From Branchiostoma floridae (Eukaryota; Chordata; Leptocardii; Amphioxiformes; Branchiostomatidae), in NCBI RefSeq assembly GCF_000003815.2, contig NC_049984.1, positions 21,194,864-21,258,863 of the forward strand: a stretch of 64,000 nucleotides of DNA, given 5' to 3'. Position 1 is the stretch's first letter. Every line of letters starts with the position of its first letter. Below, one piece after another: positions 1-64,000 of the stretch. The translations under genes and the position numbers were made by a program. The notes beneath the pieces are model-generated. The model worked only from the letters and a program-made list of their open reading frames with translations. It was not told the DNA's origin and did not search any database.

Positions 1-1561
1 CACATACTGAATCAGGTCCAAGTTCAGGTCGGGACCTGGACCTGAATTTTCTGTACCAGTCCCCACCCCTAGAATCTACTTTCTCCAAAAAATCAATTTT
101 ACAGTAGAGAAACGTAATCTTCTTGTATCTAACTAAGCTTTTCCTGCAATTGATTCGGAAATCAAATATAGCTATGTTAGGTAAAGAATATACAAAAGCT
201 ATTGGTGCAAAGGAACACTTTCGCACTCAGCTCAACAAAGTATTGCCACCATATATCATTGCGTTGATAAACCTGCGACACATCAAAGTTAGCACTACTT
301 TTCTCATTAGGCATACGTAACCGGCACATAAGCAGCTTACAATACTCTATCATCAGCCATATTGAATATGATCTAAAAAAGCTTGTATCCCCCCAAAATA
401 AGATTGTGTCACTCCGCCGTTAGGCTTGTATGCCTATCTTGTGGTCTTATATTGATGCAATGAATATCGGACATCGGGGCATAACTATAGCAATACCGAT
501 CATGGGAAATACTGTAACAATACAAATCTGATCATGGGAAATATTGTACTCGGATGTGTCACAACTCACACCGCAACCCTTAATGCTACTTTAAAAATGT
601 TTGTTTGAATCTCCACAGTTTCCATGCCAATTTCCTACCTCTATTTATAAAGCTTATGATTTTGGGCATGGCTGATATTGAGGGTGCACTCCAGTTTTTA
701 CATATTTATTATCAGTCGTGTTTAATGTGCCGGAAAAAGTCTTTTTAATGGTTCTATCAATGCAAAGATTCCCGATTTTGGGCATTATTTTCTGCAAGAA
801 AATAATATATCTTCCCTCCCATTTTTCTAAATTAGAGAAGTTGAACGATCAGAAGTCAGTTGGTCTTGTAGCTGAAGGAATATCCTCTCACGCCATGAGT
901 TTACTTATTATGCTTCCATAATTCGATGCAAGAGATGGTCGCTAGAATTGGGGGTGTGCAGCTTCCAATTCAAATCCGAAATAAATTGGGGGGGGGGGGT
1001 GCCCCCCCTCTTGATAGACTAAATGTCAGACTTTTCATAGTGGCTTTTCTCCGACTGATCTCATAGATATATACTGAAGAACGTGATTCCCCTACATTTA
1101 TACCCTCGTAGCAGAACTTAAGCTAAGTTTAGATAGGCCGGTCGGTCAGTCGTAACAAATTTGACTGATTCAACACTTATCTCTCTGAGCATTGCATATT
1201 GTTTAAATGTCATGGATGGTTCTTACAAATTAGATATAGTTTGTACCAAAGAAGTAGCTCATACAAAATTGATAAGTTAGGAAATGTAAGACGAACCTGT
1301 CGTCTGTTCTGCAGCTGTTTGTGATCAGCGTTGTCGATGCCTGAACACAGAATCTCCAGACAAGCTGAAGTGAGCTGCGTTGGTCCCCGGAACCTTCACA
1401 CAGCTGGTATAGACAGTCTGGGCCAAATGTGCGACTCCGTCAGTACTTGTCGGTCTCCACTTAACTTTCCAAATGCACTTGCAAAATGTGTAGATATGGC
1501 TTTATATTTGCCCACAGTTAGGTCTATATCAAAAGTGAGGTGTGTTGCGGCAGATCCAGAC

Positions 1562-1735
1562 TAATATAATAATTTCCGGGCCTGCGCACATCCGTCAAAT
1601 ACGACTCTCCCTAGACTAATTTCCGCACAATAATTTCTGGCCTGCGCACACCCGTCAAATCTGAGCCAGCCCAGACTAATCACCGCATTAGGAGACGAAT
1701 TTCCGGGCCTGCGCACACCCGGACATCCGGATCAG
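1562..1735. repeat. Three imperfect direct repeats of about 58 bp
   Basis: The core AATTTCCGGGCCTGCGCAC or a close variant occurs three times (near 1570, 1631 and 1698). Each core is followed by CACCCG or CATCCG and an AGACTAAT-like spacer. This is a short degenerate tandem array of unknown origin with no coding potential. Confidence 0.6.
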
Positions 1736-1959
1736 GACATTATTGTAGGACACCGGCTCATATTGTCTCACATGGGATGAATAGGAAAAGTAAGCAAGTA
1801 AGTACAGGCTCATCATGTGGGAAATACTGGGCTAACTTAGTACACGGAGTGTCTTATAGATGGTTGCTGACTATGAGGAGGCCTATTTTAATTTGTAACC
1901 ACCCCTTGTGCATCTCTACTAGAAATCACTTTCCGAATGAAAGCTCATCTGTGTTGGTA

Positions 1960-2260
1960 CATTCCATATTGCAAAAGTTTAAACTTTGTTCCAACACAAA
2001 GAAGGGACTCACCATAAATTTTCGGTCGAGCACTCCGACCTTCTTCAGATGAAATGATTCGCTGACTAATCCGGAAGTCACTTTGTTTTTATTTGGGTTG
2101 CTCTGTCATGGGTGTACATGGTGAGATTGCCTCTATGCCGTCCTCATTACAACCTCATAATGTTGACTACATTAATAATGTATATCATAAAATAATGGCG
2201 CGGTTATTGAAAAGACAGTTTTTGAGGGTTGTTGCTGAGACTTTGAGAGGTATTTAAGGC
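1960..2260 (-). mobile_element. Penelope-like element terminal fragment
   Basis: On the minus strand, positions about 2014-2052 read CTGAAGAAGG, a self-complementary GGTCGG/CCGACC-like stem, then CGAAAA. This is the hairpin motif that typically lies in the terminal repeats of Penelope-like retroelements; a related motif occurs twice in the element at 28.9-31.1 kb. Only an end fragment is present, with no reverse transcriptase or GIY-YIG coding nearby. The call rests on motif recognition by eye. Confidence 0.4.
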
Positions 2261-4129
2261 ACAGACGATAAAACAATTCTGAACAGACTTGAATGAATAG
2301 AAAATTTGCTTATATGTAAACCAACTAAAAGACTGGAGGACATCTGTAGCTGACATTCTATCTGACACCGAAACACGGAGCGGTCACACGAAGGCGTTTA
2401 CATTTTTTTTTTATGTAGACGGTTTGCGAAAAGTAAGCATTTTGTTTCGAATGAAAATCAAAGTGTAATTTTTTTCCTGCAAACTTTACATACTTTGAAA
2501 CCAAAAGTATGACAATACGTAATTCATATGGACTTAATATACACACACGAGTGAACCGGGCTTTTCTAGCCATGGTCTGTCTAGACTAATTTAACCTGCA
2601 ACGCACCAACAACAGACAAATAGGGCAATAGTGAGGTTATGCAGTTCATGACAAGATGGAGGTTATTATTGTGTCTACAAGTTCCAAAAGGCAAAAGATG
2701 TTTAAGACACTAAGATGTGAGGGAAAAAACCTCAGACGATCTTGTGTTGGTAAAGCCACGTTGGCAAGTTTTTGTTCGGATGAACCTCTCGACATCACGC
2801 AGTACGCCGGTCCTTTGAAAATCTCCTTTGCTTAGTACGTCGAGACATCAAGTCAATTTTACAGCTCTCACAGTGCAAAAAAGGGTAAATTGTATACATG
2901 GCTTTGTTACCAGAAGATAATGGCACGTTTAGCCTGACCTGTTTATGTCAAGATATCTGTAATTTTATGTGTGAAGTCAATTTTTCGATCGTAAGTGTCC
3001 ATTCTTGCAAGGTGTTGGACGTTTTTGTAAATTCACTTTATGCACAGTCCATTTTTCTATGGGGTTGGAGACAGGTAAAATGTGCCGTGTTTGCTCGCAA
3101 CTTGGTGCCTGTCTTGTTTGTATTCCTAGGATCCTATTTGGAGTTTGTTATTGACTGAACCGAAGTCACTGTAATTTTTGTTGAGGGAATAAAGCTTTTG
3201 TTCTGAATTACGTTGATAACCATGTACGCACGAGCATACATGTAGCTAGGTTGATAAACTCCAGTATGAAAATCATGCGACGTCGACAAGCGCTAAGGTA
3301 AGAATGATTGACGGCTGAAAAACGTCTGCAAGAAGGACTTGGAGAATATTGGGATAAATTCAGTTTGGGGATGACCATCCAAATGACCTATTCAAAAAGA
3401 CGGAGTTCCTGGTAGTTACAACCAGCCTAAGTTAAGGGCTGACATGCATCGCAGAAGAAAAGCAGACCCACAGAAAAAAAATGTTGCTTACGTACTTGTG
3501 GTCAGAGACCGCCATTATCGTATGGCACTGTTCGGCCGTGCTGTAGGGATGAAGTGAATTCAATGTGACTCGCATATTGACAGGTGGAAACAATATAAAG
3601 AGCTTTGGTGCAATTATACCAAATACACTATAGAAGACAGCCATACTGACACAAATACGGAGCTGCTAGAACAGTAAGGGCAGTTACGGTATCGTAAGAA
3701 CACAGTACTAGTAGCATTCTCAATAGTGGAATATGGGAGCAGTCAAGTAAATATATACAGTTTGATAATAAAACAATCCAAACGTATCATGAACTTAACA
3801 CTAGACTGACACGAGAGTGATGTTAGCTTTTCTCGTTATTCGGTATTTATTTTGTATCAACATTTATTGTCATTTATTGAACAAGCTTGTAATTTTTACA
3901 AACGTTTGCTGTCATGCAAATAAAGAGCAATGGTTCTTTCAGCAATCTTACCTAATACTTCACATTTTCTGCAAAATATGTCCCAGATGCTGATTTTATT
4001 TTATTACCAATGGCAGGGTAAAGATATGTTTCTTGCAATGTAGGTAATGATCTCATTCTGGGTTCGTGTACTCTGCATAGCACTGATCTCTGGGTCCATA
4101 CGTACATTAAAAGTATCGCTAGTGTAAGT

Positions 4130-4205
4130 AAAGTCTGTGTCCGTCCGTACAGTCTAAGCGCTGGTATGTGTCCGTCATTTGTGTCCGAAGGCTTACTGTT
4201 TGTAC
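4130..4205. repeat. Outlying diverged copies of the 27-bp minisatellite unit
   Basis: The text AGTCTGTGTCCGTCCGTACA, then AGTCTAAGCGCTGGTATGTG and TCCGTC, clearly matches the main array at 4780-5190 but is diverged and separated from it by about 570 bp of unrelated sequence. It is probably an older edge of the same array. Confidence 0.6.
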
Positions 4206-4779
4206 ATGCCCGTAGTCAGGGGGATGGGGGGGGGGGGTTATCACACGGTCGAAGGTCCGCTTTTTCATGTCCAAGATTTATTTTTCAAAGGCATGACTGA
4301 TTTACGTTTTTCACCGATAGAAATTTCATTCTCTCTAAGCGAGTCTATCAGCAAAATTTGCCCTAGAAATTGCAGAAAATAGCGTTTTAGTGGGTCCAGA
4401 TATCAAAATTTCCACCGGACCTCCATTGCGACGCCTCGCGTCTTTGGTGTCAGACATGGTGCCAGACATGTTTGGGGGGTGGGGTCACCCTCAAAGACGT
4501 ACGCCGAAAGCCTTGTGTCTTTTTAATAAAAATTGTGTATTTTTGATAAAAAAATAAACTTGGCCAGAACATTTTGCCCGTCAAAATGCAGGAAATAGCG
4601 TTTCAGAGGGTCAAGATTTCACAATTTTCCGGGGGAGTATGCCCCCTGCCCCGCATAGGCAGCTCACGTCTTCGGCACTAGTCTCGCGCCTGCGGTGCTC
4701 AATGGTCCAACAAGTACTAAAAAGAACGCCCCAACCAAAATCCTGGCTACGGGATTGAGACATGAGTCCGTTGTTTGTG

Positions 4780-5190
4780 TCCGCAAAGTCTTAGTGTTCG
4801 TAAGTGTCCGTAAAGTCTTACTGTTGGTAAGTGTCCGTAAAGTCTAAGTGTTGGTATGTGTCCGTAAAGTCTTAGTGTTGGTATGTGTCCGTAAAGTCTA
4901 AGTGTTGGTATGTGTCCGTAAAGTCTAAGTGTTGGTAAGTGTCCGTAAAGTCTAAGTGTTGGTATGTGTCCGTAAAGTCTAAGTGTTGGTATGTGTCCGT
5001 AAAGTCTTAGTGTTGGTATGTGTCCGTAAAGTCTAAGTGTTGGTATGTGTCCGTAAAGTCTAAGTGTTGGTATGTGTCCGTAAAGTCTTAGTGTTGGTAT
5101 GTGTCCGTAAAGTCTAAGTGTTGGTATGTGTCCGTAAAGTCTAAGTGTTGGTATGTGTCCGTTGTTTGTGTCCATGCAGTATTGGAATGT
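4780..5190. repeat. 27-bp minisatellite (about 14 units)
   Basis: The unit is GTGTCCGTAAAGTCTAAGTG followed by TTGGTAT, 27 bp. It is repeated about 14 times with few differences (TAAG/TTAG, TATG/AAGT). Because 27 is a multiple of three, the array stays open on the minus strand as a nine-residue repeat, but that is a by-product of periodicity, not a gene. It starts about 70 bp beyond the stop codon of the YHYH gene, so it may fall in that gene's 3' UTR. A diverged outlying copy lies at about 4130-4205. Confidence 0.9.
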
Positions 5191-5261
5191 GTCTGTAACG
5201 TCAGTGTCCGTACAGTCCAAGTGTTGTTAATATGTGTCCGAAAATACGCAGGAGTCAAAGT

Positions 5262-8200
5262 TTAGGGTGTGGTCTGTTTCTGTTGCTTGGCCAATCTGCG
5301 CAACACGCCCAGCAGTGACTGCTGGTAGCCCGTCCTCTTCACGGGGCAGACACAGCGGCGGCCCACCCCGGCGTCCGGCAGCACCCGGCCCTTGAAGCAG
5401 CCCAGAATGTAGGGGTAGTCCGCCGTGACGTGGTACCGGTACCTACCGTTAACCTGTACAAGGTAAAGGTACACTCTCACTGCACTTGCGTCACGCTTGC
5501 GTCACTGCGGCGTTCGAAAGATACTCAATAATTTCAGAGATAAAGAACGAATTTTCTTACTTTTTGTGTATTTTATCGTCTTCTAAGCCATACTTTAACG
5601 TATTACGCAATATCTAAATTATAAAAACATGGAGAAAATAACAAAACAGTGACACAATGAACGAACACCGCAGTGATGCAAGCTTGACGCAAGTGCGGTG
5701 GGAGTGCACCTTAAGGGTCTTAACTGCACAGTGCTGTGCTTGTATGTACTCGCCATACCGCAGCATTTTATTGTCTGCGCTACATGGCAGATTGTATAGC
5801 AAATGAGTTGGTATTTGTAATATGCAGAAATTATGCTAATTTCGGATAACTTTTTTTAAGTCGGGCAAAAATTTTGGATAACTGTTTTTGAGTCGGGCAA
5901 AAAATGTTGCATTTGTCATAAAATCTAAGTTTTCAGGAAGATTAACAAACAGAACATAGTATAACAAACAAGATTATATTCTTTACCTTTTTTGCGATTC
6001 ACGGCATACATTTGCTTCTTATGCTCTTCAAACGCTTGACTGTACGGTTGACATTTTTTTGAAAATTGTATCTGTTTGTGGATGTCTTCCATACAATCAA
6101 TGCAGCGTGGCCTAAGCCTTCTTTACCTCATCTCACCATACTACTTACAGTTATACCCCTTTCCACTAGGACGGCGCTCTCGCCGCGCTCTCTCTGCGAC
6201 CTAAAATTTGACGTATCTCTCAACGAATTGTATAGAAAAGAAACGAAAATTTTGGGCTCACTTTCTGTGTTTTGTTGTCTTCTCAGTCACACTTTACATT
6301 TTGTATGATATACCCAGTGTGTAATCAAAGGTTAGACATATCATGTTTAGGCCGCAGTGAAAGCTCAGCGCGATCGCCGTCTAGTGGTAAAGGGGCCTAA
6401 TGCTTACGTCACATTTCCAAACCGGGACCCGGCCGGGCTGTTTATGGAAACGAAGATTAGAAATGTATAGGTAAAAATATACACAAACTAGAGTTCCACG
6501 AACGCATACCTTTGCCAAATAAACCAGGTTTGTTATGTAGAATGATGTCTGTAGACATAGATGTGTTACTCATTACATTTTATTTTATATGCCTGGAGTT
6601 GGTTCATAACATTTCGCCATTGCTTATACAAATTAGATCCCTATTTACATAATAACATTAAATTGCATCGAGCATCATTTAAGCTATCAGGAAACCAAAA
6701 ATCATGATGATCCTTTCATCCCTTCTTCACTTATTCTCTTTCAAAGTAGGAAACTGAACCGGCTCCTGCAGTTCAAGAAAAGACGTTTAGCGGACCCAAA
6801 TATACACCTCTTACTCTCTGCCATCTTTCTCAGTTACAGATGTGAGAAGTTTGAAAGTCCTATCACAGAATGCAGTGAATTTATCAACTTTCCTCATTAA
6901 TTATGCAAATTAGCTGTTAATTTGCATAACTAGTATCTCATTGTGCAAGTTTTTACTCCGGCTATCTACATACCAAAAATCATGACGATCTGTCAAGACG
7001 TTCATATTTTCTCATTAATTATGCAAATGAGATCATCATATGCATAATTAACATGTATTGATATTTCTTTCTTTCTCAGCTACAAATGTGACAAGTTTGA
7101 AAGTCCTAGAAAGGAATGCAGGGGATTTACACACTTTCCTCATTAATTATGCAAATTAGCCGTCGATTTTCATAATTAGAATTCCATCATGTAAGTCTTC
7201 CCTTTGGCTATCTACATACCAAAAATCATAAAGATCCGTCAACACGTTTATATTTTCTAATTAATTATGCAAATGAGGCTGTCATTTGCATAATTAGTAT
7301 GCATTGATATTTCTCTCTTTCTCATCTATATGTGTGACAAGTTTGAAAGTCCTATCATGAAATGCAGTGGATTTATAAACTTTCCTCATTAATTATGCAA
7401 ATTAGTTACTTATTTGCATAATTAGTATTCCATTATGTACATTGTTACTTGGGCTATCTACATACCAAAAATCATGACGATCCATCAACACGTTCTCGAG
7501 TTATTCTCGTCCAAAGTTTGAAAGGAAATCGGCGACTGCAGTTCCAAACATGCCGCTAGGGGGTCCAAACGTACGGCACTTACTCTCTGCCGTAAGGGTT
7601 ATCTGCCACTCAAAAATGATAACCACAGCATGTCCAGAACACGAGATATCAAAAATTGAGGTTCTGCTGCAGTACTTTAGCATGCCGCTAGGGGGCCCAA
7701 TATCAAACTTGACCTTCGTTTTCCCGACCCCTACCCACCTACCAAATATTATCGGGATCCATCCAAGGCTTCCAGAGTTATGCTGTTAACACACAGACAG
7801 ACAGACAGACAGACTCACAGCCCAAAACATAACCTTAGCCATTCTGGCAAAGGTAATAATGCCCACGACTATTCTCAATAGTAATACGTCTTGTGTAGTT
7901 TTGTGTCTTTTATATCATAATTTTCGTTCCCGATAGCTGCCCGGCCGGGCCCAGGTTTGGAAATAGGTGACGTAGGCCTTACCTCCCGCCCATGGCACTC
8001 ATCCAGGTCAGCGGAGGTCAGCGTCCTGCCGGTCTCGTCCACCGGGCCGTAGATGGGGAAGCCGTCTGCCGCCACGCCGACCAGCGGCGAGGCCTTGCCG
8101 CCCTCCTGCACGTAGGCACAGACGGGGTTCTGGTGGTAGTGGTACCTGCCGGGCATGTCCGGGTGGCCATGGCACGAGTCAAACCTAGCAATAGGAATAT

Positions 8201-11060
8201 ACATTGCATCAGCCATGGGTAGAGTTTAGCTGTCGTCTTATGAAAAGTAAAAAATCACGTTATCGCTAGAATAAGAAATTGACAGAAAGCCCTATCATTT
8301 GTCACTGTTGCATTTTTCCCTAGTGGCCAAGTGAAGAAATGTTGGTATGCGTTGGCATAAGTAGAAGGGCATAGATTTTGTGAAAATTTCAAAATTTACA
8401 TTCTCAGCTACATCTTTAGCAAACTCGTGGGGTCCCTTTAAGATGAATGATTTGTTGTTTGATATCCAGTTTTAGTCAAGCTGACATGGCCAAGAGGGTA
8501 GAGTGTTTGGCTTGCAAACAGTAGGTTGTAACTTACTTCCCCGGAACCCTTATTGAACATTAACCTTAGGGTTAGCTGTACATACTCAAATATGTCCCTT
8601 TTCCAATTCCGGCCGGGCAGCTTTCGAGAACGAAAAGAATGATTTAAAAGACACCAAAATACACAGAACGTAAAAAGAAGACCAATGGGCCTGATATTTG
8701 TATGCATTTTTGGCGACGCCTCAGAGGCGAGCCTAATAGTATACTTTCAGTAGTTTGCAACGGTTTGACAAGAATTCCCAAAATCTTGCAGGCATATCAG
8801 AAATTTTTCTACAGGCATTTTCATTACGACACTTGTTCTTATTATTTCTAGGTATACACATTGTTATTCTTCGTCTGTTAAAGTTTGTAAATATGACGTA
8901 ATAATTAACCAGACTGACCGTTCGTTGATGACGGCATCCTCACACTCGGCACTCTGCGGGTTGTACAGGGGCACGCCGTTGGTGGCCAGACCGACGGGTC
9001 CCATAGGCAGGCATCCCGGGGTGTCCGCGTACACTGGTGTCTTACGGACCTTCAGGACGAAGTTTTGCTCCTGTTTTATAATCAGACACAGTACGATTAT
9101 ATGGTTTTAACGTTACTGAACATCCATACATATGACAGTACAATCCCTTATGCTGCAAATTATGCAAAATATTACTAATTTGAAAGAAATCAAAACTAAA
9201 AAAAGGGAGCTTATTTTACCACAAAAGTTTTGTTATGTATCTTTACCTGGTATTGGGCTTGAAGGTCTTTTTTTTGCGTATTGTGTTAGGGTTACGGGGG
9301 AGGGGCCCGTGCGGTGGTGCTTACCTGGATAGTGTTAGGGTAACGGGAAAGGGGCCCGTGCGGTGGTACCGGTGCTTACCTGGATAGTGTTAGAGTTAAG
9401 GGGCCCGTGCGGTGGTACCGGTGCTTGGACAGTGTTAGGGTTACGGGAACGGGAAAGGGGCCTGTGCGGTGGTGCTTACCTGGACAGTGTTAGGGTTACG
9501 GGAAGGGGTCCAAGTGGTGGGTCTTACCAGGATACTGTTAGAGTTACGGGAAAGGGGCCCGTGAGATGGTGCTTACATGGATAGTGTTAGGGTTACCGGG
9601 GCCGGGGAAGGGGAAGGGGCCCGTGCGATGGTGCTTACCTGGATAGTGTTAGGGTTACCGGGACCGGGGAAGGGGCCCATGCGGTGGGTCTTACCTGGAT
9701 AGTGTTAGGGTTACCGGGACCGGGGAAGGGGCCCGTGTGGTGGTGCTTATCTGGATAGTGTTAGGGTTACGGCAAGGGGCCCGTGCGGTGGTGCTTACCT
9801 GGATAGTGTTAGGGTTACGGGGAAGGGGCCCGTGTGGTGGTGCTTACCTGGATAGTGTTAGGGCTACGGGGAAGGGGCCCATGCGGTGGGTCTTACCTGG
9901 ATAGTGTTAGGGTTACCGGGACCGGGGACGGGGCCCGTGCGATGGTGCTTACCTGGATAGTGTTAGGGCTACGGGGAAGGGGCCCATGCGGTGGGTCTTA
10001 CCTGGATAGTGTTAGGGTTACGGGGAAGGGGCCCATGCGGTGGGTCTTACCTGGATAGTGTTAGGGTTACCGGGACCGGGGAAGGGGCCCGTGTGGTGGT
10101 CGGGGACACCGTTGCTGGTGATGTAGAGCTGTCTGCCCGTGTCTTCTACGGCAACCCACCCAGCAATGCCTGGAGAGGCAAACCATTTGGAAAATGATTT
10201 GAATCATATGCTCACAAACAAGATTTGTGACTTGTATTTTTGTGACTCTCATGTCAATTCAGCTACCTTTCTTTTAGCTTACACTTATCCTGCTGTTCAA
10301 GTGAACTATAGTGAACCACAGAACATAGCGTATCAAGCAAACATTACGTCTTTATTTATGCGTTTAAGGTAGGTTGATGATGAAAGGAGGCTTGTGTTTT
10401 TCTCTCTCCTTCCACGGGATTCATATTCCTACAGAGAAACATAACAGCCAGAATCAGATGAATGGGCAATCGTCCTGACGCATTTCAAGTCCACTTTATA
10501 CCTTAACTTGATCCCCTTACATTGGATGGCATGTCACTCCACAATTACGCTTGTGCAATTCTTATGTAATTTATCCGGTTTAGAGGTAGAACATTTTTTG
10601 TGTTCTGTTGGCCTTTTTGCGTGGGCACAAGTTCCAAAGAGTTACTTTTTTTTAGAACAGCCGAAAACTAATAAGCACGCGGATCTCAGCTATTAGAAGA
10701 AAACAAATCTCCTACCTCTAACATCAGAAACCCACGCATAATAGAAAAGGTGGGATCTTTCGTCTTCCACTTTTCCACAAAAGGAGTAGAACCCAATAAC
10801 CCACGATCTATAGTTAGCTTTCATTAGTTTTCGACTAGAGTAGACACTTGAATCTCTTATGTTACCCGCAATGAGCCAACGGACAAGAATTTGCAATGAA
10901 CTTAACAATTAAATCAATGTGGCCTAACAAGACTGAGTCGGTAACCTGTGTTGGCCTCTAGAGTTCCCGTGGTCCTGAACTGCGCGATCTCATCCGGAGT
11001 GAGCGCCTGCAGCCGGAGGATCGTGGCGGCGAGAACGGCGAGTCGGACCGCAGAGTGCAT
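5262..11060 (-). CDS. Secreted YHYH-domain protein, five coding exons, 259 aa
   Basis: Exons by splice sites: 10946-11060, 10051-10169, 8919-9070, 7983-8184 and 5262-5453. Phases agree at every junction and the total is 780 nt including TAA. Residues 1-19 form a signal peptide (MHSAVRLAVLAATILRLQA). The body has the family blocks: NGVPDHHTGPFPGPGNPNT (exon 2), GLATNGVPLYNPQSAECEDA (exon 3), FDSCHGHPDMPGRYHYH (about 130-146) and DGFPIYGPVDETG (exon 4), then YRYHVTADYPYILGCFKG (about 201 on). These match the YHYH family (Pfam YHYH) end to end. Its biochemical role is not established; the conserved His and Cys suggest metal binding or a disulfide-stabilised fold, which is inference. The C-terminus is basic. 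Intron 2 starts with a minisatellite copied from the exon 2 end, and intron 4 is largely mobile-element DNA. The exon 1 donor (CAG/GTTACC) is the weakest site. Confidence 0.9.
5465..5712. mobile_element. MITE with about 50-bp inverted ends, next to a splice acceptor
   Basis: The left end (5465-5516, AAGGTACACTCTCACTGCAC on) and the right end (5661-5712) are imperfect inverted repeats about 50 bp long, rich in TGCGTCA/TGACGCA. The element has no coding capacity. It sits about 12 bp from the acceptor of the last YHYH exon (exon starts at 5453), so the branch point and part of the polypyrimidine tract of that intron should lie inside it. Confidence 0.75.
6155..6397. mobile_element. Short inverted-repeat element (MITE)
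   Basis: The left end CCCCTTTCCACTAGGACGGC (from about 6157) is matched by the inverse at the right end, GCCGTCTAGTGGTAAAGGGG (6377-6396). The element is about 240 bp with no coding capacity. It lies in intron 4 of the YHYH gene and abuts the next element at 6398. Confidence 0.75.
6398..7978. mobile_element. 1.6-kb non-coding transposon with inverted ends filling a YHYH intron
   Basis: The left end (about 6396-6460: CTTACGTCACATTTCCAAAC, then CGGGACCCGGCCGGG and GGAAACGAAGATTA) is matched in inverse at the right end (about 7905-7978). The interior (6680-7490) has about three direct repeats of roughly 250 bp. These contain CTCATTAATTATGCAAATTA, CTACATACCAAAAATCATGA and GACAAGTTTGAAAGTCCTA, and the last is followed by an AGACAGACAGAC tract near 7795. 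The right end reaches to within a few bases of the splice donor of YHYH exon 4 (exon ends at 7983). No transposase ORF is visible. Confidence 0.65.
8470..8660. mobile_element. Degenerate tRNA-like SINE head and a transposon end fragment
   Basis: Around 8485-8540 the text TGGCCAAGAGGGTAGAGTGT and AGTAGGTTGTAACTTAC resembles worn A and B boxes of a tRNA-derived SINE. At 8600-8640, TTCCGGCCGGGCAGCTTTCG and GAGAACGAAAA match the inner inverted repeat of the element at 6398-7978. Both are fragments inside intron 3 of the YHYH gene. Confidence 0.35.
9290..10090 (-). repeat. Minisatellite of about 15 units made from an exon 3' end plus splice donor
   Basis: On the minus strand each unit reads GGGCCCCTTCCCCGTAACCC, then TAACACTATCCAG, then GTAAGNNCCACC. 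That is the last codons of YHYH exon 2 (GPFPG..NPNTIQ), the exon boundary and the intron donor. Boundaries recur near 9312, 9378, 9422, 9478, 9525, 9574, 9639, 9693, 9749, 9799, 9848, 9897, 9953, 10002 and 10051, most often 49 or 56 bp apart. The 10051 copy is the exon's own end. Most copies keep CAG/GTAAG. The copies near 9422, 9574 and 9749 have lost the donor or the CAG. The variable part is a small GGTCCCGGT indel. Confidence 0.9.
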
Positions 11061-11789
11061 GGCTGGGTCCGGGGGATCAGGCAGTGCAGTCATGGGATGC
11101 AGAACAAGAGAAGTCGAGAACTGTTTTTACTTAAAGAAGCAAACTTTAGGCAGTGTTCTTAACGTTGAGTGGCAGGGAGACATTTAGAAATGTAGTAACA
11201 TCGCGTTCGCTCTGCATGCCTGTGTATCAGGGGATGTCGGCATGGTGCGACATAACCTAGTCTTTTGTACAAACACCATACTACGGTCTGTGTGCCTACA
11301 ATGTGTCCAAGGGACAAACATATGTAGTTAGACATGAATAAACATGCAATGCACACTAATTTTCATGTTACTATGGGACTTAGTTATGAGTACGCCGACA
11401 TGGCGAGTTGAACGCAGGGTCACAAGGTTTGTTCTAGAGACACAGGAATGGTAACGAGTGCTTTGGGGGGAGGGGCTATGAGAGGTAAAAATTACGCACA
11501 AAATTAGAAATTGACATTTACGTTAATCAGCCAGTAGTCTAGATCATAGGTTTTTCAGTATCTACGCTTCGTCATGTAGGAGATGTTCCGTACACATAGT
11601 CTAAAGATGTTCTTTTAAAATGCTTTGCCCCCCAGATAGAGAGTCTGTGTTATAGAGCCTTAAGCTTAATACTGAAACCGAATTAGCAGGAATCAAGCAG
11701 AACCAGCCGGAATGAAGTAATTGCAAAATTTGTGTCACACTCGCGGCCATTCCAAATGGACCTTATTGATTGTAATTCCAAATGGACCT

Positions 11790-12142
11790 AATATCCCCTT
11801 CACACGAGAAGGAATGAGCCAAAATGCCATCAGAGTGAAAATGAGATAAGAATGATTCGATAATGTTTGGAATGCCGTAGAATGCGGTCATACTTCAGTT
11901 ATACTTAAAATACACGTAGAATACACTTTGAATTCCGTTAGATATTTCTCCACTTAAAATGCACCTCGAAAGTTTTAAGCATGTCAAACAGTTTAGGGGT
12001 AGCCAAAAGAACGGGTAGAAATATCTGGAGTGCAGTGAGAATTTCTAGAATACACTACGAAGTGTGATTAGAAAGGGACAGAAAACAATTTTCACTCTGA
12101 CGGCATTCCGGCTCATTCTTGCTCTCGTGTGAAGGGACCTTA
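11790..12142. mobile_element. MITE with long inverted ends (about 350 bp)
   Basis: The left end (TAATATCCCCTTCACACGAG, then AAGGAATGAGCCAAAATGCC) is the imperfect inverse of the right end (CTCATTCTTGCTCTCGTGTG, then AAGGGACCTTA). The inverted repeats are about 55 bp and start with CCCTTCACACGAG. The middle has several GTAGAATAC-like short repeats and no coding capacity. It lies upstream of the YHYH gene. Confidence 0.75.
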
Positions 12143-12854
12143 AGGAACAAGAGATAGAAGTTACTGGTACTCACCTTTGCGCTACTGCGTCTGTCTTTAC
12201 GAAATGTTCAGGTCGGTCTGAAAGCATGTTTGCACAGGCGCGTTTGTAACAGTCATGTTTTGGTCCCCAGTGATATAACAGGGGCAACGGGTATGTGACA
12301 GGGCAATGGGTGAACCGAGAGAACTGACTCAACATGTGTAAGTGCATTAGTAAGGTAAAAATGTGCAAATATGACGTGACGTTTTAAATGAACGAGAAAG
12401 TGTGAGTCTTAGTTCACAGTGCCGATAATTGAATTGGTTAAATTTTCCGTCGAATACACACTCTTTGATTAATAACACAGCCAATTTCTATAACACGATA
12501 CGTATTTCTTTGTGTGGTTAGGTAATGTATTTGCTCTGAATCATATGATGATGTTCAGAAAGAATCAAACAAACAAGCACGAACAAAAAATAAATAAAAA
12601 TGAATACAAAGTAAACAAAAAAACAAAAACCTCTAATTGATTCTGGATCAAGGACACGTACGGTACACAGATATGTTTGTGTATGAGGATGATCTGTACC
12701 AACCACAAGTGAATTTGTGTCCAGCAGGTCTCCTGATTGTTTGCGAAAAACTGGCCTAATTGATTCTTTGTCGTGTTATGAACAGCGTTATGGTCCGTCT
12801 TTACATGAGTAAACTTAGATATATGATAAATCGAAGTAATAACTAACGAAAAGG

Positions 12855-13035
12855 ATGTCCCTGTAGCTCAACTGGTAGCTGGCTCACAGTTGAGCTCCTG
12901 TTTGTGATCAGTTAGTAACTAGCCATATCGGTTAGGGATGCATCGTCCTTCGGAAAAGACGTAAAATGGGGATCCCTTCTTTAAGAAGGTGCCTCGTGCA
13001 GGTTTAAGGTGCTAGCTACCCTTTCCTTTAAAGAT
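12855..13035 (+). mobile_element. tRNA-derived SINE
   Basis: The element starts with CCTGTAGCTCAACTGGTAG, an A-box-like tRNA head. Further on are GGTTAGGGATGCATCGTCCT, TCGGAAAAGACGTAAAATGG and GGATCCC. The latter matches the conserved body (GGACGTTAAATGGAGGTCCC type) of the SINEs at 55.4 and 57.8 kb. No poly-A is seen. It lies about 120 bp beyond the stop codon of the sulfotransferase gene. Confidence 0.6.
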
Positions 13036-13154
13036 ATACCCTACAACTGAATTAATAAGGAAAGTTGCAGACATAAGTGCCACTAGGCACTTCAAAAAGA
13101 GAAAAAGAAATAGTATTATCACATTATTGCAACAACAAAAAAGCACTTCCTAGG

Positions 13155-16100
13155 CTATCCACGTCCCGTCTCTATCTTTGCCAAATCTTCTTCAAAAGAA
13201 TATCCAAACATATCAAAGTCCTCCTGGTAGAGTCTCCGGATCGACAGTATTTCTTCCTTTGGAACTTGTCCGAAGATGTTCCCGAAAACGTTTCCATCGT
13301 TGGCTCGTCTCAGCCGTTGCTCCGGTAGAATGTCTTCTCTCGCTGTGATGTTGTACTGTTGTAAGAACAGCCGCACGTCTGCGGCGAGCGTGTCCGTGTG
13401 GGCGATGTAGTCATAGTCAACCTGACGGTAGAATATTAATTAGAAAACAGCATAACAAGGATATAGGAGAATTCTTTTTACACAACACGTAGGTACTTAC
13501 ATTTCATACGTTTCGATGTCTCTCAGACACCTTCGTTAGAGCTTCTAACTGGAGTTCTGCTTCTCACCGCTATATGCGGCGCTATGTAGGTGGCGCTTTT
13601 TTCGGTGAGAAAACAATCCCAAGCGTGGCTAACCTTGTATNNNNNNNNNNNNNNNNNNNNNNNNNNNNNNNNNNNNNNNNNNNNNNNNNNNNNNNNNNNN
13701 NNNNNNNNNNNNNNNNNNNNNNNNNNNNNNNNNNNNNNNNTCCGAAAACAGTTTCACCAGGATATTGGACTATTAGAGAACTCTTCCAAGGCAGCCTGTA
13801 CGTACTTACATCTCGTACGTCTCTCAGACACCTCTCAGACACCTTTCTCACAGGGATTGTTTTCTCATCGCAAAAGCGCCACATAAATCGGCTACATATA
13901 GCGGTGAGAAGCAAAACTCCAGTTAAAAGCTGTGAGAAAGGTGTCTGAGAGACATGAGAGACGTAAGCAATGTAAGTACCTACTGGTTGCATAAAAAGAA
14001 TTCTCCTATATTCTACCAACATGATGAAACTATTTTCGGAAACAGGATAACAAGGTTAGTGACTTATAGCCAATCACAGCCAATGTTTCCCTGACCGTCT
14101 GTCACCTTCATCAGGGCAATGTCAGTATTCCACACTGCCGGTAGGCTGCTAATAATGCGGTCCCCAAACGTAAAGAATAGACCCTTGTCATACAAAGATT
14201 CTCCGAAATCAATCACGGATTTACTAAAACACGTAAAATGATGTATAATACTGTATGTAATTAATATTCTACAGAACAAAGATGATTTTAAACAGTTGTG
14301 ATACGAAGAAACAGAGTTTGAAGTGATCCTCATAGAGTTAATATTAAATGAATAAGTGAATGAATCTTATAAGTAATCACGTGACTGAATGAAGTTGATG
14401 TATAGATTAATGAATGAACGAATGAATGAATGAATGAGTGAATGAATGAATGAATGAATGCGAGAATGAATGAATGAATGATTGAGTGAATGAATGAATG
14501 AATGAATTTATGAATGAACAAATGAAAGGATGGATTCATGTTAGTGTGTAAGAGTGTACCTCGCATGGTAGGCACAGCTTAGAAAACGATATCCAGTGCA
14601 CATTGCTCCATATGCGCTGCGAAATGGCACCGAGGAAGTCTGCAAACGACACCGGCTGTGTATCGGTGTCCGCCCCGCCTGCCTTTCCTTCAAAGGTCTA
14701 CAATGAATGAATAAATGAAGGTACGACTATCGAATGAAGAGCTTCATTGTACATTTTTGCCCAACCGAGCTAAGTACAGGTCACATCTATGACAAAGTAT
14801 AGTAAATCTAGTCTAGCATAGAAGTTCGACATTCTCTAGCCACTCGGTAATGGTGGTAAAAAAAAGGATTGTCATGATTAAGTGTTTTGTCAAAACGCAT
14901 GCGAACAAGAGTTCGGAGGCCTCATATCTCCATGAAATAGTCTGATTATGTTAATGACTTCCACATTTGCATAATCTATGCTTAGTTATGTACACCTGTA
15001 AATAACCTGTTGATTGTCCAATCATTTACCGCATGAATTATGGCACTTTTGCATTAATTATGCAAATTAAGGACTTATTTGCATAATTGGTTTCTGATAA
15101 TGTTCCACCTGCCACAAACTACATATATTGCTTGTATTTGAGTTCTATAAAGGAAACACTGCAAATACAGATTTTCCTCATTGAATATGCAAATTAAATG
15201 TCAGTTTGCATAATTTGCACTTCATGATGTGCATGTTTGTCTAAGCTACCTACATACCAAATATCATGTAAATTTGTTGTTCCCTTCTTCAGTTATCCTC
15301 CTTAGAAGATTTTGACAAAAATGCCCCTGCAGTTCCAGAGCAACCTGTTAGGGGAACCAAATATACACCACATATCCCTTATGTCACAAGCTATCTGCCA
15401 TCCAAAAATCAAGACCATAGCACACTCAGTACAAAAGATCCAAAAATTGAATTTCTGCTGCAGTACCAAAGTCACATACCAGGTGCCCCAAATTGACCTT
15501 TACCTTTGTCACCTACCCACAAACCAAATATCATCGTAATCCATCCAGAGGTTCTTGAGTTATGCTCACTACAAAAATTCGGACACACAGACAGTCACAC
15601 AGACACACAGATATACAGACAGACAAACAATATCTCCATTTTTCATGGAGATAAATATACATGTTATCAGTGCTATTTACATGTCTGAAGTACATAGCAA
15701 TAGTGAGGGAATCTACTTTCCATATAACTAAATACAACATGTCTGACACACAACTTTTACCGTGTTTGAGGTAGAAAATTGAAACCATTCATCAATTAAG
15801 TTATCTTAGTTGATTGCCTAAACTTGTTGCTAGACGTATTATTATTGATATTGGTGTTATTGCATGTTAATTTGTCTGAACTAAGGTTTAAATATAATTC
15901 TTTGTGATAGATAAATATAACTGTTTACTAAAAAAAAAAGAATGGTTTGAAAAATGAGAACATGTTTCCCACCATGTTTATAGACTTGATATTTCGGTAC
16001 CTCTCCTTTAGGTAAGCTTTCACGTGTTGATGGAAAGTCTTTGTCCAGCGGCGACTTACTTCACTGTTCTTCACGAACTTGTCGAGCCATGCAGAGGCCA

Positions 16101-18661
16101 GTCTGGGAAACAGTAATTATGTATTTCCGAAAATAATTTCAGCAGGTTGGTAGAATATATATAGGATATATGAGAATTCTTGTACACAACGAGGGGGGAT
16201 ACAAGTCAGAAGCTCTGAGGAAGGTGTCTGATAGACACCGCAACGTAAGCAAGTACGTTTGATTTTGGTTGTGTACAAGAATTCTCATATATCCAGTAAT
16301 GATGTAGTCTCCAATTAGGACATTTGCATAAGGGCATGCTGATTTGATTATGTGGCACCCTGTGGGCACCCCATAACGTATCCACGTGTGCGAAGAAAAG
16401 CAAAAACACTGGGTTAAAAAAGTTGCATTGATCATGGATTTTCAAACAAATGACTTTTGACACACAGAGTATTGTATACCGAGCAGTAGCTACCCTTAGT
16501 TCTGTCCTTCCATATCTTCTTCTTTCGCATTGGATTACTTCGCTTATTACCTCCATGAATGAAATGTCATGGAGGTTATATTTTACCCGGCGTTTGTCTG
16601 TGTGTCTGTGTGTAAACAAGATAACTCAAGAACGGTTGAGTGGATTGGTTTCATACTTAGTGTGTTGGTGGGGTGTGATAAAAGCTGGAAATTATTAGAT
16701 TTTGAGCCCCCTAGCGGCTCCCCTTGGTACTGCAGCGCAACTACTAGTTTTGCTATCTCGGTGTTTTGAACATGCTATGGTCACGATGGAGGTGGGAGGT
16801 CGCAGAACTCTAGTTATCATTCATTTTCTAATGTCTATTTTTTTCTACATGTGTGGCATATATTTTCTCAATGTCCTGCTTCTTCGTTTAGGCTATTGTT
16901 ACTGAGCCTAGTCTCCTACGGTGCCTTAGAGATAGTATCAAAGCTGGACAAGGAGTATAGCCGGAAAAGGGAAGTCAAGTCGGATAAACTCCTTGGCCAG
17001 CTTTGATACAATGAATGAATGAATGAACTTTACTGCACGACATTTGTACATGGTACAATTGTAAGGCAACAGTTATAAGTCAATTAATACAATGGTACTC
17101 GTCTAAGGTGTAACTACTGTAGGGTCTGCTAGGATACTAACAGGGCCACCATGCCACTCTCTGTTCTCAGCCAGCCGCTTACAATAGTTGGGCTGTACGA
17201 CACAGACAAAGTTAACGCTCTCACCTCTCCAGTGGATCGCGGACGACGATGATCTTCTTAAAAGTCGCCAGACGCAAACTCGCCTGTTCCTTGCTGTAGT
17301 CCCTCAGCATTCTAAACCTCCGCGCATTGATACCGACGTGTTTCTGCACGTTAGACGTACGGTTGATGCTGTGAACCGGTCTTTCGGTTGTGTTATGCTC
17401 TAAATTGTAAAGTAACAATTTCATCGTGGAGCATCCGGTTTTCGGGATGAAGCAGTATGCCGTTTTTATGTTTTCAAAAAAGATTAGCTGGTACTTCAGA
17501 AGGTCGTGGGATACACGAGTCTGAAAGAAAGAAAGAAAAAAAACAGCAATTTATCATAGTCTATTGGATCGCGTTTTTTTTACTAAAGGCCACAGCAAGT
17601 AAATTTTATGGATGACATCCTATGCAGAGTGCAAAAATATTGAGATAGCGCGAAAAAAACAAGATGGGTGAGAAAAACAAGATGGCTAAATTTTCAAAAT
17701 AGATACCATAAGCATCGTAACAAGATTTGAAGTAAAAAAAAAATGGCATCATTCTTTCCTGTATTTATACCGAAGTGACCTAGTGTAGTAAAAGTGATAC
17801 TTGTGTGGTACACTGTATCAGTTGCCAAGCTGGTAACTACATTCATAGCTTTAATATTGGTGGAACTTTTACAACTATCCAACAAGTTTCACTTCTGCAA
17901 CTATAGTCATGTCTACCTCCGCAGTGTGACTTCTACAAGTATGATTATTTGGCCTATTTTGGTCTATCTGACCATCCCCAAAGAGGCCGGGAAAAATTCT
18001 TTTTTCTGAAATCAGGCAAGATTAACAAGCGCGCTGATGTCATCCATGAAATATACTTGCTGTGGCCTAAGCTAAACACATAGATTTATGCTTAAGGAGT
18101 ACGTTTACGATAGAATGAATATTTTTATGACAGTGAATAATTTTTTACCGTACCGTTGATTGCGAGTTTTCCCGACAGTATGCCTTCAGCGTGGCGAGTC
18201 TGCGAGACTGTTCCTTCTCTAACCAGCTTTCCCAGTTCACTGGAGAGATAAAGATAAACTTACTGACACGATTGATAGATTTACTCATGCTCAACACTAT
18301 CTCCTATCATACAAACGTTTTTGATAAGTCTGCTCATGAATATGACAAATGACCATCGAAAGGTTAGCTCTTGACAAATATGTGATTGTGAATAAAGCTC
18401 TTTGTTGTTCACACATACGGTCATACCTTTTCCCAACTCCGACGCACCAGCGACTGCTCCCTTAGCAGATGTGTTCAAAAGATGTTTATCGTCTTTAACA
18501 GTCACGTTTAGTTGCTCAGATACGCGGGCTGAATCCTTGTATCCACGCAACAGTTTCAGAGATTTTCCGAGTCCACTGTAGCTGATATAGACGTAAGTTA
18601 CAACACCAAAGCTCAGTATGGACAGAAACAGACATCTTGCAGTCGGTTGAAAAATCCGCAT
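13155..18661 (-). CDS. Golgi carbohydrate sulfotransferase (Sulfotransfer_2 family), six exons, 383 aa
   Basis: Exons: 18427-18661, 18154-18239, 17225-17520, 15973-16102, 14560-14697 and 13155-13421; phases fit and the total is 1152 nt with TAG. It is a type II membrane protein with a short N-tail, a transmembrane anchor at about residues 8-28 (CLFLSILSFGVVTYVYIS), then a luminal stem. The catalytic domain has the 5'-phosphosulfate loop AYCFIPKTGCSTMK (about 128-141), the 3'-phosphate motif IIVVRDPLERLASAW (about 197-210), the family block VHWISFSKLCLPCE (about 282-295) and VDYDYIAHTDTLAADV. It should transfer sulfate from PAPS to glycan hydroxyls, as in the CHST8-14/HNK-1 group; the acceptor cannot be told from sequence. 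The start is ATG 18661, because the frame upstream offers only GTG. The exon 4 donor (ATG/GTGGGA) is the least certain site. Intron 5 carries an assembly gap. Confidence 0.9.
13450..14030. mobile_element. Foldback element with about 170-bp inverted arms around an assembly gap
   Basis: The arm at about 13460-13625 (GGAGAATTCTTTTTACACAA, CGATGTCTCTCAGACACCTT, GGAGTTCTGCTTCTCACCGC) recurs in inverse at about 13845-14015. The centre is partly unresolved (N, 13641-13740), as expected for a hairpin. A third copy of the arm lies at 60260-60420, and a short relative at 16161-16295. It lies in the last intron of the sulfotransferase gene. Confidence 0.75.
13641..13740. other. Assembly gap (100 N)
   Basis: A run of exactly 100 N inside the foldback element. 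Open frames read across it are artefacts. Confidence 0.98.
14400..14525. repeat. (GAAT)n microsatellite
   Basis: GAATGAATGAAT repeats with a few GAGT and GATT interruptions. It lies about 35 bp beyond the splice donor of sulfotransferase exon 5 (exon ends at 14560). The open frame on the minus strand (IHSFIHS repeats) is periodicity only. Confidence 0.9.
15035..15655. mobile_element. Dispersed repeat ending in a TCTCCAT palindrome
   Basis: It contains TTAATTATGCAAATTAAGGA, CTACATACCAAATATCATGT, AACCAAATATCATCGTAATC and GTTCTTGAGTTATGCTCACT, then a CACAGACAGACA tract, and ends in ATCTCCATTTTTCATGGAGA (15632 on). The same order of modules occurs in 6680-7860 and, in inverse, at 16550-16730, 48135-48340 and 55095-55330. 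It is non-coding and moderately diverged; the class is unknown. Confidence 0.6.
16161..16295. mobile_element. Small foldback element
   Basis: GGATATATGAGAATTCTTGT followed by ACACAAC (16165-16190) is repeated in perfect inverse at 16268-16294. The arms start like the larger foldback element at 13450 (GAGAATTCTT..TACACAAC). The inside holds a short AAGGTGTCTGATAGACACC stretch shared with it. This is a deletion derivative of the same family, in an intron of the sulfotransferase gene. Confidence 0.75.
16545..16760 (+). mobile_element. Dispersed repeat (ATAACTCAAGAAC family)
   Basis: It opens with the palindrome ACCTCCATGAATGAAATGTC/ATGGAGGT. The landmark strings AAGATAACTCAAGAACGG, GGTTTCATACTTAGTGTGTT and CCCCCTAGCGGC follow. 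The same strings in the same order occur at 55095-55330. Non-coding. Confidence 0.6.
16925..17012. mobile_element. Foldback MITE
   Basis: ATAGTATCAAAGCTGGACAA then GGAGT (from about 16932) is inverse to ACTCCTTGGCCAGCTTTGAT then AC (16988-17010). The same hairpin, more diverged, is at 57205-57322. It abuts the LINE tail that starts at 17010. Confidence 0.65.
17002..17125 (-). mobile_element. 5'-truncated tail of the window's non-LTR retrotransposon
   Basis: The stretch from the GAATGAATGAATGAACTTTA tract through GGTACAATTGTAAGGCAACA to CAATGGTACTCGTCTAAGGT matches 32530-32645, the 3' end of the full LINE, almost base for base. It is in the same (minus) orientation and stops after about 120 bp. 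It is therefore a severely truncated second copy of that family, inserted in an intron of the sulfotransferase gene. Confidence 0.85.
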
Positions 18662-18779
18662 TGTTGTCACGGCTCAAGAAAGTTTCGTCTTTTTTATAAC
18701 GAAGTCTCTGATTGGGTGACTCCTGACATCTTTGACTTCCGGTCTGCAAGGTGTGTCTCAAACTGTGGTTCGACGTGGA

Positions 18780-20310
18780 TACCTGAGGTTTTGAGAAAAA
18801 TAGGTTAGGCCATGTTCATTCAAATATGATGGATGATCCATTCGTTCTAACCAAAAGTAAGGTTGTTGCCATATTGTAGATCGTACAAAAAAGCTACAAA
18901 ATAAATTTGTATGTCGCAGATTAAAAAGATATCAGAAAACGGATACTTATATCGTGGAAAGCCAAAGTCAATTCCAAAGCCTAAGAAAGGGATATGAAAG
19001 AAAAAACTGAAGAATATATCTTTCGTTGCACCATACGTTGTGCGCTCTGTCAATTATTTATCTTTCTTGACCACTTGATTTCATAATAATCGCAACATTT
19101 TTTGCTTAACTTTTTTTCCGCACACTAATATTAGTTTTGGGGTTCACAGAGGACGCCATTCATATAATAAAATCAATATGGCCTTATTTTAAAACAAAAC
19201 ATAATATCAGACAATTTATAGTGTGCCGAAATTGTGATGATTGCTGTTTTATCATAGAATCCCTTAAAACATCACAGCATCACATACCATTGTACATGAT
19301 AAAGGCATACATGTTTTAATCTGACACCCGAGTGGTGAAATTGAAAACAAACTTTCTATATCTACACTGCTAATAAATGAGAATAGTTGAGAAAGGATTG
19401 TTTAGTAAACATTATACTTCTTTGTGGCGCATGGCCAATATAAATCTGTATAGCTATAGTGTTGTTCTACAATGTTGTTGAAAATACTGATGCCTGATGC
19501 ATTTCAGTTTTACACTGCTAAAATGTAATTGTAGGATTACTTTGGCCAATATCTAAGAAAATAAAAGTAAAAATAGCAACAGGATCACAAACTACTGACC
19601 ATGCATGTGCATAGTTTTCCGGGCCGTACCCGGAAACACATGATCTTTTCCTTAGGCCTAAGCAATACTGTGGCCATATAATGGCATATTATAGTAAATC
19701 TAGACAGGGATCCTAGTAACAATGGATATATCATTTAAAAAAGATAGAGTTATAATAACACATCATAATCATATAAGACATTTTATAACATATACAGATA
19801 TAGGTATATGATGTAAATTTGTAACCGTTTTGCTTGTACAATGCTAGAGATTTTATAGTAACAATGTTTATTGCAACAACTTGTATTGTAACATGTAACA
19901 TGTATGTATTCTTCTCTCCCAGGGTTAGTCCAAATGCCTACGGTTAGTTGGGCATCTTCATGTCTACTTTGTCCCCCCAACGACCTGGAGGTCAAGGGAC
20001 TAGGTAGGTAGGTAGGTAGTAGTTGGGCAGCCCTGCAATGGCTGTATGTATACAGCTGAACAAATAAAAAGGAAATGACATATACATGTTCACCAGACCA
20101 TTGACGTTTTCTGCTACTGATCATGTGACACAAATAGATTTAGCGTACCTGCGGCGTGGTAAGTTCCCTTGCTGCTCTGCCTCGTACTTACGTTCTGTCC
20201 TTAGTTGTCGCCATGTAAAAACTGCACCGCTGGGTCTGGGTCCTATACGTGTCACATCCGGGTATGGATCAGTTGACTGATTGTTATCTTTGTCTCGATA
20301 TATTGAGATG
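18780..20310. other. Intergenic stretch, no gene recognised
   Basis: AT-rich sequence upstream of the sulfotransferase gene. Nothing coding is recognisable. A GTAGGTAGGTAGGTAG tract lies near 20005 in a segment with GCTGTATGTATACAGCTGAAC, which looks like a SINE-like or repeat tail. The sulfotransferase promoter should lie just above 18661, but no TATA box is evident. Confidence 0.4.
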
Positions 20311-20312
20311 TA

Positions 20313-20712
20313 CAGTCAAACCTGTACTAGCGGCCACCTTTGCATACCGGCCACCTGCCCATAGTGGCCACTTTTTGTCGGTCCCTTGGATTCGTAAAGA
20401 TTAAGAGATAGGCTTAGCGGCCACCTGTCCAACGCGGCCACGGCCACACGATTTCCGGTCCCGCAGGTACAAAAACACTGCATATTACGGCCACGCGGAC
20501 CGCTGATCTATGTTTCGGCACGCGTTCGGCCATATACAGCGGTCGTATCGTCACCCTACGCCGGATTTAAAACCTCTTTGATTTATTTTAAAAACAAAAC
20601 TTCGTAAACTGGCGCTACCCATACCCACTGACAAACGAGGTCATATAAGGTCAATAGACGACACCACTATTACGGAGGTCCCTTGAGTGGCCGCTATAGA
20701 CAGGTTTGACTG
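20313..20712. mobile_element. Tigger/pogo-like MITE (400 bp) with TA target duplication
   Basis: The left end is CAGTCAAACCTGTACTAGCG followed by GCCACC. The right end is the inverse, GGCCGCTATAGACAGGTTTG then ACTG. TA flanks both ends (20311-20312 and 20713-20714). Internal GCGGCCACC repeats are typical of pogo/Tigger-derived MITEs. There is no transposase. Confidence 0.85.
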
Positions 20713-21339
20713 TATGTTTTCCACCATGTTGGACACGATCTGGCCGCGTGTGCGTGTGCGTGCCTGTTTCTTTGTGTGTGCGTGTGTCTGTATGTCCTTG
20801 TGTCTGTAATGTATATGTATGCTTGTACAGATTCAGATGCATCAGAGTTTGCTGTTGATTTAAGTAGACGATTACATTACAGTGCAGCAGGTTTAACTGG
20901 ATATTGGAAGTAGGAACCACAATGGAAGAAAAAGTTGAGTCATAAGTAATTCGTAGTACATGTTCTGCTGTGTCTTTGGATCAAAAGCGCCGTCTGGCAA
21001 TTCTTACTAGAACCGCACCTATCTACCAGGAAGAAGCTCTAGTCTCGTAGATCAAACGCGATATCATATCCGTGGTCGGGCTGAACCGTTATTGACATGA
21101 GTTTTCGAAACCCTGGTCTCTCGACGCGTCGCCATGAACTATTGCTGTTCTATTGCAAATCATTAGGCGGCACTTTTGATTCATGTACGAGATACATATA
21201 TTTGGAACCAAATGCTTGCATGGTTCCAAGATGTGGCTTTTTGATCAATGGTCAGAAAGATATCATGGGAGAAGATATACGTCTTAGTCATGACAAAAGT
21301 AGAAGAGTGGGTAGGTGGATGGGTGATTGAGTGGTTGAG

Positions 21340-21478
21340 TGTGAGTGAGTGTGTGTGTGTGTGTGAGGGGGTGTGAGAGTGAGTAAGTAAGTGAGTGAGT
21401 AAGTGAGTGAGTGAGTGAGTGAGTGAGTGAGTGAGTGAGTGAGTGAGTGAGTGAGTGAGTGAGTGAGTGAGTGAGTGA
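21340..21478. repeat. (GAGT)n microsatellite
   Basis: About 25 uninterrupted GAGT units after a mixed GTGT/GAGT lead-in. The THSLTHSL open frames on the minus strand are artefacts of it. Confidence 0.95.
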
Positions 21479-21869
21479 TCCATTTCCAATCCATGCCTTT
21501 AACAAACCGTCCGACAATTTATCTCCCAAGACATGATAATAGTCATAAATCAATTTGCAGCCTCTTTCTTTGGGCCCCAAACTGGCCTAAACCTTTTGAT
21601 TTAAAATTTGGTTTTGAATTAAAAGTTGGTTAATGTACAAACACTTTGTAAATATCCGATTCCTAGAATTTATGACGTCTGATATTCCGATGTTCCTGCA
21701 AGAGGAAACAAAAACTCCCAGCAGTTGTGGCGTACCAAACGGATAACTGAAAACACAGGTATAAGCTTTACTTCTCGGCAGACTCCTCTAGATACTATGG
21801 CATCGATGACTTTGATGTGGATGCATTCTGTTATTACATTCTAAACGAATTAGGGAGATTTTTATATTT

Positions 21870-22330
21870 CAGCCATACCATAGGTATGGTGAAATATATT
21901 GTATTCGTAATGTTTCTTTCTTCTTTCTTTCTTTCTTTCTCCTGTCAAATCTTCAAATCGAATCAACTCCGTCGTTCCTGGACCGAATGACTTGAAATTT
22001 GGCACAAGGGTAGAGTGGGCCAATACCCTTAGGTGTTTTTTTCATTTTATTCATATCTGCTTCTAAAATGATTTTATTGAGGTTTTATTGCAATTTTTGG
22101 ACCACAACTTTATATTTAGGCCCCCTGTACCATGGTATTACATCCAAATGACCTGAAATTTAGCACAGAGGTGCCCTAGGTACTTATTCAAAGGATCCAT
22201 GCATAATATTTGGTATAAATCACTTCAAAATGGCTCATTATGGAGGTTTTTGTGGGAGAATTTTGGATTTGTGAGGTGGCAGTGCCGAGGTCAACGACCT
22301 CTAGGTCATTCTGGAAGCCACAGGTGTTTC
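21870..22330 (+). mobile_element. Dispersed non-coding repeat
   Basis: It starts near the short palindrome CATACCATAGGTATGG. It contains CGAATGACTTGAAATTTGGC and a second related line CAAATGACCTGAAATTTAGC about 125 bp later, so it has an internal duplicated module. The GGCACAAGGG.. and CCCCCTGTACC phrasing is that of the physically dispersed repeats elsewhere in the window, but it is not the same family. No coding. Confidence 0.4.
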
Positions 22331-22439
22331 TGGTAGATCCAATCATCTACATACCTACCTAGTCCATGTTCCTCCAGGTGGTTGGGGGGACAAGGTAAAT
22401 CTAATTAATTATTAGCCAATGAGCAAGGTTATTTTGCTG

Positions 22440-23060
22440 GAAGAGTCCATTGTTGGTCAGGGGGGTGTTTTTTAAAATTTACTTTAAGACTTTGGTGATA
22501 ATGCCAATGCTTTTTTTAGCGGAAGTGTTTTTGCACTGATCCACTTGACATAAGGCTACTGCTGGGACAGTCCATTTTTGCACATAGGGGGGATTTTTAA
22601 AAAATTCATTTTTGGACATGGGTGATGATTCCGAATTCCATTTGTTGAATGGAACTTGACCCCACCTGAAGACTGTACCTGAGGATTCGGCAGCCAATCA
22701 GCAAGCCTGATGTAATATGGATGAGTCCATTCATGCACAGGGGACTATCAGAAAAATTCAGTTTTGGACTGGGTTGCTTATTATAGAAAAGGCCATGTAT
22801 TTCTGGACTTTGGTGATTATGTCAAAGTCCTATTTTAGCGGATGTATTTTTGGATCGCTCCACTTTGCACAGGGGTATAACAGGTAGAGTCCATTCTTGC
22901 AAAGGGGGGGGGGATTTCTTTCAAACTCAGTTTTGGACGGCTGATGATTCAAAATTCCATTTCTTAGCGGAAGTGTTTTTGGACTGGTCTATCTTACCCT
23001 TCTACATTGGGTGCACTTGAGTCCATTCTTGCAGGGAAGGGGGTTGTACGATTCATTTTT
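22440..23060. repeat. Diverged tandem repeats of about 150 bp
   Basis: A line of the type TTTAGCGGAAGTGTTTTTG plus GAGTCCATT.TTGCA.AGGGG recurs at about 22516, 22835 and 22966, with GTCCATT lines at 22447, 22570, 22732, 22889 and 23021. The units are old and of unequal length. No gene is seen. Confidence 0.5.
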
Positions 23061-23252
23061 GCTCATACGTGTAATTAGTAGCTTAGGATGCTTAGTCATC
23101 TTAAGCAGAAGAGTTCCATTTTTGCACATGGGTGATTTTGGAATAGTCCATTGTTGCTTGGGGAAGGAGATGGCTGAAATATGCTGTATTTGCTCTCAAG
23201 CAAATGTCGGCCTTTCTAGTAGCCTGAAAGTTCGTCTGTGTTGGTAAATGAC

Positions 23253-23448
23253 ATTATGGAAAAACTAAACCTTATCTAACCAACACCAAGTTTCGACCCT
23301 CTGCTGCAGTCGTGTGTCTCTGACGTCACATCCGAAAGCTACAGCAGACGGGTCCATTCCGTGACCAAGGCTGACGGAGTCGGCTGAAAATTTGGGGTAA
23401 ATCCCAATCAAACTTGTTGGTTAGGTAAAGTTTAGTTTTTCCATAATG
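23253..23448. mobile_element. MITE (196 bp)
   Basis: ATTATGGAAAAACTAAACCT then TATCTAACCAACA at the left is inverse to TGTTGGTTAGGTAAAGTTTA then GTTTTTCCATAAT at the right, giving inverted repeats of about 34 bp. No coding. Confidence 0.85.
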
Positions 23449-23499
23449 AATTAGGGAGATATAAGCATGGCCGTTAATTATGATGCTTAAAAAGTCTCA

Positions 23500-24170
23500 A
23501 TCTATTATTCCTAGCTATTCTTTGCGTGCAATGTCGGGTACTATCATTGCTCTGTTAGCCGTTAATCTTTTTCTGTTGTACCTTACACAAGTTACAGATA
23601 CCAACACACGAGTTTTAGCAAGGCTGATCCAACAGCGCTCCTAGCGGATTCCAAGATAATACTCAGCCCAGAAACTTGACAGTACTATACAGAGAAGGTA
23701 CACATCGGCCAAGGTTATCTCACATCGTCACGTTTGCTAACAACCCATAGGTCTCTACAGGTCAGTTTATTTGGACAATCATTAGCGAATAGAGTATGAC
23801 GTTATTACTTTCTGACAGCTTAAGCTTTCCCACGTCTGGGGCCGATGACGTCAGCGCACTGACCTTCTGTACTTTGTATTAGGCTCGTAAAAACTCCTCG
23901 AGCCCAGAGGTTTTACTGTGTTTAGTTTGTTATGCTAAGATTTACTACAAAAAAACTGTCGTCTTCAAATTAGCTTTTGATGAATACAAAAGTCTGTCAA
24001 CAACATGAAAGCTCCTTGAGAAGACCAAATTCTTACAAGCCATCCTTAACCCAATTTATCTAATAAACAATATGACAAATAATCTTTTTACAAGAACTCG
24101 TATTGTTTGATATGAAAAGGTGACTCAGAAAAGAAGTCAAAGTCTACAAGTACGAACCTAATTTTAACGT
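23500..24170 (-). repeat. Downstream-flank module of the cysteine-rich peptide genes, copy 1
   Basis: The module includes CCGATGACGTCAGCGCACTG, ACTCCTCGAGCCCAGAGG, TTATCTAATAAACAATATGA and GGCCAAGGTTATCTCACATC. It matches, in inverse, the sequence after genes B and C (42780-43330, 47340-48060). It lies downstream of the truncated gene copy D, as expected if whole gene units were duplicated. Confidence 0.8.
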
Positions 24171-24229
24171 AAAAGCACAAAGACACAGTGAAGGAACGTT
24201 TGATGAATTTATCTACAGTCAAAAATAGA

Positions 24230-24545
24230 TAAACATAACATTGTGATGTCGACGGTCTGCGTGCTTTCTCATGTCAGCGTCTACAAGGACAAAGAAAGGA
24301 TAACGATTGGTCATGAAACGCTGTTAATGCTAGCTTTAAAGATTTAAAAAAAAATCCACAATGTTAGCATTTGTGTGAATATCAACTTAATGTCTGATAC
24401 ATGTAGTATGATAGTAGTATGTCTGGTATTATGAGAACTTACCGTGTAGATGAGCTCTTAATGGTGGTAACTGCAGGTACACGGAACCAGGTACCAGGTT
24501 GGACTGCCCATGTTGAGATCACCGTGGACAGTCATACTTGAATTC
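24230..24545 (-). pseudogene. Truncated cysteine-rich peptide copy (copy D)
   Basis: Positions 24458-24542 encode the last third of the peptide, SMTVHGDLNMGSPTWYLVPC, then TCSYHH and a stop. This is nearly identical to gene C. The 3' UTR exon (from 24280 downwards) is also kept. Upstream of 24542 the homology ends abruptly and runs into downstream-flank sequence (24560-24760). The signal exon, the first six cysteines and the promoter are missing. The stop has shifted two codons past the usual end, and the usual poly-A signal reads GATAAA. It cannot make a secreted peptide. Confidence 0.85.
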
Positions 24546-24559
24546 GAGTATCTAATTAT

Positions 24560-24780
24560 TTTTCTGTTGTACAGATATCAACACACTGGATCCATCAGCG
24601 CCACTGGGGGTTCTCCACCTAATGGTGACCCCATGGCAATAACAGTATCAGTTGTTCTATACAGACAAGGTACACATCGGCCAAGGTTATCTCACATCGT
24701 CACGTTTGCTAACAACCCATAGGTCTTTAGAGGTCAGTTATTTGGACAATCATTAACTAATAGAGTCCATTCCAAGTCAC
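24560..24780 (-). repeat. Partial downstream-flank module joined to copy D
   Basis: CAGATATCAACACACTGGAT, GGTACACATCGGCCAAGGTT and GGACAATCATTAACTAATAG match the flank modules at 23590-23800 and 27760-27990. Its junction with copy D at about 24543-24560 is the duplication breakpoint that destroyed that gene. Confidence 0.7.
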
Positions 24781-25479
24781 CGTGTGGATGTCTGTTGCCA
24801 TTGTTAAGAATTGATTTCAAATTTTTGTAATTGTATGTCTGGGACATTTGATACTTTAGAAATATTTTCAACGCAGTTTCAGCGTTATAAATAATTCTCA
24901 GGTTCTGTAAAACTTTGGAAATATTCATGATGTGGAATTGGATACTTCTAATGGTTTCTAAACATTGATAACAGCATTCCACCATCATTTACCATTTTCT
25001 ACCATTTTTTGTAAAATTTTGTAATAGGTCAGTGGGGTGGGAAGAAAGAAATTCACACATACTTGCAAAGTATGGTTGGGTGCCATGCAACAATGGCCCA
25101 CCACAAGGACCAACCAGTGCCCAGCAGTGACATGTAAAAATATAACCGAGGCAACAATGGGCCTTACTTTTATAGGGGCAATAAACTAGTTTTACCATTT
25201 GGCAAAGTTTACAAATATTTGTAAATATTTGTAAATGTGAAATAGTCACACCGATGACAATTATTCTAAAAAAAGACAGTTTTGTGCAATTGTTTTTAAA
25301 ATGTTTCAAATAAAAGTATTCAAATAAATTCAAATAGATTATTATTTTCTGAGTCAATTTTAAAAAAAAAATCATTGTGGCTTAAACATTCTTTTATTCA
25401 AAATAATTCAAACTTGTTACAAATATCACCTAAAATCCCTCATGGTAACTTGGAATGGAATCTAGAGTATGTTATCAGT

Positions 25480-25870
25480 ATTTGACGACTTTTTCCACGT
25501 CTGGTACCGCTGACGTCAGGGCACTGACCGTCTGTACTATGACTATGTCGTGGTTTTAAACTCGGCAAAACTCCTCGAGCCCAGAGGCTTTGTTGTGTTT
25601 ATTCCGTTAAGCTGAAATCTATTTTTCTCTATAAATTATTTTTGATAAATGTAATTGTCTGTCGACAACCATAAAAGCTCCTTGAGAAGACCAACTCTAC
25701 CGTCCTACAAGACATCTTTAGCCCAACTTATCTAATAAACAATATGACAATTAATCTATTTACAAGTACTCGTATTGCTTGATATGGAAGCGTGGCTCAG
25801 AGTAGAAGTCGACGAATGAAAATGTCTGCAAGTGCGAACCTAATTTTCACGTAAAAATACACCAAAAAAA
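25480..25870 (-). repeat. Downstream-flank module, copy 2 (behind gene A)
   Basis: It includes TGGTACCGCTGACGTCAGGG, AACTCCTCGAGCCCAGAGGC, TTATCTAATAAACAATATGA and ACTCGTATTGCTTGATATGG, shared with the other flank copies. It directly follows the gene A 3' UTR on the minus strand. The 24790-25480 interval between the modules is AT-rich, with no gene seen. Confidence 0.75.
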
Positions 25871-25894
25871 ACGAAGTAAAAGAACGTGTCGTTT

Positions 25895-25978
25895 TGGTGG
25901 ATTTATTTAGTTCAAAGATAGATAAACATAACATAGTGACGTTGACAGTCTGTGTGATTCGATGCGCCATCGATGCCT
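25895..25978 (-). other. Gene A 3' UTR exon with poly-A signal
   Basis: The acceptor TTTTCAG lies just above 25978. The exon carries AATAAA (minus strand, 25902-25907). It is homologous to the third exons of B (from 42615), C (from 47164) and D (from 24280), all sharing a GACxGTC..ACGTCAC.AT.TT core. Confidence 0.7.
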
Positions 25979-26129
25979 CTGAAAAGACAAAAGACGACAG
26001 GGATTAATGATTAGTTAATGCCATCTCAAAATAGCAAAATAGAGATGTCAAACTGAATATGCAGTTTGACTTTGTTAAGATTTTATACTGAGGGCTAATA
26101 GCCTAATAGCTTACCACGTCGAAGAAGTT

Positions 26130-27147
26130 TTAGCTGCAGGTGCACGGGACCAGCCACCAGTTGGGACTGCCGAGGTTGAGATCACCGTGGACAGTCATAC
26201 CTTGCCCACCACAGCAGCACAGGGCGTGGCCTGAACCAGACAATACCCCGCCACAGTTACTGGTGTAGCACTGCGCGCCTACTAGGCACGGACTGGACCG
26301 CTCCAGTCCAGAGGACTTCTCTTTTCCATTCGTCACGTGAATCACAGCGGCTGGAATAGAAATTTTAATTTTAGATAAAAAGTTTTTATAATATCAAAAG
26401 ATGCACGTCTAAATACTTCGCTTGAATATGTATTCATTCATCCACTTTTGAGTAAAGAGAAACGGTCTGCGGTCCAACTTGCATTACAGTTTTTGGGGAA
26501 TGCCTGTCAGGGTTTTAAAGGCAGCTTTAGCACTATTCGAGCATTAATGTGGACATATTCTGGATAAAAAGTCAATCTGTATGATGCTGACATCTACTGA
26601 ACTATATTCCCAAATTTACATCATGTTTCTCATTTTGAACTGTGAAAACGGCGCATAAATAAGCCACACGAGGGTTCATTAAATATTAACCCCTAGAAAT
26701 TAGGCCCTAATCCAGCGCGCTGACTTAAGCGAGATTCTCACGGCACAGCGGAATCAAATTTTTACTCCGTGGATGACTCGGTATTGAATGGAATGGAATA
26801 TAGTTGCTTCATCTTATTACATAGAAAAGTGGCAAAAAATTGATTTTGAAAAATTAAGTTTTACAGCCCTGAACCAGGTGCTTATATTTCTTAGGTTGCC
26901 TTTGATATCCATCCAGTCAGTTTGTCTGAAAATGGATGATCACAAAAGGAATATAGAACAACAGCCAGGTTAATAAGTATAGATGAGTAGAACGGTTAAC
27001 GGGACAAAACCTGCTGTAATTAGAAAATTTCAAACATTTGTTTGCTCACGGGAAAAGGTAGAATGAATCGGATAGGAAGAAAAGATATGAGTTCCTACCA
27101 TCAGCCACTACCAGTCCCAGCACAAGGAGCAGGATGGCCGTCTTCAT
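26130..27147 (-). CDS. Secreted cysteine-rich peptide, gene A (89 aa, two coding exons)
   Basis: Coding exons are 27099-27147 and 26130-26350 (270 nt with TAA). Exon 1 encodes the signal peptide MKTAILLLVLGLVVAD and ends in phase 1. Exon 2 encodes the mature peptide from about AAVIHVTNGKEKSSGLER. It has eight cysteines in the pattern C-x5-C-x4-C-x11-CCC-x22-C-x-C. A non-coding third exon starts at 25978 after a donor at 26115/26114, and AATAAA lies at 25902-25907. The promoter and signal exon are almost identical to genes B and C. I do not recognise the family; it does not fit the big-defensin pattern known from lancelets. A small secreted disulfide-rich effector, perhaps antimicrobial, is plausible but is inference. 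Expression and activity are unknown. Confidence 0.85.
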
Positions 27148-27149
27148 GA

Positions 27150-27400
27150 TGAGGGTTCGTCGCTGAGAGAAGAGAGAAAACTTGTAGTGTAGCTTGTCTC
27201 CACATGTCTGGAACTTAGTCGAGCGGAGAGCGACTTTTATGTCGTTCCGATGTTTACAGTTTGGTCAGAAAAACAACCGTGGAACTCAGGCAGCTGCACG
27301 TTCTATTTTAGAACCAAGGTTTCATCCGCAATTCCTGGAAGCAAAAAAATGAACTTTGAAACGCTGTCCCTGGAAAAGAGTTCTCAAACACCGTTAGATT
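27150..27400 (-). promoter_or_regulatory. Conserved promoter of gene A
   Basis: On the minus strand, going down to the ATG: AAGTTCATTTTTTTGCTTCC, then AGGAATTGCGGATGAAACC, TTCTAAAATAGAACGTGCAG, CTGCCTGAGTTCCACGGTTG, then the TATA-like ATAAAAG (27234-27240), 87 bases above the ATG. The block is near-identical to 41280-41535 (gene B) and close to 46100-46326 (gene C). It contains TTCCAGGAA, a TTCnnnGAA palindrome of the STAT-site type. Confidence 0.75.
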
Positions 27401-27459
27401 ATTCTTTTAAGGGTTTCGATCGATCAATATGTGAGTTCATATCATGACGTCTATTCTGA

Positions 27460-27990
27460 GCCCACTTTTCCATATCAAGCAATACGAGTTCTTGTACAAC
27501 GACTATTTCTCCTGTTGTTTATTAGATAAGCTGGGCTAAAGATGGTTTGTAAGACGGTAAAAAGAAAACCAATATTTGGATTGTTTCGGCGGTCAGCGTT
27601 TGCATGTATCAAAAGCAATCTAAAGAGGAATGTAAATTTCAGCTTAACGAAATAAACACAGAAAAATCTTTGGGCTCGAGGAGTTTTCTCCGAGTCCCCA
27701 CGGCATTGTACAGAAGGTCAGTGCCCTGACGTCATCGGTACCAGACGTCAGAAACTGATAACGTCATACTCTATTCGTTAATGATTGTCCAAATAACTTA
27801 ACCTGTAGGGACCTATGGGTTGTTAGCAATGTGAGATAACCTTGGGTCGACATGTGAAGTCTGTATTAGTGTATAGAACAACCGATGCTGTTATTGCCAT
27901 TAGTCACCATTAGGCAGAGAACCGCTAGTGGTGATGATGGATCCAGTGTGTTGATATCTGTAGGTACAACAGAGAAATAATTGGATACTC
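27460..27990 (+). repeat. Orphan downstream-flank module, copy 3
   Basis: It includes CATATCAAGCAATACGAGTT, TGTTTATTAGATAAGCTGGG, CTGACGTCATCGGTACCAGA and CCTATGGGTTGTTAGCAA. It matches the flanks of B and C in the plus orientation but has no gene before it. It instead abuts the gene A promoter (minus strand), so a gene unit has been lost or rearranged here. Confidence 0.75.
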
Positions 27991-29149
27991 AAATTCGCAC
28001 GCAAGACTACAAATGAAGCTAGGAATGATAGATTGCGGTTAAAATTTACAGTTTCCAAGGCTATGCTTAAGGCTATACCTGCTTCATCTAAAATGTATTA
28101 ATCCATACAAGTTAACAAATCCACGTCAAAATGTGTTTTTGCCTTGACATGTAGATAAGACTTCCTGCAAGCAAATGCAACAGCTTATAATCGTGCACAC
28201 AGTTACCCTTTGGCACGCGATAACTACTGTAATCCTGTCGTTACCTCTTGCAAGTATATCCGAATCAGACGTCATAGTTTCCAGGAACTGGATTTCCACG
28301 ACCTTGGCTTACTGTGACATTTACTGAGGTCTAAGACAAACATCCCATTCCTGGAACAATATGATAACATTTGTTAACTTTAGCAGTTCAGGTGACAGGT
28401 GAAGAAACAGTATGGTTATTTGCAGTGGAATGACGCATAGAGGGTATAAGAATGTTAATAATATTGTTATATTTAATTTCGTGACTTGCTCATAATCCCC
28501 TTGTCTTCACAGATTTTGATATGTGTGAAAACGTCGGGGAATTCAAAATCTAGGTGACTTACGACATCGATGTTACTTATTCACATTTCATTCACCAGAA
28601 ACCCTTAACAGATGAAATTTACAAAATGTTTAAATAGCTTTTGGGGAAGTCTGAAATACTATATGATATGAGGCGTTCAGGTTACCTCTAACCCAATCGA
28701 AAGGCAGTCCTACCATTATGGTCGCCCATTCATTTAACCCTATCCAGACCGGGCTTTTTTGGGATACCTGGGACGGGGGGGGGGGGTCTCTTTTGACCCC
28801 CCTTCGTGATTTCAAAACGGCTTCAGTTACGATCACCAAATTTAGAGGAGATGATGTACTAGTAAAGTTCGCCAAAAATAGTTACTCAAGCAACTGGATA
28901 TGGTTTTGAAACGGTCAGACGTTTCGGAAAGAATCCACTTTCCTTCGTCAGTGACACTGAAGTGATCTGCAAGAAACAGGTCTTTTATACTCTAACTATG
29001 AATGAAGACAATTTCAGATGTCCAATAGGAAAGGTTGTAAGACAATTCAGACTGAAGACAATTTGGATTCCAAAGAAAACAAAGCTAAGCCAAAGTCAAG
29101 CTGAAGACAATTTGGATTTCAAAGGATATCAAGGCTAAGACACAGTTAA

Positions 29150-30010
29150 TGCAAATGAGTCAAGTTCACACAGGAGTCAAGTTCACACAGGAGTCAAGTC
29201 ATGACAACATGCTCCCCTTCCTAGATACCAAAACTATCATAGAGAAGGACGGCAGCCTTCAGTTCGAAGTGTACAGGAAACCGACGCACACTGACCAATA
29301 TCTGGCCTTTGACTCTCACCACCCTTTGGAACACAAACTGGCAGTGATCAAAACCTTGTATCCCCGGGCAGACAGCATTGTTTCCTCTGACAAAGCCAAA
29401 ACAGAGGAACACAAACACCTCCGAAGTGCATTGAACAAATGTGGTTACCAAAACTGGACCTTCAACAAAGCCATCAAACCCTCGGACCACTCAAAGAAAA
29501 CAGCCAAGTGCAAACCATTGACCGACAGAAAGAAAGCCAACATTACCATCCCCTATGTCCAAGGAGTTTCGGAAAAACTCAGACGGATCTTCCAAAACTT
29601 CAACATCGCCACTAACTTCAAACCTCACTCAACCCTCCGACACAAACTGGTACATCCAAAAGACAAACCACAGTAAGGCCAATGTAATCTACAGACTCAA
29701 ATGCGAGGAACCTAACTGTAACAACACATACATTGGTGAGACTAGTCGTCCACTAAAAGCAAGATACCAAGAACATGCAAACCGAAGGCCAACGGCAACT
29801 CTTCTGCTATTTTCAACCACCTACAACACAACCAAGGACATTCCTTCAACCTCCAATCTACCGACATCCTAGACCGTGAAGCCCGCTGGTTTGAACGGGG
29901 AGTTAGAGAGGCCATATATGAGAGAATATACAATCCCACCCTCAACAGAAAAGGGGGGCTACGCATGGAACTTTCCGGCACTTGGGACATAGCACTACCA
30001 CCCCCCACCC
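29150..30010 (+). pseudogene. Penelope-like retroelement remnant: reverse transcriptase tail plus GIY-YIG
   Basis: The first frame (to 29676) reads MLPFLDTKTIIEKDGSLQFE and VYRKPTHTDQYLAFDSHHPL, the conserved end of the Penelope reverse transcriptase. A second frame (about 29655-29870) has NNTYIGETSRPLKARYQEH, the GIY-YIG endonuclease core. A third (about 29815-30005) has REARWFERGVREAIYERIYN and SGTWDIALPPP, the usual C-terminus. Two frameshifts break the frame and the catalytic part of the reverse transcriptase is missing upstream, so this is a 5'-truncated dead copy. Confidence 0.9.
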
Positions 30011-30307
30011 CCCACCCCCGCCAACAAAACTTTTAGCTCCTGTAACTAAAACAACAGGAGCTAATTGACTCATTTGCATTAACTGTGTCTTAGCCTTGAT
30101 ATCCTTTGAAATCCAAATTGTCTTCAGCTTGGCAGTTGGTAAATACATCAATGATGCCTTTAAACTCCACTCACCTTCAGGGATGAGTGGAGTGCCGTCA
30201 CTCGGGGAGGTCGCGGACGTCATCAGACGGATCAGATCTCATCGGATGTTTCGACCCTTATCCGTAACATCCTCCTTCTGTCGGGTCCAGCAGTGGTGGC
30301 CAACCCA

Positions 30308-30880
30308 CTACTCGTCCGCTCCTCCCGGCTTCCAGCTAACTTCCTCCCTTTTCCTCCACACCCAGCATGATGCAGCCTCCGCTGTTTCTCCTATACTACG
30401 CACTGCGTTCTTCCTTGCTCTTCCCGTTATTCCCAATGCTGTTAGTAGCTTCCATGTAGACTGAGCTGGGAAACCTCGGCACCCTACTTCTACTGGGAAC
30501 AGCCACGACTGCCATCCTTTCTCTCTGCAGCACTGGAGCAAGTCGTGGTACTTGCTCGCCTTTCTCTCATGTGCCTCCTCACACCTCTCCTCCCACGGCA
30601 CTGTTAGCTCGATCAGTATGATCTTCTTCCCTTCTTCTGACCATAGTACTGCGTCAGGCCGTAAGTTTGTCTGGACTACTGAGGGGAAGTGCAGCCTTCT
30701 TCCCAAATCTACCTTCAGCTCCCATGCTCTCGCCTTCTGTAGTATGCTCGATGCTGCTCTTTCTGTTGCAGGACGACGACTCTTCTCACCCTCTCTAACA
30801 AACGCCATGACTGGCGCGCGTTTCGCCTCCACATGGCGCTTCTTCCTCCTCTCTACTTCTTGACTTTGGCTTAGCTTTGT
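30308..30880 (-). CDS. Transposon-borne ORF fragment with a PD-(D/E)XK-like signature
   Basis: The continuous frame reads REGEKSRRPATERAASSILQ near the start, then NLRPDAVLWSEEGKKIILIE followed by LTVPWEER, then KASKYHDLLQCCREKGW and PVEVGCRGFPAQSTWKLLTA. RPDAV..IILIELTVP has the spacing of a PD-(D/E)XK nuclease core (D, then E-x-T in place of E-x-K). To my knowledge such stretches occur as C-terminal or orphan ORFs tied to retroelements, but I cannot name the family. The first about 25 residues of the open frame come from the Penelope arm, so the true 5' part is missing. The ORF is intact for about 180 codons. Confidence 0.55.
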   Translation of the reverse strand, partial: TKLSQSQEVERRKKRHVEAKRAPVMAFVREGEKSRRPATERAASSILQKARAWELKVDLGRRLHFPSVVQTNLRPDAVLWSEEGKKIILIELTVPWEERCEEAHERKASKYHDLLQCCREKGWQSWLFPVEVGCRGFPAQSTWKLLTALGITGRARKNAVRSIGETAEAASCWVWRKREEVSWKPGGADE

Positions 30881-31109
30881 TTTCTTTCGAATCAAATTGT
30901 CTTCAGCCTGAATTGTCTTACAACCTTTCCTATTGGACATCTGACATTGTCTTCATTCATAGTTAGAGTATAAAAGACCTGTTTCTTGCAGATCACTTCA
31001 GTGTCACTGACGAAGGAAAGTGGATTCTTTCCGAAACGTCTGACCGTTTCAAAACCATATCCAGTTGCTTGAGTAACTATTTTTGGCGTATCTTATTACC
31101 TGGATGTCT

Positions 31110-31663
31110 AACCTACATCGACGTACTAGTAAAGTTGTATATATTCTGTAAGTTTGGTATCATTATGACGTAATATGACGTAATTATGACGTCATAATGT
31201 CATATTTTAGGTTAAATCGTCTACTTATGAAATTTCCGCTATACTTAAAGGTATTTAAGAGAACGATGACTATAAAGGTTATCGTATTGGTGTCTAAGTC
31301 TGCCAAAACTTTTGTTGCCAATGACGACGACACTGACGCCAATATGACGTCAGAAAATGACTTCATTTATCCGCCATCTTGGATCGACAAGCTTGAATTT
31401 TCCAAAATTTTCCACATATAACCCCAAAACCCAATGGAAGTGGACTAAAAAGGTTCAAATGATTGTGTTTTGTAAGAAAATAAAAGATTTTGACGGAATT
31501 TGTGTAAAAATTACACGTATTTATCGTTAAAAATGGCATTGTCCGCCATCTTGGATTTTGACCCATGACGTCATCAATTAGCATAAATTATGAATAATTA
31601 ATTAGAAATGTAACTTAAATTACACAGGATCTTAATGATATAGATAAACAAGTTTGGTTTAGC
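31110..31663. other. AT-rich stretch with TGACGTCA-type repeats, no gene
   Basis: It contains several copies of TATGACGTAA/ATGACGTCAT (31166-31205, 31340, 31565) and ends in the gap. Phrases such as GACGTCATCAATTAGCATAA resemble the interior of the TTAA element at 44664-45623, so it is probably a related non-autonomous element with one end lost in the gap. Confidence 0.35.
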
Positions 31664-32167
31664 NNNNNNNNNNNNNNNNNNNNNNNNNNNNNNNNNNNNN
31701 NNNNNNNNNNNNNNNNNNNNNNNNNNNNNNNNNNNNNNNNNNNNNNNNNNNNNNNNNNNNNNNNNNNNNNNNNNNNNNNNNNNNNNNNNNNNNNNNNNNN
31801 NNNNNNNNNNNNNNNNNNNNNNNNNNNNNNNNNNNNNNNNNNNNNNNNNNNNNNNNNNNNNNNNNNNNNNNNNNNNNNNNNNNNNNNNNNNNNNNNNNNN
31901 NNNNNNNNNNNNNNNNNNNNNNNNNNNNNNNNNNNNNNNNNNNNNNNNNNNNNNNNNNNNNNNNNNNNNNNNNNNNNNNNNNNNNNNNNNNNNNNNNNNN
32001 NNNNNNNNNNNNNNNNNNNNNNNNNNNNNNNNNNNNNNNNNNNNNNNNNNNNNNNNNNNNNNNNNNNNNNNNNNNNNNNNNNNNNNNNNNNNNNNNNNNN
32101 NNNNNNNNNNNNNNNNNNNNNNNNNNNNNNNNNNNNNNNNNNNNNNNNNNNNNNNNNNNNNNNNNNN
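31664..32167. other. Assembly gap (504 N)
   Basis: A run of N between the Penelope composite and an orphan promoter module. Long frames across it are not real. Confidence 0.98.
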
Positions 32168-32214
32168 GGATAGGGTTAAGACGGGATACAAAAAAAGAGT
32201 CATACACCCGTGTC

Positions 32215-32350
32215 ATCCAGACACAGAGTCAGGACGTTCTCGAAGGAACTTTATTTTGGTTCCAGGAATTGTGGATAAAACCCTGCAGCTGCTTCTAAAA
32301 TAGAACGTGTAGCTGCTACAGATCCACGGTTGTTTTTCTAACAGAACTGT
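32215..32350 (+). repeat. Orphan promoter module of the cysteine-rich peptide genes
   Basis: GTTCCAGGAATTGTGGATAA, GCTTCTAAAATAGAACGTGT and GATCCACGGTTGTTTTTCTA match the promoters at 27.3, 41.35 and 46.15 kb. No signal exon follows; the LINE tail begins about 180 bp later. It is the remnant of a lost gene copy. Confidence 0.75.
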
Positions 32351-32725
32351 ACACTACGGATAATCATGGCCACAAGACATAGGATAACCAGTGTGAACTT
32401 CTGGTGACCTGCTGAAAGTACTGCTGAATCAGACATCGCTATCAGAACTTTCTAAGAATCACGGATGTATTCAAACTCTGAAAACATTTAGTGGCAAAAC
32501 TAACAATCTTTGTATTTAGTAGAAGCAAACATGAATGAATGAATGAATGAATGAACTTTATTGCACGACATTTGCACATGGTACAATTGTAAGGCAACAG
32601 TGATAAGTCAATTAATACAATGATATTCGTCTAAGGTCTATAACTACATACATGTATAGTACAGGAATATGAACATAAATGGCGTATTGACATAGTGTAA
32701 TATGCAAGTTAAACAAGTCGATCTG

Positions 32726-35700
32726 TTACTGTACAATAGATTCTCTCTTTTTTAGAGCATTACATATGTATTGGCCTAAATACGAAGATATGTTGTCTGG
32801 ACATGACATAAGTAGATTGAAAGTACATTTGTTTGTCTTTGGTAAAGGTGTGCTAGATTTACATGTGATTGTATCCATTAATTTTTGTCTATCTACGCTA
32901 TATGTAGGGCATGTCATTAGAAAATGGTACTCATCTTCAATACCATCTTTACATGAAGGACATTGCCTCTGGTTGGCTGGTATATTCCGGTACCGACCTT
33001 TTTCTATTTCCAAGCAGTGTGAACTGATTCTTAATTTGGTTATGTTGACAGCAAAAGCTTTATTATGAACTGACGAGAGGTAATTTTCAAGTATAAATTG
33101 ACTTTTGATTTGGGAATAGGTTTTTAGTTTGTTGCAACTCTTTATTTCTCGTCGCCAGCCAGAGAGAAATGTGTCTTTTAAACGTTCTTTGAATATGTTA
33201 CCAAAGTGTTTGGCATCAACCGCAGGGCTTAGCCAAACACTTTGGAAACCATGCCTGCACAAAATATCTTGAACATGGACAGTCCATTCTAGTTCATGTT
33301 CAACTGCTGTGTCATATGCCTTCTTTACAATTCTATCATTGGGTAGGGTACGTAATCTAAGCCAGTATTTAATAAGTTGTGTTTGCATGTCAACGTATAA
33401 TGGAAACATTCCTAATTCGCCTCTGATGGCAGCGTTTACAGAGGCTCTTGGGACACAGAGAAGCATTTTGCAATAGTTAAGAAGAACATATTCCAAGTCA
33501 GGTATCTCATAGGACGTTGTAGGCTGTTCTAATAAAATATTTTGATTAGCTAGGGTTTTTGAATTATATAAGACATTCAACTTATCTTTGTACTTCTTAA
33601 AACGCACTAGAACAGGGCGACATGCTACTGTATCAGATTTCTTCCCAGTACGGGCAACCTTAAGAACTAGATCATGTACATTAGATCCCAAAATCGGAGA
33701 CAACATGTTGCAGACTTTCTCCCTAATGTTTTCATTTGGAAACTCTACTATACCATTTAGAATTAAGTCTCTGCATCGAATATTGGTCCCTATTACCTCA
33801 CTACAATAAAGTAAAATAGGCTTGACTAGGCTGTTAAACAAATCTAGGGAGAGGGAGATAGACGGATTGTAGTTAGATGCCAATAGAGATTTAAGTTTAA
33901 ACGATGCGCGAAGGGCTTTTAGTCTGATTTGTTTCGTAGCACGATTGAAAGATCCCGATGGGGTTATGTCTATTCCAAGATATGTATAAGAGTCTGTGAT
34001 GTTTATGGTCTGTCCCTGTATTTGGAAAGGGGAGCGCTGATTTTTGTATGCTCGTCCATTTTTAGAGAAAACCATGACTTTGGTTTTATCCCTGTTGATG
34101 GATAGTTTCCACAGGGAGCAGTACTTATCTAGTCCTTTGAGACACTCCTTTAGTCCTGCTTCTGATCTGGACAGGAGCACAAGATCGTCTGCCCAGAGCA
34201 GGCTGCTTATGGGGGTATCTTTTAGAAATACGGGATCGGATGATGGTGAGGTTAATAAAGTTGGGAGATCATTTACAAAAAGATTAAAAAGAAGCGGACT
34301 TAGGTTACAACCTTGGCGTACTCCACGTGTTGATTTAAAGTAATTTGACAAACCTTTTGATGTTTTAACACAGAATTCTACATTGGAATACATGGATTTT
34401 ATCATACTAAAGAACTTTCCACCAATGCCAGAAGATAAAAGTTTGTAAAATAACCCATTTCTCCAGACTGAATCAAAAGCCTTCCTGAAATCCACAAAAC
34501 AGGCATATAATTTTCCTCCAGGTACAGATATCTGTTGATCTATTAAAGTTTTTAGAACAAATATGTTATCACTTGTCCTGAAGTCTTTTCGGAAGCCGGA
34601 CTGAAAAGGAGATAATATGTTTTCGTTTTCAAGAAAGTGCTGCAATCGTCTGTTTAGTATAAATGTGAATAGTTTTCCAACGCAGCTGGAAATAGCTATC
34701 CCTCTGTAATTTGACGGGTTTGAAGTGACGCCGCTTTGAAATATTGGGACTAAAATGCTTTTACTCCATACTTGTGGGAAATTGCCGGACTGAAGGATGA
34801 CATTGAATAGTTTTTTTAGTGATGGGATAAGTTTTGTGTCTCCATATTTCAGCATCTCATTGAGAATCGAATCAATACCACATGCTTTGTTGTTTTTCAG
34901 ATTTCGTAAGCCATTCTTTACTTCCTCTTCGGTGATTTCGAAATCTAAGGGGTTTCCCGTTTGGTTTTCAAGATTATTGATGATGTTGTCTGTTTGTTTC
35001 TTATTGTTTCGGTCTATTGTGGTCCTATTGTTCATTCTATTGAGAAGTTGAGGCATTTCTTGTATTACATGTTGATGAAAGTCTTTGTCAGATGTGTCGT
35101 TTTCCGCTAAATTGTTTAGATTTTTAAAGTGAGTTCTCCAGGCTTCGTGAGTTATGCTGTCATCTTCCTGTTGTTTATCATTGTCATTTAGTTGTTGCTG
35201 TTTCATTTCTCTCCAAAATTGTTGTGGGTTTACTTTGCTAAGTTTGCTAAGATTTGTCCATTGCCTCTCTTTAAATAGTCTTTTTTCTGTTTTTAGTTTT
35301 TTCTTATATAATTTAAGGTTACAGAAATATGCATGGCGGATGTCGAGTCTCCATGGACATCTAGAGAACTGAGCAGCCAGTTGGTTTACTTTACGTTTGA
35401 GGGAAAAACAAGATGATGTGAACCATGGTTTGCTTTTCTTTTTCTTTTTCTTATTTTTCCTGTAAACAATCTTCCGGAGAGATTTATCGGCCACATCAGT
35501 AATAATATTTGTAATTTCTTTTACAGCATTGTCCACATTTGGGAAAGGGTTATTCATAAATTTTTGTAAGTTTGATAATGTCGAGGGCGCTAGTAGTGCT
35601 TCAGTGAATTTTGCATGAGAATCCTCGTCCCATATGTATTTTGTTGGTAATGCGTTCGCCGGGGTATTTTCTTGTTTCACATAAGGAGAGTAGTTTGTGG

Positions 35701-36577
35701 ATATGGAACATGACAATGAACAATGGTCAGAAAACACGGAGAGGTCATTTACTTTTAAATATTGAATTTTGGAGAGGAATTCTGAATTTACGATATAATA
35801 GTCTACCAGGCTTGAGCCATTGTATTTGTGACATGTAAGTTTTCCCGATAGATCACCCGGTACCCGTCCATTTAAAATCACGAGGTTGGCTGCAGAGCAA
35901 AGGTCTAGGAGTTGGTTGCCATATCTGTTTACTCCTTTGTCACAGCTGGACCTAGCCTGTATATCTTCTCTTACATCTAAAATTTCATGGCTCAAACAAT
36001 CGTCGTGGATAAAGGATTCCTGAAGGGATGCTGTCCTGGCATTTAGATCACCTAAGAGTAATACGTCTCCTTGATTTGAAAATTTTGATATATCTTCTTG
36101 TAAAGTTTCAAAGACTAGGTTGTTTTCCATTTTGATAGATGAAGAATTTTCAGGGGAGAAATAGGCACATCCGACATACAAATCTCGCTCCAGACCAAAG
36201 AAATTTCTATCTAACTTGCACCAAAGAATATCTGGGTGCCCTATTGAAAGTTTTGTCACGCCTTTTGAGAACTTGTTTCTAAACATAATAACTACGCCGC
36301 CAGAATTCCTTCTGGATGATTTCTTAGCACTTCTATCACTTCTATAAAAACTAAATGAATCTATTCTAAAGTTTTCCCCTGGCTTAAGCCAGGTTTCTTG
36401 CAAGCAAATAAAATCAAAATCAGCTAAGTGGGAAACAAAATCTTCGTCTTGGCATTTTCGCCTAAGGCCGCCTTGGATATTCCAAGAACCGAATTTCAAA
36501 GCAACCTTCTGAATTGTCATACTAGTGTTACAAAGGGCGAGCTTGGCTACATTGTCAGCAGAGTGATTTTCATACAT
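32726..36577 (-). CDS. LINE ORF2: AP-type endonuclease and reverse transcriptase (1283 aa)
   Basis: The N-terminal endonuclease motifs are KFGSWNIQGG (about 28-37), FICLQETWLK, LLLGDLNART and SDHCSLS (about 284-290). The central reverse transcriptase has CFVDFRKAFDSVW, TRGVRQGCNLSPLLFNLF and the catalytic SSLLWADDLVLL (A/WADD box), then YTYLGIDIT. A C-terminal zinc-knuckle-like block reads CPSCKDGIEDEYHFLMTC. The protein would nick target DNA and prime reverse transcription of the element RNA. No stop or frameshift is present, so the copy may be competent. ORF1 ends 120 bp upstream. Confidence 0.93.
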   Translation of the reverse strand: MYENHSADNVAKLALCNTSMTIQKVALKFGSWNIQGGLRRKCQDEDFVSHLADFDFICLQETWLKPGENFRIDSFSFYRSDRSAKKSSRRNSGGVVIMFRNKFSKGVTKLSIGHPDILWCKLDRNFFGLERDLYVGCAYFSPENSSSIKMENNLVFETLQEDISKFSNQGDVLLLGDLNARTASLQESFIHDDCLSHEILDVREDIQARSSCDKGVNRYGNQLLDLCSAANLVILNGRVPGDLSGKLTCHKYNGSSLVDYYIVNSEFLSKIQYLKVNDLSVFSDHCSLSCSISTNYSPYVKQENTPANALPTKYIWDEDSHAKFTEALLAPSTLSNLQKFMNNPFPNVDNAVKEITNIITDVADKSLRKIVYRKNKKKKKKSKPWFTSSCFSLKRKVNQLAAQFSRCPWRLDIRHAYFCNLKLYKKKLKTEKRLFKERQWTNLSKLSKVNPQQFWREMKQQQLNDNDKQQEDDSITHEAWRTHFKNLNNLAENDTSDKDFHQHVIQEMPQLLNRMNNRTTIDRNNKKQTDNIINNLENQTGNPLDFEITEEEVKNGLRNLKNNKACGIDSILNEMLKYGDTKLIPSLKKLFNVILQSGNFPQVWSKSILVPIFQSGVTSNPSNYRGIAISSCVGKLFTFILNRRLQHFLENENILSPFQSGFRKDFRTSDNIFVLKTLIDQQISVPGGKLYACFVDFRKAFDSVWRNGLFYKLLSSGIGGKFFSMIKSMYSNVEFCVKTSKGLSNYFKSTRGVRQGCNLSPLLFNLFVNDLPTLLTSPSSDPVFLKDTPISSLLWADDLVLLSRSEAGLKECLKGLDKYCSLWKLSINRDKTKVMVFSKNGRAYKNQRSPFQIQGQTINITDSYTYLGIDITPSGSFNRATKQIRLKALRASFKLKSLLASNYNPSISLSLDLFNSLVKPILLYCSEVIGTNIRCRDLILNGIVEFPNENIREKVCNMLSPILGSNVHDLVLKVARTGKKSDTVACRPVLVRFKKYKDKLNVLYNSKTLANQNILLEQPTTSYEIPDLEYVLLNYCKMLLCVPRASVNAAIRGELGMFPLYVDMQTQLIKYWLRLRTLPNDRIVKKAYDTAVEHELEWTVHVQDILCRHGFQSVWLSPAVDAKHFGNIFKERLKDTFLSGWRREIKSCNKLKTYSQIKSQFILENYLSSVHNKAFAVNITKLRISSHCLEIEKGRYRNIPANQRQCPSCKDGIEDEYHFLMTCPTYSVDRQKLMDTITCKSSTPLPKTNKCTFNLLMSCPDNISSYLGQYICNALKKRESIVQ

Positions 36578-36696
36578 AATAGTGTTGACTAGCTATAGGT
36601 AATATGAAATTGTGTACCTGTATAGTTCCATGGATGTATAACTACTCACAGATTGTCCAAAGTCTTCCAATCTATGCATACCATACTGTCCGACTT

Positions 36697-38244
36697 TCAC
36701 TGCTTCAGGAAGTCCGTCAGCATATGTAACAGCTTCTCCACAGTCTGCTGTTTGTCCCGTGTGTGGTTCCAGTCGGTCCCCTGGTGGCTTGGTGCACGTG
36801 CTGGGTTCCTCGGGTACATCTGCGACGGGTCCCGTGGAGTGTTCCAGAGGGGTGGGGGGTGTTGTCCGCGCCGCATGTAGGGCTGAGTGTTTGGCATCCA
36901 CTGTGGTCTTCTTGCTGGTTTGGTGTGCTGTCTGGAGTCCATGGCTTCCTGGTGGTGCCTCAAGGTGCGCTTAACATCAGCCACCATCAACTTGACGCCA
37001 CCTGCGTCATGTTTGAGGTGGATAGCGTCCCGTGTGTACAGTGAACGGTCCTGAGAGAGAAGTCTGTGTCTGATGTAGATGAGTTTGTTGTCTTCAAGGC
37101 AGGACTGTTCGACGGAGTTGTTGTAGGTGGCTATGTTTTTGTTGAGGGTGGACTGCATGTTTGTTCCTCTCGTTAGGACTTGTGATATGGCGATGTTTGC
37201 GTTGGGGTATGACTTCTTTATACAGTCAATCAATTTGTGCGTTTGTTCAATACAGATGTCAACGCTGTCGGTTCGGTGTTTGGTGTTGTCCAAGTCGTTC
37301 GATGCCACGTGAATGATGACTAGTTCAGTGTTTTTGTCGGGGAACATGGCAGCGTTTTCTGAGGCTTTGCGGAGTGTGGTTGATTTTGTTATGGTCGAGC
37401 TTTTGTGTTTGAACATTATAGTGGGATCAACTTCATTCCATAGAGAGTCAGCAAAAACTCTCACCTGCGTCGTCGCGTTCACCGATGTTTTTGTTGTCGG
37501 GGCTACCGGGGATTGTGTGCCGGGAACTGCTGGCGGGGTTGCCGGTGGCTGGGTGTCGGTAGTTACCGGTGCCTCGCTGCTTGTGGCTCTCGGGGCACGT
37601 GGCTGTGTGTTGGCGGTTGATGGGGCCTCAGAGTCCGGGGATGTCGGTGTGGCTCTCGGGGCACGTGGCTGTGTATTGGCGGTTGATGGGGCCTCAGCTC
37701 TCGGGGCACATGGCTGTGTGTTGGCGGTTGATGGGGCCTCAGAGTCCGGGGATGTCGGTGTCTGCACGGCGGTAGAAGAGTTAGGGTGTTCTAGGCCAGA
37801 AACCACTTCCGCGTAGAGGCGCTGGATTCTGGAATCGTCCTGTTGAGAGTTGCCGTGTGCGCGACTGGTCGTCGTGCTGACAGATTGAGGTTGATTTAAC
37901 AGTAGTGTTAGCTGGGCTTGTAAAGCTTCCTGGTCAGCCTTTTGAGAAGAGATCGTTTGGGCCAGGTCTTTGGAGATTTCGCGTTGTCGCTCTAGCTTTG
38001 TGTTCAGATCTTGAATCTGTCGAGCCTGTTTCTCCACCTCTTTCTTCCTGTTTTGAACATTAGCCTTCAGGTCATTGATACACTTCTCTTGATTGTCCAT
38101 CGTGACCTTATTGCTGAAGACAAGCGACTTTAAGTCGTTCAGTTCGTCCACTAGGGAGGGTCTCGTGTACCGAGTTGCACTTTTCACTTGTTGACTTGTC
38201 TTGGGGGTCGTCTGTTGGCAGCGCGCGCCGAGAACGGCTTCCAT
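36697..38244 (-). CDS. LINE ORF1: coiled coil plus SGNH/GDSL-like esterase domain (515 aa)
   Basis: Residues about 30-115 are a heptad-rich coiled coil (KCINDLKANVQNRKKEVEKQ). Next is a Pro/Thr-rich linker with about four repeats of SEAPSTANTQP.APRA. The SGNH hydrolase-like domain follows: VRVFADSLWNEV (nucleophile block), VIIHVASNDLDN (N-D block) and TRDAIHLKHDAGG (D-x-x-H block). Esterase ORF1 proteins of this kind are known from CR1 and L2 elements; they bind RNA and may act on lipids. The first 137 nt overlap the upstream ORF in another frame. Confidence 0.85.
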   Translation of the reverse strand: MEAVLGARCQQTTPKTSQQVKSATRYTRPSLVDELNDLKSLVFSNKVTMDNQEKCINDLKANVQNRKKEVEKQARQIQDLNTKLERQREISKDLAQTISSQKADQEALQAQLTLLLNQPQSVSTTTSRAHGNSQQDDSRIQRLYAEVVSGLEHPNSSTAVQTPTSPDSEAPSTANTQPCAPRAEAPSTANTQPRAPRATPTSPDSEAPSTANTQPRAPRATSSEAPVTTDTQPPATPPAVPGTQSPVAPTTKTSVNATTQVRVFADSLWNEVDPTIMFKHKSSTITKSTTLRKASENAAMFPDKNTELVIIHVASNDLDNTKHRTDSVDICIEQTHKLIDCIKKSYPNANIAISQVLTRGTNMQSTLNKNIATYNNSVEQSCLEDNKLIYIRHRLLSQDRSLYTRDAIHLKHDAGGVKLMVADVKRTLRHHQEAMDSRQHTKPARRPQWMPNTQPYMRRGQHPPPLWNTPRDPSQMYPRNPARAPSHQGTDWNHTRDKQQTVEKLLHMLTDFLKQ

Positions 38245-39037
38245 GTTGTGGCTTTCCCTCTTTGTTTTTTCCAGTAGAGTTGCGAACTTTTGAAAGTGGA
38301 GTTAAAATGATGTTCTCGAGACCTCCCAACACCTTACGGAGAGTGGGCGATGTGACCAGCGACTTGGGAGTTGTGTTTTCGGATGGATTTTCTTTCTCTA
38401 GGGTCAGGTCTACCGTCACAGGCGGAGTCGTAGTTGTCTCTGTGTTGGTTTCAGTCGTAGTAATGGCGGACGCCTCATCTTGTAAATTGGTCTCCATTGT
38501 TTCAAGGTTGTTGTCTATTGTTTCAGTTCTCTCTGCTGCCAGATCGTCATTGTCATGTCCGCCATCTTGGGCGTCGCAGGATACGCCAGTTGGCCTATTG
38601 TTAACGATTTCTTTCGCTCGTGGAAAGATTTCGCTAGTGTACCAGTTTGATCCATTGCCGTGTATGAGGATTGTGCCGGTGTTGTAGAAGTGAATAGTTA
38701 CGATTTTGACGTTGTCTCCGGTCTCGGTGGGTTCAGTGACGGATAACTGTGGGCCCTTCCAGGTGAACTTGTAGCCGGTTTGTTTGCCAAACGATTCGTT
38801 GAGTATGGCTTTGGTAGCGTCTATCCACTCTGGTACACGATCTTTGGAGGTACGGAACTTTAAACTGCATACCTTCGATTTGTTGGCGTCTGTGTGATCT
38901 TCGATGATGGTTTCAAACTCGGAGATGTTCTTTGCCGATGTGTTCCACGCCTTGGTCTTGGTGTTGCCGGACCTTGTCCTGTATCGCTTTGTCTCCGGCT
39001 CAGGCGTTCCGCTGTCTCTGCTTGTTTCACGTCCCAT
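38108..39037 (-). CDS. LINE upstream ORF of unknown function (about 309 aa)
   Basis: The start is taken at MGRETSRDSGTPEPE (ATG at 39037), although the frame stays open to 39103. The N-part is basic and polar. A folded middle has KVCSLKFRTSKDRVPEWID, YKFTWKGPQLSVTE and TIHFYNTGTILIHGNGSNWY, reminiscent of a small beta-rich nucleic-acid-binding fold. The tail is acidic and Thr-rich. It overlaps ORF1 by 137 nt in a different frame, which suggests translational coupling or frameshifting. I do not recognise the domain by name. Confidence 0.7.
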   Translation of the reverse strand: MGRETSRDSGTPEPETKRYRTRSGNTKTKAWNTSAKNISEFETIIEDHTDANKSKVCSLKFRTSKDRVPEWIDATKAILNESFGKQTGYKFTWKGPQLSVTEPTETGDNVKIVTIHFYNTGTILIHGNGSNWYTSEIFPRAKEIVNNRPTGVSCDAQDGGHDNDDLAAERTETIDNNLETMETNLQDEASAITTTETNTETTTTPPVTVDLTLEKENPSENTTPKSLVTSPTLRKVLGGLENIILTPLSKVRNSTGKNKEGKPQHGSRSRRALPTDDPQDKSTSEKCNSVHETLPSGRTERLKVACLQQ

Positions 39038-39214
39038 GATTAAACGATGCAACGAAATATCGCTAGAACTGATATATAGTAAATACTTGAGAACTCTAAT
39101 CAATATAAGATGTATGAAAAAACTCTGCTACACAAGCAACCGCTCTGAAATACACTTACAGGCGGAGCACAAGTGACGCGCGTCCTGTCGTGGCCGCCAT
39201 CTAATATGCCATGC

Positions 39215-39300
39215 ACAGCCATTATGTACATCCTATTCCGAGAACACCCCCAAACACTGGCGTTTACGTAAGCATTGTAGGTGACAGGTGACTGTTAGAA
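39215..39300 (+). repeat. Upstream-flank fragment of the cysteine-rich peptide units
   Basis: AGCCATTATGTACATCCTAT, then TCCGAGAACA and CACTGGCGTTTACGTAAGC, recurs at 45645-45720, ahead of gene C. The remainder of the same flank reappears at 41070-41240, ahead of gene B. The LINE and its neighbours were therefore inserted into an existing upstream flank. Confidence 0.65.
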
Positions 39301-39429
39301 GAAATCAAAGGCACATATAACCCGTGCACCTGTACTGTCATGACTGGGTATCCCTCAACAAGTGGTATCTCGGCACAGTCCTTCTAGAAGTCAACAAAGG
39401 ACAGGGTGACATATTCCAAACTTTTGGAT

Positions 39430-40110
39430 ATGCAATAGAATCCCTCTTAGAGAAGTATGACAATGAATTCAATAATGCAGGACTTAAAATGAACAAATAA
39501 AGTGGAAAAACAGAAGTTCTGGTCTTTGTTAGAGACTCCCCGAAAGCAGAAATTACAGTAAATGGAGACGCTATTGGGAGGGTTGAACAGGCTAAGTACC
39601 TGGGCTCAGTCACCGAGAATCAGGGAACAAAGCTGAGATCACGGAGAGGATCAGTAACTTAGCAGACAAGCTGCTGCCCTCCAACCAGTTCTCCGAGACA
39701 GACTATAGCTAGTCTCCAATGAAGTGAAGAAAACTGTCTTCAACACTATCTTAAAACCAGTCCTTCTGTATGGTTGCGAATCCCGGATACTCCCTAGGAA
39801 AGGCAGAAGCGGACTACAGGTTCCGGAAATGAAAGTCGCTAGCAAAACGAGGGCTGACAGACTGAGAAACATGTACCTCATAGAAACTTTTGGTACATAT
39901 CGATAGAAAAAGGCATAGAAAGAGCAGCCCAGGTATGGCTAGGGCATGTGGAAAGAATGGATGAGAGAGGAATCCCGAAGATTGCTTTCAAATATAAACC
40001 AAAGGACAAGCGCCCCTTGGGCAGATCCAGAAAAAGATGGAGGGACAACATACAGAGATGGAGATGCTGACAAAGCACAGACTGGGCAGACTACATAGAC
40101 GGGAGGAGGA
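39430..40110 (+). pseudogene. Degenerate non-LTR reverse transcriptase C-terminus
   Basis: Fragments in shifting frames read AEITVNGDAIGRVEQAKYLG, VFNTILKPVLLYGCESR, WLGHVERMDERGIPKIAFKY and RPLGRSRKRWRDNIQRW. This is the usual order after the reverse transcriptase palm in many LINE proteins (thumb and C-terminal region). Several stops and frameshifts are present and the 5' part is missing. It belongs to a different family from the intact LINE next to it. Confidence 0.8.
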
Positions 40111-40152
40111 GGGTATCTTTTTTAAAAACTTTTCCGTGTCCGCCACGGCACT

Positions 40153-40701
40153 TTATTTTATGTCAGCTCTGTACAGGGAGCATAGGGACATAAAAGTATT
40201 GTGTACATCGTCGAGTAACAATTGTCTCGGGTTATCCTTCCATCGTATCCAAGAAATATAAATTGAATACTTGGCGATAGTCAGCAATGTAATGTTACAT
40301 TTGTTATGTTCCAACAGTACATTTTTAACAGATTGATTGTCCTCAGTATTATTTATTCTACCCCAAAATTTCCTTAGTCTAGTGCATTCTAAAAACATGT
40401 GTTCATAGTTTCCCAGCTTATTGCAAATATCACAAAAAGGACTGTGCTTATTTCCAGACGTATCTCTTATTTTCCACTTGTTTAGGAGGTACCTGCAAGG
40501 AAGTATTTTATGGAGCAATTTAAGATTAAATTCTCGGACCTTGTAGTATCTGATATAACATGTCTGGGACTCCCAGATAGCTTTCCAATCAAGATTAGGG
40601 GTTACAGAATCCCAATATACCTGGGCAGTAGGTCTTACAACATTTTCCATGAGACTAACAGAATACAAATATCTACTGTTAAGTGTATCAAGTGAAATCA
40701 T
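40153..40701 (-). pseudogene. LINE ORF2 C-terminal fragment with zinc-binding motif (182 codons)
   Basis: The frame reads FNLKLLHKILPCRYLLNKWK, then FCDICNKLGNYEHMFLECTR and LRKFWGRINN. C-x2-C-x8-H-x4-C with the W..LH..L context is the zf-RVT region found behind the reverse transcriptase of L1/Tx1-type LINEs. It is open but lacks everything upstream, so it is a truncated insertion. The strand is opposite to the fragment at 39430-40110. Confidence 0.75.
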
Positions 40702-41279
40702 GCCGGAATTAAACCATACACAAGTGCCATATAATGTTTCGCGACCAGTAAAACCGTTTTCATCAGTCCAGCTATAGCCTATAGCTCTTTTGACCTACAT
40801 AAATTCACTCATCCAGTTCCTTTTGTCACTTAGCTTTCTTAACGATATATCAGATGCTACAGATTCAGAGTTTCAAAGAACAATGTGCTGTTATTAATTA
40901 ATATAAACTTAATTATTTCTTGTCTTTGTCTTGCAAAGTCTGTTTTTCCCCCTCCAAGTTCGTGCCAGGTCAAAACTAGGAGGGTATCTTCCAAGATCGA
41001 GAAGAGTGGAAAAGACGCTTTTAGATGACAGGCTCTAAGGCCTACCTGGAAAGATGTAAGTTGCAAGCTTTAAGGTGACAGGTGAAGAAAAGATGTGGTT
41101 CTTAACAGTGGAAATGCAGTGTACGTGAATGACAAAAATGTCTACTTTACTTTCCTCTTGATTCCTTTGACTTCGAAGATATTCCATAAGGCATCCATAA
41201 ACATTGTGACATCCAAAACTAGATGACTCCCACATCGATTATATGAATTCATATTTTTATCGAATAAATCCCTTATAAG

Positions 41280-41535
41280 GATAATCTAACGGTGTTTGAG
41301 AACTCTTTTCCAGGGACAGCGTTTGAAAGTTCATTTTTTCGCTTCCAGGAATTGCGGATGAAACCTTGATTCTAAAATAGAACGTGCAGCTGCCTGAGTT
41401 CCACGGTTGTTTTTCTGACCTATCTGCAAACATCGGAACGACATAAAAGTCGCTCTCCGCCCGACTTAGTTCCAGACATCTGGAGACAGGCTACACTACA
41501 AGTTTTCTTTCTTCTCTCAGCGACGAACCCTCATC
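41280..41535 (+). promoter_or_regulatory. Conserved promoter of gene B
   Basis: It contains CTTCCAGGAATTGCGGATGA (41340 on), TTCTAAAATAGAACGTGCAG, GAGTTCCACGGTTGTTTTTC, TATA-like ATAAAAG (41443-41449) and a TTTTCTTTCTTCTCTCAGCG leader just above the ATG at 41536. It is nearly identical, in inverse, to the gene A promoter over about 250 bp. Confidence 0.75.
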
Positions 41536-42414
41536 ATGAAGACCGCCATCCTGCTCCTTGTGCTGGGACTGGTAGTGGCTGATGGTAGGAAGTATTGTCT
41601 TTCTTACGTGTCTACTTCTTGCACTACTGCCCTTCCCATTAAAAATAGGTTTCATCTGGTCATATTGTTTCTTTCTGCCCATGGCCATGTGTGCAAACGG
41701 ACGTTTGGAACTGTAAAGATACAGCAGATTTTATCCCATTAACTCGACGTTTCCCATGGAAATTTCTACCCCAACAAGCCAGATAGGATGCCTTTTTTTA
41801 CCCTATACTCCTTTTTAGTCATTCTTTACAGCAGTGAGTAGCCAGGGACGAGCAGAAAATGGAACAATTCAACGGTGGTTTTCAATGGGCCTTTGCCACA
41901 ATGTTCACTTTTTACTTCTAGTTTAATACACCCTTACTCTTTCCCGTCTGAAAGCATTGTCGGACGTGGTGTGCCGGACCTTCATTGTAATATTTTCAAA
42001 CGAACCAGAGATATATGCAAGCAATGACTAATACATTCCAAAGAAACTGCAACACACGATTGAATGTCACTGTCTTACACAAAACAAAAAAGGAATGAAA
42101 TGAACAATTTAATAGGTTAATACATAAATGGACGAACTATTTCAGACTTGTATTTGGTATGAATGAAAATGTTACACTATTCTCCAGCCGCCGTGATTCA
42201 CGTGCCGAATGGAAAAGAGAAGTCCACTGGACAGGAAAGGTCCAGTCCGTGCGTAGTAGGCGCACAGTGTTACTCCGGTAATTGTGTGGCAACAATTTCT
42301 GTTGGGGGCCACACCTTCTGCTGCTGTGGTGGGCTAAACACGATGACTCTCTCCGGTGATCTCGGTGCCCTCGGCAGTCCACCCTGGTCCCACGTTCCGT
42401 GTAGCTGCAGCTAG
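41536..42414 (+). CDS. Secreted cysteine-rich peptide, gene B (91 aa, two coding exons)
   Basis: Coding exons are 41536-41584 and 42188-42414 (276 nt with TAG). The signal exon is identical in protein to A and C (MKTAILLLVLGLVVAD). The mature part starts AAVIHVPNGKEKSTGQER. Cysteines follow C-x5-C-x4-C-x11-CCC-x24-C-x-C, so the second loop is two residues longer than in A and C. Of the three, B is the most diverged after the CCC (GGLNTMTLSGDLGALGSPPW). A third, non-coding exon starts at 42615 after a donor at 42435/42436. The poly-A signal position reads AATAAC (42689-42694) instead of AATAAA. Function unknown; a host-defence role is inference only. Confidence 0.85.
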
Positions 42415-42779
42415 CTACTGAAGCTCTACTTCACGGTATGTTATCATACTACTAGAGATACTAATGCCATACTAATAGACTAATGGTTGATGATAAAAAT
42501 GCTAACATTGCAGATTTTAAAAAATATTTACTATACATTTTTTAAAACCTTCAATGCTACTATCAACAGCGTACCATGTCCGATCATCATCTCGTTCTTT
42601 CTTTGTCCTTCCAGATGCTGAAACAATGACGGAGAACACAGACCGTCGACGTCACGATGTTTTGTGTGTCTATTTTTGAATTTTCATAAATAACAAAAAC
42701 GCTCTTTCAACGCGTCTTTGTGTTTTTCCTCAAAAGTTAAGTCCGTAATTGTAGACTCTCTGTAGACTATCTGTCCAAG

Positions 42780-43330
42780 TTTCCATATCAAGCAATACGA
42801 GTACTTGAAAAGATGTTTCTCCTATCGTTTATTAGATAAGCCAGGCTAAATATAGTTTTGTAAGTCAGTAGAGTTACTCTTATCATGGAGCTTTTATGGT
42901 TGTCGACAGACGTTTGTATCTTATAAAAGCAATTTGAAGAAAATTTTTGATGGTAAATTTCAGCGTCAAAATATAACACAGAAAAATCTGGGCTTAAGTA
43001 GTTTTCCTTGAGTTTCTTACCACGACATAGTGCAGAAGGTCAGTGCGCTGACGTCATCGGTACCAGACGTGAGAAAAAGCTTAAGCCGTCAGAAACTGAT
43101 AACGTCAAACTCTATTAGTTAATGATTGTCCAAATAACTGCCTTTTAGAGACCTATGTATTGTTAGCAAACGTTAAAGTGACGATGTGAGATAACCTTGG
43201 CTGATGTGTTCCTAGGCGGACCATTAGGTGAAAGCCGCTAGGGGCGCTGTTGGATCAGGCTTGCTACGATATACTCAGTTTGCTGGTATCTGTATGTACA
43301 GATGGGATACTCGATAAGTCACATTGCACC
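42780..43330 (+). repeat. Downstream-flank module, copy 4 (behind gene B)
   Basis: CATATCAAGCAATACGAGTA, CGTTTATTAGATAAGCCAGG, GCTGACGTCATCGGTACCAG and AGACCTATGTATTGTTAGCA match the other flank copies. It confirms that B and C belong to the same duplicated unit and orientation. Confidence 0.8.
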
Positions 43331-43339
43331 GTCATTGCA

Positions 43340-44280
43340 CGTAAAGAATAGCTAGGTGTAATAAACTGAGTAACTGAAACATACATTATCAACGGTCATG
43401 CTTATATCTACCTGTTGAGGTTCCAAAATCTACATTATCGACATCATCAGCTATGCTTAATATAGTTTAGAATGTAAGAATACATACAGGTTTACAGATA
43501 GCACCCAAGTCAAAATTATCGGTGCTATGTTATCTAGAGGAGACTAGCGAGAAGGAGAAGCTTATAATTGTGTACTTGTATAACTTGTCGTTACCTCCTG
43601 CAAGTATATGACGTAATCAGACGCCATTGATTCAAGGAATAGAGTTAATTCCAGTTATGGCGGCCATTATGGATTCCCGGGGTCATCCGGGTTCATGGCA
43701 CCAGAACGAGGCTCCAGGTGGTGGCAGTTGAGCATTCTACAATATAGGCTGTATTGCAGACATAAGTATGACATCTTTGGGAGTGCATTTCACCCCTCTA
43801 AGGTTGAATACTGCACAATATATGCCTGTTATCAGTAGAAAATATTGTTTTGGACATTTGAACTCGATTTTGGTGATATTTGTTATCACTTTTTTACATT
43901 TTTTAACGGGTGGCCTGAAAACAATTAGTGTCAGTGTTTATATCATCCATGTGTGCTTTGTATTGGTCACTGTGATATAGTAGGTTTACTATTGGGATTA
44001 AACCCTACAAATACATGGAAATATGGGGATGACATGTTTGCGGGTAGAAATTTAGAAGACATTTGGCAGTTGTTCTGATGATTTATTGATGCCAAGATCC
44101 GTTCTGCAAACTACGCTCTATGGGAACATCATGCTGAACTCATGGGGAAGGTGGTGTATGTACCAGGACATGAGACCTTCAGGTTACCTCTAACTCATCT
44201 AACGGATAACATTTGGTCGTTCATATGTAAGATGGGATAAAAGATAAGCCCTACTCGTTTCACTCAGACATGCATTCGAA
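43340..44280. other. Spacer between units, no gene recognised
   Basis: AT-rich sequence with parts shared with the far flank of gene A (for example the TTGTCGTTACCTCCTGCAAG stretch near 43590 and its relative near 28240). A block around 43760-43990 is open but shows no known domain. Confidence 0.4.
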
Positions 44281-44289
44281 CGTTCACGA

Positions 44290-44535
44290 AGGAACCTTGT
44301 TTATTGCTTTCAGGAATTGTGGATGAAACCTTGGTTCTAAAATAAAACGTGCAGCTGCTACAAATCCACGGTTGTTTTGACTAAACTGGGAAGAAGGGGT
44401 AATCATGTGCGCAAACATAGGATAACGTCTGGTGACATGCTGAAAATACGTTTCCAGGAATTGTGGATGAAACCTTGATTCTAAAATAGAACGTGCAGCT
44501 ACTACAACTCCACGGCTGTTTTGGCCAAACTGCGT
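44290..44535 (+). repeat. Two orphan promoter modules of the peptide family
   Basis: CAGGAATTGTGGATGAAACC then TTGGTTCTAAAATAAAACGT occurs at 44310-44375, and TTTCCAGGAATTGTGGATGA then TTCTAAAATAGAACGTGCAG at 44450-44525. They are two copies about 140 bp apart, each with the following CTACAA.TCCACGG.TGTTTT block. Neither is followed by a TATA box or signal exon. Confidence 0.8.
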
Positions 44536-44663
44536 ATTACGGATAATCATTACATGTGCGCAAGACATGACAAGAACTTTCGTCAGACATATCATGATAA
44601 CAAAATTCCTGGAATCGGATGTTTGCAAACCCTGGGGACCAATGAAAACTATTTTTGTATTAA

Positions 44664-45623
44664 CCCTCAAACCACCGTAGCTTTTTTGTGACGTAGATTA
44701 CCGTATGGGGTCAAAACTGACCCCAAAACGTTTTGTACAAATACAGTTTTTTGTGTGAATCTTTTTGTGATTTGTATATATGTATAGGTTCATTAATCTA
44801 TTTGGGGCAGTCTGACATGATTAGGTGAAAATACTTCTAGCTCATTATCATAATTTATGCAAAAGATAATGAGGACCACATTTTGCACCAACGCTATAAA
44901 CCGGAAGGAGGTTTTTGATGCCTGTACCAGCTTCAATGCCATATAGCGCCTGAATGGCTTATGCTAGGGGCACCAAACTTGAGATTTTTTTAGAAAATGT
45001 TGATAGCAAACATTTTCAGTGAACAAAGTATGTTCATCATTTTTTATGTTGCCATGGCAACGGAATTATGACAGACATATTTATTACGAATTTTTCAAAT
45101 TTTGTACTAAACATTTAAGTTTTAAGGTTTTCTTGGCAAATAACAATTGTTTATCACATCTTATTCAATTCAACATAAATTTAAGGAATCAATATTCGTA
45201 ATTTATGCTAATTTGATGACGCCATCAGTCAAAATCAAAGATGGCGGCCGATATTACCTAGATGACGTCATAACGTCGTCATATGACATGATAATGGCAC
45301 AAAAGTTGCTACAATAATTTTTGCTTACAAGTACATCATTTTCTGAAAATTTCGTGATCCTACAATAAGTAGTTTAGGTGTGGGTCGCAAAAGTTTGTTT
45401 AAAAAAATGCTGGGGTCAGTTTTGACCCCACTGGACCATGCATAAACTTTCGAGGATATCTTAATCAACAATAAGTCAATCTCGGCAAAAACGTATAAGA
45501 AATTATAGGACAGATATACATGCAAACTCCTGAAAGGAAATTTGTTTTCGACCAGAAATGACATAATGGCACACATTGATATACGCCTGGGGTCAGTTTT
45601 GACCCTATACGGTGGTTTGAGGG
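44664..45623. mobile_element. DNA transposon with TTAA target duplication (piggyBac-like, non-autonomous)
   Basis: TTAA flanks both ends (44660-44663, 45624-45627). The terminal repeats CCCTCAAACCACCGTA and TACGGTGGTTTGAGGG are exact inverses. Inner GGGTCAAAACTGACCCC repeats occur near both ends. About 960 bp with no transposase. TTAA with a CCC terminus is the piggyBac superfamily hallmark. It sits in the upstream flank of gene C. Confidence 0.85.
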
Positions 45624-46089
45624 TTAAGTAGGTGAAAACATGCTCAGCCATTATAAACATCCTATTCCCAGAACAACCCGACCACTGGTGTTTACTTTAG
45701 CGCCGTAGGTGACCGGTGAAGAAAAGGTGTGGTTCTTTTTAATAACAGTGGAGATGACGCGTGAATAACAAAAATTTTGCAATCATTTTACTTTCCTCCT
45801 AATTCCTTTGTTATAAAGCATCCATATTCTGTTAAACAGGGCATCTAAAAATGTAGATGAATGCTAACATGGATTTTGTAAAGTCACATTTTGATTGACT
45901 GACAGAAAAATTCAACAGCGTTTGAGAACTATTTAATGTGTGCGGTCTAACAAGGGTTGACCCACTGGAGAGAGCTGCATGGAATCGTGGTGTGAAGACC
46001 AGCCGACTGCTGCCTACCGTTGTTTCAGGAATCCCAACAGCAGTATAATCAAATAATGAATAGTGAGTGCGTGAGTTTCCCGTGTCACC

Positions 46090-46326
46090 CAGGCACAGCG
46101 TCCGAACGTTCACGAAGGAACGTTATTCATTGCTTCCGGGAATTGTGGATAAAACCTTGCTTCTAAAATAGAACGTGCAGCTGTCTGAGTTCCACGGTTG
46201 TTTTTCTGACCAAACTGTAAACATCAGAACGACATAAAAGTCGCTCTCCACCCGACTTAGTTCCAGACATCTGGAGACAAGCTACACTACAAGTTTTCTC
46301 TCTTCTCTCAGCGACGAACCCTCATC
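46090..46326 (+). promoter_or_regulatory. Conserved promoter of gene C
   Basis: GCTTCCGGGAATTGTGGATA (from 46130), TTCTAAAATAGAACGTGCAG, GAGTTCCACGGTTGTTTTTC, TATA-like ATAAAAG (46234-46240), then a pyrimidine-rich leader and ATG at 46327. TTCCGGGAA keeps the TTCnnnGAA palindrome although the centre differs from A and B. Confidence 0.75.
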
Positions 46327-46996
46327 ATGAAGACCGCCATCCTGCTCCTTGTGCTGGGACTGGTAGTGGCTGATGGTAGGGTCTCTTTTCTTTCTTCAGT
46401 GTCTCCTTCTTGCACCGCTGTACTTCTTAAACTTCAATAAACTTTCTTCATCCATGTTGTTTCTTGCTATCTGTGTGAGCAAACGGACGTTTAGGATTGT
46501 TAACTTACCGCAGGTTTTATCCCCTTAAACTTGGCTGTTCCACGAAAGCATTGCCTGACACAAAGTGGTGTTCAATGTGACCTTCATTGTAATATTTTCA
46601 GAGGAACTGTCAGTAGAGGAATACATATTTATAAGCAATGACATCATTATTAGCAAGAAATTGCATACACTATTGACTTCTGTTTTCCTAAAGGAAATAA
46701 AGAAGAAACGAACACTTCAATGGACGAACTATTTCAGACTTGTATTTGGTATGAATTTTTTTTCTTTTCCAGCCGCTGTGATTCACGTGACGAATGGAAA
46801 AGAGAAGTCCACTGGGTTGGAGCGGTCCATCCCGTGTCCAACAGGCGCGCAGTGTTACTCCGGTAACTGCGGTGTCGTCATGTCTTCTGGAGGCCACGCC
46901 CTCTGCTGCTGTGGCGGGTCAAGTATGACTGTCCACGGTAATCTCAACATGGGCAGTCCAACCTGGTACCTGGTTCCGTGTACCTGCAGTTACTAG
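46327..46996 (+). CDS. Secreted cysteine-rich peptide, gene C (90 aa, two coding exons)
   Basis: Coding exons are 46327-46375 and 46773-46996 (273 nt with TAG). Signal peptide MKTAILLLVLGLVVAD; mature part from AAVIHVTNGKEKSTGLER. Eight cysteines follow C-x5-C-x4-C-x11-CCC-x22-C-x-C, ending PCTCSY. After the stop there is a donor at 47008/47009 and a third, non-coding exon from 47164 with AATAAA at 47235-47240. It is the closest relative of truncated copy D and is similar to A. The longer open frame that begins at 46565 is intron read-through, not an alternative start. Function unknown. Confidence 0.88.
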
Positions 46997-47329
46997 AGTA
47001 TGTACCCGGTATGTTCTCATACTACCAGACATACTACTATATGTATCAGACATTAAGTTGATCTTTACACAAATGCTAACATTGTGGATTTTTTTGTAAA
47101 ATCATTGGAACTAGCATTAAGAGCGTACCATGTCCAATCGTTATCCTTCCTTTGTCCTTTCAGACGCTGAAACAATGAGAAAAGCACGCAGACCGTCGAC
47201 ATCACGATATTACGTTCATCTATTTTTGACTGTAAATAAATTCACCAAACGTTCCTTCACTGCGTCTTTGTGTTTTTTTACGTGAAAATTAGGTTCGTAC
47301 ATTTAGACCTTTAGTCGATGACGTCTATT

Positions 47330-48065
47330 CTGAGCCACGTTTCCATATCAAGCAATACGAGTACTTGTGCAACGATTATTTCTCCTGTTGTGTATTAGAT
47401 AAGCTGGGTCTTTGTGTTGTTTTACGTGAAAGTTAGGTTTGAACATTTAGACTTTCAGTCGATGACGTCTATTCTGAGCCACGTTTACATATCAAGCAAT
47501 ACGAAGACTTGTTCAACGAATATTTCTCCTGTTGTGTATTAGATAAGCTGGGCGAAAGGTGGTTTGCAAAACGGTAGATTTGGTCTTCTAGAAAACCAAT
47601 ATTTGGATTGTTTCAGCGGTCATCGACAGCGTTTGCATGTATCAAAAGCAATTTATAGAGGAAGGTAAATTTCAGCTTAACGAAATAAACACAGAAAAAA
47701 CTCTGGGCTAAAAGAGTTTCCCCGAGTTTAATACCACGACATGGCACAGACGTGGGAGAACTCGTCAGAAACTAATAACTTCATACTCTATTAGTTAATT
47801 ATTGTCCAAATAAACTGACCTGTAGAGACCTATGGGTTGTTAGCAAACGTGATGATGTGAGATAACCTTGGCCGATGTGTACTTAGTCTGTATAGAACAA
47901 CTGGTGCTGTTTCTGGACTGAGCATCAGGTGGAATCCGCTAGGAGCGCTGTTGGATCAGCCTTGCTAATAAAAGACGCGTGTTGGCATCTGTAAGGTACA
48001 ACAGCTACAGATTAGCGGCTAACAGAGTAATGATGGTACCCGACAATGCAAGCAAAGAATAGCTA
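47330..48065 (+). repeat. Downstream-flank module, copy 5, with an internal duplication
   Basis: It is homologous to copies at 23.5, 25.5, 27.5 and 42.8 kb. Here the segment with CTTTGTGTTGTTTTACGTGA, GATGACGTCTATTCTGAGCC and TATCAAGCAATACGA occurs twice in tandem (about 47265-47410 and 47411-47545). Confidence 0.8.
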
Positions 48066-48134
48066 GCTAGACTAATAAATCTAGATTGAGACTATTTAAG
48101 TATCATTATCAACGGCCATGCATATATCTCCCTA

Positions 48135-48340
48135 ATTATCTCAATGAAAAATGGAGATATAGTTTTGGGTGTGTCTGTTTGCCTGTGTGTTTGTGTTTCC
48201 GGATTTTTGTAGTCAGAATAACTCAAGAACATCAGGATAGATTGCAATGATATTTGGTATGTAGGTAGATGTTGGGAAGACGAAGGTCAAGATATATTTT
48301 GAGTCCCCTGGTATGTGAGCTTGTTGTGTATATTTTTCAT
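48135..48340 (+). mobile_element. Dispersed repeat with TCTCCAT terminus
   Basis: It opens with ATCTCAATGAAAAATGGAGA, then GAATAACTCAAGAACATCAG, GCAATGATATTTGGTATGTA and GTCCCCTGGTATG. It is the inverse relative of the repeat ending at 15655. Non-coding. Confidence 0.55.
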
Positions 48341-48839
48341 CCATTACCTGTCAAACTTAGCAGCATATTAATAAAACAATAAAGACAACAGCACATGTTT
48401 TGGCTAAACATTCGCCAATAACACAACAGAACATAATATTTTTTTTTTCATTGTTGGTAAGCGCTTTATTTTGTGTACGGATATAAAGTCTAAAAAATTG
48501 TATCATTATATATTTTTTTCAGTTTACACTGCCATTAATTCAGAGTGAATGGCTGTTTAATGTCCATTTATAATCCGCAAAGAAAATTGATTTTGTATTC
48601 CAACTATTTTAAGAACATGTAAACGTACATATGGTAATCATCAAAATGGTATTCGAATCAGAATTATGCTTTTCAATTATTAATACATTATGAAATGACT
48701 TTAATTAATGATTAGTTATCATCCAAAGAAAAAATTATGCTGGAATGTTAGTGTTACTAGTTTAAACTATTTAACCGTTTTAAAAACTCCACCCAACTTG
48801 AATTGACTTAAAAATATGGGTTGTTAAATATCATTGTCG

Positions 48840-49073
48840 TTAGACATGGTAGCATATTCTCACTGAATGCCATATAGGCCATTTAAGCAGAAAGTTGACG
48901 CCCTGTCGGCACGTCGGACAGGAGAGTTTTCCAACTCTAGCCAGGAGCCTCTCCAAACACGGCTGGCAGAAGGTGTGAAGACACGGCAGCATCTTAGGCT
49001 GCTTAAAGTCCTCCGAACATATCTGACAGACGAAAAATTCTTGGGTTATTTCGCTTAATGCGTTGGACGACAT
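48840..49073 (-). CDS. RING-finger fragment of TRIM type (about 77 codons)
   Basis: It starts at ATG 49073 (MSSNALSEITQEFFVCQIC). The RING is complete: C-x2-C (CQIC), x11, C-L-H (PCLHTF), C-x2-C (CQPC), then C-x2-C (CPTC). After CRQG the frame continues for only about 20 residues with no B-box or coiled coil before a stop. Either an exon boundary near CRQGV leads to further exons that I cannot find, or this is a truncated TRIM-like copy. TRIM RINGs act as E3 ubiquitin ligases; activity of this fragment is doubtful. Confidence 0.6.
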   Translation of the reverse strand: MSSNALSEITQEFFVCQICSEDFKQPKMLPCLHTFCQPCLERLLARVGKLSCPTCRQGVNFLLKWPIWHSVRICYHV

Positions 49074-49779
49074 TCTCACATGGTACTATTTTCATACAAT
49101 TAAGTACCAACACAAAGGTTACCTCTTAAGCGTGTTATTGACTCTTACCTAGAGCGTCATTGTAAGCCATTCCATTTCCAAGGAGGGACAGTCCGTAGGA
49201 AGGTTAGAATGAAGATTTTTTTTCTGTCATATATAAGCTCACTTAAGAGTGTATGACCATGCAGAGTTAAAAAAAGAAATATGCAATTCAAAGCATATAT
49301 AAAAAAATATTATTGATAGAGAAATGCCAAGCATTAGGCATAGGTGGTAAATCGTGTTTAACGCTACACACACGGACAATTATCTTGGGGTGCCATCCGA
49401 TCACCAACGGGGCTACCTACCGTAAAAGAGTCTAGGAAACCAAGACTATATATCTTGAACAACTTCTGCTATGATGAACCAAAAGCTGCCTGCCTAGCCT
49501 GCCTAAGTGCCTAAGCAAGGGACTGGCCCATTGCTCCTCTCTGTTAGAACTCTCCAGGTTGTACGGTCCTTTGCATTCGTCTCCGCAAACTTGAAACTTC
49601 GACCGACGAACCAAAACAATTTATGTAAATGAGGTGTATTCTAAAGTAACTTCACATTGAGCTGTACTCAATCAGCAAATCTTGCATTCGACTGCTCTAC
49701 AATTCTTTTTGAAAGAAATAAAGATAATTCCATATTGTGAGTTCATGATGTACAGGAGTAATATCTTTTGTATAAGCTT

Positions 49780-49786
<7 letters not shown>

Positions 49787-49843
<57 letters not shown>

Positions 49844-49848
49844 ACACA
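49787..49848. repeat. (CA)n microsatellite
   Basis: About 27 CA units with one TA interruption near the end. Confidence 0.95.
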
Positions 49849-50462
49849 GTTAATGAAACAGATGCAATGATATGCTTTTAATACGTACATACAGTATTTC
49901 TTTTATACAGTGTACGTGTGAACCTAATTCAATCATGAGTGCTAAGATGGTGTTGTCCACATCAATATTATGTATAATGCATTCCAAATCTGTGGCCACA
50001 TTGACATCTGAAATGTAATGCTTATGCTTCCAATAGTTACTGGAAAAGTGCACAAATTTCTGTAGGACCATTTCTATGACTTGAAATGAATAATAAATCT
50101 TGCTTTATGTAAGCAGATGTATACGTCTATGTTTTTCTTTTTATACGTGGCTTGATGTACAAAAATGTAGTAGGTGAAGTTATATTTTATTGGACCAAAT
50201 GCATAACTTTGGCTTGTCTGCAATACAACTGCTTGAAATCACAGTCAAGTACACATACTGTAGGTTCTTATTTGTCCAGAGAACGATTGTTGCCGCTGGC
50301 TTTAGAAACAATTACGGTTCGGTACGGTGTTTAGGGGCACAATTTGTCATCCAGTCAAAGCCCTTCCCATACCACATGATGTTTCTAGAGCGACGCCCTT
50401 CTCCAGTTTCTTAGCCTTTAGGCCACAGTGCTGTGTAAGCTCTGCATTGCAGTGGTCTGATT

Positions 50463-53400
50463 TTAGAGAAGTCCATAATAAAAGCATAACATCAGAACAC
50501 AGAGCGTCATTACTGTCCTGTCCAGTCCGGACGAACTGACAGACGAATTGGAGCACGCCAGCATGTCGTTGATTAGCTTGACTTTTTCTTCCTTTAGACG
50601 GTGGGCAGTTGATATATCAAGGTCAAGTTGAAGATATTCTTGGTTTTCTCGGGAGTAGCGGGGCCAGGCTTCAAGATCAAACGTTGATGTAGGTTCCGTG
50701 TCCCCCCTGTTGGGGTCCCTGCGGAAGACGAAGGTCAACTGTTTAGGTCCAACTTGATTATGATCATTGACACGACAAAAGGACTATTACATTTGACGAT
50801 CTCCTACATTTCTACAGAAAGGAAACAACGATCAAACAAAATTGACTGTCATTCATGGGCGGTTGACTAGAACTATTCCTTCGGGAAGAGGGTAATGGTA
50901 AGTTAAACACATGCTGCTTTCCATCATACACTCCTCATACACGAGACCTCCATTTAACGTCCTGTCCGAGGGACGTCCAACTGAAGGTAAGTAATCCTTT
51001 TTTACCCAAATGAAGTGACTGCCAACGTTCCCGGCACAATGCTTGCAATTTGCCTGGACTTTAACGCTCCATACTTAACGAAACCATATCTAACATGGGA
51101 AGTCCACAATTAAATGTACCCCTTGCTTAGGCCTAGGTCTCAATTCCCAACTCAAGGGCCCGGCAGGGTAGCGCTGTCGGAAACGAAAACTATGATAAGA
51201 AAGCCAACAAAACACACAAAACGTTAAAGTAATTTGTAAGTAGCATAATTTGTGTATATTTCCGGGTAAACGCTTTTATTTTCGTTTCCACAACATTCCG
51301 GCCGGGCCCGTTTCGGAAATGGGACTCTAGAAGCTTTACCCAGTTTTCACGAAGTTTGTCCAATAGGTCAGAATCTTCCGACTGAGAACTCTCTCCTCCT
51401 CCGTGAAGTTGACTCGCCAGGCCGGGTCGGCAGGGTTTCTCGGCCAGTCGAAGAAAGGAGCGCCGAACACAAACAGCAGCTCGTCACCATGGTCGGCTTT
51501 GACGTGGGCGGGCCTGCTGTGGTGCCAGGAGGGCCGATGCTGGAACTCGTACAGGTACACGGGAGTATCTAAGGGGAGAAATCTCACTAAGTATTATATC
51601 TCATTGTGCTATACATCACCAGAACCGGACTAGTCGGCGCCACGTGCAAGAGGACGAGTGAGTGAGTGAGTGAGTGAGTGAGTGAGTGAGTGAGTGAGTG
51701 AGTGAGTGAGTGAGTGAGTGAGTGAGTGAGTCTGAATGTGGAGTAGAGTGAGTGTACCTCACATATAGTTACGGTGCAGCGTGGCGTGCCATACACATGC
51801 ATGTATCTCATGATGATACGTGATACATTTACGACAATTTCGTGTGTATATCTACATCTCACGTTCCTCTATACCTCACTTGTAGCGTCACACCTCTTGT
51901 GCAGTGCCGTTTCGCACGTACCTCACGCGTAGCGCCCTATCTTTGTGCCATGCCTCACCTGTTCTGTACCGGGCAGTGTTGACAGTGGGGACAGTGAACA
52001 TCAGATCTCACCTGTTCTGTACCAGGCAGTGTTGACAGTGGGGACAGTGAACATCAGATCTCACCTGTTCTGTACCGGGCAGTGTTGACAGTGGGGACAG
52101 TAAACATCAGATCTCACCTGTTCTGTACCGGGCAGTGTTGACAGTGGGGACAGTGAACATCAGATCTCACCTGTTCTGTACCGGGCAGTGTTGACAGTGG
52201 GGACAGTGAACATCAGATCTCACCTGTTCTGTACCGGGCAGTGTTGACAGTGGGGACAGTGAACATCAGATCTCACCTGTTCTGTACCGGGCAGTGTTGA
52301 CAGTGGGGACAGTGAACATCAGATCTCACCTGTTCTGTACCGGGCAGTGTTGACAATGGGGACAGTGAACATCAGATCTCACCTGTTCTGTACCAGGCAG
52401 TGTTGACAGTGGGGACAGTGAACATCAGATCTCACCTGTTCTGTACCGGGCAGTGTTGACAGTGGGGACAGTGAACATCAGATCTCACCTGTTCTGTACC
52501 GGGCAGTGTTGACAGTGGGGACAGTGAACATCAGATCTCACCTGTTCTGTACCAGGCAGTGTTGACAGTGGGGACAGTGAACATCATATCTCCGATGACC
52601 TGCATAAGCGGGTCCTGTTCCATCTTGTACAGGTCCAGCAGGGGATCGGAGATGAACTTGCTCACGTCAATATATACATCCGTCTGTCCATTCATACACT
52701 GGGAAAGAACTGACGGAATTAAGTGTCGAGAAATATATATATAGAATACAACCCATTGTACATGTATTCCGTATCACCCGGGGTACCAGCCCGACCGTTG
52801 GTAGGATTGCGTAACGGCCGAGGGTGACCCGACCCGCGGAAGGGCTGGGACCGAGGGTGATGCGAAATACACGGTGTTGTACTTTATTTATGTCATACCC
52901 ACCTGAGAAAACAAATGTTTTCATGCGAGATGCGCCAGATGTTGAGCATATGTGGTGCCCTCGAACAAAAATTGTTACACAGCAATGTTCCAACGACCAA
53001 ATCAGGTATTTGACTTTTCAACCGCGCCACACTCGGCGCGCGCAGAGTACATTCAAATTATTCGATGGAAGCCTGTGTGATAAAACTTCGAAAACTTATG
53101 TAGCTATCCTCTTTGGAAGATATTTAGATTTCAACAAACACACCCTTGTATTACCAGAACAAGCTTCTAGTAGGCCCAAACCTATGTCCATTCTTCCTCA
53201 GCCCAAGAGCTATCTATTACTTCAATGTTACAACAATAACAATAACAATAACACACACAAACACACACACACACACACACACATGGACAAATGCACTGTT
53301 TTCGTATTCCCCTTTATGCAGCGGGAAGGGCATTAATTAGTGTTACTGATGAAACAAATTATTGCGTAATGTCTGAGGGAGAAAAAATAAGTGGATGGTT

Positions 53401-56400
53401 CTGGTTATCTCACCTGGAAATAGTCCCTATATCCAGCGGCGATTATGCTCCGTATTTGGTCTCTGTCCTTCTCGCCAATGAAATGCCAGTCTAGGGCAAT
53501 GACATGCCCCATCTCGTGATTGGTGACACCCATGAGATACTCGATGTTCTTCGCCGATCCGTTCTTCAGCAGCGTTGTCGGCTGATCCGGTAGAAAGAAT
53601 CCGTCCACCGCAGGCTGGTGTCTCCAGCCCCAGGCATTGACAAAATCTTCTGCAGATAAATTTCTCAGACCAAGGTTCAGACACTCCAGCGTTTCCGAGG
53701 GAGAGGGACGAGTGCACAACCTCGACAACAAGAAGAAGATGTTCTCTGTGTGGTCTGTATTCGGCTGGGTAGGTATTGTAGAGGCCGCGCCACTCTGGGA
53801 TATCGCCCGGTGGAACAGCCCGTCAGTGAGAGGGGAGAGCACCAAGAGGCCGACACTATTCCCGCCCGCAGACTGCCCCGCTACGGTCACCTGTCCGGGG
53901 TCTCCGCCGAAGACATGGATGTTCTGTTGCACCCAACGGAGCGCAATGATCTGGTCCAAGAACCCGACGTTCCACTGTCCCCCGATTCCCGAAAATCCAA
54001 GGATACCCAACCTGCATGGGCAGAAGAGTAATTTGCGGAATGAGAATCTGTGTAGATGCAGATATTTAATGAGAAAGATTTTTTCTTTCGATGTCTCAGA
54101 CTTAATGTTATTTGCACCCACCTGTAGTTTATTATGACAACGACGATGTTTCCCATCGCGGCAAGGGCCCGACCATCGTACTGTGCACCGCTACCGCTGA
54201 ACAAACCCCCGCCATGTATGAAGAACAGCACCTACAACAATATCGTGAACTTTCATAACTTTCAATTGTGTTGGTAGAAGTCATTCTTGAACTAGATCCA
54301 ACACAAAAATTGGACTCACCCAAATGTTATCATTTGATGCATGCGAGCGATTGATTGAAATTTTCGACTGAACAGCACCAGTCTTTGTCAAGGAATGCAC
54401 AATCCACTGCTGCAGATAGAACACGTGACTCAGTGAGCAGTGGATCATAAATTGCAGGAATTCTATGGCGTCCACCATCTCTGTTCAGAGATGGCGGTAC
54501 AGCTCTGATGTAGATGACTTCCTTGATGCACCGAGTCATTCGGTCTCACTGGACAAAGTTAAAATCTTGGACATAGAGACAGACTTTTTCGCTAGATGGA
54601 TCAAGGAAGCCATCTACATCAGAGCTTTACAGAGTGTCATTGGCCACAGCGAAGATCTGCGGCAGAACGCACCAGTCAAAGGATATTAACGTTATCAGGT
54701 AATCAAACTGCGTTATGAAGAAGGTGCGAATTACCCCGGCACTGCGTTCTGCCGCAGATCTTCGTCGTGACCAATAAAACTCTGCCGGCTAAACTCCTTC
54801 CCAAGCTTATGGTACTGCTTAGTATCTTATGCCACAACAAGATCTGCTTGGAGATTACACGGTCGCATCTGATAGGATATATGACGTACCGCTAGCCGAG
54901 CCGTAGTGTCCATGGTCGGCGTGTACACGTCCAGGAACAGGCAGTCTTCGCTGATCCTGGCGTGCGGCATGAACAGCGGGATGCTGTGGTAGAACCGCCG
55001 GTCTTGGGGGATGTCCTGGGCACAATGGGCGCCGTGCTGGGTAGCGTTTCTAAAGAGAGTTACGAGACTTGTGATTTCTTCATCATTCATAGTAGTTACC
55101 TCTATAAAATATCATGGAGGTAATCATTTCACTAACGTTAGCGCTTTCGTGTCTGTGTGTCTTTGAGCAAGATAACTCAAGAACCGGTAGAAGAACTGGT
55201 TTCATACTTGGTGTGTTGGTAGGGTGTGGCAAAAGATGAAAATGGCTAGATTTTGGACCCCCTAGCGGCTTTTCTTGTTAGTGCAGCGAAAATTCCGGCT
55301 TTTGACATCTTGTGAGTTCTGTACAGCTATGGTCACAATTTCGAGTAAGTATTGTGCTCCTGACAGGAAGAAGTGACATGAGTTTGAGCCGTCACGTAAC
55401 TGATGGTTAGTACTTTTAGTGGGACCGCGTGGCGCAGTGGTATCATGTGCGGATCTGCACGGAGAAGTGGCGGGTTCGAATCCGCCTGCCGTGCCACAGA
55501 TCTTGTGCCCTTGGGAAAGGCACTTTACACGACTTTCTCCACTTTACTCAGGTGAGAGTGAGTACCTGGCTTCGGCTGGGGCCGTCCCTCGGATAGGACG
55601 TTAAATGGAGGTCCCGTTTATGGGTAAAGCCACACCCCATGCATGTTAAAGAACCCCCACACGTGCGATGGTGCGGTGTAGATGGAACAAACCATTCTGT
55701 CTGGAGTTGGTGATTCACTACAAATCAGCCGGGCGGAGGCCTGGCGAACCTTCGTGTCGTATCAGCCACACGTTGATAACATCATTCACCATGCCCCAGA
55801 GAGGAGATAGGCGCCGCCAGGGGACTAAATGCCTATTGATACAGCACAACATGTTGTGCTGCCCCTACGGCTAATTAAAGCCTACGGCTGATTAAAAGGC
55901 TATGGGACGAATGAATGAATGAGTACTTTTAGAATTACTAAGACCAAGTGAAACTGTAATCAACATTGATTAGAGTTCCACTACATCATACATTCGCCAA
56001 ATGATGTTAACCTTTCTACCTGACGTGTCATGAAGGTATAAGTAATGAATGTCGTACCTGACACCGGTCCACGGCTCATGGGGGAGGGGGGCGTGGAACC
56101 TTAACCCTCCCAGCGGCGGCCTGGCGTAGGGCACCCCCAGGAACATGTACACCTGGACCCTGCCGTCCGCCACTCGGGCTGTTCTACCCCGCAGTCTCCC
56201 GTTCATGGTGTACGCCACGACATCTTCACCTGGGTCAGAAATCAGACCGAAATAAACGTATATTGGATTCATCAATTATCATTACATGTCCTTATCATGT
56301 ATATATCATCGTCTTGTAAAATACATTCATACATTCATTCGTTTCTTTATTGATTCAATATAACAGACATGCACATAATGGTAGTCTTGAAATTTACTGG

Positions 56401-59040
56401 TGGTGGCGTTGGAATTTACAACAGACCCTTAACCTATTCCGTCCGCATATGTACATCAAAACAATATATCTAAAATAGTATACAACATCCTTAACATTAA
56501 GTATTCATCATTACAAACGAAGTGTCTAATGCCTTCTTGTACAGATTGATAGCTGTATGTATGCAGTAAAGATGTGCTCTTTCAATATGCTCCGAGTTTC
56601 CTCTTCATGCAGTTCAGACTTACAGTAATCAGTTTGTACGTCTCGGTTTTGTTGTGTGCGGAAATGTCGTGGAAGTAGTAACGTTACGAGAGAGAGAGAA
56701 ATGGTTTATTGCCCTTGACATTAAAAACTCTTGCAGCACATTTAAAAAAGGCTGAATTGTCGTTTTCTTTACAGTCAGTATTTCAACCTCTAACTAGTTA
56801 ACACAATTAAAAGGATCGAGTGACATCCACTTGTTTACAATAACTGGTCAGTTGTTACACAAAGAAACATTCAATACTGTTCACAAATTACCCGTCTTGG
56901 TTCAGGAGCTTTGCACAGTACGGTAATGTGCTATTAGCGAAACGAGCAGTTTACGTTCCACTGATAAGAAAGACACAAACTGGGGCCAAACATCTACAAA
57001 CATAACTGATGGATTAGAGCTGGCCTTCTTCTCAGACTTTAGGAGCCGCGGTGTTAGTTTTTCTTGGGGGTGGGGGTGGGGATTCGTGATTTTGATCATG
57101 GGCTATGGTGGGTAACTAACGGAGTTTCTGGGTGCCGCTAAACCCTCCTTTCCACCATAGAGAAACTTTATAATCTCCAAGCAGATCCTACGGTAGCATA
57201 AGATATAGTAGTATCAAAAGCTGCCAGAGGAGTGAAGTCGGGCTAGGAGTCGTGTATTCTCCGGTAGCATACACTCCTAGGCCAGCTTCACTCCTATGGC
57301 AACTTTTGATACTATCTTATGCCATCGAAGGATCTGCGTGGAGATGAAACCTTTCTCCATGTTGAATATCACGAATCAGTGCTCCCCCAAACAATAACGC
57401 CGCGGCTCCAGAAGTCAGTGAAGAAATCAAGGAAGGCATGCATATTAAAGCCCCATGCAGACCCTTCCTCCTCCCAGCCGTTCGTCCTCAGTCAGCAAAC
57501 TGACATACGGAAACATCCCGTGGGCGTCGCTTCGTTCATGTCGTTTGTATTATTGGTATAAAACTGCATGTCTCGTCGTAACCTGTCAAGGCAAGGTATC
57601 TGGAAAATATCAAGCGTTACACAGGGCTTCGGGCCACACAGATAGGTTACAGCTACTAGTAGTAACGAATAAATATAGCTTTGGTTTGGTTTGGTTTGAT
57701 ACAGATCTCCAATAGTGACAGATATGCTACTATTCTTCCTGGCGTCCGGGTGATTGTAGAGAATCGCTAACTCTAGACGGAAGGATTTGCACCATCGCAC
57801 TCCGGGGCATGCCCCTGCTCTTTTTCGAAAGGTGTGGTGGGTTCTTTAACGTGAGTGAGGTGTATCCCTGCCCTCCCCGTACACGGGACCTCCGAAGCTA
57901 GGTACTCATTTTTCACCTGAGTGAAGTGATGAAATGTGTAAAATGCCTTTCCCAAGGGCACAAGATCGGGGACATGGCAGGTTTCGAACCCAGGACCTCT
58001 TGGGCCTGAGCCCAAAGCGCCGCCGCACGCGATCCCACCATCCCGACCCACCTCAAGATCCGCGGATAGCGGGGGAAGGGAGAAGATAGGGCTGGATCAG
58101 CACCACAGGTTTCCGTCTGAGAGGAACCGGTTATGTATGGGCCAACTCATTAGCCTGATATCCACTAATCCAGACGTATTATAGCTCCCAAGTCTCTTCT
58201 GTCCTCTCCGCAAATACGGATTTACGCGGAGAGAGCAGGGGAGACTCGGGAGCTACATGTATAATACGGCTGGATACCAGGCTATCAAGTCGTGAAAATT
58301 TCAAGATTGTTGTAAAAAGGGGAAAGTTCTCTAATAGCTTAATGCTTATGTACAAGAGTGGCAATTCACAGCGCTTGGGGAATTTGGCATACTGGGAAGA
58401 AGTCTTTTAATGCTAATGGTGTTTAGAGATACAACATTCTGCCGTACACTCTACGTTACGGGATTCTAGTAAAGGTTATTCTTGGCAGTACGCTCAGACG
58501 GCTTATTCTAGGCAAAAGAACAATCGATGGTTGCCACGTTACATATCTTGTCAAGATTAACTTGCGTTTCACACAGGTGACTAAGGCCTAAGTGGTAATG
58601 TCAACGTTCATATGTTCCATGCTAGCCTTCTTTGCAGGCCTTTAGGAGTACTCGTGTTTATCTATTTTAGGGGGTGCTGATTTACGATTTTCAACATCAG
58701 GCAAGGGTCTCTAGTGCAGATGGGGGGGGGGGGATCAGCGCTACCCCAGAAAAAAAGACCAGCGCTCCTGGAAGATCTGCAAGGAGGCTAGTCGCATGCA
58801 CCGCTAATACCTATCTATTAAATGCACGAACCACAAACGTTGTGCTGTGGATATGCCAATGGCGATATAAACCATATTGTAACGCAAAATATGGCAGCAG
58901 ATGATTCCTAAGTCCCACTCACCTTGATCTGTAGGGTGTGGTGGTGAGTCGTCGGGCCGGCCGCTGGGGAGACCCGGACACATGACGAGGAGGATCCACC
59001 ACCAAAACAACGAGGAACACAAGGCCGTGGTCGACTGCAT
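50463..59040 (-). CDS. Carboxylesterase/cholinesterase-like enzyme, eight exons, 599 aa, probably GPI-anchored
   Basis: Exons: 58923-59040, 56058-56229, 54890-55049, 54122-54231, 53414-54011, 52542-52698, 51340-51568 and 50463-50718; total 1800 nt, phases consistent. Signal peptide about 1-27 (from MQSTTALCSSLFWWW). Family motifs: FLGVPYARPPLGGLRF (69-84), SEDCLFLDVYTP (130-141), oxyanion HGGG (156-159), nucleophile GQSAGG (Ser234), NHEMG (Glu353) and ADHGDELLFVFG (His465). The triad is complete. The usual Glu before Ser is Gln. The residue aligned with the choline-binding Trp of acetylcholinesterase (Torpedo W84) is Phe123, so a general secreted esterase is likelier than a true cholinesterase. 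The C-terminus (TVMTLCVLMLCFYYGLL) is hydrophobic after a small-residue stretch, typical of a GPI signal. Start 59040 is preferred over in-frame ATG 59097 because it opens the signal peptide. Introns hold SINEs, Penelope debris and a minisatellite. Confidence 0.93.
50930..51012 (-). mobile_element. SINE body fragment
   Basis: ACGAGACCTCCATTTAACGT then CCTGTCCGAGGGACG is the inverse of the GGACGTTAAATGGAGGTCCC body of the SINE at 55415. The tRNA head is missing. It lies in the last intron of the esterase gene. Confidence 0.65.
51130..51328. mobile_element. MITE ending beside a splice donor
   Basis: TCAATTCCCAACTCAAGGGC then CCGGCAGGG..GGAAACGAAAAC (51150-51190) is inverse to TTTTATTTTCGTTTCCACAA then CATTCCGGCCGGGCCCGTTT (about 51275-51325). 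It shares the GGCCGGGC..GGAAACGAAAA inner ends with the large element at 6398-7978. Its right end lies about 10 bp from the donor of esterase exon 7 (exon ends at 51340). Confidence 0.65.
51655..51731. repeat. (GAGT)n microsatellite
   Basis: About 18 perfect GAGT units in an esterase intron. The THSLTHSL frame on the minus strand is an artefact. Confidence 0.95.
51957..52594 (-). repeat. 53-bp minisatellite (12 units) made from an exon 3' end plus splice donor
   Basis: Unit starts fall at 51957, 52010 and so on to 52540, exactly 11 x 53 bp apart. On the minus strand each reads GATGTTCACTGTCCCCACTG, then TCAACACTGCCCGGTACAG, AACAG, then GTGAGATCT. The copy at 52542-52594 is the real end of esterase exon 6 (MFTVPTVNTAWYRT). 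Every copy keeps the AG/GTGAG donor. Units differ only at single bases (CCGGGC/CCAGGC, GTGAAC/GTAAAC, one ACAATGG). Because 53 is not a multiple of three and the intron frame meets TGA four codons in, use of a distal donor would truncate the protein. Confidence 0.95.
53225..53283. repeat. (AAC)n/(CA)n microsatellite
   Basis: AACAATAACAATAACAATAA followed by about 14 CA units, in the intron before esterase exon 6. Confidence 0.9.
54240..54700. mobile_element. Penelope-like element remnants in two orientations
   Basis: On the minus strand (about 54440-54540) the frame reads CIKEVIYIRAVPPSLNRDGG, the conserved C-terminus behind the GIY-YIG nuclease. On the plus strand (about 54585-54630) a diverged RWIKEAIYIRALQS is seen. 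The two face each other. Both are short, dead fragments inside intron 3 of the esterase gene. Confidence 0.75.
55095..55335 (+). mobile_element. Dispersed repeat (ATAACTCAAGAAC family)
   Basis: TACCTCTATAAAATATCATG then GAGGTAATC opens the element. CAAGATAACTCAAGAACCGG, TTTCATACTTGGTGTGTTGG and CCCCCTAGCGGCTTTTC follow, in the same order as at 16545-16760. It begins just outside esterase exon 3, in intron 2. Non-coding. Confidence 0.6.
55415..55925 (+). mobile_element. tRNA-derived SINE, near full length
   Basis: The head has tRNA-type pol III boxes: GTGGCGCAGTGGTATCATG (A box) and GGGTTCGAATCC (B box). The body reads TTGTGCCCTTGGGAAAGGCA, CTCGGATAGGACGTTAAATG, GAGGTCCCG and GTTAAAGAACCCCCACACG. 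The 3' end is a (GAAT)n tail. Copies or parts of the family lie at 12855, 50930 and 57780. The tRNA-like head lacks a clean acceptor-stem fold, so it is not a functional tRNA gene. It is in esterase intron 2. Confidence 0.8.
56285..57200. other. Esterase intron 1 proximal part, nothing recognised
   Basis: AT-rich sequence with an ATTCATACATTCATTCGTTT tract at 56325 that resembles a retroelement tail, and a GAGAGAGAGAG run near 56690. No coding signal was found. Confidence 0.4.
57205..57322. mobile_element. Foldback MITE
   Basis: TAGTAGTATCAAAAGCTGCC then AGAGGAGTGAAG is inverse to CTTCACTCCTATGGCAACTT then TTGATACTAT. Related to the hairpin at 16925-17012. No coding. Confidence 0.7.
57780..58045 (-). 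mobile_element. tRNA-derived SINE, minus orientation
   Basis: On the minus strand: GCGTGCGGCGGCGCTTTGGG (A-box region), CTGGGTTCGAAACC (B box), CTTGTGCCCTTGGGAAAGGC, CACTTCACTCAGGTGAAAAA and TGAGTACCTAGCTTCGGAGG. Same family as 55415-55925 but without the GGACGTTAAA block. It lies in esterase intron 1. Confidence 0.75.
58150..58290. mobile_element. Foldback MITE
   Basis: TAGCCTGATATCCACTAATC then CAGACGTATTATAGCTCCC is inverse to GGGAGCTACATGTATAATAC then GGCTGGATACCAGGCTA. The centre CTCTCCGCAAATACGGATTT/ACGCGGAGAG is itself a hairpin. No coding. Confidence 0.8.
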
Positions 59041-60254
59041 AGCGAAAATCGTCCCACTGCTCTTGAACTCGCCGTTCACCGCTAGCTCTCGTAGCACCTG
59101 TCAGAAAGCAGCGCCTTGAATAAGGATGAAGTCAGCGAGGGGTCCTGTGGAGAATTCCGGGGAAGGAGGCTGTAAGACAAAGAAGCACGCCAGGTACAAG
59201 CCGTTCTCTCCGCTCCAGGCACAAACACTGCCGCTGTATCCAGGCTTGGCAGGTGGCACGGGGAGGAAAGGCGACCTTTTGTGCTAATCTAATTGGCCTG
59301 GCATTCCACTAAAGGATGACTGAGGTTCAAGTTCATAAAATAAAATAAAAATCTGCACTGCCAACAATTACACGCGCTTGAAAGCGCTGTCACTTGTTCA
59401 ATTACTTGTATCTTTAATGGGTAACTGGAGTTAGGGTGGGAGTATTTGTCTGACCCAAAACGTAACCCGTGAACTTTCATCCAACCTGCAATATAAGCGT
59501 AAAGTGAGTTGATAAAGACCAGATGGAACAGTACAGACTTGTGACAGGTAAGCTCTGCAAGACTTGGCTGCAGGCCTGTATCAATGTGACAACAAATACA
59601 TCTCAGTCTAACCAAGTTTGATGATTCGTACCGTCTATAAAAATGAAAATTCACAGAGTGATGTCGAATATGTTTCCCAATACGTACACGGCGTTTTTGT
59701 GATTTTGGCGTTGTCGTTTTTCGTAATGACTTTATTAGTTCGCATTCAGTGTATTTCACCCATTTCTCATGAAAACACGACCTGGATTGTGGATGATTTA
59801 GCCCTCCTTGCGGGAGACAAGAAACACACACAATCACAATTCTACTGTCAAAAGAAAGCTAATATATCATAAAATTAGAAATTTATTAATGTTTGTCTAA
59901 ATGTGTCACCAGCTTCCGAAGAGAGCAAATTCCAAAAGCGGGGCAAGTTAGGGCGCACTGTTTAACGCGGTTCAAAATCGGAATTTATATTAACGATAAC
60001 GTCCTCGGTGTTTGTCAGTTGTAACGCGGAGGGTGAAGAGTTCATGAACAGTTTGGATGCCTTCCTTCGGTGACAGCCATGGGGGTGACAGCCATGGGTG
60101 GAGAGAATCGTGTACCATCAATTGAACCCACCACTTTTACCCCCTCGTGACCAACTTTTTAAGAATTATTTAGCACTAGCACACCAAATATTCAGTTACT
60201 CCAATAATCAACAGAAACCACTCTCCTACGCAGTGATATCCAACAGCCAAACCG

Positions 60255-60440
60255 TCTAGGATGAAGGAGAATTCTTTGTACACAACCAGTGGCTACTTAC
60301 ATAGCTTACGTTTCGATGTCTCTCAGACACCTTCGTCAGAGCTTCTAACTGGAGTTCTGCTTCTCACCGCTATATGTAGCCGATGTAGGTGGCGCTTTTG
60401 CAGCTGAGAAAACAACTCGCAACGATTCTTAGCAGGTCTC
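60255..60440 (+). mobile_element. Single arm of the foldback family, next to a gap
   Basis: GAAGGAGAATTCTTTGTACA, CGTTTCGATGTCTCTCAGAC, ACCTTCGTCAGAGCTTCTAA and TTCTCACCGCTATATGTAGC match the arm at 13460-13625. The partner arm is not visible; a gap begins at 60552, so the other half may be unassembled. Confidence 0.7.
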
Positions 60441-60551
60441 ACACTTCAATACAGAACAATGCGTCTGTGTCTAAGAAAACCTGTCTCTTATCCCTACAGG
60501 AGTTGTCGCGAAGAGGTTTTTCATGGCAGTCAGTGCCTTACAGACAGTCTG

Positions 60552-60673
60552 NNNNNNNNNNNNNNNNNNNNNNNNNNNNNNNNNNNNNNNNNNNNNNNNN
60601 NNNNNNNNNNNNNNNNNNNNNNNNNNNNNNNNNNNNNNNNNNNNNNNNNNNNNNNNNNNNNNNNNNNNNNNNN
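60552..60673. other. Assembly gap (122 N)
   Basis: A run of N. Frames through it are artefacts. Confidence 0.98.
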
Positions 60674-60719
60674 GCAGGGCGGTCAGTAACTAAGAGTGAC
60701 TGTTAAAAGAGCAGGGCAC

Positions 60720-61330
60720 ATCCAGACAGGTGGTTTGGCTGTTGGATGTCCCTGTGTAGGAGGATGACATAAACAAAAAATCTGTCATTCTATGGTGGAA
60801 TATTTCTAATAGCTATGTGTAACTTTCCAAAGGGAGTTTGGATAAATCTTTCCAACAACAGATTTAAATTTTGCGCAACTTAGCAATCTGTTAACATTAT
60901 TCTTACCTGTTAAATCTAAAATACAAAAACAAATATAACATTAGCTCATTTTTTTGGTGGAAATGTTAATTGAAATACCCCCTTTAATAATGGTTTACTC
61001 GGGTACTTAGATATTTCTCTTTTAAATTGTATTATATGGTAAATAGTAATACATGATGAAGGAACTTTGTGAATATTACGTTATTTGTAATATACATCTG
61101 CGTAAGATTTTATTAAAGATCAGAATTTACCGTATGTATTTATGACCAAAGATGCAAAAGCATACGTCATGTTCAATTTGAATCTTCTTGACAGCTTTAA
61201 TTTCAAAACTGAAATTTTACACTAGTCTCACTATCTTATTGCATTTTTGTAATTAGCAAAATAATGGAAATGAAATATGATATGCATTTTGAACCTTTAT
61301 CTAAACCAGAAGGTAACAAAATATTAGTAA
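60720..61330. other. AT-rich stretch, nothing recognised
   Basis: No ORF, repeat structure or RNA gene could be supported. Confidence 0.4.
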
Positions 61331-61339
61331 CAAAATCTG

Positions 61340-61580
61340 AAAGCTGGAATTACGAGTGGAAATCCGGTGACCCTACCCAACACTGACATCCTGGTTGGAA
61401 TGCGAGCGATCCTGCCAAAAACCACCTGCTGACTGGAATTCCATCAATCTGTGACCAACTGTCCCGGTTTTCTAATAATAGCTCCAGCCCAAAGGGAGTC
61501 TGTATGACCCACTTTCTACCAGCAACTGGAATTCCACCAGCCCTGCCCAACACTGGCTACATGACTGACTGGAATTATAA
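61340..61580. repeat. Degenerate repeats around CTGGAATTCCA
   Basis: GCTGGAATTACGAG, GGTTGGAATGCGAG, GACTGGAATTCCATC, AACTGGAATTCCACC and GACTGGAATTATAA recur at roughly 40-90 bp, with CCCTACCCAACACTG/CCCTGCCCAACACTG between some. An old, irregular tandem array. Confidence 0.5.
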
Positions 61581-61689
61581 ACATTCCTATGGACGAGCAT
61601 TCCTGTGGACACAATCCTGTACAATTCCTAGAATTCTTGCACACTGAACACAATATTAAACCATTTTCCTTGCCCCTGTTGCGTCGCCC

Positions 61690-62600
61690 AAAGAAACGAT
61701 GCAATTTCCGTCAATGCGTAGGGGGTGCCTGGCATGACTGAATAGAAAGTTTCTCAGACAAATTTGCAACATCGTAATTACAAAATGTACGCAATTGTTC
61801 CCCACTGATGAAAAGTGAGGGGTACAATGTATATTCAAGCTACCTTAATCTAAATGACGCATGGAGAAACGCAGTCAAACAATTTCCGTCCACGCGTAGG
61901 TGTTGTCTCAAATGACTTTCTAACTTGGCGCATTCTCAATTGTAGAGTGTTCGCTTTGCATTAGGGAAGTTGCAAATGCAATACCCAGTGTGGCAGAGTC
62001 ATGTACAAAGACTTTAAAACTCAGCACACATAGCGATTTCTCTGGCTAGCATTCAGAAGTTATTTTTTTTTATGAGAAAGAATACAGGAGCTAAACACAC
62101 AACGCTACCAACAGACTGTACCCTTGCTGTAGACAAGTGTGGCCTAAGATATACAGACAGGTGCGTCTAACCAAGATGGCTGGTGACATTTACTTTAAAC
62201 CAAATGAAGTCTAGTCTCGTGTTCTCTCGTGAGATCGAGACTAGGCCATTCTCCCTGGCCAAGATGTGCTGTCAGACATCGAAAATTTGGAGATACGTTC
62301 TCTACCTTTAAAACAGTCACTGTTGAAAAAAAAGTTGCTTGTAACTGTACACATACGTGACTGATGAACCTCTTTAACGAAACCCAGTGAAATAATATCC
62401 GTCCATGCGTAGGTGGTGCCAGAAAGGACTTCCATACTTTTCCTCATTACCAAAGATGTTTCTTCAAAACAACAGCAACTATCTCAGACAAATTTGTAGG
62501 AACATGATTGTTGTTGGTAATTGTACCCTACTGATGAATAGTGATGTGTATGGTGTATATTCATGTTGCCCTTAATTGAAACGAAGCGGGAAGAAAATTT
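61690..62600. repeat. Three direct repeats of about 200 bp upstream of the LRR gene
   Basis: The line CAATTTCCGTCAATGCGTAG (61700), CAATTTCCGTCCACGCGTAG (61880) and TAATATCCGTCCATGCGTAG (62392) recurs. The first and third are followed by a shared block with TCTCAGACAAATTTG, ACTGATGAA..AGTGA and GTGTATATTCA. The third ends about 40 bp above the LRR gene ATG, so promoter sequence may be duplicated. Confidence 0.65.
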
Positions 62601-62624
62601 AACGAAGTTCGATCAGTCACCAGG

Positions 62625-62874
62625 ATGCTGCGAAGCAAGGCACTCACCCTGTTCCTTCTGTTCTCCACACTTGGACACTGCATGCCTGCAGCGACCCAAA
62701 GATGTCCAAGCAGATGTACTACCACTATATGTGGACTGCACAAGTTTGACTGTCATTGTCCATTATATAGCCTACTAGAGAAGTCCCCATGCTCCTGGAA
62801 AGGACATGGAGGTAAAACGTACAACTTCTATTGGTGTATCAATGCCGTACCAACTGGTTTCCAGAAAGGAACTC
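62625..62874 (+). CDS. Leucine-rich-repeat protein, first coding exon (partial, runs into gap)
   Basis: The ATG at 62625 opens a signal peptide (MLRSKALTLFLLFSTLGHC). A cysteine-rich N-cap follows (QRCPSRCTTTICGLHKFDCH, then CHC and PC), then WCINAVPTGFQKGT at the gap. CINAVPTGF resembles the start of a first LRR after an LRRNT cap (L..VP.G). The exon therefore most likely continues into the gap at 62875-62974. It probably belongs to the same gene as the LRR exon at 63303. A GT at 62812 would splice in phase to 63303 but would drop the LRR start, so I do not favour it. Confidence 0.65.
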
Positions 62875-62974
62875 NNNNNNNNNNNNNNNNNNNNNNNNNN
62901 NNNNNNNNNNNNNNNNNNNNNNNNNNNNNNNNNNNNNNNNNNNNNNNNNNNNNNNNNNNNNNNNNNNNNNNNNN
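62875..62974. other. Assembly gap (100 N) inside the LRR gene
   Basis: A run of 100 N that hides the end of the first LRR exon. Confidence 0.98.
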
Positions 62975-63302
62975 AAACATGTTATTCAGAAGCTATTTGT
63001 TCCCGTAATGTCCATCTGCCGAGAAATCGTCAATTACTGAGTCAGACATGTATGTCTGATACCAGACGAAGGTTCGGGTGATTTGTAGGGAATCGTCAAC
63101 CCCAGTCAGAGTGATTTGAGATCCAGTGATATGAAATTAATTCAATGAATGAAAGGTTTAATGGATATATTATCAACTGAAATTAGGAACGTTTTATGCT
63201 TATTATGTAGATTCAGCCTCTTTCTAAATGGTATGTTAGATATTCTTGTTATGGAGGGTTTTTTTCCCAAGAAATTAATACAAGCATATTTTTTGCCCTC
63301 AG

Positions 63303-64000
63303 AACCGGACACTTTTCATGGGCTTGATAGGCTAAGATTCTTGTACCTCAACAAGAACGCGATCTCAAGCATATCACCGAATGCATTCCGTGGGCTGCCT
63401 CGTATCTCAATCCTAGAGTTGTTCCAGAACCAGCTGACTTCCGTGCCCGTTGAGGCCCTCCTGCAACTTGCAGCCTTGACAAGCACATACCTAAACCATA
63501 ATAACATCAGAACCATCAGCAGCAATGTCCTGCAATTAAAGCAAAACAAGAACCTGCAAGTTCAGGTAGACAACAACACATTACGATGTGACAAGAACCT
63601 GAAGTGGTTCATCTGCAACCTGCCACACCTGCAGCACATCAGTGATCGCTACCACCTGACGTGTGCAGCACCTGCTGACCTCCAGGGAACCGTCCTCACC
63701 ACCCTTATGCAAGATGTGTGCCAGGACAACACGGGCAGGTCACATGTGAGCATCGTCTCCACCACACAAGTTGGGTCTCTAAGAAGCCCCAAAGATTACA
63801 AAGTGTCCATCGCAAGTTCCAAACATGACGACGAACTGCCAATCACAAGTCCCAAACATGACAACGTGGCCATTACGAGTCCATACGACAAGACCAGTCC
63901 CACGGACGAGGAAACGGAGTTTCTGTACACAGATGACGTGCCTGTCTATCAGCATACAACGGAGATTCTCCGTGTGGTTAATCTAGGCGGCAACCCCATC
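63303..64000 (+). CDS. Leucine-rich-repeat exon with C-terminal cap, open to the window end
   Basis: The acceptor TTTTTTGCCCTCAG precedes 63303. The frame from 63305 stays open for 232 codons to the edge. It encodes LRRs (GLDRLRFLYLNKNAISSISP, then AFRGLPRISILELFQNQLTS and LAALTSTYLNHNNIRTIS). An LRRCT-like cap follows with four cysteines (NNTLRCDKNLKWFIC, LTCAAPADLQG, VCQD). Next is a Ser/Thr/Asp-rich linker with repeats ITSPKHDN / IASSKHDD. This is the ectodomain layout of secreted or surface LRR receptors. Any transmembrane or intracellular part lies beyond the window. Ligand and role cannot be inferred. Confidence 0.85.

Follow-up and report, generated by a model that had tools for sequence, protein, structure and literature searches.

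A 2025 review names one antimicrobial peptide from lancelets, BjAMP1 (PMC11767717), and big defensins are also known from these animals (PMC7203481). BjAMP1 is described as a small secreted lancelet peptide with a precursor of 97 residues and in this respect resembles the products of the locus presented here, but its mature form, a 21-mer released at a dibasic site, is cationic and helical and contains two cysteines (PMC4683396). According to the description of the big defensins, these peptides carry six cysteines and combine an N-terminal domain that is hydrophobic with a C-terminal one that is cationic (PMC7203481). For the CRP-I peptides of Mytilus, six cysteines in the order C-C-CC-C-C, a dibasic propeptide site, four exons and positive selection have been reported (PMC10138031). 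The 64,000-nucleotide stretch of Branchiostoma floridae DNA analyzed here (the window) contains a cluster of eight-cysteine peptide genes which, judged by the sequence, look like members of a real and uncatalogued family.

Three intact genes, A, B and C, and the truncated copy D were located at the positions given in a first-pass annotation, and the exons of A–C were confirmed by GT-AG splicing. Gene A is encoded on the minus strand, with the 49 nt coding part of exon 1 at 27099..27147 (signal MKTAILLLVLGLVVAD), the coding part of exon 2 including the stop codon at 26130..26350, from where the exon extends to a donor at about 26115, and the 3'UTR exon 3 from its acceptor to AATAAA at 25902..25978. 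On the plus strand, gene B comprises exon 1 at 41536..41584, exon 2 up to the stop codon at 42188..42414 and a 3'UTR exon at 42615..42700 with an undefined end. The corresponding positions of gene C, also on the plus strand, are 46327..46375, 46773..46996 and, from the acceptor to AATAAA, 47164..47240. Exon 1 measures 49 nt in all three genes and the 16-residue signal is identical in three of three; the predicted precursors amount to 89 (A), 91 (B) and 90 (C) residues. Intron 1 is in phase 1 in A, B, C and in a distant gene, F (see below), and is followed by one exon which holds the entire eight-cysteine domain and the stop codon and whose length differs among A, B and C by multiples of three. 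Donor and acceptor sites of the second intron, located in the 3'UTR, are present in all of A to D. AATAAA follows exon 3 in A and C, but the scanned stretches around the third exons of B and D showed none. The gaps between the eight cysteines (5, 4, 11, 0, 0, 22/24/22 and 1 in A/B/C) bear out the proposed pattern C-x5-C-x4-C-x11-CCC-x22/24-C-x-C, and a relaxed version of this pattern had three occurrences across all six reading frames of the window, compared to none in 100 Markov-1 random windows. Dibasic KR or RR sites are absent from the precursors of A, B, C and F.

The genes are arranged in inverted duplicated units, as had been suggested, with A and D on the minus and B and C on the plus strand. 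Copy D has lost the 5' part of exon 2 and retains the last 25 codons (24467..24541, minus strand) as well as intron 2, exon 3 and the 3' flank (23449..24466, minus strand). Furthermore, an orphan 3'-flank fragment of another unit (27444..27892, plus strand) adjoins the 5' block of A in opposite orientation, and orphan promoter-type fragments were found on the plus strand at 32228..32354, 44277..44388 and, in tandem with the latter, 44452..44532. These duplicated and broken copies corroborate the birth-and-death family proposed earlier. Since the remnant of D is identical to C at 74 of 75 positions in exon 2 and at 141 of 160 positions downstream (Fisher p 0.005), gene conversion between the second exons of C and D is suggested.

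The truncation of D, the orphan fragments and the putative C/D conversion would also be expected if the cluster consisted of decaying duplicates without present function, whose similarity is held by gene conversion, and the dN/dS of 0.74–0.91 for the core outside the cysteines, near neutral and with core intervals extending above 1, fits such a decay. We nevertheless regard this explanation as very improbable. In a neutral simulation (substitution only, three lineages, 11.5% change each, 100,000 runs) an open frame with all eight cysteines survived in all three copies, as in A–C, in 5 of the 100,000 runs, and the mean amino-acid identity was 0.58 compared to observed values of 50/73, 57/73 and 50/73 for the A–C pairs. 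Open frames, eight cysteines, splice sites and a TATA-like site are retained in A–C and F, and among A–C exon 2 is 78–83% identical, whereas intron 1 reaches 46–71%. For the whole of exon 2 the dN/dS among A–C is 0.37–0.57 with upper bounds of 0.84–1.16; positive selection, as it might be read from the variable mature part, is therefore unsupported.

The 5' cassettes (-200 to +55) are located at 27093..27347 (A, minus strand), 41336..41590 (B, plus strand) and 46127..46381 (C, plus strand) and comprise the promoter, which in A carries ACATAAAAG at about -95, the 5'UTR and exon 1. Among A–C this block exhibits 94–96% DNA identity, synonymous sites included, and dS is at most 0.073 in exon 1 versus 0.47–0.50 in the core. 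The contrast of an identical signal and a variable mature part, emphasized in the first-pass annotation, is thus correct as a pattern, but it reflects a block effect of the whole cassette and not of the signal alone. Because the identity spans promoter, 5'UTR and exon 1 and is accompanied by a low exon 1 dS, it points to gene conversion, a recent exchange of 5' cassettes or a constraint at the DNA level; selection on the signal alone would be too simple a reading. The TATA-like site is shared by the promoters of A, B, C and F. A 24-mer from the stretch between -200 and -123 has six near copies within the window; as the F promoter bears this stretch at the matching position, its interpretation as a mobile repeat was dropped and an ancestral promoter is favoured. 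Taken at the level of genomic sequence, the promoter-signal cassette appears homogenised in A–C, while copies arise and die by duplication and truncation.

Searches of Pfam, NCBIfam and PDB with A–C, i.e. the profile and structure comparison that had been recommended, gave zero credible matches to a named family, and Pfam returned zero families at E ≤ 10 for the A–C precursors together with exon 2 of F. The database matches, PurL models (E 0.033–0.2), obscurin (E 0.24–0.35) and HAP2 (E 1.1), were judged to be noise, and a metallothionein was set aside due to the signal peptide. The suggestion that the family may be undescribed stands. No relative was detected in bacterial/archaeal and viral contigs scanned with two short peptide patterns each, five sequence fragments had no text match in openly licensed PMC papers, and no such family was found in titles or abstract openings of the openly licensed PMC literature on the topic. 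AlphaFold, run on three sequences, yielded no fold (pLDDT 37.6, pTM 0.19). Within the lancelet genome, exon 2 as a query retrieved, among the matches listed, only the A–D loci above chance. With the promoter and signal exon as a query, gene F was found on another contig (C13) at E 2.7e-25. F possesses the same signal exon, and all of its eight cysteines align with those of A–C in the pattern C-x5-C-x2-C-x11-CC-x2-C-x15-C-x-C. Hence the CCC triplet, put forward as a mark of the family, is not diagnostic. Matches of the B query on C8 (E 0.44, two stops) and of the F query on C218, C200, C19 and C6 (E 0.37–5.5) look like chance. As far as the searches reach, the family would be small, with at least one cluster and at least one distant gene.

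The cysteine core of A, B and C is rich in Gly, Ser and Cys, poor in charge and devoid of Lys and Arg; under base-composition shuffling, which is a crude null, a K/R-free core arose in 8 (A), 17 (B) and 20 (C) of 20,000 cases. The core of F holds one Arg. Core charges are -1.1 (A), -1.1 (B), -0.15 (C) and -1.1 (F), and the pI of the mature part is 6.98, 6.98, 7.75 and 5.97, respectively. Such a K/R-free, near-neutral or slightly acidic core argues against a cationic antimicrobial peptide and hence against that understanding of the "effector" named in the first-pass annotation. A mucosal defence peptide in the broader sense, as implied by the first-pass annotation, would be released as an antimicrobial effector at the surface of the gut, the gill or the skin. 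This would account for products that are secreted, disulfide-rich and multicopy, for the conserved leader and the broken copies, all of which are described for Mytilus CRP-I (PMC10138031), and for an A–C core lacking trypsin sites, and anionic antimicrobial peptides do exist (PMC11767717). With respect to the pI values, the missing Lys and Arg in the A–C core and the unsupported positive selection in exon 2, we consider this assignment rather doubtful.

With a probability of roughly 45%, a small, uncatalogued family of functional genes is formed by A, B, C and F, the disulfide-rich products of which are secreted and act as extracellular binders. After removal of the signal, the eight cysteines would pair as four disulfides, resulting in a compact, near-neutral, protease-tough peptide that binds extracellularly. 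Since every Lys and Arg of the mature A–C part lies within a 20-residue lead segment, a trypsin-like cut after the invariant R34 would release a core without any further trypsin site. A receptor, a glycan or a microbe surface is the likely target of this presumably soluble, ectodomain-like module, and charge-driven membrane lysis is not favoured.

A charge-poor, Gly/Ser/Cys-rich core could also belong to a disulfide cross-linked structural protein of an egg coat, a mucus net or the gut barrier, and secreted mucus nets are reportedly used by lancelets. Silkmoth chorion genes offer a parallel, as they are described with an exon 1 of about 50 nt, one main exon, divergently transcribed pairs, gene conversion and high-cysteine classes (PMC4639761). 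They encode insect eggshell structural proteins, however, and are likened by description and not by sequence (PMC4639761). The intact copies are few, at least three in the cluster plus one, and the strict number and spacing of the cysteines in A–C suit a folded domain, so that a coat protein is an improbable solution.

A weaker lead, to the possible origin of an extracellular binder, is a group of six-cysteine exons (group G) that consists of an exon on contig C4 and its copies, found on both C4 and C5. The C4 exon finds F at E 0.0089 and shares its intron phase; in the reverse direction, F finds group G at E 0.14, whereas neither the A query (E ≤ 0.001) nor the B query (E ≤ 10) matched it. 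Shuffles with fixed cysteines attained the score of group G versus F between 0 and 43 times per 2000. The C5 exon and one C4 exon have a G|CC Ala junction in common. Downstream of the six-cysteine exon on C5 there is a membrane-anchor exon that contains the motifs PPAY and PPTY and matches Pfam CYYR1 (PF10873) at E 8.6e-6 with 26.7 bits, below the cut-off of 31, and the cysteine exon itself had no CYYR1 match in Pfam. Group G also resembles TNFRSF14 (E 0.28) and, with matches that miss the cut-off, laminin-EGF (E 0.01 and 0.041), but both resemblances were judged too weak. A soluble ectodomain-like module would agree with this weak kinship to a six-cysteine exon, which possibly belongs to a CYYR1-like membrane gene, and the peptides of A–C and F may be related to such ectodomains as soluble forms. 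We further speculate, although we think it unlikely, that in lancelets the gene of a CYYR1/STMC6-type membrane adaptor came to end with its cysteine exon, which freed the ectodomain as a secreted peptide, and that the C-terminal C-x-C was added and the gene multiplied with a conversion-homogenised promoter-signal cassette, so that new soluble ligands or decoys arose as a family.

If true, an eight-cysteine family that has a dispersed member and possibly stems from a membrane adaptor would illustrate the origin of a secreted peptide family in a basal chordate, and A–C would be a ready system to study conversion of promoter-signal cassettes. Like the CYYR1/STMC6 membrane proteins as described (PMC11399591), the peptides have a signal followed by a cysteine-rich domain, but the reading frames of A, B, C and F end with the cysteine exon, so that a membrane anchor and a PPxY tail are missing, and two additional cysteines (C-x-C) are present at the terminus. 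With Mytilus CRP-I, as reported, they share the conserved signal, the variable cysteine-rich mature exon, tandem copies, pseudogenes and an unsettled function (PMC10138031), but they differ from CRP-I and knottins in the order C-C-C-CCC-C-C (A–C) or C-C-C-CC-C-C-C (F) and in the lack of a dibasic site. The lancelet big defensins are likewise described as small secreted cysteine-containing peptides from three-exon genes (PMC7203481); in line with the first-pass annotation, however, A–C are distinguished from big defensins and beta-defensins by eight cysteines with gaps of 5, 4, 11, 0, 0, 22/24 and 1 instead of six in defensin spacing, which in defensins pair as Cys1-5, 2-4 and 3-6, and by a core without Lys and Arg (charge -1.1 to -0.15) instead of a cationic cysteine domain.

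Splicing of the DNA at GT-AG sites gave precursors of 89, 91 and 90 residues for A, B and C, the three intact genes for secreted eight-cysteine peptides, which lie where the first-pass annotation had placed them (26130-27147, minus; 41536-42414 and 46327-46996, plus). Their identical signal of 16 residues, encoded by a 49-nt exon, and the claimed cysteine spacing (gaps of 5, 4, 11, 0, 0, 22/24/22 and 1) were likewise upheld, and D is indeed a truncated copy with 25 codons of exon 2 left. In A-D the 3' UTR holds a second intron with conserved splice sites; AATAAA lies downstream in A and C, and none was seen near exon 3 of B and D. A relaxed cysteine pattern occurred three times in the window versus zero times in 100 Markov-1 windows. 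Furthermore, in neutral simulations of substitutions only, at about the observed divergence, the open frame and all eight cysteines were kept in three copies in 5 of 100,000 runs. The earlier suggestion that the family may be undescribed also stands, no named family having been found in Pfam, NCBIfam or PDB; we class A-C as an uncatalogued family, real and constrained, of peptides predicted to be secreted and disulfide-rich.

Mismatches in the 5' cassette (promoter, 5' UTR and signal exon; -200 to +55) amount to 11/255 (A-B), 14/255 (A-C) and 16/255 (B-C). The three genes align at 46-71% identity over intron 1 and at 78-83% over exon 2; between the stop codon and exon 3 the figure is 51-69%. 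dS is at most 0.073 in exon 1 versus 0.47-0.50 in the core, the cysteine part of exon 2. Consequently, the signal shares its uniformity with the DNA around it, and the proposed contrast of an identical signal with a variable mature part is an effect of this block, for which gene conversion, a recent exchange or constraint acting on the promoter DNA would be the best explanations. C and D are identical at 74 of 75 positions in exon 2 versus 141 of 160 just beyond (Fisher p 0.005), suggesting gene conversion here too. Exon 2 dN/dS was 0.57 (0.28-1.16) for A-B, 0.37 (0.16-0.88) for A-C and 0.42 (0.21-0.84) for B-C, and 0.74-0.91, with wide intervals, in the core without cysteines; positive selection, sought by these ratios in exon 2 and core of the three pairs, was not demonstrated.

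With the C unit (46098-48137, plus) as reference, comparison located the B unit at 41238-43413 (plus) and the A and then D units from 27445 to 23449 (minus). A 3'-flank fragment (27444-27892) adjoins the A promoter in opposite orientation to A; promoter-type fragments occur at three further places (32228-32354, 44277-44388, 44452-44532). This layout of copies and fragments is one of birth and death of units. The sharp junction at 27445, where the 5' block of A runs into the 3' flank of a different unit in opposite orientation, is a duplication or inversion breakpoint.

Between A and B, a non-LTR retrotransposon spans 32726-38301 (minus), with a long open frame at 32726-36592 (RVT_1 and Exo_endo_phos) and a second at 36697-38301, whose weak match to GDSL lipase falls under the cut-off. 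Two tandem duplications near B and C (47260-47547 and 44272-44522) each have 144-nt spacing. Neighbouring exons, all minus, encode a YHYH protein (7875-8225), sulfotransferase (13155-13439, 17221-17550), a RING finger (48840-49085) and carboxylesterase (53405-54190, 55970-56275).

K26, K28 and R34, all of them ahead of the first cysteine, are the same in A, B and C; the core of each contains no K or R, and the mature pI is 6.98 (A), 6.98 (B) and 7.75 (C). As judged from sequence, this charge pattern and pI make a cationic antimicrobial peptide less likely, but leave room for antimicrobials of other kinds. The most likely action would be that of a compact neutral module which binds a partner outside the cell.

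The genome search (513,431,437 bases, 431 contigs) scores best candidates only, and distant members may be missed; with A exon 2 (E<=0.001) it gave at least four matches, all inside the window among those listed. B exon 2 (E<=10) gave at least five, namely those of A exon 2 again (D at E 2.2) plus one on contig C8, which carries two stops. The B 5' cassette (-121 to +55) matched A, B, C and C13:6023986-6024149 (minus, 77%, E 2.7e-25), thereby reaching a divergent single member, F (locus C13:6017000-6026500, minus; exon 1 at 6992-7040 and exon 2 at 5939-6141 within it), solely via promoter and signal exon. The F cassette in turn matched F itself, A, B and C. F has the signal MKTAVLILVLGLVVAD, the G|CC junction of A-C and an exon beginning ATLIPWERAMEKSAGGRATDPC, with eight cysteines as C-x5-C-x2-C-x11-CC-x2-C-x15-C-x-C; it aligns with A-C at 8/8 cysteines plus EKSxG ahead of the first. 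Among 3000 cysteine-fixed shuffles of F, the alignment score was reached 8 times against A, once against B and 26 times against C.

The best other exon match of F lies on contig C4 (E 0.14) and has the same half pattern of cysteines. As a query, this exon matched itself, C5 (79%, E 7.1e-22), a second place on C4 (71%, E 3.2e-15), F (43%, E 0.0089) and two stop-containing places (E 0.24, 0.59). The three six-cysteine exons, two on C4 and one on C5 (group G), read C-x5-C-x2-C-x13-CC-x2-C, followed by a splice donor. Their scores against A, B, C and F were reached in 0-43 of 2000 cysteine-fixed shuffles, the exons having been chosen after the match, and the A and B exon 2 queries of the genome did not match them; for both reasons the putative kinship is a lead only.

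On C5 a short signal-like exon upstream of the cysteine exon ends in the same phase, and a further exon of that strand, some 2 kb downstream, carries a membrane helix, CRKRK, PPAY and PPTY; we infer that all three form one transcript. The membrane exon matched Pfam CYYR1 at E 8.6e-6 (26.7 bits, under the cut-off of 31), and the cysteine exon gave no match to it. The locus (C5:4674000-4682000, minus; frames at 4024-4332 and 1520-2002 within it) is a candidate CYYR1-like membrane gene with an F-like six-cysteine exon. CYYR1 itself, according to PMC11399591, comprises a signal, a cysteine-rich domain, a membrane helix and PPxY motifs. On the most daring interpretation compatible with the evidence, which we consider unlikely, the A-C family would be a soluble offshoot of such CYYR1-type ectodomains.
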